Assembly: GCA_947184155.2 (NCBI GenBank)
Contig: CAMXCT020006567.1
Coordinates: 310,001-374,000 of the forward strand
Source of the DNA: Cladocopium goreaui
Lineage: Eukaryota > Sar > Dinophyceae > Suessiales > Symbiodiniaceae
DNA length: 64,000 bases
Reading direction: 5' to 3'
This document shows, in pieces, positions 1 through 64,000 of the stretch; the stretch's first letter is position 1, and each line of letters opens with the position of its first letter. The notes under the pieces were generated by a model, which saw nothing but the letters and a program-made list of their open reading frames with translations, was not told the DNA's origin and made no database searches. Both the position numbers and the translations under genes were made by a program.

Positions 1-383
1 ACAAGAAACCTGGGACGGGGAAAAAGATGCGAAGTTCTGTGAGAAATTCACACATTTATCAAAGATATATATGGTATTCTTATGGTACTATACGCTTCTG
101 AAGGGAAGAAAGCACACTGCGGATTTTCTAGTATTTGATAAACTTTAAAAGCTATTTATAGCCTGTAAAGACAGCGTGATGATGGTGAGACTTTCTACAT
201 GTCATGGCATAACATTCAGTGAAAGCTGCATGACAAAGTTTTACCTCATGAACATTTTCATTGACACAAGAGTTTTAAGTTCAACGCCATCAGATGGACC
301 CTCGTCCGTTGCTCGGTCGCCATGGTTGGAAGATCATCCGTTGTTTCCTGCAAGTTCAGAGCGAATTGTTCAGATGACCTGGT

Positions 384-700
384 ATGCCTCAAGTGACATT
401 TGCTCCATTTCCACCAGGCGCCAAAGATGAGTGTAGCGATTTGTTGATTTGCACTAGCACGAAGCTGGAGAAGCCAATGTTCTATGATCCAAAGACCGAA
501 CAACTTGGCAAGCATTTCACGGACAAGATCGCTGAGCGATACACATTGGAAGAACCTACTGCCCTACGGCCCCAAAGAAGTTGGTGGAGCGAGTTTTGAC
601 TACAATGGATCAATGTTCGATACACAACGTCTGGTTCGGCACTACGATGACATCATTGAAAGTGGCGAAAAAAGCTGCAGTTGCGATTGTTTGTTTGATT
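384..700 (+). pseudogene. Unrecognised coding-like fragment with a frame change
   Basis: From 384 to 599 one frame reads as a plausible globular protein (it contains PMFYDPKTEQLGKHF and DKIAERYTLEE). From about 560 the neighbouring frame continues in the same style (GPKEVGGASFDYNG, then RHYDDIIES), so a one-base shift near 560 would join them. No family was recognised. It could be an exon of a gene that starts left of the window, or a decayed copy of a gene. The flanks are AT-rich with no clear splice sites. Function unknown. Confidence 0.25.
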
Positions 701-718
701 GCTCGAGCTGGAGATGAG

Positions 719-772
719 GTTCTGAAGCGACCTGAAAGGACCTGAAAGGACCTGAAGCGACTGGAAAGGACC
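719..772. repeat. Short tandem repeat, about 10 bp unit
   Basis: Imperfect head-to-tail copies of GACCTGAAAG, about five units, with some reading GCGACTGGAAAG. No gene function is suggested. Confidence 0.7.
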
Positions 773-1047
773 TTCGATGTGAATCATGGGCTTTCTGCAG
801 GATGCTGAGGCCGTTTTTGCTTGACACTGAGAAAACACCATAGAAGGGCTATGGCAGAGCGAATAAGGTTGCCACAAAATGAAGGTTTCACAAATCTTAT
901 TTGCCCAGTGAGACGGCGAGCAATGCCTGAGCTCGCCGTTCAAAGAGTCAAGGGCTTAATTTGTTTATAATGTAATACCCTTTATAGTCAACACTTTCCC
1001 GACGATGCCACTCTCCGCTGCCGCCCAACAGCTCTCTATTAAAAAAA

Positions 1048-1480
1048 CATTTATGTTCCTGTATGTTGCTGTATGTTTCTGTTATGTTTCGCAGTTTCCT
1101 CTATATTTTATGTTTTATGTGTGGTTTTATGCTATGGCCCTGTTATGTTTCGCAGTTTGTTCTCTATTGTATGTTTTATGTTTTGTTTTATGTTTGCCTA
1201 TTCATTTATTAACGCTTCAAATTGGATGATGTTTTGTTTTAGTTCTATGTTTCTGTTATGTTTCCGTTTTATGATGTGTTTCTGATAAAACATGTTTTAT
1301 GTTATGTTTTTTTCTATGTTTCTGTTTTCTTTGATATATTGATTTGTTTTCTGTTATGTTTTCTTCTATGTTTTTATGTTGTTTTGCAATCATGTTTCGG
1401 TTCTATTATATGTATTATTATGTTGAGTTCCGATATGTTTTCCTCTATATTTCTGTTGGGTTTCTGTTTGTATGTTTTGT
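1048..1480. repeat. T-rich degenerate repeat (ATGTTT / TCTGTT)
   Basis: The stretch is built from irregular repeats of TATGTTT, TTCTGTTATGT and TTTTATGTT. The long open frames across it are rich in Phe, Cys, Val and Tyr only because the base composition is skewed. It is treated as low-complexity DNA, not as coding. Confidence 0.75.
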
Positions 1481-2291
1481 GACAGCACCAAGTTTGCTCT
1501 TCCATTGGGCAATCCCTCGAATTTGCCAACTCAGCTGGCTATTGAGTTGGGAAGTCTGCAATTATATAGTGTCCTAAGTTTGTTGAGCAAACAATTTTTC
1601 TTTCATGTCAGCACAACTAGTATTGCACAAACCGAGAAAACATCTTCGACAAATACTGGGAAATTAAAGAGAATGCTTTGGCCACTTGATTCAGCAAGTT
1701 CAGAATACGGGCCAGTAAGACCCTTGCCACCTGTCCCGTGGTGTGAGTTCTCCGCTCAGGCACCTCCCAGCATGACCCCGGTTTGAAAACCCTTGGAACC
1801 CAAGGAAATTGTTTCCACCGAATGAGCTAACTTGGGGGACAGATCATAAAGGTGTTTTGGGTTTTGGGCCAAAACTCAAAATGTGTGCATGCTCTGTGGC
1901 GGTTTGTGCGATTCAGGTGGGAGACATTATAACCTTTATTTGATGTTTTATGATGGTGTATGATATGCATAACATCATCATATATCATTTATGAATCTAT
2001 TTATGAAGGCCTTTGGCGAAAGGACCACTGTATGAAGGAACTTGGTGAAAGGACCTCAGTATGGAGGCCATCGGATTTGTAGGGTATATATATGTATATG
2101 TGTATTAGACAAAACGATACAAAACGTGGATACAATGTCAAATTGGAGGGGATCACTTGAAGAAATCATTTAGTTTTTTTGAATTTTATTGTTTTTTTCA
2201 ATTCGGTTTTGATTTTCCATGTTTCCCTTTTTTGGCCAGTCCTGTACACTGAAAATTTGGTCAGTGACAAAACCAATCCGTCAGCTTCCAG
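1481..2291. other. No gene recognised; spacer or intron upstream of the channel exon
   Basis: This is AT-rich DNA with no conserved frame. It probably belongs to the intron before the channel exon at 2292, because that exon begins in the middle of a membrane segment and its upstream exons must lie further left. Confidence 0.4.
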
Positions 2292-3238
2292 GAACGTAAT
2301 GACGGGATTTTTCTGTGAAAGTGCCATCAAATCAGCGCAAAAAGACCATGAAAACACAATGGACAGCCGGCAAGAGTTTCGAACTCTTCTGACGGATATT
2401 TTCAATCGTTTGGATGATGGAGATGGGCAATTGACTTTAGCCGAATTTGAAAAGATGTTCGAAAACGAACAGATGCAAGCATTTCTGGAGACCGCCGAAA
2501 TCACTGCCGCTGATGCTTGGACATTATTTGCAAGTTTGGATGTAGATGGAGATCACGTTATCGACGTGGATGAGTTTACAAAGCGGTGTTTGACATTGCG
2601 TGGTGGTGCACGTTCTATGGATGTTTTTGCATTGACTCGCCAAAATTTGAAAATCCGGGAACAGTTGAACCTGGTCCAACAGCAACTTGCTGACCTGATT
2701 GTCTCAGTCACGCTAGCGGACCAACGTGATATCGTGTCAATGTAAGCAATTTTATGTCAACAATTTTTAACGATTCTGTTTGCACCATGATATTCCTCAA
2801 TGAACGCATGCCAAAATGTGCATGTTGCTGATGTCGGTCATCAAAGATGCCAACAGACGCGTGCAAAAAAAAACGCTGCGCAAATTTGGGAGGTCACTGA
2901 AATTTGAAATTAGTTTTTGGAATTGACCTGGATCTTTTGCAGCTTCAGGAACAGCTTAAATTTGCCCAGCAGGTGCGGGGTTTCTTTTTGAAAACAAACA
3001 ACACATGATGACTTATGGTTTTTCTTGATGTACTGACATGTACAGACAAAGTTGCAAACTTAAATTCAACAGAAAACAATGCATTGTTCACATTGCTTGA
3101 AATTTGGAAACTGTTGGGACCAAACAACACATTGCCTCACAGGAAACTGAAAGACTGGCAGCAGAAAACAAGTCAGGGCCCCAGCATTTTTCATCAGCAT
3201 CAAGGGCAACAATTTACCCAGTTTCAGTATGGTATTAA
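2292..3238 (+). CDS. 3' end of a voltage-gated cation channel gene (end of S6, EF-hands, coiled coil)
   Basis: Three exons are proposed: 2292-2700, 2943-2972 and 3143-3238. All junctions are canonical GT-AG and in phase 0. The first exon opens with NVMTGFFCESAI, the usual end of the pore-lining S6 helix in four-domain type Na/Ca channels of protists. An EF-hand pair follows: a first loop with Asp and Gly in place but Leu at position 1, and a second loop DVDGDHVIDVDE that is a good calcium ligand set. The three exons then join into one heptad-repeat helix (REQLNLV, LQEQLKFAQQ, ETERLAAEN), which supports the splicing. The product should be an integral membrane channel gated by voltage and modulated by Ca2+. 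The pore and voltage sensor lie outside the window. The stop at 3236-3238 is inferred; a later exon cannot be excluded. Confidence 0.72.
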
Positions 3239-3796
3239 AAAAATAGAACTGCGAAACACAGCTTTTTGTTCAGGTATTGGGAAGCAGAATGTAAAAGATT
3301 GCAGGTTCCTTGGGTGGACGGTGTCTGGTGTTGATTTTAAACTTGGACCAAACTTGGACCATGACAGGAAGACCTTCGATACTACAAGGATTGGTGGTAC
3401 GGTAAGGCGCGGAAATCTGTCAAATGCCGTTTCTGGCCTTGCTGCGTTGCAGTTGGCATTGCAGGACATGCGCATTTCTTCACCACTAACAGAGTTTGAA
3501 GAGCACTTGGATGGGCCAAAGGATGAAGGACACGAGTGGAAGTGAAGAGCTCAGAGCTTTTTGGCTCACTTGGAATATTGTTGTGGCAATAGATCGAATA
3601 TTTCACCCCGCTGGATTGGAAAATTTACCGCCCCCAGAATTACTCGTAAAATCCATCTGAATTTTGCCATTTTTGCCTTAAACCAACCCAGTGCCTATTC
3701 CTAAGATTTTTGCCATGCACCATGGTCACATATGGTTACATATGATCACCATTCCCGAAAGCTTCTAAGGTGGTATGCCAGTTCATGCCCTTGTTG

Positions 3797-3872
3797 CAGA
3801 CGTCCTCTAGACATCACCGTGCGCAGCCGGCCCAACGAAAGCGAGCTGGACGAAAGTCAGTGGAGAGGTCAG
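3797..3872 (+). CDS. Possible 5' exon of the GT8 gene
   Basis: A short open stretch sits between TTGCAG and AGGTCAGG, good acceptor and donor signals. Two frames are open (RPLDITVRSRPNESELDE in one), so the reading frame is not fixed. It lies just upstream of the clear GT8 exon and may encode the N-terminal region before the catalytic domain. No motif supports a function. Confidence 0.3.
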
Positions 3873-4057
3873 GCATTCACAGCCGTTTCGAATTATGAAA
3901 TTCTGGTTATGATAGTTTTGTTTTGATGCTTTATCGTTTTAGTTTTTTTTTACTGGCATCATCAGGTCTCCATATAGCTCTCCTATGTCACATTGTTACT
4001 GTGAGATTGCAGGCATTTTCGATCAAATCATCATTTTCCCCTGTCTGATCTCAGTTT

Positions 4058-7000
4058 TTGGAACCAAAAAAGTCATACACAGAGCAGCTGGAGCCAAGTC
4101 GCGAAGTGGCAGGCTCGGCTTCGACTTCCCATCCTCGCTACGCTCGCTACGCCTACACCTGTGTGATGTGGGGCACTAATCCGGGCTATGCTCTGGGGGC
4201 AGCTGTCCTGGGAGCCCGGTTGAAGGACTGGACTGGATGTTTTAATGGTCGTTGGAGTTATGGCTGCAGAGGCATAGATCGGTAGATCGGTAGACCTATA
4301 TATCCTAAATATAAGATGCAATTTGAGGGACAAAGTCATCATCAAACCACTGTTCTTTTTGATCAATCACTGTTTTCTTGGGGGTTTCCCAATTTTGTTG
4401 GACAAACAGACATAGATCCAGCCATGAGCCATTGGTTCAGGAGCTCCAGAGGGAATCAGGCCTGAAGTGTTCAGTGAATTGTGCACTTGAAAGCTGGATG
4501 ATACAGCCCCATTCTTCAATACTTTTTGACTTTGTTGAAGATGTTGAAGATTCAGTTGCCAAGCGAAACAATATCATCTTTCATAGGGGTCATGGTGCGC
4601 CAGGTGAAGAAGCAGATCTGGTGCTGATGCACACTGACGATGCTTGGCACATTGAGAATTGTGACCCACTGTGACACTGACGGATCTGACAGCAGATGGT
4701 GAGGATACCACCCCCCCAACAATAAGAATATAGTTCCTTCTCATCATAGTAACAAGATGTCACAAGTACCTTCAACATCATATTCATGTATATATATATA
4801 TATACATACATACATACATATTTATGAATTTACATCTGCATATATATATATATATGTATATGTATGGAAAGATGCTTTCAACTGGACCAAGGATGTCCCG
4901 GAGAACTATCTTCGGGAGTTGGGTCAGATTTGGACGCTGCAGCAGACCGAGTACATCGATGGGGTGGCAGCGCTGTACACCACCAAAGGCACTCGCTTCG
5001 ATGGGGTCTTCACCAAACTCAGTGCTACTTGGAGCCAATGAGGGAAGTTGGAACAGTTGGAAGTGGAAACTTTGAAGGCCAGATCAATGTGAAACTCTTT
5101 GAAAGTCAAAAAAGAATGCAAGAATGATGAAAACCAAAACCAGTAGTGTATCTTTGTTAGAATGATGAAAGCTGATCTAGTTTAAATCATGATACTGCTG
5201 GTTGTGGTTGTTTGCTCAGAGCTTTGCACATTGCGCAGTCGAGGCATGGAACTTGGCCCAGAACTCAGCAAATCAGCGAGAGATGGTTTTAATGGCAATG
5301 GACAAATCATCAAGTCCAATAGTTTAAACCATTTTAAACCCAAACGGTTATAGAGTGAAGAGATGGAAACATAAAATCTCTGGTGATGAAATCGGTGGAA
5401 GATGAACAACATAATTCGCTGGTCCTGTTCTTTTCCCGCTGAATTTAAGCCATAATTCGTTTGCTGTGGTCCACTTGGAATCCCTTGGAATCCGAGGTCC
5501 AGTACGAGAAGGTTCTGCTGCTGGACATCGATACCTTTCCTTTGAAGTCACTGCATGAACTCTTCAATTTGGAAGCTCCAGCAGCTTTCGCAGCTGGGCT
5601 GATGTTATCTTTGGACTCTGGCAAGAGTTCCTGGAATTGCCATGGTGCAAAGTCTTTTTTTTGGAAGACTTGTAAGACTCACATGTGGAAATAACAAGTG
5701 TAATGTTAATAAATGGAGTTTGAGATATTTGGTAGCAGGCTTTGTGGAGGTTTTAAACTTAGATGAAGATGCGGGCATTGAGCTCTTGAGTCTTGACAGA
5801 AGGCTTTGTTCTCACGAACCCTCTGTTGCTCCAAGCATCTCCAAGCGGCGAATGATTGCCACCTGGGGGGTCAAAAGTTGTGGTTTTACCATATGTTTAC
5901 CATATTTTGCTAACATTTTACCATATTTTTATCATAGTTTAGTTCCTCTTTCCCAATTTGTTTCGCTATGAACTGAGATTCGTGGCAATGGCAGCACTGA
6001 GCATGGGGAGGTGATCGATGGACGTGACGTGGCATTTTTCCTGGGATTTTGTGATGTGGAGAAACACACACCATTTTATGGCTGTCTTAATGGGGATATA
6101 TTTGGTATTTAAGGGGATTTAAGGGGGTTCAATGGGGACATAAATCCCAATGGGGATTTTTTTGGGATTTCAGGGAGTTGAATGGGGATCTGATCATTTT
6201 GCGATTACGAAAAACATGGCATCTGATGGGACTTTGTTGGGGATTCAAGGCGATGTATTGGAAGCTAAAATGGGGATATATATGGATGTGGGTCAAAATG
6301 GAAGACCTAGGGGACCACAGATGTTAGTCTAGTTTAGTATAAACCATCCAATTATTGGGGTACCTAATTTTGACCCATACCCATATGATGGGATGTTGTG
6401 GGATATTTCACACTATGATATGGACAAGATGGGTTTGTTTGGGGGATACCCGCAAAAGCCAATTGGATGAAGGGGGTCCTCTGAGCCCAGTGATGAGAAC
6501 TAATGAGAGGATTTGGGATCATTGATATGTAAGAATTTGTATATCTGTTGATAATCCCAAATTGTAACATATACATCTCAGCAGGATATATCCAATTGTA
6601 TACAATTTTAGACTCTTAGCATTTCCTGCTTGTAACAAACAAATAATCTTGGAGCAGGAAATGGTAAGAGTCTAACTGGATGTTTCCCAGTCAAACTGGG
6701 TCAATGTTTTTGGGTTCCCACAGATCTTCTTCTACTTTTGGTAGTAAATTTCAAGCCATCCCATTAAATCCACAGTACTATCCCAATATCAGAATATACA
6801 ATTTGTATATATATATATAAACATACATATCTAATCTATAATCTATCTAATCTATGTAATCTATGTAATCTATCTAATCTATGTAATCTATGTAATCTAT
6901 CTAATCTATCTAATCTATGTAATCCATCTATCTATCTATCTATCCATCCATCCATCTATCTATCTATCTATTTATCTATCTAATTAATCTATCTATCTAA

Positions 7001-7484
7001 TTAATCTATCTATCTAATTAATCTATCTATCTAATTAATCTATCTATCTAATTAATCTATCTATCTAAGTAATCTATCTATCTAAGTAATCTATCTGTCT
7101 AATTAATCTATCTACCTAATTAATCTATCTATCTAATTAATCTATCTATCTAATTAATCTATCTATCTATTTAATCTATCTATCTATTTAATCTATCTAT
7201 CTATTTAATCTATCGATCTATTTAATCTATCTATTTAATTTATATCTATTCAATCTATCTATCTATTTAATCTATCTATCTATTTAATATATCTATCTAT
7301 TTAATCTATCTATCTATTTAATATATATCTATTCAATCTATCTATCTATTTAATCTATCTATCTATTCAATCTATCTATCTATTTAATCTATCTATCTAT
7401 TTAATCTATCTATCTATTCAATCTATCTATCTATTTAATCTATTTAATCTATCTATCTATTTAATCTATCTATCTATCTATCTG

Positions 7485-7520
<36 letters not shown>

Positions 7521-9692
7521 ATCTATCTATCTATCTATCTAATTAATCTATCTATCTATCTATCTATTTAATCTATCTATCTATTTTTTCTATCTATCTA
7601 TTTAATCTATCTATCTATTTAATCTATCTATTTAATCTATCTATCTATTTAATCTATCTATCTATTTAATCTATCTATCTATTTAATTTATATCTATTCA
7701 ATCTATCTATCTATTTAATCTATCTATCTATTTAATCTATCTATCTATTTAATCTATCTATCTATTTAATCTATCTATCTATTTAATCGATACATACAAT
7801 ATCAATTTTAATCAATACAAAAAAAAGGGCTCAAGATCAGTGCTGAGAAATTAATCTATCTATCTATTTAAGATATAATCTATTCAATCGTCATCTATCG
7901 GTGCGGTGTGTAATCTATTCTAATTAGGGTAGATGTAATCTAGGCGGGGTGGTCATATTTACCATAAAAATCTAATCTCCTAATTAAATCAAAAAAATTC
8001 TATACAGTAATGAATAATCTATCTATCGGGGGGGGGGGGGTAAGTAGCCGCGTGAAATCAAGGTCTAAATAATTAATCTATCTACCTAAGTAATCTAATC
8101 TATCTAATTCATCTATCTATGCTAATTAATCTAGGATCTATCTATTAATAGACTCTATCTATCCTATATTGAACTCTATCTAATCTACAGTGCTATTTTG
8201 GCAGGGTGAAGCATAGCTAAGAGCACCTAAAAAATGGATTTAATGCTATCGCTAGCGATGTTATCCTAATAGCGCGGGGGAAAAAAAAAAAAAACTATAA
8301 CTAGGGAACACAAAGAACTATTTAACTATCTATCTATTTAAGCTATCTATCATTTAATATATCTACTATTTAATCTATCTATCGTATTAGAAATCACAAA
8401 TATTAAAGGAGCGTATATCTATTCAATCTATCTAAGGGAATCTCGTTTAATCTATCTATCTATTTAATCTATCTATCTATTCAATCTATCTATCTATTTA
8501 ATCTATCTATCTATTCAATCTATCTATCTATCTATTCACCCCGCTTTGCGTGGGGTGGCCGCCCACACCGCAGGTTTATTTCGGTCCGTGAGAGGGGCTA
8601 AGGGTGGTTTTCCCCCGTGGGGGCTCCCCAAGCTAAGAATTTTCACTTTCCCCCCCCGTGGGGGCTCCCCAAGCCAGGGAATTTTCACTTTCCCCCCCCG
8701 TGGGGGCTCCCCAAGCTAGGGAATTTTCGCTCCCCAAGCTAGGGAATTTTCACTTTTCCCCCCCTGTGGGGGCTCCCCAAGCTAGGGAATTTTCACTTTT
8801 CCCCCCCATAAGGGCTCCCCAAGCTATCACCGCCAAAGCGGTGTGGGCGGATTTAATCTATCTATCTATTTAATCTATTTAATCTATCTATCTATCTATC
8901 TATCTGTCTATCAATCTAATCTAATCTAATCTAATCTAATCTAATCTAATCTTATCTATCTATCTATCTATCTATCTAATCTATCTATCTATTTAATCTA
9001 TCTATCTATCTATCTATCTAATTAATCTATCTATCTATTTAATCTATCTATCTATTTAATCTATCTATCTATTTAATCTATCTATCTATTTAATCTATCT
9101 ATCTAATTAATCTATCTATCTATTTAATCTATCTATCTATTTAATATATATCTATTCAATCTATCTATCTATTTAATCTATCTATCTATTTAATCTATCT
9201 ATCTATTTAATCTATCTATCTAATTAATCTATCTATCTAAGTAATCTATCTATCTAAGTAGTCTATCTGTCTAATTAATCTATCTATCTAATTAATCTAT
9301 CTATCTATTTAATATATATCTATTCAATCTATCTATCTATTTAATCTATCTATCTATTTAATCTATCTATCTATTTAATCTATCTATCTAATTAATCTAT
9401 CTATCTAAGTAATCTATCTATCTAAGTAATCTATCTGTCTAATTAATCTATCTATCTAATTAATCTATCTATCTAAGTAATCTATCTATCTAAGTAATCT
9501 ATCTGTCTAATTAATCTATCTACCTAATTAATCTATCTATCTAATTAATCTATCTATCTAATTAATCTATCTATCTATTTAATCTATCTATCTATTTAAT
9601 ATATATCTATTCAATCTATCTATCTATTTAATCTATCTATCTATTTAATCTATCTATCTATTTAATCTATCTATCTAATTAATCTATCTATC

Positions 9693-9723
<31 letters not shown>

Positions 9724-12700
9724 CTATCTACCAATCTACCAATCTACCAATCTATCTATCCCCATATTTATCCCCATATATTCCCATAAAATGGTTATAT
9801 CATGTCCCAACGGTAGCCTACTTTCGACCCATTTTTGGGGCTTTCCCAGGGTCATTCTTCTTGGATGGGAGCTGGGCAGAACGAGCTTGGCAACAGGCTG
9901 GAGGTCCATCGCCCATCAGCTGGGATACCTCGGGTCAGGGGTCTAGTGGGTTTGTCTGAAAAAAAGGTATATTCCCAAACAAATAGCCATTTAATAGGGA
10001 TAATGATCAGCAAAACCATTGGGTTTAGGGGTATTTTCAGACATACCCAGTGTTCATGACTTTGGGGTCTGGGGTTCATGGCTACATTTGACTACCGGAG
10101 GGTATTTGTCGGTGACGTTTGCAGGCCACGGTGTCCATGGTTTGAGGTAAGTTAGGGGGTCATTTCTCTTGCTGTATCCGAGAAATAGGCGGATTCGGAA
10201 AGTTAGGGTTGAGGGTTTAGGGTTTAGCCGTGTGACACCCACTGGCACAGACCAAGAGATCGGATCAGCATACCGCGCACAGGGTTTCAACTTGGTGAAA
10301 CATAATGTTACATCTGAGTATTGGTCTGATTGGTTAAGGGTTTGAGGTTTAGGGTTTAGGGTTTAGGGTCCGACACGAAGGGTCGCCCTAGCCAAAACCT
10401 GGGATTAACAATACTGATTTAAACAGGCGCCCTAAGCCTTAAGTCCTTAAAACTCCACAGGGAAACCTTTTTCTCCTTCTGTGGTTCTGATTTTGGCTCA
10501 AAGCAGCACTGGGAAACCTTTTTCTCCTCCTTGAGCCCTAAGCCTTAACTCCACTGGGAGACCTTTTTCTCCTCCTGTGGTCTTGTTTTGGGGCCAATGC
10601 AGCACTGGGAGAGCTTTTTCTCCTCCTGTGGTTTTGTTTTTGGCCCAAAGCAGCACTGGGAAACCGTTTCTCCTCCTCCACTGGGAAACCTTTTTCTCCT
10701 CCTGTGGTTCTGTTTTTGGCTCAAAGCAGCACTGGGAAACCTTTTTCTCCTCCTGTGGTTCTGTTTTTGGCTCAATGCAGCACTGGGAAACTCCTCCACT
10801 GGCAAACCTGTTTCTCCTCCTGTGGTTGTATTTTTGGCTCAAAGCAGCACTGGGAAACCTTTTTCTCCTCCTGTGGTTTTGTTTTTGGCCCAAAGAAGCA
10901 CTGGGAAACCTGTTTCTCCTCCTTGAGACCGTAAGCCTTAACTCCACTGGGTGACTTTTTTCTCCTCCTGTGGTGTTGTTTTTGGCCCAAAGCAGCACTG
11001 GGACACCTTTTTCTCCTCCTGTGGTGTTGTTTTTTGGCTCAAAGCAGCACTGGGAAACATTTTTCTCCTGCTTGAGACCCTAAGCCTTAACTAAACTGGG
11101 AAACCTTTTTCTCATCCGGTGGTTCTGTTTTTGGCTCAAAGCAGCACTGGGAAACATTTTTTCTGCTCCTGTGGTTCTATTTTTGGCTCAAAGCAGCACT
11201 GGGAAACTTTTTTCTCCTCCTTGGGACCCTAAGCCTTAACTCCACTGGGTGACCTTTTTCTCCTCCTCTGGGTGACCTTTTTCTCCTCCTGTGGTTCTAT
11301 TTTTGGCTCAAAGCAGCACTGGGAAACCTTTTTCTCCTCCTGTGGTTCTGTTTTTGCTCAATGCAGCACTGGGAAACCTTTTTCTCCTCCTCCACTGGGA
11401 AACCTTTTTCTCCTCCTGTGGTTCTGTTTTTGGCTCAAAGCAGCACTGGGAAACCTTTTTCTCCTCCTGTGGTTTTGTTTTTGGCTCAAAGCAGCACTGG
11501 GAAACCTTTGTCTCCTCCTCCACTGGGACACCTTTTTCTCCTCCTGTGGTGTTGTTTTTGTCCCAAAGCAGCACTGGGACACCTTTTCCTCATGTGGTGT
11601 TGTTTTTGGGCCCAAAGCAGCACTGGGAAACCTTTTTCTCCTCCTTGAGACCCTAAGCCTTAACTCCACTGGGAGACCTTTTTCTCCTCCTGTGGTCTTG
11701 TTTTGGGGCCAAGCAGCACTGAGAAACATTTTTCTCATCCTGTGGTTCTATTTTTGGCTCAAAGCAGCACTGGGAAACCTTTTTCTCCTCCTCCACTGGG
11801 AAACCTTTTTCTCCTCCTGTGGTTCTGTTTTCGGCTCAAAGCAGCACTGGGAAACCTTTTTCTCCTCCTGTGGTTCCATTTTTGGCTCAAAGCAGCACTG
11901 GGAAACCTTTTCTCCTCCTCCACTGGGGCACCTTTTTCTCCTCTTGTGGTGTTATTTTTGGCCCAAAGCAGCACTGGGACACTTTTTTCTCCTCCTGTGG
12001 TGTTGTTTTTTGGCTCAAAGCAGCACTGGGAAACATTTTTCTCCTGCTTGAGACCCTAAGCCTTAACTAAACTGGGAAACCTTTTTCTCATCCGGTGGTT
12101 CTGTTTTTGGCTCAAAGCAGCACTGGGAAACCTTTTTTCTCTTCCTGTGGTTCTATTTTTGGCTCAAAGCAGCACTGGGAAACTTTTTTCTCCTGCTTGA
12201 GACCCTAAGCTTTAACTCCACTGGGAAACATTTTTCTCCTCCTGTGGTTCTGTTTTTGGCTCGAAGCAGCACTGGGAAACCTTTTTCTGCTCCTGTGGTT
12301 CTTTTTTTGGCTCAAAGCAGCACTGGGAAACATTTTTCTCCTCCTTGGGACCCTAAGCCTTAACTCCACTGGGTGACCTTTTTCTCCTCCTCTGGGTGAC
12401 CTTTTTCTCCTCCTGTGGTTCTTTTTTTGGCTCAAAGCAGCACTGGGAAACATTTTTTTCCCCCTGTGGTTCTTTTTTTGGCTCAAAGCAGCACTGGGAA
12501 ACCTTTTTCTCCTCCTTGGGACCCTAAGCCTTAACTCCACTGGGAGACCTTTTTCGCCTCCTGTGGTGTTGTTTTTGGGCCAAAGCAGCACTCGGAGGCC
12601 TTTTTCTTTTTCTGTGTTTTTTTTTGGGCTCAAAGCAGCACTGGGAAACTTTTTTCTCCTGCTTGAGACCCTAAGCCTTAACTCCACTGGGTGACTTTTT

Positions 12701-15573
12701 TCTCCTCCTGTGGTTCTGTTTTTGGCTCAAAGCAGCACTGGGAAACCTTTTTCTCCTCCTGTGGTTGTGTTTTTGGCTGAAAGCAGCACTGTGAGGCCCA
12801 AAGCAGCACTGGGGGATCTTTTTCTCCTCCCGTGGTTCTGTTTTGGGCCCAAAGCAGCACTGGCAGACCTTTTTCTTTTGCTTGTGACCTTAAGCCTTAA
12901 GGTTTTAGGGTTAAAGGATTTTACGGTTAAAGGATTTTAGGGTTAAATGCCGTTAGGGTGAAATGTTGTTAGGGTCAAATGTTGTTAGGGTAAAAGCGTT
13001 TTAGGGTTAGATGATTTTAGGGTTGAAGGATTTTAAGGTTAAATGTTGTTAGGGTCAAATGTTGTTAGGGTTGAAGAGTTTTAGGGTTAAAGGATTTTAG
13101 GGTCAACGGATTTTAAGGCTGAAGCAAAGCATTGAAAAACACCACATGTTCAATCAACGGGTGACCAAGAAGACCCTTCGTGGCGCACACTTGGCGCAAG
13201 CCACCTAAAATTTGAGGGTTCAGGGTTTTAGGGTTTTAGGGTTTTAGGGTTTAGGGTTTAGCGTTGGCCCGGAAAGTGGAACGCACCAACAAGGCACGGA
13301 CGACGTGGCGTTGCGGTTGCCAGGCATCAATGCCGGTGTCATTCTGCTGCGGCCGTCGGAAATTGTCTTCCAACAGATGCTTAAGGAGGTCACCAGCGAA
13401 AACCATCCAGCGCACATTGCTGGCAATGGCCCTGAGCAGGCGCAAGGGTTTGGGACCATGGATGACGAGATGTTCCTAGGGTTTTGCAAGCAACATTCCA
13501 AGGTGAAATGCAATTGAGATCAACACATCCCCCATGTTTGTCTTCAAGAACACAGTCGTACATTTCCTTTTGTAATTCAAGTATATACACCCTGTGTAAG
13601 TTCTTATGGATGGTGTTTGCAAATTCGTTTATGTGATTTCGGTCATCCACTTGCTTGGAGATCCTTTCGTTCGCGGCTATGGATCGATCTGGTCGCAAGA
13701 ATTGGTATTCCCAGAATATGGCATTTCATTGTTTGTCGAAAGTGTACAGACACAACCTAAAACATGCGGTCTCATGAAGGCCAAGCCGACTGTCTAGACC
13801 CGGTATAATTAAACCAACCAACGATTTAGCCACCGTTCAGTCTTGGTCTAAGGGAGACGATAAACGTTTGTTAAGGCTTATACAGTACATTGATTCAACA
13901 CCCCACCACCGTTTGGTTGGAACCATAAACGATAGCCCTGAACAGCTAGGGCTTAGGCTTTACGTAGACGCTGATTTCGCAGGAGCTCGCTTATCTGCAA
14001 AGTCTACTTCAGGGGTGTTCCTAATCTTGTACGACCCCAATACGTTTTTCCCCTTAGCCTGGGTGAGTAAAAGACAGACATCAACCTCTCGATCCACAAC
14101 GGAATCTGAAGTTGTACCTCTTGCTCATTCCCTTTACCAAGAAGGCCTTCAGGCACTGCAACTTTGGGAATTGCTCTTAGGACGTAGTGTTGTCTTAAAA
14201 GTTCTTGAGGATAATCAAGCCACCATCCTGGTGGTCCGTAAAGGATACCCCTCAAAACTCCGACACATTGCTAGCACCCATAAGATAAACATGTCCGGTC
14301 TCTCAGAAGCCTTCCAAGACGACTCTGCCAAGTTGGAGTATTGTAAGACAGATGACCAGGCTGCGGATATCTTCACAAAGGCACTACCGCCGCAAAAATG
14401 GGGGCCAGCTCTCCGCCTCCTAGGCATCCGAACTGACCTCCAAAGCGAGCTCAAGCCAAAGACGGAAGGGGCAGCGCCAACGCGCCCCAAGTAGTCTTAG
14501 CGTAGGCATCTCCAAGAGTGGGACTGGGTAGGGAGGAGTAGAAATATTACGACCCAATTAGCCCCGCATGTATAGTCTATATTAATTCACCTTATGCGGT
14601 AGCAGTTGTAGCGATGAATCCAACCCCCGATAGTGTTGTACAGTCATAACAGAGACAACCTGTAGCTAGAAGCGTTAGCTGTAGGTAGGGCCATTGTATA
14701 GCATAGGAAGCGTTGTCCCCACTTTAATCCAGCGGGTTCAACATAGTCGCCTCTGTAACTACCTTGGCTCAAGTCGCACGGATAGAAAGTGCGCACATCG
14801 ATTCTTGATGTTGGGGAGTTCAACTTGGTTTGTTTCTCGTTGGTCCCCTCTTTTTTTTGACAATCCAAACATCTCAATGTTCGTATTTCTTGGCCGAGTT
14901 GGCTGAGATGTTTCCGGTCTCATGTATGTCAATGCATCAGCCCATCTTTTGACTTTCGGTGAGATCATCTTGAGAACAGTTTGATTTCGTTGACATTTGC
15001 TATGCATTTGCTGTATGAAAAGTGTTTCCTCAGTTTGCTCGCACTGAGGACTACCTCACACGATTCTTTGCAGTCGGTCACTGAGATGGGTCACATCAAA
15101 TTGGATTCCTGCAATACCACATTCGTTTTGTCAAGAATATCAGCTGAATATCATGCAAATAACACCAATAAATTAACTTAATGCACATATTTTGCAGAAG
15201 CAGATGAGGCAGATCTGAAGAATCCTTGGCGCCACATCGACGTCTCGTACAATTTTCAGTTGCACCATGTTCCCTTCGCATTGGAAAAGGTGGGACTACA
15301 GCATTTTAGGAAGCAACAGGCTTGATGAGGTTTGCATCAGAGTTCGCACTATCCAAATGATTCACACAGCGTGTCACATATGATACAACAGTCGAAATTT
15401 ATGTGACAATTGACAGAAGTTGTTAAGATATGTTAAGATTACATTGTCATGTTTTGTCCATCCTGTCTTGTGTGCAAGCCTGCAAGGTCATTGAGCACAC
15501 TTCGCGTGATCCAGAGTACCAGGAAGAGTGGAAACCACGGCGGCTGAACATTGACCCAGAGGAGCCAGCGTGA
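4058..15573 (+). CDS. Glycogenin-like family 8 glycosyltransferase, multi-exon
   Basis: Exons proposed: up to 4235, 4610-4638, 4892-5033, 5473/5480-5592, 13262-13502, 15209-15289 and 15487-15573 (stop 15571-15573). The joined product shows the GT8 order: YTCVMWGTNPGYALGA (start of the Rossmann fold), DLVLMHTD followed by VPENYL, TRFDGVFTKL, YEKVLLLDIDTFPL (DxD-type Mn2+ and UDP-sugar site), PGINAGVILLRPSE, NPWRHIDVSYNFQLHH, and a short tail. The family transfers sugars from nucleotide-sugar donors; the acceptor here is unknown. No transmembrane anchor was seen, but the N-terminus is uncertain. The 4638/4892 junction needs a GA donor, and the 13262 acceptor is the TTTAG of a telomere-like repeat. 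The junctions around 5033 and 5592 are uncertain. Introns are huge and repeat-filled, and one contains a copia fragment. Confidence 0.8.
4786..4866. repeat. AT-rich microsatellite (TA/TATG)
   Basis: Runs of TATATA and CATACATA lie in a GT8 intron. Simple-sequence DNA, non-coding. Confidence 0.8.
5593..6280. other. GT8 intron, no exon recognised
   Basis: Several short open frames exist (for example 5642-5971), but none shows GT8 or other family motifs. Around 6080-6270 a loosely repeated AATGGGGAT / GGGATTTAAGG pattern occurs. Treated as intron. Confidence 0.5.
6281..6386. mobile_element. Introner-like TIR element, family B copy 1
   Basis: About 106 bp. It begins ATGTGGGTCAAAATGG and ends with the inverse, AATTTTGACCCATACCC, forming a 13-15 bp terminal inverted repeat. 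The same element, nearly identical throughout, recurs at 18209-18316 in a different gene. It has no coding capacity. Confidence 0.75.
6608..6676. mobile_element. Short inverted-repeat element, family H
   Basis: TTAGACTCTTAGCATTTCC on the left pairs with GGAAATGGTAAGAGTCTAA on the right, so the ~70 bp can fold into one hairpin. Single copy in the window. Same build as the other TIR families described here. Confidence 0.6.
7785..8455. other. Disrupted part of the microsatellite
   Basis: Here the ATCT pattern breaks up: repeat fragments are interspersed with unrelated bases, a run of 13 G (8028-8040) and a run of 14 A (about 8281-8294). It may be an old decayed stretch or base-calling/assembly noise in a hard repeat. 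Confidence 0.6.
8535..8855. mobile_element. GC-rich minisatellite bounded by inverted repeats
   Basis: Between CCGCCCACACCGC (8559-8571) and its exact inverse GCGGTGTGGGCGG (about 8837-8849) lie about five copies of a ~40 bp unit containing GTGGGGGCTCCCCAAGCTAG and GAATTTTCACTTT. The block interrupts the ATCT array abruptly on both sides, which suggests insertion of a discrete element followed by internal expansion. Confidence 0.7.
9946..10050. mobile_element. Introner-like TIR element, family E copy 1
   Basis: The left end AGTGGGTTTGTCTGAAAA pairs with the right end TTTTCAGACATACCCAGT. The interior is AT-rich. Related copies are at 17230-17337 and 40883-41007. Confidence 0.65.
10197..10372. 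repeat. Telomere-like TTTAGGG tracts
   Basis: Short runs of GGTTTAGGG and GAGGGTTTAGGG occur at about 10201-10226 and 10337-10370. They match the TTTAGGG-type repeat reported for dinoflagellate telomeres but are interstitial and degenerate. Confidence 0.7.
10440..12895. repeat. 51-bp minisatellite array with a higher-order pattern
   Basis: The basic unit is about 51 bp, built from TTTTTGGCTCAAAGCAGC, ACTGGGAAACC and TTTTTCTCCTCCTGTGGTT. At intervals it switches to a variant containing TTGAGACCCTAAGCCTTAAC and TCCACTGGG, giving a higher-order structure. Open frames run through it on both strands only because the unit length is a multiple of three and lacks stops. No evidence of a gene. Confidence 0.9.
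12896..13261. repeat. Telomere-like repeat block ending at an exon
   Basis: Degenerate TTTTAGGGTTAAAGGA and TGTTGTTAGGGTC units (12900-13110) and then cleaner TTTTAGGG and TTTAGGG units (13213-13259). The last TTTAG is directly followed by the GT8 exon at 13262 and would serve as its 3' splice site. Confidence 0.75.
13799..14494 (+). mobile_element. Ty1/copia retrotransposon remnant (RNase H end of pol)
   Basis: An open frame of about 230 residues to a TAG at 14492-14494 shows the C-terminal part of copia Pol: LYVDADFAG (first RNase H Asp), TSTSRSTTESEV (Glu), LEDNQAT (Asp), the HKINMSG...LEYCKTDDQAADIFTKAL tail typical of the family, and a basic end. Reverse transcriptase, integrase, protease and gag are absent, so this is a 5'-truncated or partly deleted copy. 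A purine-rich stretch (GGGTAGGGAGGAG, 14526-14538) may be the polypurine tract, but an LTR pair was not seen. It sits in a GT8 intron. Confidence 0.85.
14495..15208. other. Downstream part of the copia remnant and GT8 intron
   Basis: No coding motif was recognised. The first few hundred bases may be copia 3' untranslated/LTR sequence; the rest is intron up to the GT8 exon at 15209. Confidence 0.4.
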
Positions 15574-16555
15574 AGCCAACCCAAGCAGGATAGTTTTTGT
15601 CCATCACCAATGTCAGATCAAGGATGTTTAATTGATTTTAGTGGAGATATCATATTTTAGTGGCATATGAAAGCAGCCAAGCAGGGTTGATTTTCCCCTA
15701 ATCCAACCGGGGTAACCAGTGGTTCATCAACCGCCTGAGGAGATCAAACTGATCCATTTCAGTGGAGAGTTGAAGTATTGGCACATGCTGTGCCTGCACT
15801 GAGAAGTGGCCGTGGAGTTTTGCGTGAGATGGTTGATATATGTTGATTAATATGTTGATATATGTTGATATATGTTGACATATGCTGATATATGTTGGAT
15901 ATATGTTGATGAATATGTTGATTAATATGTTGATTTAAAAATGGGGATGGCTCCAAATTCTTCTCGAAAATGCATGGCTTGATATGGCTTGATATGGTTT
16001 GATTGGCTGGTAGGCTGAGCAGACCTGGCGAAGAGACATCTGAGATGGACAACGAGAGGCTTGGGCCATTGGGATCTCCAGATTTTCTGCTGATCCGGTG
16101 TGATCGTGGTGTGGTGAAAACATTGGTTTTGTCAATGCGGGGACAATTCAGAAATTTGTGAAAAGCGGCTAAGCGCAAAGTCACCCGTTAACAGATGCAG
16201 GTTCCAGGTTTTGTGGTGTACCTCAAAGTCAGGTTCCGCTTATGGAGAGTAGGGTTCCCAGGCATTCTGGTGCGGGTTCCGGATGGTTCCGGTAAGGCTT
16301 CACGTCCAAAAAGGTGCTGAACCAGTCTTGTTGGGGATACCACCCGAGTGTATTGGGTCTCGAGGTTTCTGACCGCTGTTTTTTGAAACACAAAGGTCTA
16401 AGTAAGTTCCTTGTGCTGATTGAAAAAGGAGTGCATGTTATTCTAGTTGTGTCTTTTCTTTGTGCCGATTGGCAAGAGCGCAAACATCTGCATTTAAGTG
16501 TATCTTCCAAAAATCATCCTAGATTTCTTGTCAACTAGGACTCTTCGTCCCTTTT
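15574..16555. other. Spacer after the GT8 gene with a TGTTGATATA repeat
   Basis: Contains an imperfect ~11 bp tandem repeat (TATGTTGATA and variants) at about 15835-15935, which also makes the antisense frame Ile/Asn/Gln/His-rich. No family was recognised on either strand. Confidence 0.5.
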
Positions 16556-16803
16556 TGTGGCGCAGGTTTGCGGAAATGATGATCTCCCAATTTGCCTCTT
16601 ACAACATGTGGGTCACCGGTGAGGATGACTGTTGTCAATTCCATTGTCACCGGGACGAATCGGGACGGATCTTTTTGAACTGCGAGAATGGCACCACAAA
16701 GGATGTCAGTGATTTCGTGGAGAGATGCTTGGAACATCCAACGGATCAGTGGTGTATTTGCTGCCAGATCCACACAGATCCATTGGAGATTCATGTTTTG
16801 TGA
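16556..16803 (+). CDS. Possible exon, Cys/His-rich, unrecognised
   Basis: One frame reads RRFAEMMISQFASYNMW, then GEDDCCQFHCHRDESGR, FLNCENGTTKDVSDF and QWCICCQIHTDP. The composition is protein-like, with six Cys and three His, but no named zinc-binding domain could be assigned. It could be a 5' exon of the S1-domain gene that follows or a separate small gene. Exon limits are not known. Confidence 0.35.
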
Positions 16804-17229
16804 CTCACTTGTTTCACAAATCCTTCAGAGTATCCAGTGAGTTGGAGATGGTGATCAGATGAGACGAAAAATTCATTGGTTGTTTTTTTTTCATCAATGG
16901 GGGTAGCATTTTGGGAAACCTTCATCTTGATTTCTGCCTTAGGATCCTTCCAACATGTTCGTGGCATTGCAATCACTTCCATTTCAGCATGGCGCTCCTG
17001 CGCAGAAAGCTTGATGAAACAACAGCCAGGCCGGATGCGTCGATGCGTCCAACAATAAATCATCCCTGTCCTCAAAATTGGAAGTTTATTATTGTTTCTC
17101 TGGGATCTACATGGTTCACTGTGTTTTTTTCACTTCACTTTCTAAGTGTTTGATTTGGAAGTCCCAATCTTCAGCAAATGATCATTATGTTGGTTATGAA
17201 GGTTAGTAGGAAATCACAATGTATCATGT

Positions 17230-17337
17230 TGGTGTGTTTGAAAATGGTATATACACCCCAGTTATAGCCTTTAAAATCATTTAAATAGGGATGATGATCA
17301 TTCACCACTGGATTTAGAGATACCACATCAGACAAAA
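17230..17337. mobile_element. Introner-like TIR element, family E copy 2
   Basis: Left end GGTGTGTTTGAAAATGG, right end CAGACAAAACC, with a TATACACCCC block inside. It is more diverged than the copy at 40883-41007 but clearly the same type. Confidence 0.5.
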
Positions 17338-17361
17338 CCATGAATGATGTTGGATGATACC

Positions 17362-17435
17362 ACATGTTGGATGATGATACCAATCATGTTGGATGATGAT
17401 ACCAATCATGTTGGATGATGATACCAATCATGTTG
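17362..17435. repeat. 22-23 bp tandem repeat
   Basis: About three copies of a unit containing ATGTTGGATGATGATACCA. Confidence 0.8.
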
Positions 17436-17483
17436 TATTGTTCACTTGATGATGTTCAAAATTCCAATCTTCCAATCTTCCAG

Positions 17484-20400
17484 GTCTGTTGGATACAGTG
17501 AAAAATCCTCAAGTTGCTGTGAGCTGCTGGGCCATCGACACCGCTGTGGAAGTGCAATGGCCCAAGGAAGGTGCCATGGAAGAGTGGTTCCAATACGGTT
17601 TTCATGGGGTGATTTATTGTCGAAATGGGATTTAACAGATATTACAAGTTATAAGTATTATTTAATAAGTATTATGTAATAAGTATTATCTGTTATTATA
17701 TAAGTATTATTTAAGAAGTATTATTGAATTAGTATTGATAAGTCGTAAATAGCTTTAGCAACTGGAAATGAAGTACCCTGGTGGAGATGACAATTCCACT
17801 CTGGAGCACTGCAGGTGATGCTTGGCACGTGGGCCGTGTGGTTGGCGTCCACGAGGATGGAAGCTATACGGTTTCTTGGCGAAGCTAACTACTCACATGA
17901 ATTCTCCATGAATTCCCCATGAATTCCCCATGTATTTCGATATCTAATCTAATGTTCATTTCCATCATTTCCCGATTCTTCTGCTGTTTTTAGCAGTTGG
18001 TTCAACTGACAAAAAAGGTACCGATTTAGTGATGTGGCAGTCGTGACCGGTTGTGAGGTGCACTACCACAACTACGATCGCTCCTCTTGGATGACTCACA
18101 TGGAGCGGCGAGTCGACAAACAGCGCATGCGTTTGCTCGAGGCGAGGGTTCGACAGGGCTGGCTTGGGAGCCATTTTTCTCATTTTTCTCATAGGGTTCC
18201 TTCGTGGTCATGTGGATGTGGGTCAAAATGGAAGACCTAGGGGACCACAGATGTTAGTTCAGTTTAGTATTAACCATCCAATTATTGAGGTACCTAATTT
18301 TGACCCACACCCATGTTGAAACCAATGAAGGATGAAGTGAGGCTGGGAATTTCCAGGATTTCATGCCAGATGTGACTGACAGCAGCACTTGGAAGATCTT
18401 GGCAGGAGGTGCGGGGCCCTGCGATCCCCTTCGAGGAACTCGAAGTGGGAAAGACACTTGTCACCATGTGGGTATGGATCAATACCTATAAAAATACCAT
18501 TTTTAGTGGGATGAACATCCATCAATCCCAGCTATTTTGATGTGAACTACAGGGGTACAAGGTTTTGACACACTGCCATGTGTTAGACCAGCTGCAACAT
18601 CATTGGATATCTGAAGCTCCTTAAATTTCAGCGAGTCACATGGAGCCCAGGAAGTATCAGGGCCTGGTTCGCTTCGTGGTCAGCTATGGAGCCTTTGTGG
18701 ATGTCGGGACCCACTTGGGTTTGCTGCACCAAACTCGCATCTCTCTGGAAGCCATTGACTGCGTCAATGATGTGCTGTATGAAGGGCAGCAGGTGCGGCT
18801 TGTGAGACTTGTGACGAGGGATTTCCTCTTGGTCTGGGGGGCAAGGGCTTATGGTCTTTCGGTCTTTCCATGTCTCACCTGGGTCTTGTCCCAGTCTAAC
18901 CGTGGTCTTGCCCCGTCGCTTTGTCTCCGGTGCTGGCCTCTGCCTCGCATGGAGTGCGGCATAGCCCTGTTTTCTGCTGAGCAGACGACGCAAGAGGAGG
19001 CAGGACCAACATGGAAGGCTTTCACACACGTTACATGAGGTTGCCATCATTCAATCAACATTATTTGAAGGGAAAATCTGTTGGAAGCCCTTGTATTTGT
19101 CCAAAACAACGGTTTCCTTTCGGTCTTCTTCGGTCTTCCCCTGCGAACCAACCCATTGAGAAATGAAAAAGCCGCGTTCTTTTTTCCTAGGAAACATTAG
19201 GAAACGATTTATAAATTGTGGGTTTTCGGTGCTGAATGACGTATCTATTTTTCAATGGGCTAGGGAGGCTTTGATTTAGTTTAGCAGTGCCTATTTGTTG
19301 GTTTACAACGCCAGCACTATAGTGTTTATAATTGCAATCAATTGACATCATTTATAGTTGATATCTTTGACTTAGTACGTGGATTCCACATGATTATAAT
19401 CAATGGATTGGTTTAAGGGAAATTTTACAGGAAAGCCCCATATTGAATGGGAAAATAACTCTGGTTTCCGGTTCCGATTTTCCCGTGAAAACCAATCCAT
19501 TGATATAAAGCAGTTACATAGCTGGGATGCACATCCCATATCTCATCACGACAAACCCAGCGCAGGTCGCACGACATCATGGCAGCTCCGCAGCACAGTG
19601 GCCGGTTATCGTCTAGGGATATATAGGATAAATGTTTGATGGTATGCAAAGGTATATGGGGGTTTCCATAAATATCATAAATGGGGGTACCCCAATAGCT
19701 GGATTCCGTTTATAAGGAAAAAGGGAGAATCTTATAAAACTATAGATGATTTAGAGGTACCCCCCCATTTTAGCACCCCCCCCCATATACATCCTGTTAT
19801 GATCGCCTGTTTGTCAGTGGGCATTGCGGGGAATCCCCTGGATGGGTTACATATTTTTTAAACGAAGGACAATATCATCAACCAGTGGAGTTTGGGATAC
19901 CACATTCTTGGACAATCCAAGCTAGGATACATACCTAGCTTGGGTTATATAAAACAAGAATCAGTCTGGGTGCTCAGTTTCATTCTAGCTGATTTACTGA
20001 GATTTGGAGGTTTGCTCATTCACTAGGCTTTCTTTCTGGGATTCATTGGAACATCCAAGTTTTGTTAACAGGCTGGTTGAACGTTTTTTTTTGTTAACAG
20101 GAAACCCTAAACATGGACTGATGAATGGCTTGGAAGTGATATTCTCCATGGGGATTTAGAGGATTCAGTAAGGTGATCATCATCATTGCGCCGCAGCCAA
20201 GGATAGGACCGATACCTGATGTCGGTCCCTGACCGCTGAGCAAGGACCTTTAGAACTACCGAACTACCGAACTACAGAACTCTCCGTGTAAAAACGGGGG
20301 CCTATTTGATCCCTGGAAACATTTGAGCTAATTGAGCACGCAAGGTGTGTTTTTGTGGGAGAGTGTGGTTTGATGCGTTTGGGGTTATGAACTTGCTGTG

Positions 20401-21872
20401 CACATGAACTTTTCATGCGCCTCACTCACTCTGTTCGTTTGTGCATGACTCAAGTGGTCCTGACTGGGTAAGTTGCAACGAGTATTTGCCTCGTTGCCGC
20501 ATTGCCCCGCACCCTGGAAATGCGCCCTGGAGGTGGACGTGTGGGTTACAGAAATCAAAGAAGAGGAGCACAAATTCAGCTTGACCATGGTGGAAGGCTT
20601 GACAGGCGGGCACAAATTCCAATTTGTTTTGCACCTTGAAGTTTTGAAGCGGACTTGTTTGGCAAGTTTGGTAACCACAGATTTTGAAGAAGGGGCGTGC
20701 CTTTTATTGGAGTTTTTTTTCTTAATTGGCACCCTTCCGTTTTTTGAGTGGTTGGGGCACGCGCTCGAAACGCCAGGGGCGTTGTTTTTCGCCAAGGCGT
20801 TGCCAAAGACTTGAGACCCTTCGCAGATCTCGAAGGCGAGTGTCGCGCCGGAGTGGTGTCGCGCATCGTGCCCTTTGGGGTTTTTGTGACGGTCACTTTG
20901 GACAGCGGCGCGTTCGCAGATGGTTTGGTTCACAAATCCAAGATCAAGGACTGTGGCCTTGGGATCCTGGGGCCTGTTCTGCAAAACGGTAATGGAACAT
21001 CGACTGTGGATGTTTCGATGCAATACAGTGCAATCTGTGCATATCCAGTGACTTTCTGTGAATCTGTTTCGGCTTGGTTTGATGTCCATGAACAGGAACT
21101 GTTTCATTTATTCTCGAACACAAACTGTGCAAGCAAGGAGGTCACTCTTCCCATATTTCCATATATTTCCCATTCTTTTGGGTTCCGCCAGTTTGAGTGA
21201 TTCCAAGCCGACATGGCAATAGCGGTCAATAGCGGTGGTGATGACTTCCATTGCGCACCTTCGCAGGATGGCCTCATTGAAAACCTTGAGGATGTGGTAT
21301 CCCTTGGTCAAGAATCCAAGTGAAAACTTCAGTGTTGGTTTTTCATTTTTCGAAAACCGATGTTTCTTTTGACAGCTTGTCGTTTCAGTGGAACTTGGGC
21401 AAGTGCCCGGGCCCGGCACCTTGTTTTTGTTTTTTTTTGGATTTTTTGGTCATCAAAAAGGTCATGAGTCAGTGCTCAATTTGAGGAAGTGAAGGTCAAG
21501 ATCGAAAAAGTTGATCTGTGGGCAGACCGAATGGATCTTGTGCCGGACGGCGACGAAGGCCATGGCGATGGCTTCGGCGATGGCTTCGGCGATGGCTTCG
21601 GAGCAGATCTGTGCCTTCAGAATCTTTGCCGCGACGGAACTTATGGATGTAGATTGATGACTTTGTGAACTTCCAATTCGCCCACAACTGATAACTCATA
21701 AAGAATCCTTAAAAGAATCCACAAATAAAATTTGTGGTTTTTCATGGTTCTTCATGGTTCTTCATACACAAGATTCCTCGTGCGCTTGAGGAATGTGGCA
21801 CCCGAAGCGTGGCTGTCCAAATCTGGGGAAGCCTTCGATGCCATCGCGGCACCCTACATTGACATCCTGTGA
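17484..21872 (+). CDS. Multi-exon protein with Tudor/chromo-barrel-like and two S1 RNA-binding segments
   Basis: Exons proposed: 17484-17597, 17815-17886, 18030-~18160, 18632-18792, 20533-20595, 20838-20948, 21486-~21530 or further, ~21771-21872 (stop 21870-21872). Joined, the first part reads as a small beta-barrel (VEVQWPKEG, WHVGRVVGVHEDGSYTVSW) followed by a chromo-barrel-like stretch (GCEVHYHNYDRSSWM). Then come S1 domain 1 (YQGLVRFVVSYGAFVDVG, HLGLLHQTRIS, VDVWVTEIKEEEHKFSLTM) and S1 domain 2 (AGVVSRIVPFGVFVTV, GLVHKSKIK, VKVKIEKVDLWADRMDL). S1 domains bind RNA in ribosome-associated and translation proteins, so an RNA-binding role, possibly organellar, is inferred. The exact protein is not recognised. 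Junctions 20595/20838 (GC donor) and 20948/21486 (GA donor) are non-canonical. The start codon was not found. Confidence 0.6.
18209..18316. mobile_element. Introner-like TIR element, family B copy 2
   Basis: The same element as at 6281-6386. Both ends carry CATG; the left inner end TGTGGGTCAAAAT is the exact inverse of ATTTTGACCCACA on the right. It lies in an intron of the S1-domain gene. Confidence 0.8.
18466..18580. mobile_element. Introner-like element, family A copy 1
   Basis: About 115 bp running from GGGTATGGATCAATACC to GGTTTTGACACACTG, with a central GTGGGATGAACATCCA block. It is flanked on both sides by CCATGTG, a probable target-site duplication. Near-identical copies are at 26359-26470 and 34429-34543, and an inverted, diverged one at 39721-39812. 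Confidence 0.85.
19401..19502. mobile_element. Introner-like TIR element, family C copy 1
   Basis: The ends CAATGGATTGGTTT and AAACCAATCCATTG are exact inverses, continued by TTAAGGGAAA and TTTTCCCGTG. Four related copies occur in other introns of the window. Confidence 0.8.
19649..19795. mobile_element. Inverted-repeat element, family G
   Basis: GGTATATGGGGG and AAATGGGGGTACC on the left face GGTACCCCCCCATTT and CCCCCCATATAC on the right. Single copy in the window, in an intron of the S1-domain gene. Confidence 0.6.
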
Positions 21873-23016
21873 CAGTCCTCGTGAGCAGATCCGTAAGGAT
21901 TAATAAGAGCAGCAACTGGCAGATTTCGGCAGGAGGCACCAGAAAACCAGAAAGAAAACTGAGGAAATTGAACTATGTTAGACTATGTTGAACTACTGAA
22001 GCTGGCAGGTAGATTTTTTTTTTACATATTTAAACAATTTTGGTTAGAGAGATTCTGTCATGCGAATTTCAACAGTCTGCCAGCATCTGCCAGCTGCAAT
22101 GTAGGTGTGAGGGTTAGCTTACTCTGAAAAGAGTGGTTATTTGTTAAGTATTGCGTGGTGAGCTGAAAATCCACCATGTACTTCATTTTGTCAGTTTGGA
22201 GCTGCGAAAAACTTTGAATTCAATTTGATTCAAAATGATCCAACTGCAGCAACTGGAAGATTCTTGGATTTCAGACTCGGCAAGAGCCTAGGCCAAAGAA
22301 GTCTGTGGCCCCCAGAAATGGCCTTAGTGATGCACACCAAAAGGCCATCCCAGTTACGTCACATGATGTGAATCTACTAAAATTTCAAGGCCCGGCCCGG
22401 CTGCAGTCAAGACGCTGAACTTCCATGGACTCAGGTGACGATTTTGATTTTGTTGCTTAATCAGGCTCCCTGATTAATTAGGATGATCAGTAGCCAAGAT
22501 TGGCCAATTACCATGCGGAAATCGTCTTGCAGCCCAAATTTGATGCTAAAGCCCAAATTTGATGCTCACTCCCGATTGTGAGATTTTGGAGTGGCGGTTT
22601 GACGTAGGGCATGTTTTGTACAAGACCCACTGAACATGCGAAGCATCACCAGGACAGCTTTAGGAGTGTCATTTTGACCAGCAGCTGGATTGTGGTGATG
22701 TATTGTTGCAGATAGAATACTGAAATATACTGATCAAATATGACAAAATTGTATGATTCATCATGATTCTTCTATTCTCAAGATTTCTCAAGCTTCAGAG
22801 TGAAAGATGTGAAAGGATGCTGGATGCTTTGTATGTGATCCGGTCTTCCCTCTGCTTTGCGGGCAAAAAGAGCGAGACCTGTCCTTTTTCCTGCGTCTTC
22901 CGCAAAGGTTTGGATTTCCAAAGCTGTGCTGCCGACTTATGCAACCTTATGCCCTTCAGAGAATGTCTGTGAATCGTGGGTTTGACCTTAGTTCATTATC
23001 ATGAAGCTTGCTATTT
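21873..23016. other. Spacer between the S1-domain gene and the Rieske gene
   Basis: No conserved frame or structured repeat was recognised. It should contain the 3' end of the upstream gene and whatever drives the Rieske gene. No TATA-type or other promoter element could be supported, which is normal for dinoflagellates. Confidence 0.5.
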
Positions 23017-23037
23017 TCCGAAGCTCTGTGACCCAAG
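23017..23037 (+). promoter_or_regulatory. Possible relic dinoflagellate spliced-leader sequence directly before the Rieske ATG
   Basis: The 21 bases before the start codon begin TCCG, continue AAGC and end CCCAAG. The 22-nt dinoflagellate spliced leader begins CCGTAGCC and ends GGCTCAAG; allowing one gap, I count about 15 of 21 positions matching. Such relics mark genes re-inserted from trans-spliced mRNA. The 5' and 3' ends match best and the middle poorly, so chance similarity around a simple AG trans-splice acceptor is a real alternative. Confidence 0.4.
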
Positions 23038-24108
23038 ATGCTGCCGCGGCTCCTGGCACGCTCCGCCCCGGTTCTCCGGGTGCGGCCACATGTCGCGGTT
23101 CTCCGGCTACAGACGCGATGCTTTGCACACCCTACCAACACGCACCTGATGCGTGACAATGATGAGATGGCACCATCCTCTGAGAAGCCCATGTACAAGA
23201 ATGAGTTCGTTATGAAAACCCCCAAGGAATATGAAGAGGAGGTGAAGAAGGCTGTGAGGCACCCTGCTGTTCATGACACTTCGGAGCTCATGGAGACGTC
23301 CTATGATCTTCACCAGTTTGTGGGACAGGGAGACTTGAAGTTTGCCAACTATGACACCATTCGTGAGCCAACTTTCCCTAGGAAGCCAGACATCTCGAAA
23401 GGTGAGCTTGCTTCTGGTGCCACTGTCACCCGAACGGATGTTTGGCACGATCCCAAAGAGCCTGCCATTGTGTCAATTGCAAAGTTCTCCCCTGAGAATT
23501 TCCGACCAGTTGGTTTGGCTGAGAATGCCCCAATGCCAATAAGCACTGTCCCAGAGGGTGCTTTGGACTTCCGAGCCAACCGCCTGCCCATTGGCCATGC
23601 AGATCGCCGCCCCTTCGTGTACTTCATGACAGCAGCCAGTGCTGTGATTGCTGCTTCTCTCATCCGAGCAATTGCCGGCAAGCTGATCCTTACGCTGTGG
23701 CCAGCGAAAGATGTGTTTGCTGCTGGTATCGTGGAGGTGGACCTGCGCCCCATCCGGGTGGGGCAGAACTTCACGGTGAAGTGGCGCTCCAAGCCCGTGT
23801 TCATCCGAAAGCGCACACCCGAGCAGATTGCCTCTGCAAGGAAGGATGATGTGATTGCTCCATCCATGCGTGAGCCAGCCACAGACGCAGAACGTTGCAA
23901 GAAACCCGAGTGGTTGATTTGCATTGGCGTGTGCACGCACTTGGGCTGCATTCCCCAGCCAGATGCAGGAAACTACGGTGGCTACTTCTGCCCTTGCCAT
24001 GGATCACACTATGACTATGCAGGGCGCATGCGACAGGGACCTGCTCCCAAGAACTTGGAGCTCCCTCCCTACACCTTCCTTGATGAGAACACGGTGAAGC
24101 TGGGCTGA
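23038..24108 (+). CDS. Rieske iron-sulfur subunit of mitochondrial cytochrome bc1 complex
   Basis: This is an intronless 356-residue protein. It carries electrons from ubiquinol to cytochrome c1 in complex III at the inner mitochondrial membrane. The [2Fe-2S] site is complete: CTHLGC (Cys299, His301) and CPCHGSH (Cys318, His321), with Cys304 and Cys320 for the disulfide. The N-terminus is Arg-rich and lacks acidic residues for about 38 residues (LLARSAPVLRVRPHVAVLRL), a good mitochondrial presequence. The membrane helix is near residues 197-215 (FVYFMTAASAVIAASLI), followed by the flexible hinge. At 356 residues it is much longer than typical mitochondrial Rieske proteins because of a roughly 150-residue region before the helix. 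The first ATG is chosen because the presequence starts there and a spliced-leader-like motif abuts it. The absence of introns contrasts with all neighbouring genes and suggests a retroposed copy. Confidence 0.95.
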   Translation: MLPRLLARSAPVLRVRPHVAVLRLQTRCFAHPTNTHLMRDNDEMAPSSEKPMYKNEFVMKTPKEYEEEVKKAVRHPAVHDTSELMETSYDLHQFVGQGDLKFANYDTIREPTFPRKPDISKGELASGATVTRTDVWHDPKEPAIVSIAKFSPENFRPVGLAENAPMPISTVPEGALDFRANRLPIGHADRRPFVYFMTAASAVIAASLIRAIAGKLILTLWPAKDVFAAGIVEVDLRPIRVGQNFTVKWRSKPVFIRKRTPEQIASARKDDVIAPSMREPATDAERCKKPEWLICIGVCTHLGCIPQPDAGNYGGYFCPCHGSHYDYAGRMRQGPAPKNLELPPYTFLDENTVKLG

Positions 24109-26221
24109 GTGGCAATGGCACTAGGCTGTCGGCAAACTTGTTTGCTTCATTTGTTTCTTGTAATTTCTTAAGACTTGAGTGACTTCAATGTGGTGCTTTT
24201 TGACGATGCTTTCAGCATTTAAGATCGCAAGAACTGTACCTTGAGAACCTGACGCATTGCGATTTCATGGCTAGAGGAAAAATATTGAACGATCCGTCAC
24301 AGATAGCAGTCGGTTTTCCATGCTCGCTGGTTGTGTAAGCTTGTTGTTGCAGCTGCATTTTGCCCTTGCCATACATTCAAATCCCGCGGCGCTGTGTTCA
24401 GACAAGCAGCACGCATGGCAAAAGGATAGGTGTAGGTCGTTGCAGGTCAGCAGACATCATGACAACCATCCATTTTTTGTGCGTTGTAGATATCTGAAGC
24501 AGCTAGCTGTCAAGAGAAGGGCCCCAGCTCTGGACTTTTTTTCGCAGTTGTTGCTTAGCTGGCTTAGCTCACCTTGGGCTGTTTGTCCCATGGCTATCCA
24601 TAGCTCACACCGTCCATCACCGTCCTAAGACCACTGGAATCCACGATCCACCGAATCCGGAATCTGCTGGGTGCAGACGTGCTCTCTAAGCCGCGTCATG
24701 CAGACCAGTACCACTGTGGATGAGGCCCAAATACCATGGGGAAAGGAGCAAAGTCGTAGGGGTTGACGGTCTGGTCAATGTAAAAGATCGCAGCAGTTTG
24801 AATAGCAGTGCTAAATTATACGTATATAACATATATATATATATAATTTGTATATATTATATAATAACATATCTACATATAATATATATCAAACTTAAGT
24901 AATTGATTACTATTCATGGCTAATAACCACAACACTGAGCTTTTTCGCTGGTGTCAGCGCCAGGCCTTGTCTAAGCGGCTCCAGCTCTCACCCGGATTTG
25001 TGGAAAAGCTCCTGCCGCAGGTGGTGGATTTGGTGTTGGGGACCTCAATGGGGCCCTGGTTGCTGTCCTGGGTTCGGCAGTTGGGGCGACCAACCAACGT
25101 CATAAACGGATAGTGGCGAATCAACCAGGTGAATGTGGAGAATGAAAATATAAACTGTGGATGTCATTCTGGATATGAATTCTGTGTGTCTACTTCAGTA
25201 CCTGTACCAGGGGTTGGTACCTGTCCCATTTTGGGAATATTGGACATCACCTTATAGTAGCCATTATAGACCATATACCTAATGGTTGGGTGATGTTCAA
25301 TGGGGACATTTAATGACCTGATGTGGACGGTGCGACGGGCGCTGAGGAGATACTCCAAACTCTTGCCGCAAGGGGAAGAGCACGCCATTCGAAGGCGTCA
25401 TGCCGAGTGCCAGCAAACCTGAAGTCGCCAGGAAACGAAGCGAACTCTGACAGAGATCCCCAATGGTTTTAGGATATCTTAAAGTCTTAAGACTAGTCCT
25501 TGGGATACCCGGATACAATGCATCGAAATGATTCAACATGTAAACAGAATTCTGTTTGCCAAACAGATAACAGATGCATACAGATGCGTTGAATCTTTCT
25601 GCGCCTCCACTTTAGCCGGCGATTTTCGTGCCTCAAGGGGCTCGAGAGACTTCTTGGCGTCCGCCAAAGACTTGGGATTTCGTTCATTGCAGGCAGTCAG
25701 GCGCTGAGAGAATGTTGGAATCTGTTCATTTCACCGGAGGTCCGTAGGTTGGTAGGGCTGTGATCAGTGAGGTTACTGTTTTTGTATTTTCCAGGTGACG
25801 AACATATCAAACATGAATTCTGGCTGATCTCGAGACCTTGAGACTTCCAAGATCTTGCAAGTCATCTAACCTGATTTTTTTTTCACCAGTTGGGAACCAG
25901 TGCCAAGGCTCATCAAATTTTCAGCTTCTCGGAGTCGATTCAAAAGAACACCAACCCAGAGGTCCGGGTGGCTCCTCCTTGTGCATCCACTGGGATCTTC
26001 CTGATACATTTGATACCCAGCTGCAGGGCTCAGGCAGTCTTTCGTCCAGTCGGCTCTTTGTGCAAAACTCAGCATCAGTCGTAGAGGACGTCCTAATTTT
26101 TTTTGATCCACTTACTCTATTATCTCTATTTGATTCTACTTGGAACTTCCAAAAAACACCTCAGCAATGTGGGATTCTAATGGATTCTATGGGTCTTCCA
26201 CCACCTCAGCTTCTCAGCGCC
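24109..26221 (+). other. Spacer with two weak exon-like stretches
   Basis: Stretches 24916-25113 (RWCQRQALSKRLQLSP, FVEKLLPQVVDLVLG) and about 25316-25422 (MWTVRRALRRYSKLLPQ, then EEHAIRRRHAECQQT) read like helical protein but match no family I know and lack clear partners. An AT microsatellite lies at about 24820-24900. The rest shows nothing coding. Confidence 0.3.
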
Positions 26222-29200
26222 ATGGCATCAATGGCCTCGCGCTTTGCAGCGTTGCGAGCGGGTCGTTGCGTGCTGTTGGTGCAGGTGAGACTTCCATTGA
26301 ACAGCGGATCAAATTGACACACACAGGCAATACAGCAGCATTTGCCATAAATTTTGCTATATGGGTATGGATCAATACCTATTAATACCATTTTTAGGGG
26401 GATGAACATCCATTTACCAGCTATTTTGATGTGAACTACAGGGGTACAAGGTTTTGACACACTGCCATATTTCATCCAGATTTCTGATTTTGGGATATCG
26501 GATATGTGGGGGTATCCTCCAGGGTATCCTCCAGAATTGTTCAACAAAATCACTTCAATCACTTCAATCCATGGAATCCATGGTGGCGTTGGCTGTTGTG
26601 AGGCTCCGCTCCGGCGAGGTTTCTCGTCCAGTGATGGCAGGAAGCTGGGTCCTTTGGCAGGTGTCAAGGTGCTGGATATGACCAGGGTGCTGGCAGGACC
26701 CGGGTCACGTCGGGTGAATCATCGGTGAATATGCCTTTCCCATATTTTTTTCAGTTGAACATGAACATCATTATTATATATTACTATTCTTCATTTACAC
26801 ATATGGGATTTCCCATGATTTCCCATGGATTTCCCATGGATTTCCCATGGATTTCCCATGATTTCCCATGGATTTCCCATTCTTTGACGTTTTTATTGCT
26901 CGCGTTACCGGCAGGACCATGCTGCACGCAGATCTTGGGCGATCTGGGCGCCGAGATCATCAAGTTGGAGCGACCCAAAGTGGGCGACGACACCCGAGGC
27001 TTTGCCCCACCCTTCCTGCCAGGGGCCGAAGAGGTGAACGGCTGGTGGAAGGGGTGGTTTTCATGGATTGGAGGATTGGAGGATAGCCTAGTTATGCTAG
27101 TTATGCCTTAGTGGAAGATGGTGGGGCTTGGAGGATAGCCTAGGATAGCCTAGTTATGCTAGTTATGCCGCTATGTTTTATGGCGGTTTTCATGGATCAC
27201 TAATATGGATTACATATGGATTACATATGGATAACGTGTGGAGAACATGTGGAAACCACTGGGATTTTGGGAGGATTCCAAATGTTGAGACAAGCCCCGA
27301 CCAAGTTCCGTGACTTCCATGGTGAGGCGCCGATGGCGGCCTACTTTGCCGCGCAGAACCGGAACAAAAGCTCTGTGACGCTGAACTATACCAAGCCTGA
27401 GGGCCAGGAGCGATGCTTGGATGAAGGCCATGATTTTGGATCTGGATGATCTGGCAATTTCATCTTGAAAAATCAGAGTTTCACTGAAACTCAACATCTT
27501 GATCAGTTTGGAAACTCAAGCGCTCCTGCGCTTCACCCAGGATTTCACATCTAGGATTTCATTCCAGGTTGTCCCATGTTTTCCCAACATTTTCCCAACA
27601 TTTCGTTGCAGGAGATCGTGAAGCGGCTGCTGAAATCCAGCGACGTCATGGTCGAAAATTTCAAGGCAGGTACGCTGGAGAAGTATGGTCTCAGTTTCTT
27701 GGCGCGGAAAATGGCTGCAGTCTGCAACAAATATGTAAAACATATATAGATAATGTACATAATGTACATAGTATATAGATGCATATAGTAACTTAGTATA
27801 TATATATGTATATAATATATATATAGATGTATAAACATACTATACAGATCTATAAAGATCTCCTTGTTTTTGTGGCATGAATTTCTGACGGCACCAGGTT
27901 ACCGGCACCTGAAGGAGGAGTTTCCATCCTTGGTCTACTGTTCCATTACTGGCTTCGGGCAGACAGGACCCTACAGCCCCCGCCCTGGTTACGATGCATT
28001 GGTGCAGGCCATGGGTGGCTACATGAGTGTCACCGGTGAACCCGAAGGGGAACCCATGAAAGTGGGCGTGCCGGTGCAAGATTTGTACGCCGGGCTACAT
28101 GGTGTGATTGGAATCCTGGCTGCCTTGCGACATGCATCCCTGACCGGTGAAGGACAACATGTTGAAGCTGGGCTGCAGATTGAGTGCTGGGAAGTTTGCT
28201 GCTTGTGCTTGGTTTGTGAAGTCCTCCTACTCAGTCCTACTCCTGTTGGGTTTGTGGTTTGATCATCTTCGAAGATTTTGGATACCGTGAAGGATGCTTA
28301 ATGACTTTGTTTGATCTCTTACTTTCGCCTTCTCTTTGCAGTGCAGCATACGCATTACGTCCTGGAGTTGCATTCAGTGTCCATGACTTTCAGCCCTTCA
28401 AAAAGGCAACAGTGACAGACATCCAATATGCTGAGGATGAAAATTCAAGCGAGGGTTTGGATTGATGAAACATTGATGATAAATCACGATAAATCCATAC
28501 TGAGCTAAGTGATTTTCAGATTAGAATCCCAGCCCTATCGCCCTATCTCCATTGAGGACATTGGCATGCTGGATGTGAGCACTTCCATGCTGGCCAACCA
28601 AGCAAGCAATTTCTTGGCCACAGGCGAAGTGCCCAAGCGCTTGGGAAATCAACATCCCAACATCGTTCCGTACCAGGTGGGCTTCGATGTCAGAGATGTC
28701 TCAAAAGAACGATGGAACGTGCTGTGAAAACCAATTTACCCTGCTAAAGTCGTTCTCCGTTTTTCCGTTCTCAGTAGATTTAGTGAACGGTCCTCAGTTC
28801 TTCTGTTCCAGTTCATCCAAATGTCGAGTTTTTCTCTGACCATGATATCATGGCGTGCCACTTCGGCAGGTGATGCCAGCGGCAGATGGATACTTCACCT
28901 TGGCCGTAGGCAACGACCCCACATTTGAGCGATTCATCTCGGTGGCTATCAAGGTCGCTGCTGGGGTTTTCTGTGTGATGATGGTCTGATGTTTTTTTTC
29001 AAGGGGTTGAAAAGTTAAAAACCAAAGGGTTGGATGGTGAAACACGATTGGTTGTAGTATGTTATAGTCAATGACTCTTGAACATGGTTTTCATGAATGA
29101 TACTTCTGATTTGAAAGACGTTTCATGGCCGCCCCAGCGTTTTTTGATGGACTCTTGCGTTCAAATTTGTTGGTCATTGGTTTTATTTTCTAAGTAGTCT

Positions 29201-30579
29201 TTTGCCCTTTACTATCTTTACTGCCAAAGTCATTTGGCAAAAAGGGAGTAAGCCATTTTGAGTGAAACGCTACAGATGTTCAACTCATCTTTAGATTCTT
29301 TAGATCAATTTTGAGAATGAGAAAATGATCATCCAACTCATCTTTTCATTCAAAAACTCATCAAAATTCGATCATCTTCATCCATTTTCTCCGTTTTCTC
29401 CTATCATTTAGATCAGTTAAGATCAGCCAGGCAGCTCCAGAAGCCAACGCTGAGAAGTTGTTGGAAGATGATCGCTTCAAGACACAGACAGCACGGGTGG
29501 ACAACCGGAGACTGGGTGGAGCCATTGGTGGCCCGTGGCTTTCCCCGGGCTAAGAAATGCCCAGCAAAAACGGGGGAACAACATGGCAGGATAAGGGGAG
29601 CTTTCTTATTCGAGTTTATCAACATGATAGTTTTGCAATGTTTTGCACGTCTTGAGGTTTTGGATCAGTGAATGGGATTGGAATGCGATTGGAGACTGAA
29701 TTGGCATCGATTGCATCTCTTCTAAAAGGGTCACCAGGGTCTTGTACTTCGAAGCAGTATATGATCTGAGTTTTTCTTGCCGTCTTCCGTCTTTCCAAGC
29801 GACCTGGAAGTACCAACATGGATCCCACCCAAAGTGGGAAGCGGTATTTCTGGCAGATTATAACCATTTGTAACCTATCAGAGTCAGATTCCTGGCTCTC
29901 AGGAAGCTGGTCACGGACACCTGCAATGACATCACCAGGAGTGCACCACAGGCACCACAGGTGGCACCGGCTTCTGTTCCCCATGAGTTCCCCATGAGTG
30001 CCTTCCTGCAGGAAAAAACCCGTGGCTTGGTGGTTGGATGAGTTGGAGAAAGCCAGCGTTGGCTGCTCTCCCATCAAGAACCTGAAGGCCGATGTTTGAC
30101 GACGTCTGCGGCAAGACCACGTCTGTGGTCTGTTTTTGAGAAAACAGCATGTGCCAATTCCGCCACTAAAATCCGTTGAATGCTGAGAACACAAAATTCT
30201 GTAGTCACTGTAGTCACTGGAATTCGAGACTCCAACATTCTTCGGAGCCGAATGTCATGATGGCAGGAAGTCTTCGATGATCCGCATGTGAAAGCGCCCC
30301 TCGGCAGTTTGGATGGCGTTGCCCAGTCCATTGGTGACCTGCGCTGTACCAAGGAGGGAGATGCTGATCGAAATGCCCATCAAAGGCGCTGCGAAACCAC
30401 TAGTCACCTAGTCGTTGAACTTGTGAACTGCCCTACATTTTAAGCATAGCATATCTTTACCCATTCTTTATCCACATGCCGAATCTCCCATATCATTTGT
30501 CATATCATATTGCTTAAACTGGCTATTTTTACCCATATAAATCCGTATATACTTATATATACATATAATATATATATAT

Positions 30580-30610
<31 letters not shown>

Positions 30611-31373
30611 ATATATATATAATATATATATATACAGACGTATACTGATATATAAGTAATATCTTTATATGTCTGTATATCATGTGGTCAAGCGGCGCGG
30701 CAGCTGCTTGATTTTCGGGATGGATCATCAGACCTCTTCGACCATATGTTTGGAGGATGAGCTATGTTGGATCGTGACGAGGGTGCCGAGGTTTTGAACC
30801 CATAGCACTGGTTGAACATGGACAGAATCATTCATAGAATTGGATTGATGGGAAAATTTACAGGAAAGCCCTATATTTGATGGTAAAAACCATGGTTTCC
30901 TGTAGATTTTCCCTTAAACCAATCCATTGAATCATAGAATATGGACCATGAATGACCATGAATGACCATGAATGACAATGACTATCGATGGCTATGTGTT
31001 GTACCAACAACTGTCCCACAGAATCTGAGAGAAACAGTGGATTTCCAGTGATTTCCCATGGAGAAATGACCCCATTTTACCCACCATGGATGTCATGGAT
31101 AACTATTGGATGACGAAATTTGTAGTGCCAACAGAATCTGAGATAAACAGTGGATTAACCATTACATGCTATAGTGTTAATTATGAAACCAATTTTCTCC
31201 AGTTTCTCCAGTGGAAATCCTCGGCAGGGCACCAGAAACCGGCCAAGTTGGTGGCTTCGCCGCTGAAGTTCTCCGCGACGCCGGCCTCCTACCGCAGCGC
31301 GCCGCCGCAACTGGGGGAACACACTGAGGAGGTGCTCAACAGGGCGGGATTCAGCGACACAGAGCTGGAGTAA
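26222..31373 (+). CDS. Class III CoA-transferase (CaiB/BaiF/AMACR-type), mitochondrial, multi-exon
   Basis: Exons proposed: 26222-26284, 26603-26696, 26915-27033, 27306-27407, 27612-27687, 27898-28166, 28557-28676, 28870-28953, 29422-~29510, 29903-29938, 30012-30087, 30267-~30290 or later, ~31220-31373. Exon 1 encodes a targeting peptide ([19 protein letters not shown], continued as [12 protein letters not shown]). The family signature follows: [34 protein letters not shown] (with the GDDTRGF loop), [108 protein letters not shown] and SPLKFSATP. The Asp nucleophile expected after the GRPGYD region cannot be fixed by eye. The enzyme should move CoA between organic acids or racemise acyl-CoA; the substrate is unknown. 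Three introns start with GA and two with GC. A TAA stops the frame just before a conserved-looking tail. Confidence 0.88.
26359..26470. mobile_element. Introner-like element, family A copy 2
   Basis: Same core as the copy at 18466: GGGTATGGATCAATACC to GGTTTTGACACACTGCC. It lies in the first intron of the CoA-transferase gene. Confidence 0.85.
26806..26881. repeat. TTTCCCATGGA tandem repeat
   Basis: About six imperfect copies of GATTTCCCATG(G) fill most of the second CoA-transferase intron. Confidence 0.85.
27737..27850. repeat. AT-rich microsatellite
   Basis: TATATA/TACATA tracts in a CoA-transferase intron. Confidence 0.8.
28343..28454 (+). other. Exon-like stretch inside a CoA-transferase intron
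   Basis: After TTTGCAG the frame reads [19 protein letters not shown] then [18 protein letters not shown]. It does not match the CoA-transferase fold, and the flanking exons (ending 28166, starting 28557) join well without it. It could be an alternative exon, a fragment of another gene, or chance. Confidence 0.25.
30544..30660. repeat. TATA microsatellite
   Basis: Long (TA)n and ATATAATATA tracts in a CoA-transferase intron. Confidence 0.85.
30838..30932. mobile_element. Introner-like TIR element, family C copy 2
   Basis: Runs from TTGGATTGATGGGAAAAT to TTTTCCCTTAAACCAATCC, with the shared centre GATGGTAAAAACCATGG. Both sides carry TCATAGAAT, a 9-bp probable target-site duplication. Confidence 0.85.
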
Positions 31374-32108
31374 CTGAAAAAGAACGGTGTCTTGGAAGAT
31401 GAACATATGGGAAAGTGATGGGAAAATGATGGGAAAATGATGGGAACATATGTTATCTTGGAGAATTGATGATCATTGGGATTTTTTTCATCACCCCTTA
31501 TGATGGATTCGGGAAATTTGATCATTGAAATACTCAGGGATTGTGATGGGAATGGTTGAATTTTAAATGGGATTCAAGGAAAGAATAGTGGATCTGGGTG
31601 TGTTCGAGAATGGGGTATACCGTACAACTCCCCAAAATGGTCATTTCATGAAGACATGATGAACAATCAGATGGAATAAAGGTAACCCACCTCCAAAGCC
31701 ATGTAAATTTGGGGTGATTTTAAGGATCTGAAACTCTGAAACCAGCCATTTTTTGGGGTTGATAAGACCCAGAACCATACGGGAAGATGTAATGATGGGC
31801 TTATGAGATGATTGGAGGGTTTTGCGAATTTGCTACTTTGAAAGATACGCTGGATCCCTAAAACAGCTGCAAATCCTAGATGACTCGTTGTCTCCTGGAA
31901 GGCATTCTGTGTATCTCTATGTAATTTTCTAATATTTTCTATTTGGTTTCACATGTTTCACTTCAGTGAAGTCCTGTGAAGTCCTTTCATCCAAGCCCAG
32001 GTGTTGTGTGAGCCTTCTGATCGATTGAGATGTACAGCTTTCGGTGCTCGGCGAAAGCCGTTGGCATCTCTGGTTACCCACTGCCCACGTGTGGGTTCTG
32101 CGTTGCAG
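31374..32108. other. Spacer between the CoA-transferase and RRP6 genes
   Basis: No gene recognised. 31590-31690 begins GGGTGTGTTCGAGAATGGGG and looks like a degenerate left half of a family E element. The first exon(s) of RRP6 may lie at the right end: an open frame from 32001 runs into the exon at 32109. Confidence 0.4.
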
Positions 32109-35100
32109 ATCGTTTTAAAAGGAACGAGAGATGCCTTCAAGACCTTCATGTCATGTCAGAATTGCACTTTACCTGCGGGATATCAAACACAGAAATGGGT
32201 GGTATCAACATGTATAAACTATATAAACCATCCCCAAACAGTAGGTTTATTGTTGCTTGCCCACATTCATGGACAAACACACAGACATCAGAATCTCTGT
32301 TCGCTGACCGCTGACCAGGATCTGAAAAACTTCAATCTCCTGGTGGACAGCATTGATGACATCTTGGAGCGTGCGGATAAGCATCTCAGGTGGTGTAGCC
32401 CTTGACGAAACTCCCGGAGATCCCAAAGTCCCAAAAGTGAGGTTTTTTTGTTTTTGTTTTTTTTTGTTTTTTTGATAAGTATAGAATCAATGATCCACTA
32501 CCCAAAGTGGGTTTTTAACATAGCCATGGTATAGATGGCCCATAGAAATAGATGGTTTACCTATTAAACATGGTGATTTTCCATGGCAAACTGTTAGTCA
32601 TAACCAGAGGGTAATTCATTTTAATGAGCCCGAAGGGAATATCCACAATGATCCAGATTTTTGAGTGAACTTCTCTCCAGCAAGTCATGATGGCATCCAG
32701 CGATTTTTTTTCTGCACAGGGACGCCGCTGCTGGTGTGCAAAGAGAGGCGCCTCAGCAGTGGTGTAAGGTTGGGGTATTGGTGTCGCACGGAATCTTGGA
32801 ACTCCAATGACGATTTCAAACTAAGAGATGTTATGCGATGTTTTTTTTATTATCCTTTTCCTGTTGTTTATATTGTTTTCCCTGTTGTTTTAAGCCCTCT
32901 TATAGTCCAGATAGAATCCCAGATCTTCTCACTTTTGAGTAGTATTTCCACATCCATTCTGACCAGGAGGTGGCAGAAGAGGAGGAAGCACCTGCTGCAG
33001 GCTCTGACTTTGGGTTTCCGGGAGCCTGGAGATTACAGGGACATTTGTTGGTTGTCCATTGATGTGGGAAACCAAGAATAAACCTACCATTTGGGGATGG
33101 TTTATACCACCCATTTATCATGATCTTGGGGATGGTGTATGATTCCGTTTACCACATGATTTCGGCAAATCAATTCCAAGTGAGCCACGTGGTGAAAAAC
33201 ATCTATGACAATCTATGAAGCAGCAGATTTTGGACTTGCTCGCAGATTTGAATGTCCCATGACCCCTGTTACGAATCTGTCAATTTTCACTATAACTTTT
33301 TTTTTGGCACAATCAGCGTCACAGTTATGCTTGATGATTCCTCTTGATTATGCCGTTCATTGTGACCAGGATTCATTCATGGTAAGGATATATAAGGATG
33401 CCGGTTATGCCGATAATAGGTTTTTCCATTATAAACCATAGAAATAGTTCATTCATCCACTCAAAATGAAGTTGTGCCATGTTATGCCCCCTTCCTCCCT
33501 CTTTCCTTCGCCTTTGTGCGAGGACCGGCCGGTCCTCAACCTGGGAGCCGATTGCCGAAGCCGCAGGTCGTCCCGGACTCCGGTCGCATTGGATCTATTT
33601 TCCAGCTATGAGTGGAAAATAGTGGATAGCCTATTTTGGATCATCAATCTATGGGATAATCCTATATTTTCAATGTTTTTCTTGTTTCCGAAGATGATAT
33701 GGGATGATCCACTATGATTCGTGGTTTTGGGGCTGAACAAGCAGGATGGAGGTTGATGATAGCCATGGCAGAACCTCTTATATAACTTTCAGACGCCTCA
33801 CACACAGAATTTGGGTGTTATGGCAGATAGAAAAACATAGACTCAATAGATTCTCAATAGATTCTCAACAGACCATCAACTTTTTGGGTGTTCCAACAGG
33901 TTCCAACATCTGATGCCATGGGCTTTCCGCAGCATCCCCCTTTGTACCAGGTGCGCTGGCGACATCTCATAGACAACCATCGGACGCACTTTGTTCCGAG
34001 GCCCAGCCCCCTTTTTAAGCCATTGAGCGGGCTGAGAAGCGGGGCTGAGATGGGCTGAGTGCTCTACACGACGAATGTGAATCCACCAATTCTGGTCTAC
34101 CGAGTCTACGGATGTATATTTAACATATTTAGCAACTAGCATCATTTAGCATATTTCAGCATGCCAATCTTCAGCCACGGACCAACGCTGCGATCACTTT
34201 CCAGTGACGACTTCATTTCAGAGACCTTGGCGCAGATTGCTGGTGAAGCACAACGAGTCCGAGTCTCCCTTGGCGCCAAAGCTTGTGGAAGCGCAGGAGA
34301 AGGTGAGTCACGAGTGTGTGGGATTTTCGGGAGATTTTCATTGTTTATTGTTTCATGTATTGTACAATGTTTTGTTTATTGAGTTTTGGGTTTTACAAAC
34401 AAGATCCAAACAGTAGCAAATCTTTGGGATGTGGGTATGGATCAATACCTATTAATACCATTTTTAGTGGGATGAACATCCATAAATCCCAGCTATTTTG
34501 ATGTGAACTACAGGGGTACAAGGTTTTGACACACTGCCATGTCATCTTTTTGTTTGATATTGGTCCTATTGGTTCATAGTTGGGTAAGGCTTGCTGATTC
34601 CTCAAACGCTCAGAAAGCTCCGGAGACTTTGCATGTGCAGGTTGGAATCAGACCCGCATCTGCTGGCAGTGGCGTCCTGTGCTTAGCACTTTGAAGGCAC
34701 ACATTTCTGTCATCATTCGTTTAACGTTTGCATGATGAAACTTCACATTGCCAAAGACCATCTTCATATACAATCGCTATGAAAATCATCTTGATCATCT
34801 TGATATACAATCATAGAAAAGAATATGATACCCTCTGGTTATTTAACATAGCCATGGAAAATCACCATTTTTAATAGGTAAACCCAGTTAAACCCAGGTA
34901 AACCATCTATAAATGGGCCATTTTCCAAGCAGCTACTGTTGATTTCAAGTGAGTTGATCTTCGTCAGGGGAAGACCGCGGAGACACCAGAGCTGTCATCA
35001 CATCTGGCGGCCATGGGGGTTGGAAATCGACCCCAGGAGCACATCTGATCTGCCGAGAATCGATGGGATGATGAAATGGGATAATCAAACATGCTCAAAC

Positions 35101-35270
35101 ATGCCAAAACCAGGGATATCCACTGGATACCCTCATATCCACTGGATATCCACTGGATATCCAAACAGTTCGCGATTGGTCGAGTCGTATGTCGAACTTG
35201 GCCCTGCCGTTGAAGCCGAACGTTCGGATCCCAGGACTTGGCTCTGGCGCATCCATACGAAGAGGCTCTG
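32109..35270 (+). CDS. RRP6/EXOSC10 nuclear exosome 3'-5' exonuclease, N-terminal exons
   Basis: Exons proposed: 32109-32159 (IVLKGTRDAFKTFM), 32319-~32389 (DLKNFNLLVDSIDDILERA), ~32967-33030 (frame uncertain), 34222-34302 (RPWRRLLVKHNE), 34968-35036 (ETPELSSHLAAMGVGNRPQ) and 35235-~35270 (DLALAHPYEEAL). FNLLVDSIDDILERA matches the end of the PMC2NT domain that docks RRP6 to its partner (Rrp47/C1D in model organisms). AHPYEEAL corresponds to the HPY motif that precedes the exonuclease domain in EXOSC10. The exonuclease exons resume only at 41113, after a different gene. The intron after 35036 needs a GA donor and is flanked by the shared sequence CCCAGGA. The start codon is not identified. 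Confidence 0.7.
32498..32614. mobile_element. Introner-like TIR element, family D copy 1
   Basis: The right arm CCATGGCAAACTGTTAGTC then ATAACCAGAGGGTA is well preserved; the left arm (TTTTTAACATAGCCATGG) is diverged. The centre GATGGTTTACCTATTAA is shared with the other family D copies. Confidence 0.7.
34429..34543. mobile_element. Introner-like element, family A copy 3
   Basis: Nearly identical to the copy at 18466-18580, flanked by ATGT on both sides. In an RRP6 intron. Confidence 0.85.
34828..34927. mobile_element. Introner-like TIR element, family D copy 2
   Basis: Left end ATACCCTCTGGTTAT and CCATGGAAAATCACCAT; right end GGGCCATTTTCC, truncated relative to the copy at 35289. In the same RRP6 intron as family A copy 3. 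Confidence 0.75.
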
Positions 35271-35288
35271 ATGAACAGAATATTGTGA

Positions 35289-35408
35289 TACGATCTGGTT
35301 ATGACTAACAGTTTGCCATGGAAAATCACCATGCTATTAATAGGTAAACCATCTATTTCGATTAGGGCCATTTTCCATGGCAAACTGTTAGTCATAACCA
35401 GACGGTAT
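35289..35408. mobile_element. Introner-like TIR element, family D copy 3 (best preserved)
   Basis: The two arms, starting ATACGATCTGGTTATGACTA and ending TAGTCATAACCAGACGGTAT, are near-perfect inverses over about 39 bp. The loop holds TTAATAGGTAAACCATCTAT. The element would fold into a long hairpin. Confidence 0.85.
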
Positions 35409-35930
35409 ATATAATATATTGTGATAAAATACTCTCATAAACATTGATATAATCACAATATGTTATTTTATAATATTTTGCAGTGATAATTGCATATACA
35501 CTCATAAATTATATATGATATATTGTGATACGATTGTCACAGTATTGTGACCATAGTATTGTGACAGTACATGATTTCAGTGATGAGTTCATGTTGTGAA
35601 TGTGTTCAGATGCCATGGCGTGCTTCCTGCAGCTGTCTTTGGCTCAATCTCACGTTAGTCAAGCTTCTTATCAGGCCCGTGCGACGCGATGCGTGCCAAA
35701 CACTTAGCTATTCAGCAAACACAGCATGACACGCTGTTTGCTGCAGCTACACTTGGGGTTTTCCATCATTTTCCACGGTTTTCCGGCAAACCAGCGGGGG
35801 GTCAGCCGGTGTCACCGCCCAGGTTGCTGCTTTCGTGATCTGTGCTTTGCCGCTGGTATGGGCAGGTTTGGTTGAAGGCCCGGATCCTCCGTCTGTTCTT
35901 AGAATCCACTGACCCATCCCGCTGTGCCAG

Positions 35931-38900
35931 ATCTTGGAGCTGTTCTTGGGGAGAGCCGTGCGCAGCAGTTGCAACGCGCTGCAGCGCCCTTGGAAGCGCA
36001 GATGAGAGCCACTGTGAAGGTGCGAGCGTTGGAGTCCATTCAATGGCCATTTCAGGAACCTAAATTGGAGGTACCTACCATATATAAGGCCTACTTTTCA
36101 GGCCTATGTAAGGGAATATCCCACAAAATATGGCCTTATATGGTACAGTACCTCCATTTTATAGGATCCTGGAATTCCCATTGATCCATTGCAAGTTCAA
36201 AGTCAGAGTCTTGGGTTGTTTTGGGTACCGTGTTGGACCAACGAATAAGAATTTGGACATATCCGTAGTGTAAATATACCGAAAGAATATATACATTATA
36301 CATTGATTCTCATATAACATATTTCATATATATATATATTATATATATAGATATGTACATATACACATCATAGTACAATATAGTACACATATTATATACA
36401 AATATATACTGTGAATCTTTGTGAATGGCATTGTGGTCTGGTCCTGTGAGGCCCTTCCCAAGACCCCTGACGGATGCCTGGCGTCCTCATCGGCGCGCTA
36501 TGCGTTGCATCGGCTCTTTGTGGAGAAGGGTTGGTTCGTGAAAGGCTTGCAGGAACTGGACCCTTCCCGTGCCCGGCTTGGTGCTTGGGGAGCTGGTGAT
36601 TTTGGGAATTGGAGATTGGAATTTTGTAGGGATGCAAAAATGCTTGTGAAAGTTGAGTGATGTCTAAAGTGGGAACTTGATGGAGTTTGGGCCGAGGCTC
36701 TTGATTTTTGTCAGAAAATGAGATGTTTCTGGATGTAAAGAGGTGCAGCAACTCATTTCCCCATCGCAGTGATCTATTTTTTTTTGGCGAAATGGGGGGG
36801 GGTATGGGGGGATCAGGGCCTAGGAATCCCAGGAATGGGTGGGTTTCTTGTCGCTGAATAGTTCCACCAGAGGAAAGATTTGGATGTGTCTGCAAATGGG
36901 GTATATACCATGGTATACCGCAAAGTGGCAATTGTACTTGGAAAAATCCGGAAAAATCATGATCCAAAAATATCCAAAGTGGGATTTCCAACTTTTTGGA
37001 TCAAGCAGTGGATGGCGGTTTCACTGCGACCCGAGGTGAAATCGGCCACGCCAACGTCTCCTCACCGGTGGTCATCCTGCAGGACCAGGTGCCAGCTGTC
37101 GTGAAGGCCCTCTTTGAACAACGACTGCAGCCACTGGGCCCTGAAACCACCGGTCGACCTGGGAAAAAATGTGGATTTTTGCAGAGAAACACGTATGTTC
37201 CATGCTAACTAAGAATCTGAAAATGATGACATCAATCCAATCAGTTTTCATATCATTTCTTGCCTTTTGGCCATTTTAAAAAGCTATTTTCCATATCATG
37301 TTCCATATCATTTTCCAAATTTTCCATCACTTTTCAGTGATTTTTCCACCAATTTTTCCATGGTCTGAGCCAAGGCAAACCGGACTCTGCCTCACTGACC
37401 TCGCTCTGCTGGCAGCGCTGTTGGAAGATCTGGTTCCATGGTCGAAATGGCGTTTCATGATGAAAAAATGGTGGTTTAACGAAGAGTTAGAGGATGATTT
37501 GTTACATGAATTCACAAGAAAAACTGTGGTGAATTATTAAAATTCTGGGCAAACTATTTTATCGATTTCTTGGATGATGGGGTGATTGAGGGTTGGCGAG
37601 TACATCACTGACAAATGAAAGATATGGCGAGTCAAGTGAGTTGTGATCAAAGCATATTGCTGGTTTCCGTTTCAGCAAGATGTTTCATAGACCCTAGAAA
37701 AAGGGAACATTTACACCAACCCCTTTTTTTTGGGGGGCAACCCGCAACCCCCTGGCAGTTTCCTGCAGAGTTACCATGATTAGGTGCACCGTGAGACCAT
37801 GCAGCGCGTCTCTGCTGCCTTCAGAGCCAAGCGAATGCCCCTGGTGGGGAAAGTCTCAGTGGAAGAGCTGGGAAAACTCTTGGATTATGTGATGATGAGC
37901 TACATCCTTGAGGTCCGCATGAAATGCATGAACAGATGCAGATCTGGAGGTTTCCTGAAAGATTGGGGGATCCACAAGAAAAACCATGGTTTGAAAAATA
38001 GTGAAATGGTCGTTCATGACTTGGATGATTTGCGGGGACCCCCAGTTTAGGAAACCTCCATATGAAATGATATGAACATGGAATGCATGAATTGGATTGA
38101 ATTGGTTCATGACGGTTGTATGGATGCAGATGAGAAATGGATATGATTCGATGTATTCGATGTCTCTTTCACGTTTTTTTCAGCTTTTTGCAAGGCTTGT
38201 TTCTTTGAAAGCCTGGCTGTTGGACGTAGGTGGCGAACCTGGATGGTACCAACCTGGATCAACAGGATGTTTCCCTGTACCTTTCGGGGCAGCGTCCCAT
38301 GGAGGAGGTCTATCCCAATTGGCCCAAGACGCAGAAGTTCCTGCGCGACATCCAAGGGGTGGTGGCCCCGGCCCGGCGGGGCAGCTTGAGCTTTGAGGAG
38401 ATCACCCATGTCGTTGAGGAGATCCATGAGCACTATGGCCGTTGGCATGATGAGGTGGACTGCCAGGAGATGAAGAATGTGCCTTGGAGATAACTGGATT
38501 TCCCTGGTTAAGGCCTGGTTAAGGCCTTGGCAGGGCCATAGTTTTTTTGGGGGATGGTTTTGGGATGTTTTCTTAGGAGTTGGAAGGTCTTGAGGAAGCT
38601 GTGCACTTCGTGTAGAGTGGTTTGGAAGGGCAGTTGAAAAAGGTAAGCAGATTCAGTGCTGGCAAAACGTTGGTGAGAAATCTGAGAGGCTGGAATCATT
38701 CTGGAAAACTGCTTGAAATATCCATAATTTGAATAAATACCTTGGGATTTCTTGGGATTTCATTGAAATTTCAAGGTGTTTTTGCACATTTTGCGCCCAA
38801 AGGGTGTCCTTTAGGTGCTGTCTGGTATGGAGCGTTGTCCCGGCCGGGTGGATCTTTCGCGCTTCTACGCGGCCTCTCTGTACGAAGAGAAGTGGCAGTT

Positions 38901-40800
38901 CAGTGAAAGCGTGCCTTGGAGATATGTCCAGTCATTGGATTGAGGGAAAATCGGAACCGGAAACCATGGTTTTTACCATTAAATATAGGGTTTTCCTGTA
39001 AAATTTCCCTTAAACCAATCCATTGATATGTTTTTTTTTGTGAACTAATGTCTTATGGGAACATATCCCAACAAAATTGCAAGACTATCTGCTTGTACAT
39101 GTTCATGGCAGTCATCAATGTCAGTTGATGATTGATGGTCGTTCTTCACGCTTTCGTGTGGCACGGATCACCCTTCGGCTTGAGCCCAGGTGGACTATCT
39201 GCGTGACCTAGGGGCCCTGGATGCCTCCCGCCAGCAGCCTGCTGTGGTGGTGTCCAACTACCTCTTGGGCGCATCCAACTGCATCGGCACCTCACGGTTC
39301 TACGCCCAGTGCTGTGTGGATCCCTGCGATCAGCTGATTGAGACCTGGCGGATCGGAAGCGGGTGTGGGAGGGAGGAGCTGGTTTGGTGGTCGGTTTTTT
39401 GCCCTTAGATTCTTGAGATTTTGAGGTTGGGTGGGGTTGAATTTCACTCTTGATGGTCAAGTTCATGAAGTCCCCCAACTCCCCCGATGTTTTATGATTT
39501 TCATTAGACATGTTTCCCAGAATAGGGGTACCCAGAACACGATTGGTTTCCCCGTTGATCGCCAAGAACTTGAAGGATTTTGACCATGGCTTACCAAAAT
39601 GGTGGTTCCCCAAAATTCGTTTTTTGATACCATCAACATTTATCAACCGGAATTTACCCTAATTTACACAAGAACTGATAGGATTGATAGGGTTCCACCA
39701 TGGATTGCTTCACTCCTGAGGTCAAAACCCTGGTACCTAACCCCAAGTCATAGCTGGGATTTATGGATGTTCATCCCACTAAAAATGTATCTATAGGTAT
39801 TGACCCATACCCAGTTGAGTTTCCACTGAAAATCCAGAAAACCCTATATTTGATGGTAAAAACCATGGTTCCTGTAGATTTTCCCTTAAACCAATCCTGT
39901 GATTATATGACTTCGGGAACCCCCGGAGTCACCTGAGGCGAAGTTGGAGAAGGCCCTGGCTGCTCCCTCGGCCCCCGCCGCTTCGGTGGCGGCGGCCGTC
40001 CAGGCGGTGCTGCCGGCGCCGGCGCCAACGCAGCACAGCTTGGAGGAAATCGCCCCGGGGCTCAGTTGGAGGTCCAAGGGATAGACATTTTCGGCATGTG
40101 ATATGGGATGATCACTGTACTGGTGGAATGTATGGATTGATACATATATCATATCATGATATTAGTGTATATATATATAATTATATAAAATTGTATGAAT
40201 AGAATCTTAGATAGAACATGGATAACTATGGGTTGACTGTGGATTTTACCTTGATGGAATAGCAAAAATCATACTCTGAAAATGTGAGCCTGAACTGAGT
40301 TGTTCTGCCACGCCAAGGCTCACAATGGTCTGGTGGTGATCCACGGTCGGCTCTTTTCCCAATGGATGCACCACGCCTATCCCCAGGAATGTCCTATGCC
40401 TCCCAGCATCGGGCTGCGCTTACGCCAGGAGCTGCCGAAGGATTTCACCCTGCGAACCGGACAGGACTACATCGCCACGGAGAAGGAGATGAAACATTTC
40501 GCACCAACGAAAAGTGATGTGAAGGTGATGAAAGATGATATGAAAGATTGCAAATTACCTTGGACTTCTGGAGAAGAACTCTTGGATGAAAGTCATCCAA
40601 GTCACCAAGCTCCACAAGTTCCACAGCCAAACCTCATCTTCCACAGCTTCGCCCCCATGGCCATGGCGGCCGTGGCGGCCGTGGCCGCTTCCCTCCTGGG
40701 CCTGGCGGCGGTGAGACGTCGCGTGGCGAGTCCCAGCGCGCGGGGTCCGCTGCTGCAGATCGAAGCCGCGACTGCAGCGGCTCCGGCGCCGGTGGTGTGA
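35931..40800 (+). CDS. Conserved dinoflagellate-type protein with C-terminal membrane anchor, nested within RRP6
   Basis: Exons proposed: 35931-36019, 36451-36580, 37009-~37150, ~37375-37434, 37784-37912, 38230-38478, 38815-38910, 39190-~39350, ~39939-40075, 40318-40800 (TGA at the end). Most junctions are phase 0. The order of landmarks is ALPKTPDG, SARYALHRLFVEKGWFVKGL, PVVILQDQVPAVVKALFEQRL, GLCLTDLALLAALLEDLV, EEVYPNWPKTQKFLRDI, VVEEIHEHYGRWHD, CPGRVDLSRFYAASL, VDYLRDLGALDAS, NYLLGASNCIGTSRFY, VIHGRLFSQWMHHAYPQECP and LPWTSGEELL. It ends with one hydrophobic helix (AAVAAVAASLLGLAAV) followed by arginines, so the bulk should face the lumen or outside. I recognise this as a large protein family of dinoflagellates without a known function. 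The upstream exon encoding the start is not identified; a candidate signal-peptide ORF (MACFLQLSLAQSHV) begins near 35619. Confidence 0.7.
36059..36167. mobile_element. Inverted-repeat element, family F
   Basis: TAAATTGGAGGTACCTACC then ATATATAAGGCC on the left faces GGCCTTATATGGTAC and GTACCTCCATTTTATA on the right. Lies in the first recognised intron of the nested gene. Confidence 0.75.
36292..36410. repeat. AT-rich microsatellite
   Basis: TATATA/ACATAT tracts, intronic. Confidence 0.75.
38933..39026. mobile_element. Introner-like TIR element, family C copy 3
   Basis: From CATTGGATTGAGGGAAAAT to ATTTCCCTTAAACCAATCC, with CCATGGTTTTTACCAT in the middle (inverse orientation relative to copy 2). 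GATATG occurs just outside both ends. Confidence 0.8.
39721..39812. mobile_element. Introner-like element, family A copy 4 (inverted, diverged)
   Basis: The reverse complement carries GGGTATGGGTCAATACC, TTTTTAGTGGGATGAACAT and AATCCCAGCTAT, as in the other family A copies. It directly abuts a family C copy. Confidence 0.75.
39812..39902. mobile_element. Introner-like TIR element, family C copy 4
   Basis: GAAAACCCTATATTTGATGG, AAAAACCATGG and TTTTCCCTTAAACCAATCC match copy 2 closely. The left arm is degraded. Confidence 0.7.
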
Positions 40801-40882
40801 GACGTGAACCACGGCAAAAGCTGCAGAAAAAATGGGGGATATCCTCGGGGATATCTGAACTTATGACAACTTATGTAACTTA

Positions 40883-41007
40883 TGTGAGTTTGTCTGGAAA
40901 ATAGGATACTTAAGCCTCAACTGATTGGTCAATCATCATAAATTATTCCTATTTAAACAACAATTTTGGGGGGTATACTGCATATACCCCATTTTCAGAC
41001 ACACCCA
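40883..41007. mobile_element. Introner-like TIR element, family E copy 3
   Basis: Left TGAGTTTGTCTGGAAAATAG; right TATACCCCATTTTCAGACA then CACCCAGA. Lies in the RRP6 intron, just after the nested gene's stop. Confidence 0.75.
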
Positions 41008-41112
41008 GATAAGCTTGTCACTCAAACGCCAGGAGTGTCATGAGTTGATCGCTGATTCCACACCTGCGGCCAGGAACTGAATGGTCTCAGTTGGCCTGAC
41101 AGCTTTTTTCAG

Positions 41113-43022
41113 TGCCAGCCGGCTCAGCGCTACCCCCGGGTGGAGGCACGCTACATCAAGTGCCATGAATGGCGACATCAGATGATGGTTGTGTTTTCAG
41201 AGGAATCTGCAGATGCTCTGAGATCTTGTGGTCTTCCAATGTCTTCCATTCATTCACATCAATTTACGACATTTTACGACTATTTGTCAATATCAACATC
41301 CACATCATCCATCCACCCATCCCAGGACACCCCACTGATCCTGGTGCGCACGGAATCGGAGCTAAAGGAGATGATCTCAGAGATCAAAGCCACCTGCGTT
41401 GGCAAAGAGATCGCGGTGGACGTGGAACACCACGATTTCAGGACGGGTCACCTGGGATCAACCTGGAAGGAAAAAAAAATCCTGGAGTTTTTTTTTTCCA
41501 CGTTTTTCGTATAGTTTTCTTATAGTTTTCCAACCATTTCCAACCTGGAGTGGTGGTGGATTTCTTTGATAAACCATCCCCAAGTTGGGATTATATGACA
41601 TTGATTGAATCCCACATCTTTCGGTGCCAGGTCTTACAGGGGCTTCGTTTGCCTGGTCCAGGCTCGATTTCGCTGGATCCAGAGGTTTTTCTTTGGAAAC
41701 ATCTTTGGAAACACCAGGAAAACCCAGTTATTCACCGATTCTGGATACATACAGCAATTGTCTTTGGAAACACCAGGAAAAACTATGACTAAACCCAACA
41801 TGCTCCATTTTTCACGGTTTCGTCTTTGTCATCTTTTTTGGGGGTTCAACCTTTGAGACACACCCCCAAAAACTCAGAAAAGTGTAGGTGACATGTGCTG
41901 AGCCACACTCCTCGGCTTGAGTGGTGCAGATGTTGGCTCAGGTGTCAACCAGACAAAAGGATTTCTTATTGGATCCTTTTGAGATCTTTGAGCAGATGCA
42001 CTTGTTGAACGAGGCCAAGACACACGGAATCTGACGTGTTTTTTTAAAACGTGGACTTGAGCGTTGTTCACATTTTTATTGAATCCGACCTCTCTATCAC
42101 TGCTCCATCAGGGAAACAAACAAATGAAATAAATGAAATAAATGAAATAAATGAAACAAATGAAACAAATGAAACATTAGTAACTCATTAGCAATCACTT
42201 AGTAGTCACTGGGTCTCCGCCAGATGTGTCTCCAGTCTCCGCCAGATCTTTTCGGACCCGCGCATCCTGAAAGTGCTGCATGGCGCGGATCGTCGCAGCC
42301 TGAGATTGAAAAGCGTTTCGGCGTGGCCGTCGTAGAAAGGTCGTAGAATTTGCAGGCCTGGGTTCCATCAATTTTCCAAGAGATCCAAGAGTTTTGTTAG
42401 GAGAATTTGCAGGAACCCCCAAATTTTTTTGGGTGTAAAAACTCGTTTGGTGATTTTAAAGGTACGAGTTCCAATCGACCATTGGCACAGATTGCATCCT
42501 GTCTTTTTTCCACTTTCCAAATCTCCAAAACTGCCAGGGGATGTTCTGTGGCTCCAACGAGATTTCTCGGTCTATTTGGTGAACATGCTGGGAACTCAGA
42601 GAATTCGGCAGCTCCAAAACCAGAGTTATAGGGGGCTATATCCCACCTTTATGTGGGGGTTAGTTTCACCATAAAATCCCATAAAAAGTGTGATTGCTGG
42701 CGGAACTTCGCTCCGAATTTCCATCCAATCCTTGAAAAAGCTGAGGTTCGATACTGGCTTGGCCACACGTGCGCTGCGGCTTCAAGGCAGGAAGAAATTG
42801 GGACATGGTTCGACATCATTTGATACACTTTGACACATTATATAGCCAACATGCCAACATGAACTTTCTAAATAACTTGTGAGAGATGTTTGATCGACAA
42901 AAATGTGACATTACTCCATGATCTTAATCTTCATTTGTTTTCTAACCTAAATGACCCAGTTTGCTGCAGGTGGCTTCTCTCTGGCCAACCTGGTGTCGCA
43001 CTTTTGTGGAGCCATTGACTCA
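41113..43022 (+). CDS. RRP6/EXOSC10 exonuclease domain exons
   Basis: Exons proposed: 41113-~41166, 41326-41441, 41631-41661, 41942-42013, 42246-42291, 42538-42586, 42746-42786, 42970-43022. Joined, they give the DEDDy exonuclease domain in family order: DTPLILVRTESELKEM, GKEIAVDVEHHDFRSYRG (catalytic Asp and Glu), FVCLVQVSTRQKDFLLDPFE, MHLLNEIFSDPRILKVLHGA, DRDVLWLQRDFSVYLVNMFD (second catalytic Asp), TGLATRALRLQGGFSLANLV. RRP6 trims and degrades nuclear RNA with the exosome. Of the seven introns between 41441 and 63725, four start with GC, two with GA and one with GT. The rest of the domain appears only at 63725, beyond the transporter gene and the retrotransposon. Confidence 0.88.
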
Positions 43023-43489
43023 GATCTGAACAGCGATTTCTCAGGTGGTTTCTGAGAGTTAAAAGGTAAAACAAAGTTAACCAACAGCTGTTAACACCAT
43101 TTAAACCAATCAATTGGTTCATTTGTCAATATCATGTTAACCAACTATGGTTCTTGAAAAAATCAATTTTTGAACCAATTGAACCAATCGAAAAAATCAT
43201 CTGACATCCGTAGCTGCGCTAGTTTCAGGATTTGGATCAAACTTAAGCGGCAAAGGTCCTACACCAAACATCACACCATCAAAAACATCTCAAACTGACG
43301 TGATGATGAAGATGAAGTCTGGTATGGAAATTCAGCATCTATGGCCCCAGAAACATTTGGGATATTGTGAGTTTGTTGAGTTTGTATTCGCAGATGAGCG
43401 AAGCCGTTGGGGGCTGCATAGGCGAAGTGACCCAAACAATACTGTCCCAGAATTGGACGAAAAGAACATTTTTTTAGGAACCCCCAAAC

Positions 43490-43700
43490 ATTTGGGGGTA
43501 AAAGCCATGGTCTTCCGTCGATTTTCCCTACAAAATCAATCCAAATGACAACCTTGACTAGTTGCAACCTCCAAGTGGCTTAGTCTGAAAACAGGCTACC
43601 CCGCAATTTGATGGTTAGTCGGTTAGTCATCATTTTCCCATATTTTCCCCATTTGGCACTTGGGGTTTTTCCCGAAAAAACCCAATTTTCAGACCTACCG
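43490..43700. other. Cluster of diverged TIR-element fragments
   Basis: 43490-43548 resembles the right half of family C (AAAGCCATGG, GATTTTCCCT, ATCAATCC). 43569-43700 begins AGTCTGAAAACAGG and ends CCCAATTTTCAGACCTACC, resembling family E. Confidence 0.45.
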
Positions 43701-43798
43701 GTAATTTAATATAGCTATTGAAAATGGCGATTCATAGTGGATTTACCCATTAAAAATAGTGATTTTCCATAGTTTTTTGTATGTTTACCAGAGGGTAA
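43699..43798. mobile_element. Introner-like TIR element, family D copy 4
   Basis: GATTTACCCATTAAAAATAG, TGATTTTCCATAG and ACCAGAGGGTAA match the right part of family D. The left arm (TATAGCTATTGAAAATGG) is diverged. Confidence 0.6.
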
Positions 43799-43974
43799 GT
43801 GAGCCAATCAGCACCATGAATTCCGATGTCTTGGCCATGGATGATGGTTGCAGCGGCGTGCTCACCGATGCCCCACCTTCTGGTACCTTGGAACAGCTGT
43901 CACCGTTGTGTTGGTAGGGGATAAATTTAAAAGGACCATTAAGCCATTAAGCTGTTGTAAGATTATTTGGATAT

Positions 43975-44095
43975 ATGATATCAATGATATCTATCTCTTT
44001 ATAATTCTTGATATCTATAGAGATATACACATCTCATATGTCATATATAGTTAAATATAAGTAATGTATATATATATACATATGTATATACGTAT
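43975..44095. repeat. AT-rich microsatellite
   Basis: GATATC/TATATA tracts. Confidence 0.75.
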
Positions 44096-45565
44096 CTGGA
44101 ATCCCTTTGAAGCAACTCTGACAGATTCTGACCATGGCTTGGTTTTAATCTCTTGAGATTTGGCGGTTTTATGCTGACAGGTAATGAGCTCCATGAGGAG
44201 CTTTACAGGCAGGGCTGCTTTCAGACAGCAGGTGTGTCTGAACACCAACATGGTGCTTTTTTGGGGGAAAATGATGATAAAGCCATGATTTTATTACATA
44301 TGATAAATCATTGAGATTTTGGGGGTGTACCAGATTTTTCCGACAACCCCAAACTGTTCAAACGGAAACGCTGTGAAACTTTCTGACTTTCAACGACATC
44401 GTTGACCAAACCATGGGCAGGCTGCGGGAAGAGAATGCCAAGTTGCGTTCGCAGGTTATGGAGCTCCAGGCGTTGCGAACAGCATGAAACATAGGGACAA
44501 TTTGCTTTTTTTCCCATGTGGTTTTATCATTTTTATCTGAAAATAGATGAACATGGGGTAAATACCCCAAAATTCTGTGGTGTATCATTCTTTATCATCC
44601 ATTGCCCCATCAAAGTGGCCATATTTTGATGGGTATCCACCATTTCTGGACAAAACCATGTGGTTTCTACAGGAAACTTGGTGGCCAAAGATCATCTACT
44701 GGTTGAACATGGGACTGTTGCTTTCAATGATTTTTAATCACCAGGTTGTACCGATTTATGGTATTTGATACCATGAAACCAGAACTTGGCAATCTCGAAA
44801 GGGAGTCTAGGGACAGCAATCACAGCAACATATGAAGACGGATTGCAATGAGATGAAATTCATAGTTGTTCATTTCGAAATTGTGAAACGAAACTCTCCC
44901 CACATTTGATTCATTTCTGGTTGGTGGTTTGGAACATGAATGGATTATTTTTCCCATCATATTGGGATATATTGGGAATGTCATCCTCCCAACTGACTTT
45001 CAGTCCATCATTTTTCAGAGGGGTGGCTGGCTCAACCACCAACCAGAATGTTATTAACCATCATTAACCATATAATAACCATATTAACCATTATTAATAG
45101 TATATTACCAACCAATGGTAGGGAAAAAACCACCAAGCAGATTTTGAAAAACTGTCGTTGTGACATGGTGATTCTGCCGGAGGTGACCTTGGCCACTGGA
45201 GTTCTCACTGAACTATCCAGGTGCGACATCAGTCCATCAGTCCGATGTCAGTTTCAACTTCCATGTTGAACAAGTGTGACATGGAGATTTGAGTTTTTTT
45301 GGAAAAAATCAGAGAGATGGATTCGAAAGAGGAAACGACAGAGAGATACAGCTTTGATATGGTTTGATATTGCAGATATGGTTTGATGAAGGTGAAAACC
45401 AACTGGTTTCGTCCTTATTGTCCCCCCGAAGGCTTCGGGAGGAGAATGATGAGCTGAGAAGCAAAGGGGCTGCGGTGGCGGAAAACATCGTGGGCAAAGG
45501 GTGAGCCTGGCATGGTTTCGACAGGTTTCGACACCTGAAAAAGACAGCCAAGTGATAATCATACT

Positions 45566-45608
45566 GTTGGAACTGTTGGAACTGTTGGAACTGTTGGAAC
45601 TGTTGGAG
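45566..45608. repeat. 9-bp tandem repeat TGTTGGAAC
   Basis: About four and a half perfect head-to-tail copies. Confidence 0.9.
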
Positions 45609-47108
45609 TCTAAGTACAGCGTCACTGTACCAGCACCTGGCTTTAGCATGCTTTAGCTTCAAAAAAGATCAGCATGGTTATGACTAGTTCTGGCATGATT
45701 GTTTCTGAGTCATATGTTTTGTATGCTTTTTGTGATTTCGCAGCTGTTGGTTGCCATTGAATTTGCCGAAATTTTCAGGTGGAAAGGACCAGCTGCCCTG
45801 CTGCAAGCGCCATACGATCTCTTTGTGGTTTTCTCCATAAAGGCCATCGGACTGGGACCATCTGGGACCATCTGGGACGATGGAGAACTCTGGAGCTGGC
45901 GGCTGTGGCAGGCAGCAGAGATCATGGCCTATTATGGCTTCTCGTACATCTATGTGTGCGATGCTCACTTGACTTACACTTGACTTGACATGGAAGTCAC
46001 ACACAGAAGTGTCATCGAAAGCAAATTGGCAAAAAGAAAAAAATATGTGAAAGGCTCGGGCAGAGTGGTTCTGCCGCCAATGATTTTGATGGCTCAGTTT
46101 TTGATGGCTTAGGAGCTATGTTTCCGATGAGTATGGCATGTCTGACACAGAAGCTGGCAATCTCTATGCTGCCTATGGCTTTGCCTGCACAGGTTCTTGG
46201 GCGATTTTTGGATGGTGATCTGGTTGTTTTTGGTGCACCATGTGCCATTCCGGGTTGCTGGTGATCTGGTGATCCGGAGATTTCATGTGCCAATTTTTCT
46301 GGCCCCTTTCATGGATGATCACACCCATGTAGCTTTCATCCAGAGAAGCAAGGATTCAAATGGAAGAATCCATAAGAATCGGCGAAAAGGAATGGCAATG
46401 GCAACAGAATCTGCCCAAGAACGCAGCGGACCTTGGAACCACTGGAACCACCGAGGTTTCGGTCTGGTCTTCGGATTCGTCATCGATCGGCTGGGAGTCC
46501 GGAGGTCAATGCTCCTGGGTCGGGGACCTCAGAGGGACCTCAGAGGGACGCCGGGAAGAAACCGTTGGAAACCCACTGGAAACCCACTGGAAACCCACTG
46601 GATTTCTGGGGTGATTTGTGACAAGATTTGAGACTTGATGTGCTCTTGGATGTCTTTTGTTTGTTGGTTCTTTTTTTTGAACGCAAACTTATGCAGAGGT
46701 TGGTCCAGAAATTGTTATTGCTAAAGTGCTCCTGAGGCTGCACATGCTCTACTCTGTACCGTGCCATTTGTGGACTCTCATCTTCCAGGCTGGGCATTTG
46801 CAGAGCTTTTCATTTCCCATCTCAAAATGCCAAGGTATTTTAGCATCACTTTCGATGACGGCCATCAAGCACTTGGAAGCTGCCTCATGAACATGCTATT
46901 TGTATCTATTTGTCAAGTCAATATATATATATATAAATATCAACATCTATCAACATCTCTTAATACCAACACATATCTTTATGAACACCTCATTTACAGG
47001 GATTTATTGATATTCACAACCATCTCTTTAAATATCTATAAATCTCCATGATCAACTTCTCTATGAATATCTATCAATAAGCTTGTGAAGCTGTGTGAAG
47101 CGCTTGAG

Positions 47109-50100
47109 GCAACTCATGTGGTTCGCCACCATGACCGTAGCGCCCATGGGCGCGGCCTTCGGGGTGCCCGTCTTGGCGTTAGCCGTGCGGCGCTATACCC
47201 ACAGGCCTGGAGGCTTCAACAGGATACCAACGGAGTAGCATACTATAATAATCTATAATAGATATCATGTGTATAGTTAGATTAAATTTGATTAGAGTTG
47301 GATTCGAATAGATAGATAGAGATAGACAGACAGACAGACAGAGAAATATTATATATATTAATATGTATATATATATATATACATAAATTCACTTCCAGAA
47401 TTCTGGGATGAATTCAATGAACACACAAATCAGTTTCCAAGCGCAGGGAGAATCGTGCCTTCGCCTTCTCCTTTTTCTATTCGATGCTCTGCTTGGGATG
47501 TTTGCTGGGCAGCGTTCTCATCAACATCGTGCGTGACATGATGATGGATGGAGCGGTGATCCTGGGAGTGCCCTTCCTATATTCAACATGGCACCAGTTG
47601 AACTCAGCTGCGGCTTGGGATGGCTGGTTTCAAACGGCTTGGAGATCCGATTTTTTGGAGAGTCTTGATGGATACTTGTGGTTTATTACTGGTGGTTTAT
47701 TTCCGGTAAGAGAAGTTGGACTTTTCGTTGGCTCGTTTTGAGAAGCCCACCTTGATTCCACGATCATCTTGACCGAGGTGAAAATCAGTTGGATGCGAAT
47801 GGTGCTGGGCCTGTCTTCCAGCCGCAGCTGGTGAATCTTCCTGCTTTCATGTGTCAGTAGCTGCCTCTCTTGTTGTGAATGGTTACGAAAGTGGAACTGA
47901 ATCATGCTGCTTCTAAACCGTTTGGGGTCAGTAACAGTAGCTCATTGGTTCACAACGGGAATTATTGAATGCCATTGCAACATCTTGCAACCAGGTGCAC
48001 TTTGTGTACCTTCTACACAGTGCATGGGCCTCAGAATGAGCACAATGCACACGGTTGGCAGGTTGTGAATCTCAGATGGCACTCAGCACTCTTTTCGAGG
48101 ATTGCAGCGCTCTTTGTCCGTGACATTCAGATCCTCTCAGATTTGCCCTTGAAGGCCTGTTCTGAACATTCGACTTGGTCAAGGTGTCGCTTCATGATCT
48201 TCATGAATTTGGGGTCCCCACTTCAAGAAACGTTGTAACTACCATTAACTACCGGTAATTATAACTTATAACGATCTAATAACATACTTGTAGCATCTTT
48301 CTGATGACTTAGGGCTGGGGGTTTCAAGCTGCAGAATGTGGCAACTTCCGGGGAACTGGATGGCTGCTTGATCTGCCAGGATCGAGAGTACTGCAAATTC
48401 AAACCGGGAACCTTCACTGCGAGGGCCTCGCCACAGGGAGAGGAATCTGAAAATCAACGTATTTAACTTGAATTGACTTGAAACATATGCTGGCGGTTTC
48501 TGGAAAACATCTGTTTTCACATGTTTGAAGGTTTGCCTGTCCAGCATTTTGACTCGAAACTCGTCAGAGCGATGGACAGGAACATGTTCGAAGCACACGT
48601 TTGAGGTTTCGATGGATGATCCGCCAAGGTGAGAGAGACCGTGAAAGAAATCGTTGGCCAAGCAAAGTTCTGGCGTCTGGCGGCAGTCACCGGCATCTTC
48701 ATAGGCGAATGACGAAGAATGGCCGCAGGGGTGATGAGATATCGGGTTCCCATTGGGTTCCCGGTAGGTTCCCATGGGTTCGCAGTATCTCTGCTGTAAT
48801 ATATCTATTCAGCTATTCCATCATCGCCCTTTTTCAGGTGTTCGCATGACCTTTCGCCACGTGGATGCCACGTTCCCCAAATACTTCATCCGAACCTACG
48901 GCCCTCAGGCGCCTTGGGACCTTGGGATAGCGCTCCGGCGTGTCACTGGGTGGGTGACCTGGGTGACTTCTGTGACGGTCAGGCACCTTTCGAGATCATC
49001 TTGGCCATCAATCCCATTGTGGAGATGATTGGTACACCACTGATGACCGGGCTGTTGCTGCCCCTTGGCCAGTTGTTGAGCAACTGAAGATAACTGAAGC
49101 AACTGAGACCCTGCAGTGATGCTGATGTGATGCTGAGGAAATGGAAGACTACCTTGACGCAAAAGCTGCTGCCTGTCTGAAATTTGACCTTTGAGATGCA
49201 ACTTCATAGTGAGTCAAACCCAGAGGAACCAGAAGAAGTTTATCAGTTTATCATAGTTTTTACATGTTTTTACCATTCTGTCAATTCTGTCCAATTCTCT
49301 CCAACTTCCAATTTAACCGCCGTTGGCGTGTTCCGCCGGCCACCACGGCCAGAGCTATTTCGGCTTCTCAGACCTTCAACGCAGAGACATGGCATAGGAG
49401 AGATAAAGCGCAAGTGCATGCAGTAAAGCGTAGCAGCAGTCAGGATAGGGGTGTAGATTTGGGGCCATGGACGCAACTGAAAAGATCCCGGCGTCGCAAA
49501 CATGTATAGCAGAGATAGGACATAGAAGCAGATAAAGTGCAAGTGCGTGCAGCTCAGCATAGCAGCAGCCAGGATAGGGGTCCAGATTTTGGGGTATGCA
49601 GGCACCTGAAAAGACAAAGGCCAACATAGCAAGGAAGGGGCGGTAGCAGGAACAGGTCAATTAGATGACTGCGTGCTTAAGTCCGGGCTGGTGAGGCATC
49701 CTTGGGGCGTATGGGGGGTGTGCTGCATGGTAGCCGCAACTGCAGGCACCTATGTGCGGTGTTAGCCAGCAGCACTGCAGCGAGCGGTGCTGAAGGCGGG
49801 GATGTCGGTTTTTGGCATCCGTGGGTCTGGACTCGGCGCTGCAGAGGCGCGAGTTTTGAGCAGTCAAGACGCTCGGGCCGGTTTGCTGGAAACTTTGACA
49901 CCGTTTGCTGTAAGCAGTGAACATAACATGGCATGATAGAGCCACAAGGTGAAGGTGCTTCAGTGCTTGCATCTTGGGGTGTACACCTCGAGGTTGCAGT
50001 CCGTGTGAGACTCTGCAGAGTGAAGGGGTGTGTTGCATGGTAGCCGCAACTGCAGGTGCCTATGCGCGGTGTTAGCGAGCAGCGCTGCAGCCAGCTGAGC

Positions 50101-53100
50101 TGAAGGCGGGGCTGTCGGTTTTTGGAATGGGCGGGTCTGGAACTGGTGGGAAAGGTGGGTGTATGTGTATCACCACCGGCAAACATCGCGCAGCCGCAGA
50201 GCAGGAAAGACCAGGAACAAGTTAAGAAATAGAACTTTGTCAGGCAAGAAAACAGAACACACTGCTTTTTTCCATGTTGTGCAGCTCCGCGAAGAACAAC
50301 AACAAAGACAGTAGGCAAGAATGTGCTAGGGACGCAGTCCGCAGGGCGGCCATGGTGGAAGCTGCGGGTGTGGCGCGGTTGCGGGAGTACACTTGGGCTA
50401 TCCCACCAGCCCATAGCAGAGCCAACTTCACGCCGCGAGGGATCCGAAAGTTCACTGGTGGCCTGGTGAAGCTGATCCGCTCCCACGATGTCTTGCGCAC
50501 TGAAGGCGTGCGGCAGTGGATGGCCGAGCTGGAATGGCTGCCCGCAATACCGACAGCGCCAGTGTGGGATGACGTGAACAAGTGGCTCATAGAGAGAGGG
50601 CACCGGTACAGTGTGGAAGGGGTAAGACCTGTTGCTGAGCTGCTAGAAGACTTGCCGCCCAACCTGGCAGTGGCGAGGGAGCTAGCCCCGCAGCTGCAGT
50701 TCCCAGAGTTTCCGGCAGACAAGCCTGGGGAAGAGTGGCGGTTCTACCCCACAGCAGTTGCACCGCCAGTGCCAGAAAGCGTAGCAGCCACCATTTCAGC
50801 GCACAAAAGCGTTCCGAGCTGGAGTGCCGGGTGGCAGCTGGAATTTCATGGCACGTCGCTATACGGGGTGTCAAGTGCCTTGGCTGTTGGCGAAATTCTA
50901 CCTTCCGAAAGTGACAACAGCGCCAATGGGACGGCCTGCGGCCGAGGTGCCTACACCTCACAGTCCCATGCAATTGCAGCGCGATATGGCATTTGCCACT
51001 ATTTCGGTGAGTGGAACCAGCCCGGCCACAGCCACTTGGTCAAGATGTTCTTGCTCGTGGCCATCCCTGGCGCTGCAGCTGAAGCATTACCAGAAGCTGA
51101 GTGGCAGCAAGTGGACCGCACCCACTTGTCAAAAAGAGGGAAAAAAAAAGTGCATTTCAGCTGACAGAGGATGATGCACGCCTCAAACGGGTGGCCATGC
51201 GACTTGGTGAAGATGGCCAGGGCACCGTCCGGGAGCGGGACTGGACGACCCAGGCACCTGGCTATAGCCAAGCCACCTCATCAAGGGCCTATGTGCTCGG
51301 GGCCGTCGTGGGGGTGCTGAGCCCAGCGGCTGCGCGGCGCTACGGGCAAGAAGGGAAGCAGGCCATGGTCACAACTGGCTGGGTGGAGAAGGCAGAATTG
51401 CCCCTGGCGCGGCCCCGCCCCTTGGGGCGTACGCCTTGAGGGGGTTGCTGGGAGCGGCGGGGCTACCTTTGCCTGAGAAGTTTACATTTGCTCAGCATGT
51501 TCGTGACCAGATCCCCAGGTGTTTCCAACCAGTTGCAGAATGCAAAACGCACTGCAAGATGGAAAGTTGTTGAATTGAAGACTATCACAAAGGTGCAGAC
51601 GAAGGATTGGCTGCAAAATGGTCTGAAGGTACAGAGACATGTTCTAAGCAAACTTGCTTTTGAAGCTCAGATGAGCAAAGGTTTCATTGGTAGTGGGCTA
51701 CAAGAACTCAAGAAATAGGGGCAATAGATGATAAATCCTTCACATTGCACAGCCTTTCGTTTTTATTACCTCATGTTCCTTCAAGAGTTGAGAACATTGA
51801 GATTCTTGAGACACTTTGTGCAACTTCACCCAACTTTGCACATGTTGACGGCCCCGATTTGTGGTCGTTTTGTGTCAGCTGCAGGTGCTCTTCAATTTGC
51901 TGACGTTGAGCTGCCGGAACTAATCGCCAGATGACCCAGCCCTCATGTTCCTTCAAGAGTTGGGAACATTGAGATTCTTGAGACACTTTGTGCAACTTGA
52001 CCCAACTTTGCACATGTTGATGGCCCCGATTTGTGGTCGTTTTGTGTCAGCTTCAGGTGCTCTTCTACTTGCTGACGTCGAGCTGCCGGAACCAATCGCC
52101 AGATGACCCAGCCCTCATGTTCCTGCAAGAGTTGAGAACATTGAGATTATTGAGACACTTTGTGCAACTTGACCCAACTTTGCACATGTTGATGGCCCCG
52201 ATTTGTCGTCATTTTGTGTCAGCTTCAGGTGCTCTTCAACTTGCTGACGTCGAGCTGCCGGAACCAATCGCCAGACGACCCAGCCCTCATGCTCCTTCAA
52301 GAGTTGAGAAATTGAGATTCTTGAGACACTTGGTGCAACCTGACCCAACTGTGCACATGTTGATGGCCCCAATTTGTGGTCGTTTTAGGTCAGCTTCAGG
52401 TGCTCTTCAACTTGCTGACGTCGAGCTGCCGGAACCAATCGCCAGACGACCCAGCCCTCATGTTCCTTCAAGAGTTGAGAACATTGAGATTGTTGAGACA
52501 CTTTGTGCAACTTGACCCAACTTTGCACATGTTGACGGCCCCGATTTGTGGTCGTTTTGTGTCAGCTGCAGGTACTCTTCAACTTGCTGACGTCGAGCTG
52601 CCGGAACCAATCGCCAGATGACCCAGCCCTCATGTTCCTTCAAGAGTTGAGAACGTTGAGATTCTGAGACACTTTGTGCAACTTGACCCAACTTTGCACA
52701 TGTTGACGGCCCCGATTCGTGGTCGCTTTGTGTCAGCTGCAGGTACTCTTCAACTTGCTGACGTCGAGCTGCCGGAGCCAAGCGACAGATGACCCAGCCC
52801 AGAGTCGAAAAGAGCAAGGGCGAAACAGCACCTGACTATGAAATCGAAATTTATCGATGATGGTTGACAGGTTTTGTACAAGTGTAAGTTGCAACCCCAG
52901 GCTGGCTTCGGCGGTACCGCCACGATAAAGTGAGCATTTTGTGGATTTGGTTCCTAAAAGGCTGGTGTTACTCTTGCTCACCAAGATAGAAGTCCTAGAC
53001 CCTGAAAAGGTGGGAACCAACCCTGCTCTTCAGTGCAGTCAAGAGAGAGAGAGTAGCAAAGCAGCCGACCCAGCAAGAGCATGAAGGTGAGGAAGCCGGG

Positions 53101-54716
53101 CAGGGCACTTGTGTAAGACAGGGTTGGTCTGTACAGGAGTGGGTTTGAGTGCAGCAAAGCTTTTGGCTAAACCAAGGCTGTTGTGTAGACGGGGCGTCAG
53201 CCCTAGAAAGCCCTTGTAGCACATTCATGGCGAAGCAACGGCGGCAGAAGAAAGCTTAGACAACAGCAAGCCAGCTAGCCAACCAAGAACGTGAAGCGCA
53301 GGACGCAGTGGAGCAAACAAGAACACGCGCACGGTGTGCAAGGCGGGGGCAGAGACGAACCCAGCACATTGCAACGAAAGACACAGAGGAAAAATACGAA
53401 GAGAAGACAGAAAAGATTGTGTTGCGTAAGCGGGGTTTGGGTTGAAATTGGGGGAGGGGGGGGGAGGGGGTGGGTTCAAGTTAGACGGGGCAAAAATCCG
53501 CGCCAAGGGAAAGTCTAGACTCTAGACAAAGACAAAAGACTAAACAAACAGTACAACTACGAACAAGCAAGATCCACAAGACACGCCGGCAGGCCGGCGG
53601 ATTTTCCATCTCTCCAATTCTGACCATTCTGTCCAATTCTGGCCAATTTTTCAGTTGACATCATGTTTTGTTATCCCTGGACTTTGAATGAACCCTGCCA
53701 TCCCTTAAGCAACGCTTGGTGCCACGACGCCACGACGCCACGACGCCAAGCCCTGAGGCTCTGGGGGTCCTTCATCTCCGGGATCTCGGTCTTCGCACTG
53801 AGCATCTGGGAGTCCTACCTGGGCGCGGTGATGTTCGTCCTGGTGCTGTCCCTGGGAGCCACTCCGACGTTGAGATTCCAAGGTTTTTTTAGGATCCAAA
53901 GATCCGAAAGGAGTGATTTTCTATGATTTTCATGTCATGAAAATCGAAGTTGTTTTTTTTCAGTGAAACATAGTGAAACAGTCAGCAGCCTCTATCCTTT
54001 GTGAATCATGTTAGTCAGGATACGATTTGGTCACCCACTCTCTACGAGTTCTCGACCATGGCAGCCATTGAGGGCAAGGAGGGAATGTATTTGGCCATCA
54101 CCATGGCCCCAATGTATTTGGCGGCCCTTCCCGTGGGACTTATCTCAGGCGGCCGTTCTGCTTGTTCTGAAGGTGGTGAGATGGTAAATATGGTAAATAT
54201 GGTCATTGCCTGGTGATGAAAACTGGTACTGGTAATTATTTGGTTTTTTATCTGATTATGATCTAGTGACTAGATGATAATCAGATAATTACTAGAATCT
54301 AGTGCTTTTATTTGGTGATCATTTGTTGATTATCTGGCGACTATTTGCCTGATGATTGTCTGGTGATTGTCTGCTTATCATCTGGATCTTCAGCTATCTT
54401 CAGTGTGTTCACTTTGGTGATCTGAATCACAGCGCAATCAAAGAGGTTGGGCTCTGGCGACATTTTGCCCTCAAAATGTACCCGCTGAGGACCGGGTAGG
54501 TTGCACCTGTCATTGAAATTTCTTGCCGGGTCGGTTGATGTCGGTTGATGTCGGTTGATGTCAGTTGTCAGGTTGGTGGGTCACGGGTCACCTTGATAGG
54601 AGCGGCGCTCGCAACTCATGTGGTTCATCATTGGAGTCACAGGCTTCATTTCCCCGGTGGCTCTATGGATCTTCCAGAAGCGCCTCATCTTGCCGGAGGC
54701 GCCATTTCTCCCATGA
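47109..54716 (+). CDS. Major facilitator superfamily transporter, multi-exon, within an RRP6 intron
   Basis: Exons proposed: ~47109-47205, ~47445-47550, 48838-48908, 48983-~49065, 53751-53857, 54019-54148, 54600-54716 (stop TGA). Landmarks: APMGAAFGVPVLALAVRRYT, RENRAFAFSFFYSMLCLGC (the loop-helix signature of this MFS group), FRHVDATFPKYFIRTYGPQA, FEIILAINPIVEMIGTPLM, SFISGISVFALSIWES, LGAVMFVLVLSLG, DTIWSPTLYEFSTMA, GKEGMYLAITMAPMYLAAL, and the last helix LMWFIIGVTGFISPVALWIF ending in basic residues. It is an integral membrane transporter; the substrate is unknown, and similar dinoflagellate proteins are often annotated as proton-coupled oligopeptide-type carriers. Intron 48909-48982 is only 74 bp, starts with GC and is flanked by CAGGC repeats. 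Intron 53858 also starts with GC. N-terminal helices were not located. One intron holds a PARP-like ORF and a 172-bp satellite. Confidence 0.75.
47330..47392. repeat. GACA and TATA microsatellite
   Basis: (GACA)n followed by (TA)n, intronic. Confidence 0.85.
50274..51439 (+). pseudogene. Intronless ORF with a PARP-like motif, frameshifted at a run of nine A
   Basis: The ATG-started frame runs 296 residues to 51164. It contains LEFHGTSLYGVSSALAVGE (His192) and RGAYTSQSHAIAARYG (Tyr227), the spacing and style of the H-Y pair of poly/mono-ADP-ribosyltransferase folds; the third catalytic residue is not evident. At 51141-51149 there are nine A, and the adjacent frame continues without a stop (AFQLTEDDARLKRV, MRLGEDGQGTVRERDWT) to 51439. 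A one-base slip would fuse them. The sequence is GC-richer than its surroundings and has no introns. It may be a gene captured by, or belonging to, an unidentified mobile element, or a retrogene. The ADP-ribosyltransferase assignment is tentative. Confidence 0.45.
51772..52800. repeat. 172-bp tandem satellite, six copies
   Basis: Units start at 51772, 51944, 52116, 52288, 52459 and 52631, a period of 171-172 bp. Each holds CATGTTCCTTCAAGAGTTGA, CAACTTGACCCAACTTTGCA and TTGCTGACGTCGAGCTGCCG. Units differ by a few substitutions. The open frames on both strands are repeat artefacts. It lies in a transporter intron. Confidence 0.95.
52801..53640. other. Transporter intron, no gene recognised
   Basis: Purine-rich, with a G-rich stretch (GGGGGAGGGGGGGGAGGGGG) near 53450-53469. 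No conserved protein on either strand. Confidence 0.5.
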
Positions 54717-55561
54717 TGCCATGATTTCATCACTGTTGGAATCTGATAGGATGAGCATCCTCAGGACAAGGACTGAGGGTTCTGAGGGTTCTGAGTCGTT
54801 CAGCACCCCAGTCACCATGGGATACCATGGGTCATCGGTCAGGAGGATGACGATGGCGAAGGGGAAATTCGGCAGACTCGGAGGCAGGGCGCTGCCCTGG
54901 AAGCAGCACCTGACTGTGTACCAAAATGTCATCCATATAAGTCTAAGAAGTTCATTATGTTCATAATATATGGCATTCTCCAAGAATAAGACAGAAGACA
55001 TTTTGGATATGGATTTGTAGAATATTCTAATGATTTGTATGACATATTTGGGTATCCCACTGTATCCCTAATTCCACGAATCACCACGTTTTCCCCTTTT
55101 TTGGGTAACCGCCCTGCAGGCTTCGCGATGCTGGAGAAGGAACGACGCCACACAAGGCGCGAGAACAACAGTTTTTACAGATTGTGATAGTTTTTTTTGT
55201 AAATGATTCGCAGATTATACATAATTATATGATATTATACGTATATATATATATATAATATGGATTAGACATACAAGAATGTAGATCACCTACACATGCG
55301 TACATATTTGTAGATACGATTCATGGCTGCACTTCGTGACTTTCCAGGTGGCCGAGGTCTCTGACGCCCAAGGCTCAATGTTAGTCATCGGGCGACCCGT
55401 GGAAGACAGATCCATCCTGGGCTGAAAAACGGGCCCGCGGAAGTCTGGAAGGCTGGAGAGCAGGATGATAGACTGATTCATGTGTATATATATATATCTT
55501 CATATCTATATCTCAATATACATATGTTTCTATATATATATGTATAATATTATTCATGCAA
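54717..55561. other. Spacer between the transporter gene and the retrotransposon
   Basis: AT microsatellites are at about 55210-55260 and 55480-55550. No further exons are recognised. It belongs to the large RRP6 intron. Confidence 0.5.
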
Positions 55562-55642
55562 ATGTCTTCTGCTTGAGTCATAGGCTGAAACCCTCTTCAT
55601 CCGATGTGTTTGGCTCTACTTGTTTAAGGGTCTTTTCCTAGG
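55562..55642 (+). repeat. Retrotransposon A1 repeat (5' end)
   Basis: 81 bp, from ATGTCTTCTGCTTGAGTCAT to GGGTCTTTTCCTAGG. The same 81 bp are found at 62930-63010 and 63294-63374. Confidence 0.95.
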
Positions 55643-55646
55643 GTTA

Positions 55647-56309
55647 ATGCCCCAGCACCCCCTGTGCAACAAGTGCCGGCAGATCCCTGCTGTCGAAGGG
55701 GATACCTGGTGCTACGGGTGCGCCGGCTGGGAAGCCATCGGGCGCGAGCTATCAGGATCCTGGGACGGGCAGGGAGCCCGGAGAGTGGCGAACGACCTGG
55801 TCGTGAACGCGGCCAGACAGGTCCGAGCTCTTCGCTCGCTGTCGGCTGGACTTGCGAGGGAGAGCGGGCCAACTGGTGGTGCTGGGGAGACCCGTGCGCC
55901 AAAACGCGCGGCCAGTGAGGATCGCCGAGAAGAACGCAAGAGCTTGCCGAGGAGGAGATCGTCAGGGCACGCCGCCCCCAAGGAGGAACAGGAAAGCGAA
56001 GAAGAGGAGGACCCAGCAGAGGAGACTGACGAGGAGGACAGAAGAAGGAGGTCCAAACGCAGCCCGGAAGGGCCTGAGAGGAGCAGGGGAGGACACCGCC
56101 GTCCACCAGAACCTGATCGCTCTCCAGTTCCACCTGGGACTACATCTATCCGTGCTTCCCTGAGTCGTGCTGACAAGAGGCCAGCTGACAAAAGGAGCAT
56201 CACCCTCAGCGACGCCACGCCCACGGGACACGTCGTCGGGGAGGCCGAAAACATCAACGCCTCAAGCGGCTGGCAGAGAATCCTCATCTCGCCGTGCACC
56301 GCCATTTGA
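55647..56309 (+). CDS. Retrotransposon ORF1, zinc-binding N-terminus and charged tail
   Basis: 220 residues from the ATG at 55647. It begins LCNKCRQIPAVEGDTWCYGC, two CxxC pairs that can bind one zinc. The rest is low complexity: Arg-rich, then a Glu/Asp run (near residue 120) and Arg/Ser/Pro-rich sequence. This is consistent with a nucleic-acid-binding Gag accessory. An earlier in-frame start inside the A1 repeat cannot be excluded. Confidence 0.65.
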   Translation: MPQHPLCNKCRQIPAVEGDTWCYGCAGWEAIGRELSGSWDGQGARRVANDLVVNAARQVRALRSLSAGLARESGPTGGAGETRAPKRAASEDRREERKSLPRRRSSGHAAPKEEQESEEEEDPAEETDEEDRRRRSKRSPEGPERSRGGHRRPPEPDRSPVPPGTTSIRASLSRADKRPADKRSITLSDATPTGHVVGEAENINASSGWQRILISPCTAI

Positions 56310-56378
56310 GTGCGGACTTTTTGAAACTGGCTACATCCGAGTCTGGAGCACTGGGCTTGGATCGACTGGGCCGTTGAG

Positions 56379-58478
56379 ATGAATTTGGGCAGCGAAGGGA
56401 AGGAAATTTCTTTGGACGAAGATTCAGAGGAATGGAGTGCCCTTCATGTGGAGCCGGGCGCAGTTTTGGAAGTTGCGCTGGAAGCCACAAATCTTGGGGT
56501 CACAGACGAAAGTTGGGCCGCTTTCTTTGTAGAGAAACTGGAGAATCGTCTGGACGGTTCCTACCTTCTGACAACCGAGTGGTTGGGAGTCGAATCAGAC
56601 AGCCTTGTCTCTCTTTTAGAAGCTTTCTTCGGAGACGGAGTGCCCAAACTACATCTGTGTCCAAGCAAACCGTGCATGGAAGCTGGGTTTGGCGACGCGC
56701 TGGCTCCGGCCGTGTTGCACGTCACCCGCATCCGCTGGTGGAGACCAGACAACTTCAAAGCAGATTATTTGGGCCGCAACGAGATGGACCACTTGAAGAA
56801 GTTGTGGAAAGATTTGAAAAAGGCTACCGCGCCAAAGCGGCCTCGAAAAGCCAAGGCTGATGCTGGCGCTGGAAAACCTCCAGGCGCCGAAAAAGCAAAA
56901 GCCAAGGCGGGCCCAGCAAAGAAATCGCCCCCTGTCAAGGAGACAGAGAAGATGACAAAGGCCGACAAGGACAAGCTGCGGGCAAGGTTGGAGAAAGTCA
57001 GGCAACGCCACCATGGTACACCTGGGGATCCCCGGGATGTCGAAGAAGTGCCATCAGGCTCGGACCACTCTGGCGACGATGGCAAGGAGGAGTTGAGTCA
57101 AGGTTACTCACCATCAGAAGTCCTGGACACAGGCACCCTGTTGAGGAAGAAGACCCATCGTGGGAGAGACTCCAAGGACCACGACAAAAAGGCCCGGGAG
57201 ATAGTCCCATACGTGGGTTCAAGAGGAGATGGTACGAAGAGCTTGAATGGACAGTTGGTGAACCGGGCGCTGGCGATCGGCCGGGCGCGCCACGAGGAAC
57301 GCAAGAAGAAGAAAAAGAAGGGTTCGGCCGAGGCAGGACTGGAAGTCTTGCGGAAGTTGCTGAACCCAGACAGCAAGAAGAACAAGAAGGACAAGAAGAA
57401 CAAGAAAGAGAGAGATGGAGATGGCGACAAGAAGAAGAAGCGCAAGAAACGGAGGTTGGAGAATGGGGTGATTGTGAGCTCCAGCAGGAGCTCTTCAGAT
57501 ACCTCGGATCTGGAGGAGGACGAGGAAGCCAGTTCGGAGGAGACAGAACTGGAGGCGCCGATGAAAAAGAAGTCCAGAGCCAAGCCGGGTTCAGTGCTGG
57601 TGATGCTTACCGAGCACATCCGTGCGCAGATGGACCAGGAGGGGGCGACAGAGCTTCCCCGAGAAGAGAAGAAGGTGGTCTCGGGGGTGAAGGTGGTGTC
57701 ATATTTCCACCAACATATAAAAGCCACCTACCCTACACAGATGAGAGAACTCCGCGAGATGTACACCTTGAGTGCAGCGCTGGACTTGCTTCGCCGCGGG
57801 GACCTGGCAAAGCTGGGGGACACCCTTGCTGCCAGGTTCATGGCGATTCACCAGGCGTTGCTGGACCAGAACTGGACGACGGCAAGACACATGGAGCTGT
57901 ATCCGCTGGAAGACGCTTCCGCTGCGGCAGCTTCGTTGGTCCTGGCGTCCAGAAAGCACTCAAAGCTGGTCGAGAAGGTGCAGGGCAAAGGAGGTCCAGG
58001 ATGGCCCTCATGGGGGGCCAAGGGACGCCCACGTGGAAAGGGCGACTGGGCCGAGCATGGAGACGGAGGAGCCAAGGGCAAGAAAGGCAAGGGCGACAGG
58101 AAAGGAAAAGGAAAGGGGAAGTACAAGTCCCCACAGGCAGCCGATCAGGGGGCTGCAGAGTGGGCACGAACCAAGGACAAGCCAGAGGGGGCGAAGCGAA
58201 CCCTCCGGCGACTGAGCTGCTGGCGAAGGCCGTGCAGTTATCAGATGAGTATTTGCAGCAGATCAGCCTGGCTGACATTTTTGAGTCATGCCGGGACCTG
58301 GATTCGTGTGGGTGCGTGCTGGCATGGGGCCTTTGCAACGCCAAACAGATCTCACGAGCTCAGGGGTGTAGCCGTTTTGAGGATGGCATCTTCAGTGCCG
58401 ATGCGTGGCCCAGGGCTCGGCGTGCGCGTCAGGCCCTTCCGCTATGCGAGGGAGACTTCACTGAATTTATTAACTTGA
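56379..58478 (+). CDS. Retrotransposon ORF2, Gag-like
   Basis: 699 residues. The N-terminal ~145 residues look globular (SWAAFFVEKLENRLDGSYLL, HVTRIRWWRPDNFKADYLG), followed by a very Lys/Glu-rich region with several poly-Lys runs. A helical segment follows (YFHQHIKATYPTQMRELREM, LDLLRRGDLAKLGDTLAARF) that resembles the capsid-like C-terminal part of DIRS Gag, then a Gly/Lys-rich basic tail (GKGKGKYK). The last ~150 codons overlap the Pol frame, so Pol is probably made by frameshift or reinitiation near 58150-58200. Confidence 0.7.
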   Translation: MNLGSEGKEISLDEDSEEWSALHVEPGAVLEVALEATNLGVTDESWAAFFVEKLENRLDGSYLLTTEWLGVESDSLVSLLEAFFGDGVPKLHLCPSKPCMEAGFGDALAPAVLHVTRIRWWRPDNFKADYLGRNEMDHLKKLWKDLKKATAPKRPRKAKADAGAGKPPGAEKAKAKAGPAKKSPPVKETEKMTKADKDKLRARLEKVRQRHHGTPGDPRDVEEVPSGSDHSGDDGKEELSQGYSPSEVLDTGTLLRKKTHRGRDSKDHDKKAREIVPYVGSRGDGTKSLNGQLVNRALAIGRARHEERKKKKKKGSAEAGLEVLRKLLNPDSKKNKKDKKNKKERDGDGDKKKKRKKRRLENGVIVSSSRSSSDTSDLEEDEEASSEETELEAPMKKKSRAKPGSVLVMLTEHIRAQMDQEGATELPREEKKVVSGVKVVSYFHQHIKATYPTQMRELREMYTLSAALDLLRRGDLAKLGDTLAARFMAIHQALLDQNWTTARHMELYPLEDASAAAASLVLASRKHSKLVEKVQGKGGPGWPSWGAKGRPRGKGDWAEHGDGGAKGKKGKGDRKGKGKGKYKSPQAADQGAAEWARTKDKPEGAKRTLRRLSCWRRPCSYQMSICSRSAWLTFLSHAGTWIRVGACWHGAFATPNRSHELRGVAVLRMASSVPMRGPGLGVRVRPFRYARETSLNLLT

Positions 58479-60757
58479 TGATGGCAACACCTCTGGATCA
58501 GATCCGTGAGGTTCAATGGCTCCGCACCTGGAATCACACAGCATGGAAGCTGGTGGCATGTTATGCCTGCAATGCGCTGATGGGGGCTGCCAGTCCCTTG
58601 CCCAGCGGCCGCTGGTCGAAAGCCGAGCGGAAGCTAGTGGGTGCCGTGGGCTCAGCGGTCGACCGACTGCTCGGCCACGGCCATGCAGCACCGGCGGACC
58701 CATGGCTGGTTGAAAAAGAGCTGAACGGGCGCAGGGTCAGTTATTCAGGTGAAGAAATAGGCATATGTCACCCACTCAGCCTAGAGCAGGTCCTTCCAGC
58801 TTTGCCACCCCCTGAACATGGAGGTTCTATTGAATTAACCCGTTTCCTTTCCTCTTCGTCATGCGATTTCTTGAAACACCCCTTAAAGAGTCTGGTCGCA
58901 GATGAAGGACAAGAACTACCAAAACTTCAGGGAAAGATCCATGTTAAAGAAGGCGAAATGGAACTTATTTCTTCAGAACTGGTTAAAAGGGGGGTTTGCA
59001 CATGGATACCAAGCGAATCAGTCCTGCATTTTCGGGGGCAGCCGGTACTGAACGGGTTGTTTGGCGTGGCTAAACCCACAACTCTTCCCAATGGCAAATC
59101 CACGCTGAGACTCATCATGAATTTGGTCCCCAGCAACTCAGTTATTAGGAGCTATGAAGGGTCGGTTAAAAGCCTACCACAGATTACCTCATGGATGAGT
59201 ATTGTACTGGAAGAAAACCAACAGATGAGGATTTGGCAGAGCGACATGTCCAGTGCTTTTTACCTGTTCCGTTTACCTGCTTCATGGGCCCCACTACTAG
59301 CCTTCAACGTTGCTCAAGATGGTGATCAGCTTGGTTTAACCCCCGGAAAAATGTACAATTTAGCTTGCACAGTATTACCAATGGGCTGGACGAATTCCGT
59401 GTCCCTAATGCAGGAAGCTAGCGAAAACATTTTATTAAGGGGGATGCTGTCAACTTGTTCACAAATCACCCGAAACAATCCACTTCCTATTTGGGCTACA
59501 GGGTTGGTTTCAGAAGCTTATGACAAGGGGAAAACATTCTGGCATGTCTATCTGGACAACTTTGCAGCTGGGGAAGTGGGAACAGCAGACAGTTTCTTTG
59601 AGGGTGGTAGTGACCTACATAAACTGGCGGAGACAGCATGGGCCAATGCCAAAGTGGTTTCATCCCCCAAAAAGAGAAAGGTGGCGGAGTTAGAGGCTCA
59701 AGAGCTTGGGGCGCATATCAACGGAACAGTGCAAACAATTGGAGGATCTCCTGAAAGGCTTGTAAAATTGGTTCAGGCAACCCTTTTCCTTCTCAGTAGG
59801 CCTCACCTCTCAAAGAAGCTCACTCAGATCGTCGCAGGGAGATGGATTCATGTATTCCAATTTAGGAGGCCTGCCATGTCCTTTTTGGAGTCAACATGGG
59901 AGTTTATTGCAAAGAAGGGTTTGAACCTTCACCTGGTGAATCGAGTGAGGCGAGAACTGTTCAATTGCATGTGCTCGGTGCCCTTCCTGCACACTTTTCT
60001 GGGGGCGTCGGTGGCAGGAGTCACAACGGCCAGTGACGCATCAAACAGCGGTGGAGCCGTTGGAATTGCAAAGTCACTCACAGCTGCCGGGCAAGACTAT
60101 GTGACGACCCTGGCAAACTTTCCCCGGCCTCGCCGTGTGCCGGTACTGGTGATCTCTTTATTCAATGAGATAGGCGGTGCCCTGAGAGCCTATGACGTGT
60201 TGAGTGTAGTCCCTATGGGAGCTGTTGTGTTTGAAATTCATCCTCCAGCCAACCGAGTCACTATGAAGAGGTGGCCACATGCAGAAATATGTGGCGATGT
60301 CCGAAGTCTAGATGAGGTGATGATTCGCAACTGGCTGGATAAATATATCCCCTTGCGAGAGGTACACCTATGGGCAGGTTTTCCTTGCAATGACCTGTCA
60401 TCGGTCAGAGCTGGACGTCAAGGGCTTCAAGGACCTGGTTCAGGCCTCTTTTGGGAGGTGGTAAGGATCAAGCGGCTTTTGGAGAAAGAACTGCCACCTC
60501 ACGTAGCCCTCAAATACGTGGGGGAGAACGTGGCCTCCATGGATAAGGAGCACTGTGAGGAAATCTCCAGTGAGCTGGAAGTCAGACCTTATCACCTCAA
60601 CCCTTCAGGCGCCGTGCCAATGCAGAGGCCCAGGCTTTGCTGGACATCCGAGGAGATCGAGGGTGCCGTGGAAGGGATCACCTTTGAAGAGAAAACGCAC
60701 CGGACAGAGATCACAGCAACCGCCCCATATCCCACCACTGGTTACGGAGGGTTGTGA
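58001..60757 (+). CDS. Retrotransposon Pol part 1: reverse transcriptase, RNase H N-half, C5-cytosine methyltransferase N-part
   Basis: Pol-like sequence starts near 58190. RT: PNGKSTLRLIMNLVPSN, motif A IWQSDMSSAFYLF (Asp), LPMGWTNSVSLMQE (motif B), and motif C VYLDNFAAGE with Tyr517-Leu-Asp519-Asn520, where the second Asp is Asn. The first RNase H strand follows (TTASDASNSGGAVG, Asp near residue 678). From about residue 716 the fold changes to a C5 methyltransferase: SLFNEIGGALRAYD (motif I, AdoMet), GFPCNDLSS (motif IV, catalytic Cys796), KYVGENVASMD (motif VI) and QRPRLCW (motif VIII). The frame ends at 60757 in the middle of that domain, and the next frame continues it. Confidence 0.85.
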   Translation: MALMGGQGTPTWKGRLGRAWRRRSQGQERQGRQERKRKGEVQVPTGSRSGGCRVGTNQGQARGGEANPPATELLAKAVQLSDEYLQQISLADIFESCRDLDSCGCVLAWGLCNAKQISRAQGCSRFEDGIFSADAWPRARRARQALPLCEGDFTEFINLMMATPLDQIREVQWLRTWNHTAWKLVACYACNALMGAASPLPSGRWSKAERKLVGAVGSAVDRLLGHGHAAPADPWLVEKELNGRRVSYSGEEIGICHPLSLEQVLPALPPPEHGGSIELTRFLSSSSCDFLKHPLKSLVADEGQELPKLQGKIHVKEGEMELISSELVKRGVCTWIPSESVLHFRGQPVLNGLFGVAKPTTLPNGKSTLRLIMNLVPSNSVIRSYEGSVKSLPQITSWMSIVLEENQQMRIWQSDMSSAFYLFRLPASWAPLLAFNVAQDGDQLGLTPGKMYNLACTVLPMGWTNSVSLMQEASENILLRGMLSTCSQITRNNPLPIWATGLVSEAYDKGKTFWHVYLDNFAAGEVGTADSFFEGGSDLHKLAETAWANAKVVSSPKKRKVAELEAQELGAHINGTVQTIGGSPERLVKLVQATLFLLSRPHLSKKLTQIVAGRWIHVFQFRRPAMSFLESTWEFIAKKGLNLHLVNRVRRELFNCMCSVPFLHTFLGASVAGVTTASDASNSGGAVGIAKSLTAAGQDYVTTLANFPRPRRVPVLVISLFNEIGGALRAYDVLSVVPMGAVVFEIHPPANRVTMKRWPHAEICGDVRSLDEVMIRNWLDKYIPLREVHLWAGFPCNDLSSVRAGRQGLQGPGSGLFWEVVRIKRLLEKELPPHVALKYVGENVASMDKEHCEEISSELEVRPYHLNPSGAVPMQRPRLCWTSEEIEGAVEGITFEEKTHRTEITATAPYPTTGYGGL

Positions 60758-61736
60758 ATGGCCTGGAGGAGAGGAAGGACACCTCCTACCAACTGCGATG
60801 AAGTCCATCAAGCGAAAAAGACCGCCAGAATCCCCGGCAGGTTTGAACCGTTGCGACTGGGATACAATACATAGATGGACTTCAGATGATTTCCGGTTCC
60901 CCCCATACCACTACCAACAACGTTTCATTTTTTGGAGGGGTAACAACTGGAGACTTTGTAATGCGTCTGAGAAGGATTTGTTGCTGGGGTATGGATGGGA
61001 ACACACCAAACTATGTTACAATGCTTCAACCATAAAAGGCAATCCACAACAACATGAGGATGAGCGCCTAAGTCTTCTGGGAGATAGTTTCAGTGTTTTC
61101 TCTTTCGTGATCCCTGCTGCAGCACTGTGCCGAGCTTATATCCCCAAACTACATTATCACCAACTGGCATTGCGCATGGGGCTTGCACCTGGGTTTACAT
61201 GTCCTTTGAATCTGGTTGCACCATTGGGGCGTAAGCTACAGTATGGGAATGCTGACAATCCTTCAACTCAAACAGTGGAACAAATCAACAAAGTCCTATT
61301 GGCTAGGGTGAACCATACAGGCTCAGACATCAGGCTCACGACAGGCGAGGTACTATCACCGAAGTCTGCACCCCGTCAGTCAGTCCAAGCCGGTTGGTGG
61401 GAATGGAAGCCACTTTTCAAGGTCAAATGGAAGCTTTCTGAACATATAAATGTACTGGAGCTTCGATCCATTCTTCTTGCAGCCAAATACCATATACTCC
61501 ATCTTCATCAGGTTCATTGCCGAATTGTTCACATAACCGACTCCTTTGTCTGCATGAGTGTGATATCTAAGGGTCGAACTGGAAGTAAACAACTGGGAAG
61601 AGTTTTGAAAGAACTGAACGCATGGATGCTTGGTTTTGGTATCACCATGATTGTAGGACATGTAGAATCGTCGGAAAACCCGACGGATGGGGAAAGCCGT
61701 TCGATGGCGCTTCAGTGGCAAGCGGACTCGCGCTGA
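60745..61736 (+). CDS. Retrotransposon Pol part 2: methyltransferase C-part and RNase H C-half
   Basis: This frame is open from 60555, but only from about 60745 does it read as Pol (EWPGGEEGHLLPTAMKSI). It supplies the end of the methyltransferase (NASEKDLLLGYGWEHT, motif IX/X region, then LSLLGDSFSVFSF = motif X). RNase H follows: HINVLELRSILLAA (Glu), HITDSFVCMSV (Asp), GHVESSENPTDGESR (last Asp). A frame change is needed at about 60740-60757, by programmed frameshift or a single-base lesion. Confidence 0.8.
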
Positions 61737-62634
61737 AAGAATTCGCCAGAGAGCGAATGTCGTGCTGCGAGATGCCGGAATAACGGAGAAAACTCAGGTC
61801 CGTTATTACCTAGGCATGAAGCAAATCCTTCCGGTGCTTGAGCGCAGCCGCTCGCTGGTTGAAATGGATAGCAACGTGTCTGAATGGATACAACAAAGAT
61901 GGGAGGCTGGTGATGCTATCCATCAGGTGAGTGATGCATTATGTGCCATACACCACTATGAACCTTGGACGCGTCGTCACATCCCCGAAAGTTGGAAGAT
62001 CTTTGCTATCTGGCGCAAACTTGAGTCCTCTGACCGAGCGCCGCCGTTGAGTCAACAGATAGTTGATGCCTGGATCATGTACTGCATAGCTCACTGCAAC
62101 CTAGAGTTTGCTTCGATGCTTGCATTGGGCTTTTACGGTTTGCTGCGAACTGGTGAGTGCCTCCAGGTAAGGCCGAAGGACCTTTTGATAGGCAGTGACA
62201 ATGGTGTTATCAGCTTAGCTGAAACTAAATCAGGGCTCAGAAACGCTGCAAAAGAAACAGTCAGTGTCCAATCTGACCTTGCGCTGGAAGTTCTCCGTGC
62301 GACCATCAAACAAAAACGAAGTTTGCAGATGGATCGAGTACCTATTTGGTCTAAATCCGCGCAGTGCTTTAGGAACACCTTTGCCCATCACATCAAGAGG
62401 TTCAACCTGGAGACTCACAGGTTCCGACCTTATAGCCTCAGACGAGGCGGAGCAACAGCCCTGTTTCAACGTACAGGATCCATGGAGGCAGCATTGCTCA
62501 AAGGACGTTGGGCTTCGACAAAAGTGGCCAAAATATATTTGGCCGATGGCCTTTCTTTCCTGCCAGGTTTGCGTTTCTCTGCGAAGGCCCGGGACATGCT
62601 AGCAGAGTGGAGTCCTGAGCAGCAACTGAGATGA
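61687..62634 (+). CDS. Retrotransposon tyrosine recombinase
   Basis: 315 residues, overlapping Pol by 50 bases in another frame. It has an N-terminal helical core-binding region, then the catalytic domain: LGFYGLLRTGECLQV (Arg I), ETKSGLRN (Lys), RPYSLRRGGATAL (the usual HxxR reads YxxR here), LLKGRWAST (Trp in the H/W position) and AKIYLADGL (probable Tyr nucleophile). The enzyme would insert circular cDNA by site-specific strand exchange, as in DIRS-type elements, in place of an integrase. Confidence 0.88.
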   Translation: MGKAVRWRFSGKRTRAERIRQRANVVLRDAGITEKTQVRYYLGMKQILPVLERSRSLVEMDSNVSEWIQQRWEAGDAIHQVSDALCAIHHYEPWTRRHIPESWKIFAIWRKLESSDRAPPLSQQIVDAWIMYCIAHCNLEFASMLALGFYGLLRTGECLQVRPKDLLIGSDNGVISLAETKSGLRNAAKETVSVQSDLALEVLRATIKQKRSLQMDRVPIWSKSAQCFRNTFAHHIKRFNLETHRFRPYSLRRGGATALFQRTGSMEAALLKGRWASTKVAKIYLADGLSFLPGLRFSAKARDMLAEWSPEQQLR

Positions 62635-62686
62635 CCCGATAATTTTGGTTCCATCAAGCAACTAAGTTGCTCAAGAATGGGAACGT

Positions 62687-62929
62687 GGAAAGACCCCTGC
62701 CATGGGGGCATTTGTTTTCCGTTTTTCTTTTGCGATACCTCTGCCATGAGGTCAAGAAGATCATTATGATCACTTTTGCAAAAGTCTCTGCCATGAGACA
62801 TGAAAGCACAGCAGATGGAAGAACCATTTGAAGGTTTGAATTTTTCCAGGCAGCAGTTTGGAAGACATTTGGTCCCAACTGCTGAAAAACCTGCTGCCAC
62901 GCATCGAAAAAGAAGTGGAGTTGATGCCT
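62687..62929 (+). repeat. Retrotransposon B1 repeat
   Basis: 243 bp, GGAAAGACCCCTGCCATGGG to GAAGTGGAGTTGATGCCT. It contains CTGCCATG three times about 48 bp apart. It directly precedes A2. Confidence 0.92.
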
Positions 62930-63010
62930 ATGTCTTCTGCTTGAGTCATAGGCTGAAACCCTCTTCATCCGATGTGTTTGGCTCTACTTGTTTAAGGGTC
63001 TTTTCCTAGG
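62930..63010 (+). repeat. Retrotransposon A2 repeat
   Basis: Same 81 bp as A1 at 55562. Confidence 0.95.
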
Positions 63011-63050
63011 CCCATCCCTCTACCTCCCTCGCTTGCTTTTTTGCTTGGAA

Positions 63051-63293
63051 GGAAAGACCCCTGCCATGGGGGCATTTGTTTTCCGTTTTTCTTTTGCGAT
63101 ACCTCTGCCATGAGGTCAAGAAGATCATTATGATCACTTTTGCAAAAGTCTCTGCCATGAGACATGAAAGCACAGCAGATGGAAGAACCATTTGAAGGTT
63201 TGAATTTTTCCAGGCAGCAGTTTGGAAGACATTTGGTCCCAACTGCTGAAAAACCTGCTGCCACGCATCGAAAAAGAAGTGGAGTTGATGCCT
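63051..63293 (+). repeat. Retrotransposon B2 repeat
   Basis: Copy of B1, separated from A2 by a 40-bp pyrimidine-rich spacer (63011-63050). Confidence 0.92.
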
Positions 63294-63374
63294 ATGTCTT
63301 CTGCTTGAGTCATAGGCTGAAACCCTCTTCATCCGATGTGTTTGGCTCTACTTGTTTAAGGGTCTTTTCCTAGG
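63294..63374 (+). repeat. Retrotransposon A3 repeat
   Basis: Third copy of the 81-bp A repeat, followed by the same 40-bp spacer. Confidence 0.95.
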
Positions 63375-63414
63375 CCCATCCCTCTACCTCCCTCGCTTGC
63401 TTTTTTGCTTGGAA

Positions 63415-63657
63415 GGAAAGACCCCTGCCATGGGGGCATTTGTTTTCCGTTTTTCTTTTGCGATACCTCTGCCATGAGGTCAAGAAGATCATTATGATCA
63501 CTTTTGCAAAAGTCTCTGCCATGAGACATGAAAGCACAGCAGATGGAAGAACCATTTGAAGGTTTGAATTTTTCCAGGCAGCAGTTTGGAAGACATTTGG
63601 TCCCAACTGCTGAAAAACCTGCTGCCACGCATCGAAAAAAAAGTGGAGTTGATGCCT
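63415..63657 (+). repeat. Retrotransposon B3 repeat and right end
   Basis: Third B copy. It ends GTTGATGCCTAT and then host sequence (ATCTATGTCTC) begins, which marks the right end of the element. Confidence 0.9.
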
Positions 63658-63724
63658 ATATCTATGTCTCAATAGATGTATTTACCTAAATCAGACAGAT
63701 GTTTCTTCACACTGCCCCGCCAAG

Positions 63725-63987
63725 GTGAAACTGGATAAGAAGTACCAGACAGCGGATTGGAGGGAACGACCCCTTCCACAGGTGCCCTGATTCTGCTGGC
63801 TTGTTGACATAAGAAGAGGTCAGGAGAAAATTCAAAAATCAAACCAGATAGCTTTCTGATGATAGATATTATTCAATGATTTCAATGGTTGATGTTTTCA
63901 CTGACTAATATGCAGACCCACAGAAGGAGGATGCAAAACGGATCCGCGCATTTTTGATGCTTCGTGGGCAGGAGATGGTGTACTACG
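63725..63987 (+). CDS. RRP6/EXOSC10 continuation: last exonuclease-domain exons in the window
   Basis: Exon 63725-63781 reads VKLDKKYQTADWRERPLPQ, and a further exon from about 63972 reads EMVYYAR before a possible GT donor (63988). Together they give the RRP6 motif normally written ADWRxRPLPxEMxxYAR, which follows the FSLANLVSHFCG region found at 42970-43022. The last catalytic Asp and the HRDC domain must lie beyond 64000. The intron from 43023 to 63724 would be 20.7 kb with GA-AG ends. Confidence 0.8.
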
Positions 63988-64000
63988 CACGTGTTGGGGT

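What the first reader, a model, noticed from the sequence alone, without database searches (positions are those of the whole stretch)
32109..64000. RRP6/EXOSC10 gene apparently carries two whole same-strand genes and a retrotransposon in its introns
RRP6 motifs occur in correct order and on one strand in three blocks: PMC2NT and HPY exons (32.1-35.3 kb), the DEDD core (41.1-43.0 kb), and ADWRERPLP / EMVYYAR (63.7-64 kb). Block 1 to 2 is interrupted by a multi-exon gene of a dinoflagellate-type family with its own stop codon (35.9-40.8 kb). Block 2 to 3 is interrupted by an MFS transporter gene (47.1-54.7 kb) and an 8.1 kb retrotransposon. Same-strand nested genes pose a real splicing problem: the host transcript must skip many competing splice sites. 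Two such events in one gene would be striking, and may relate to spliced-leader trans-splicing releasing the inner mRNAs.
Basis: partly seen in the sequence, partly recalled or inferred. Interest (0 to 1): 0.88.

Follow-up and report, generated by a model that had tools for sequence, protein, structure and literature searches.

The report
RRP6 gene hosting two same-strand genes
In what looks like a dinoflagellate genome, the gene for the RNA-degrading enzyme RRP6 is spread over some 30 kb because two of its introns contain other intron-bearing genes and a mobile element, all read in the same direction; such nesting is already reported to be common in another dinoflagellate, so this is a clear example of a known kind and not a new kind.

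Summary
Splicing the RRP6 exons across both long gaps (35265-41073, 5,809 bp; 43011-63724, 20,714 bp) gives an open frame that aligns without a gap at either junction to human EXOSC10 and yeast RRP6 (phmmer 7.7e-42). At each junction one phase-0 GC-AG pair beats the other stop-free pairs scored. The host continues past the window (3.1e-50). A search of the 1.17-Gb assembly found no second close copy: seven of nine matches are exons of this locus, two are distant. The first gap holds a multi-exon gene with its own stop. The second holds an MFS-like transporter gene, starting near 45.7 kb and not 47.1 kb, and a DIRS-type retrotransposon with a cytosine methylase domain.

Same-strand nesting is the best reading, but expression and spliced-leader release of the inner mRNAs are untested. 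It is less exceptional than claimed: in Polarella glacialis 8.4% and 6.5% of genes lie in introns of other genes, with full-length transcript support reported, and the element matches a published design. New member of a known kind.

The parts
32319..32387 (+). RRP6 exon piece with the tail of a PMC2NT-like domain (DLKNFNLLVDSIDDILERADKHL)
   Evidence: Pfam PF08066 18.6 bits, below the 23.3 cut-off; exon ends not fixed
34614..34640 (+). RRP6 exon (KAPETLHVQ), provisional
   Evidence: one of 22 in-frame choices upstream and 24 downstream, picked by eye; open
34968..35036 (+). RRP6 exon (GKTAETPELSSHLAAMGVGNRPQ), provisional
   Evidence: read by eye, no independent match
35235..35264 (+). RRP6 exon with the HPY motif, GC donor
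35265..41073 (+). RRP6 intron of 5,809 bp, phase 0, GC-AG, holding inner gene 1
   Evidence: best of 49 stop-free donor/acceptor pairs in the scanned ranges, score 37 against 27; no gap there against human and yeast
35930..40800 (+). Inner gene 1: 10 exons modelled, 527 aa open, own stop at 40798-40800; first exon not located (35930 is a convenient start, not a splice site)
   Evidence: joined exons without stop; splice choices, some picked by eye among several
41074..43010 (+). RRP6 DEDD core, six exons
   Evidence: Pfam PF01612 122.6 bits for the spliced product
43011..63724 (+). RRP6 intron of 20,714 bp, phase 0, GC-AG, holding the MFS gene and the retrotransposon
   Evidence: best of 66 stop-free donor/acceptor pairs in the scanned ranges, score 87 against 60; no gap there against human and yeast
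45714..54716 (+). Inner gene 2: MFS-type transporter, 12 exons modelled, 363 aa, stop at 54714-54716
   Evidence: Pfam MFS_1 39.3 bits, cut-off 33.4; frame open; stop seen
49080..53750 (+). 4,671-bp intron of the MFS gene holding a 172-bp tandem array and a 312-aa ORF with a weak PARP-like match (15.7 bits, cut-off 26.7)
55553..63663 (+). DIRS-type tyrosine-recombinase retrotransposon: A repeat, ORFs, then B-A-B-A-B in 364-bp tandem units
   Evidence: PF00145 and PF00589 above cut-off
63725..63781 (+). RRP6 exon VKLDKKYQTADWRERPLPQ
63972..63992 (+). RRP6 micro-exon EMVYYAR; the gene continues beyond the window (64107-64131, 64190-64280 in window numbering; HRDC-like pieces near 65809, 66737 and 67008)

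Best explanation
One RRP6/EXOSC10 gene of a dinoflagellate-like alga, about 30 kb over the modelled exons (34.6-64.3 kb) and probably nearer 35 kb, with two introns that host other genes on the same strand. Shown by sequence: collinear exons, matching phases, restored conserved spacing at both long junctions, open inner genes with their own stops, no second close RRP6 copy found in the assembly. Inferred: the host pre-mRNA is cis-spliced across both long introns, and the inner genes are made as separate mRNAs whose 5' ends come from spliced-leader trans-splicing at acceptors that lack a committed upstream donor. Each primary transcript would then give either the host mRNA or an inner mRNA from a given intron. 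Probable origin (inferred): DNA-level insertion of intron-bearing genes, or growth of introns around them, since both inner genes keep introns and so are not retrocopies; the retrotransposon came by its own transposition.
For: The human EXOSC10 match rose from 111.9 bits for a first hand-read core to 146.4 bits once the HPY exon was added and junctions were set, with no gap at either long junction; the gain is not due to the junctions alone. Among stop-free donor/acceptor pairs scored, one of 49 and one of 66 wins. Downstream exons carry the alignment on, ARADTHYLL-CYD, to 3.1e-50 with yeast RRP6. The acidic residues and the tyrosine of the DEDD-Y signature are present (residue roles recalled). 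Of ten modelled host introns in the window, eight are 186-466 bp and two are 5,809 and 20,714 bp; donors are 5 GT, 3 GC, 2 GA, in line with dinoflagellate splice sites as described in PMC11453091 (passages). Own-genome search: 7 of 9 matches are this locus. Nested genes with full-length transcript support are reported in Polarella (passages).
Against: No RNA data. Several exon ends were chosen by eye among alternatives, and host exons upstream of 34.6 kb are unresolved. The PMC2NT match is below cut-off. The HRDC pieces give only 5-7 bits. The two off-locus matches (E about 0.06, 21% and 25% identity) span most of the exonuclease core in single long open frames and were not characterised; the weakest own exon scored about as weakly (E 0.044). 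The right end of the 20.7-kb intron lies about 60 bp from an 8-kb repeat element, a usual place for assembly error. Three other MFS splice models scored below the Pfam cut-off (26.1, 29.4 and 30.4 bits) and one gave no match. Reading frame does not protect against host-inner fusions: 8 of 9 modelled acceptors of inner gene 1 and 5 of 11 of the MFS gene are phase 0, like the host donors.
Confidence: 0.82

Rival explanations
1. Assembly error: the MFS gene, the retrotransposon or inner gene 1 was joined wrongly into an ordinary RRP6 locus.
For: A repeat element with near-identical tandem units (99.7% over 613 bp) ends about 60 bp before the host exon at 63725; no reads could be checked.
Against: Each insertion would need two wrong joins that leave the next host exon in the right order, strand and phase, and it would have to happen twice. 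The window and the 20 kb beyond have no N, the contig is 1.12 Mb, and it runs through long near-identical tandem repeats, which suggests long reads (inference).
Confidence: 0.08
2. A dead RRP6 copy with insertions; the working gene lies elsewhere.
For: Very long introns and an inserted retrotransposon; two distant off-locus matches in long open frames were not characterised.
Against: The frame is open through 13 modelled exons with the DEDD-Y residues kept; no second close copy in the 1.17-Gb assembly at this sensitivity. The assembly may be incomplete.
Confidence: 0.04
3. The RRP6 mRNA is put together by trans-splicing of two or three separately made RNAs, with the inner genes lying between independent transcription units.
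For: Not excluded by sequence; dinoflagellates trans-splice a leader onto mRNAs (PMC7245778, passage).
Against: Donor and acceptor signals of the ordinary kinds, same strand, right order; long cis introns are on record (a 26,372-bp intron in C. cohnii, cited in PMC11453091, passage).
Confidence: 0.03

Closest known systems
Nested genes of Polarella glacialis (PMC7245778; passages read)
   Same: Genes inside introns of multi-exon genes; several per host occur; dinoflagellate gene structure; full-length transcripts reported in support
   Different: The example described there holds arrays that include light-harvesting genes in an alanine-tRNA ligase gene. The pipeline allowed inner genes only in introns over 10,000 bp, so a 5.8-kb case like inner gene 1 would have been missed. 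The strand of the nested genes is not stated in the passages I saw.
Nested genes of man (PMC3192792; abstract and passages seen)
   Same: Gene within an intron; same-strand nesting is the minority there (about 63% of nested human genes lie on the opposite strand); nested genes are tied to intron retention, exonization and cryptic polyadenylation
   Different: No spliced leader in man (recalled); about 41% of nested human genes are single-exon, while both inner genes here have introns
SymbioDIRS-Dnmt3 retrotransposons (PMC5890265; passages read)
   Same: A - coding region - B - A - B repeats, cytosine methylase in the large ORF, tyrosine recombinase in a separate ORF, reverse transcriptase too divergent to align well with Pfam
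   Different: One more B/A unit in the tail here; membership of the methylase in the Dnmt3 clade not tested

Membership tests
RRP6/EXOSC10 | DEDD-type 3'-5' exonuclease domain of RRP6 type | tested here: met
   PF01612 122.6 bits; the 13 best PDB sequences of 30 matched are RRP6/EXOSC10, best 3.1e-50
RRP6/EXOSC10 | catalytic D-E-D-D with tyrosine | tested here: met
   AVDVEHH, HGAD, YYARAD present in the spliced product; residue roles from recall
RRP6/EXOSC10 | N-terminal PMC2NT domain | tested here: inconclusive
   18.6 bits, cut-off 23.3; the own-genome family search rang nowhere, its 14 controls included
RRP6/EXOSC10 | HRDC domain | tested here: inconclusive
   ALTEWRDLLARNLDE aligned to yeast and human at 5.1 and 6.6 bits only
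Same-strand nested gene pair | host exons on both sides belong to one reading frame | tested here: met
Same-strand nested gene pair | inner gene has its own start | tested here: inconclusive
   MFS ATG at 45714 provisional; first exon of inner gene 1 not located
Same-strand nested gene pair | inner gene has its own stop, frame open | tested here: met
   MFS stop codon seen
Same-strand nested gene pair | separate transcripts of host and inner genes | not testable with these tools
   no cDNA at hand
MFS transporter (inner gene 2) | match to Pfam MFS_1 above cut-off | tested here: met
   39.3 bits, cut-off 33.4, for the product joined from DNA; three other splice models 26.1-30.4 bits, one without match, one hand-trimmed 51.6 bits
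DIRS-type retrotransposon with DNMT | A-ORFs-B-A-B split repeats | tested here: met
   A at 55553, 62921, 63285; B at 62687, 63051, 63415
DIRS-type retrotransposon with DNMT | tyrosine recombinase and cytosine methylase domains | tested here: met
   PF00589 29.5 bits (cut-off 27.1); PF00145 27.3 bits (cut-off 22)
DIRS-type retrotransposon with DNMT | reverse transcriptase | tested here: inconclusive
   PF00078 11.4 bits, cut-off 29.6

The most novel reading that the evidence does not exclude
The nesting links the genes by regulation: each RRP6 pre-mRNA yields either the host mRNA or an inner mRNA from a given intron, depending on whether the GC host donor or the spliced leader wins the first inner acceptor. 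Because RRP6 is itself the nuclease that clears unspliced and excised RNA in the nucleus (recalled), its level would feed back on how much inner-gene RNA survives.
Probability: 0.04. Interest if true: 0.8.

Novelty: new member of a known kind. Interest (0 to 1): 0.42.

Why it matters
It is a compact natural test of how a genome with spliced-leader trans-splicing tells host splice sites from those of genes nested on the same strand: one host gene without a second close copy in this assembly, two inner genes, GC donors at both long introns, and little frame protection against fusions. It also shows a nested gene in an intron below the 10-kb limit used in the published Polarella annotation, so that count may be too low.

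Tried and rejected
Second RRP6 copy: no close one found in the assembly; two distant matches were not followed up. Retrocopy origin of the inner genes: rejected, both keep introns; no spliced-leader relic within 3 mismatches in the window. Capture of the inner genes by a mobile element: no repeats pair the two flanks of either gene in the self-comparison at E 1e-6. RNA families: none at gathering threshold. Relatives in the viral collection: none of 9 candidate stretches; in the prokaryote genomes: 1 of 219 candidate stretches, a distant bacterial locus, L001, not used. MFS splice models: 30.4 and 26.1 bits with two choices of the third exon, no match when the first exon was left out; a hand-trimmed variant scored 51.6 bits and its untrimmed form 29.4, but the DNA does not offer the splice site the trimmed one needs, so the 39.3-bit product joined from DNA is reported. 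A PDB search with the MFS product at E up to 10 gave only one chance-looking hit, a designed protein at 0.044. Copies of the inner genes and of the boundary DNA elsewhere in the genome could not be searched: those requests did not complete. Minus-strand ORFs upstream were not scanned, and of the + strand stop-to-stop ORFs of 120 aa or more before 32 kb I scanned 10 of 18. No paper on RRP6 in a dinoflagellate nested-gene setting appeared among the 8 listed of 117 papers holding at least two of four terms; 4 papers held 'nested genes', 'dinoflagellate' and 'intron' together. Literature searches; of the papers listed, passages of four were read (PMC7245778, PMC11453091, PMC5890265, PMC3192792), none in full.
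Full report
WHAT WAS CHECKED. The finding says that RRP6 motifs lie in three blocks on one strand, with two other genes and a retrotransposon between them. The window is stretch 310001-374000 of contig C5926 (1,121,305 bases) in a 1,165,616,438-base assembly of 6,202 contigs, organism not named. That it is a dinoflagellate is inferred from the GT/GC/GA donors (compare PMC11453091) and from a DIRS element with a cytosine methylase (compare PMC5890265). The upstream genes recognised by Pfam (EF-hand, S1, Rieske, CoA-transferase III) are on the + strand too, but only + strand ORFs were scanned (10 of 18). No tool named the species.

THE HOST GENE. Enumeration of donor (GT, GC, GA) and AG acceptor pairs gives a chain of exons whose product aligns over its length with human EXOSC10 (7.7e-42) and yeast RRP6 (2.2e-40). 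A first hand-read core had scored 2.9e-31, with a gap at the second long junction. The later model is both longer and better joined, so the gain is not due to the junctions alone. For the junctions themselves I scored the stop-free pairs in a set range against the human residues: the first junction has one winner among 49 (37, next 27), the second one among 66 (87, next 60). Both winners are phase 0 and GC-AG. The human segments came from the alignments made with that choice, so this is a consistency test and not a blind one. The segment at 63725 is the best of 127,888 positions, 67 against 25 for the next.

THE HOST CONTINUES. Twenty kilobases fetched beyond the window hold the next exons (64107-64131, 64190-64280 in window numbering), which extend the match to 3.1e-50 and supply the last catalytic acidic residue. 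Pieces resembling the HRDC domain lie near 65809, 66737 and 67008; they score 5-7 bits and are read mostly by eye. The modelled exons span 34.6 to 64.3 kb; with the PMC2NT-like piece at 32.3 kb and the HRDC-like pieces the gene would cover about 35 kb.

COPIES. The spliced core was searched in six frames through the assembly: 9 matches scored, of which 7 are exons of this locus (E 5.2e-20 to 0.044) and 2 lie on other contigs (E about 0.06, 21% and 25% identity, in open frames of 588 and 438 aa). A second close copy should have matched exon by exon. The two distant matches may be other exonucleases of this fold; they were not followed up. One own match shows a TGA inside, but it reaches beyond the modelled exon, which is itself open. 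The assembly may be incomplete. A search with the PMC2NT family alone found nothing, but its 14 controls found nothing either, so it tells nothing.

INNER GENE 1 lies in the host intron of 5,809 bp. Ten exons (35930-40800) join into 527 open residues with a stop at 40798-40800, leaving 273 bp to the end of the host intron. Pfam gives nothing above cut-off. I recall similar proteins in dinoflagellates, but no call confirms this. Its first exon is not located.

INNER GENE 2 is an MFS-type transporter: 12 exons, 45714-54713, 363 residues, stop at 54714-54716, MFS_1 39.3 bits against a cut-off of 33.4. Other splice models scored 26.1, 29.4 and 30.4 bits, below the cut-off, and one gave no match. 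Some splice sites, above all around the third transmembrane segment, are uncertain. A PDB search gave no convincing relative. One of its introns (4,671 bp) carries a 172-bp tandem array and a further ORF, so there is a third level of nesting.

THE RETROTRANSPOSON (about 55.55-63.66 kb) has an A repeat at its head and B-A-B-A-B in 364-bp units at its tail, a large ORF with a cytosine methylase domain and a weak reverse transcriptase match (11.4 bits, cut-off 29.6), and a tyrosine recombinase ORF. This is the published SymbioDIRS-Dnmt3 design, with one extra tail unit.

HOW IT LIKELY WORKS. Shown: anatomy, phases, open frames, no second close host copy found. Inferred: cis splicing of the host and release of inner mRNAs by the spliced leader. 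The competition is real on paper. The nearest modelled inner acceptor (36451) lies 1,186 bp from the host donor at 35264, close to the longest ordinary intron modelled here (1,100 bp, in the MFS gene), and coding sequence of inner gene 1 begins nearer still. Many inner acceptors are in phase with the host donors (8 of 9 and 5 of 11), so fusions would not be weeded out by frame. Human nested genes can cause intron retention, exonization and cryptic polyadenylation (PMC3192792, abstract and passages).

HOW NEW IT IS. In Polarella glacialis 4,898 (8.4%) and 3,359 (6.5%) of predicted genes lie in introns of other genes, 71.0% and 74.9% of the cases being single, with up to 18 and 24 in one host. 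The authors report support from full-length transcripts. Their table gives mean introns of 1,408 and 1,296 bp in its first two columns and roughly 390-660 bp in the next four (column heads not seen, so the assignment to P. glacialis and Symbiodiniaceae is inferred); 5.8 and 20.7 kb are long beside either. The case is a good member of a known kind. What it adds is a conserved host without a second close copy here, with two intron-bearing inner genes that share no Pfam family.

LIMITS. No cDNA, no reads, no sister-species locus. Requests for copies of the inner genes did not complete (genome search: 28 calls unanswered, 2 answered). The shared protein database was off.

Noticed in passing
window 23014-24109 and L002 3537-4632 (67537-68632 in window numbering): An intronless Rieske-protein ORF is present twice, 99.5% identical over 1,096 bp, with the copy limits almost at the ORF ends; the second copy lies about 0.5 kb after the last HRDC-like piece of RRP6 and might be nested in its last part.
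   Followed up: partly
window 10491-12782: 28 places within 2 mismatches of TTTTGGCTCAAG, the 3' part of the dinoflagellate spliced leader, mostly TTTTGGCTCAAA, spaced roughly 50-270 bp apart.
   Followed up: no
window 35288-35408, 32523-32608, 34816-34884: A 121-bp palindromic repeat just inside the first long host intron, with relatives in two other places of the host block; may be a small mobile or introner-like element.
   Followed up: no
window 44377-45501: Two short coiled-coil-like open stretches (LREENAKLRSQ, LREENDELRSK) between the RRP6 exon at 43.0 kb and the MFS gene; not assigned to any gene.
   Followed up: no
window 26.6-31.4 kb: A CoA-transferase III gene of several exons on the same strand ends, read by eye, near 31.37 kb, about 1 kb before the first RRP6-like piece.
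   Followed up: partly
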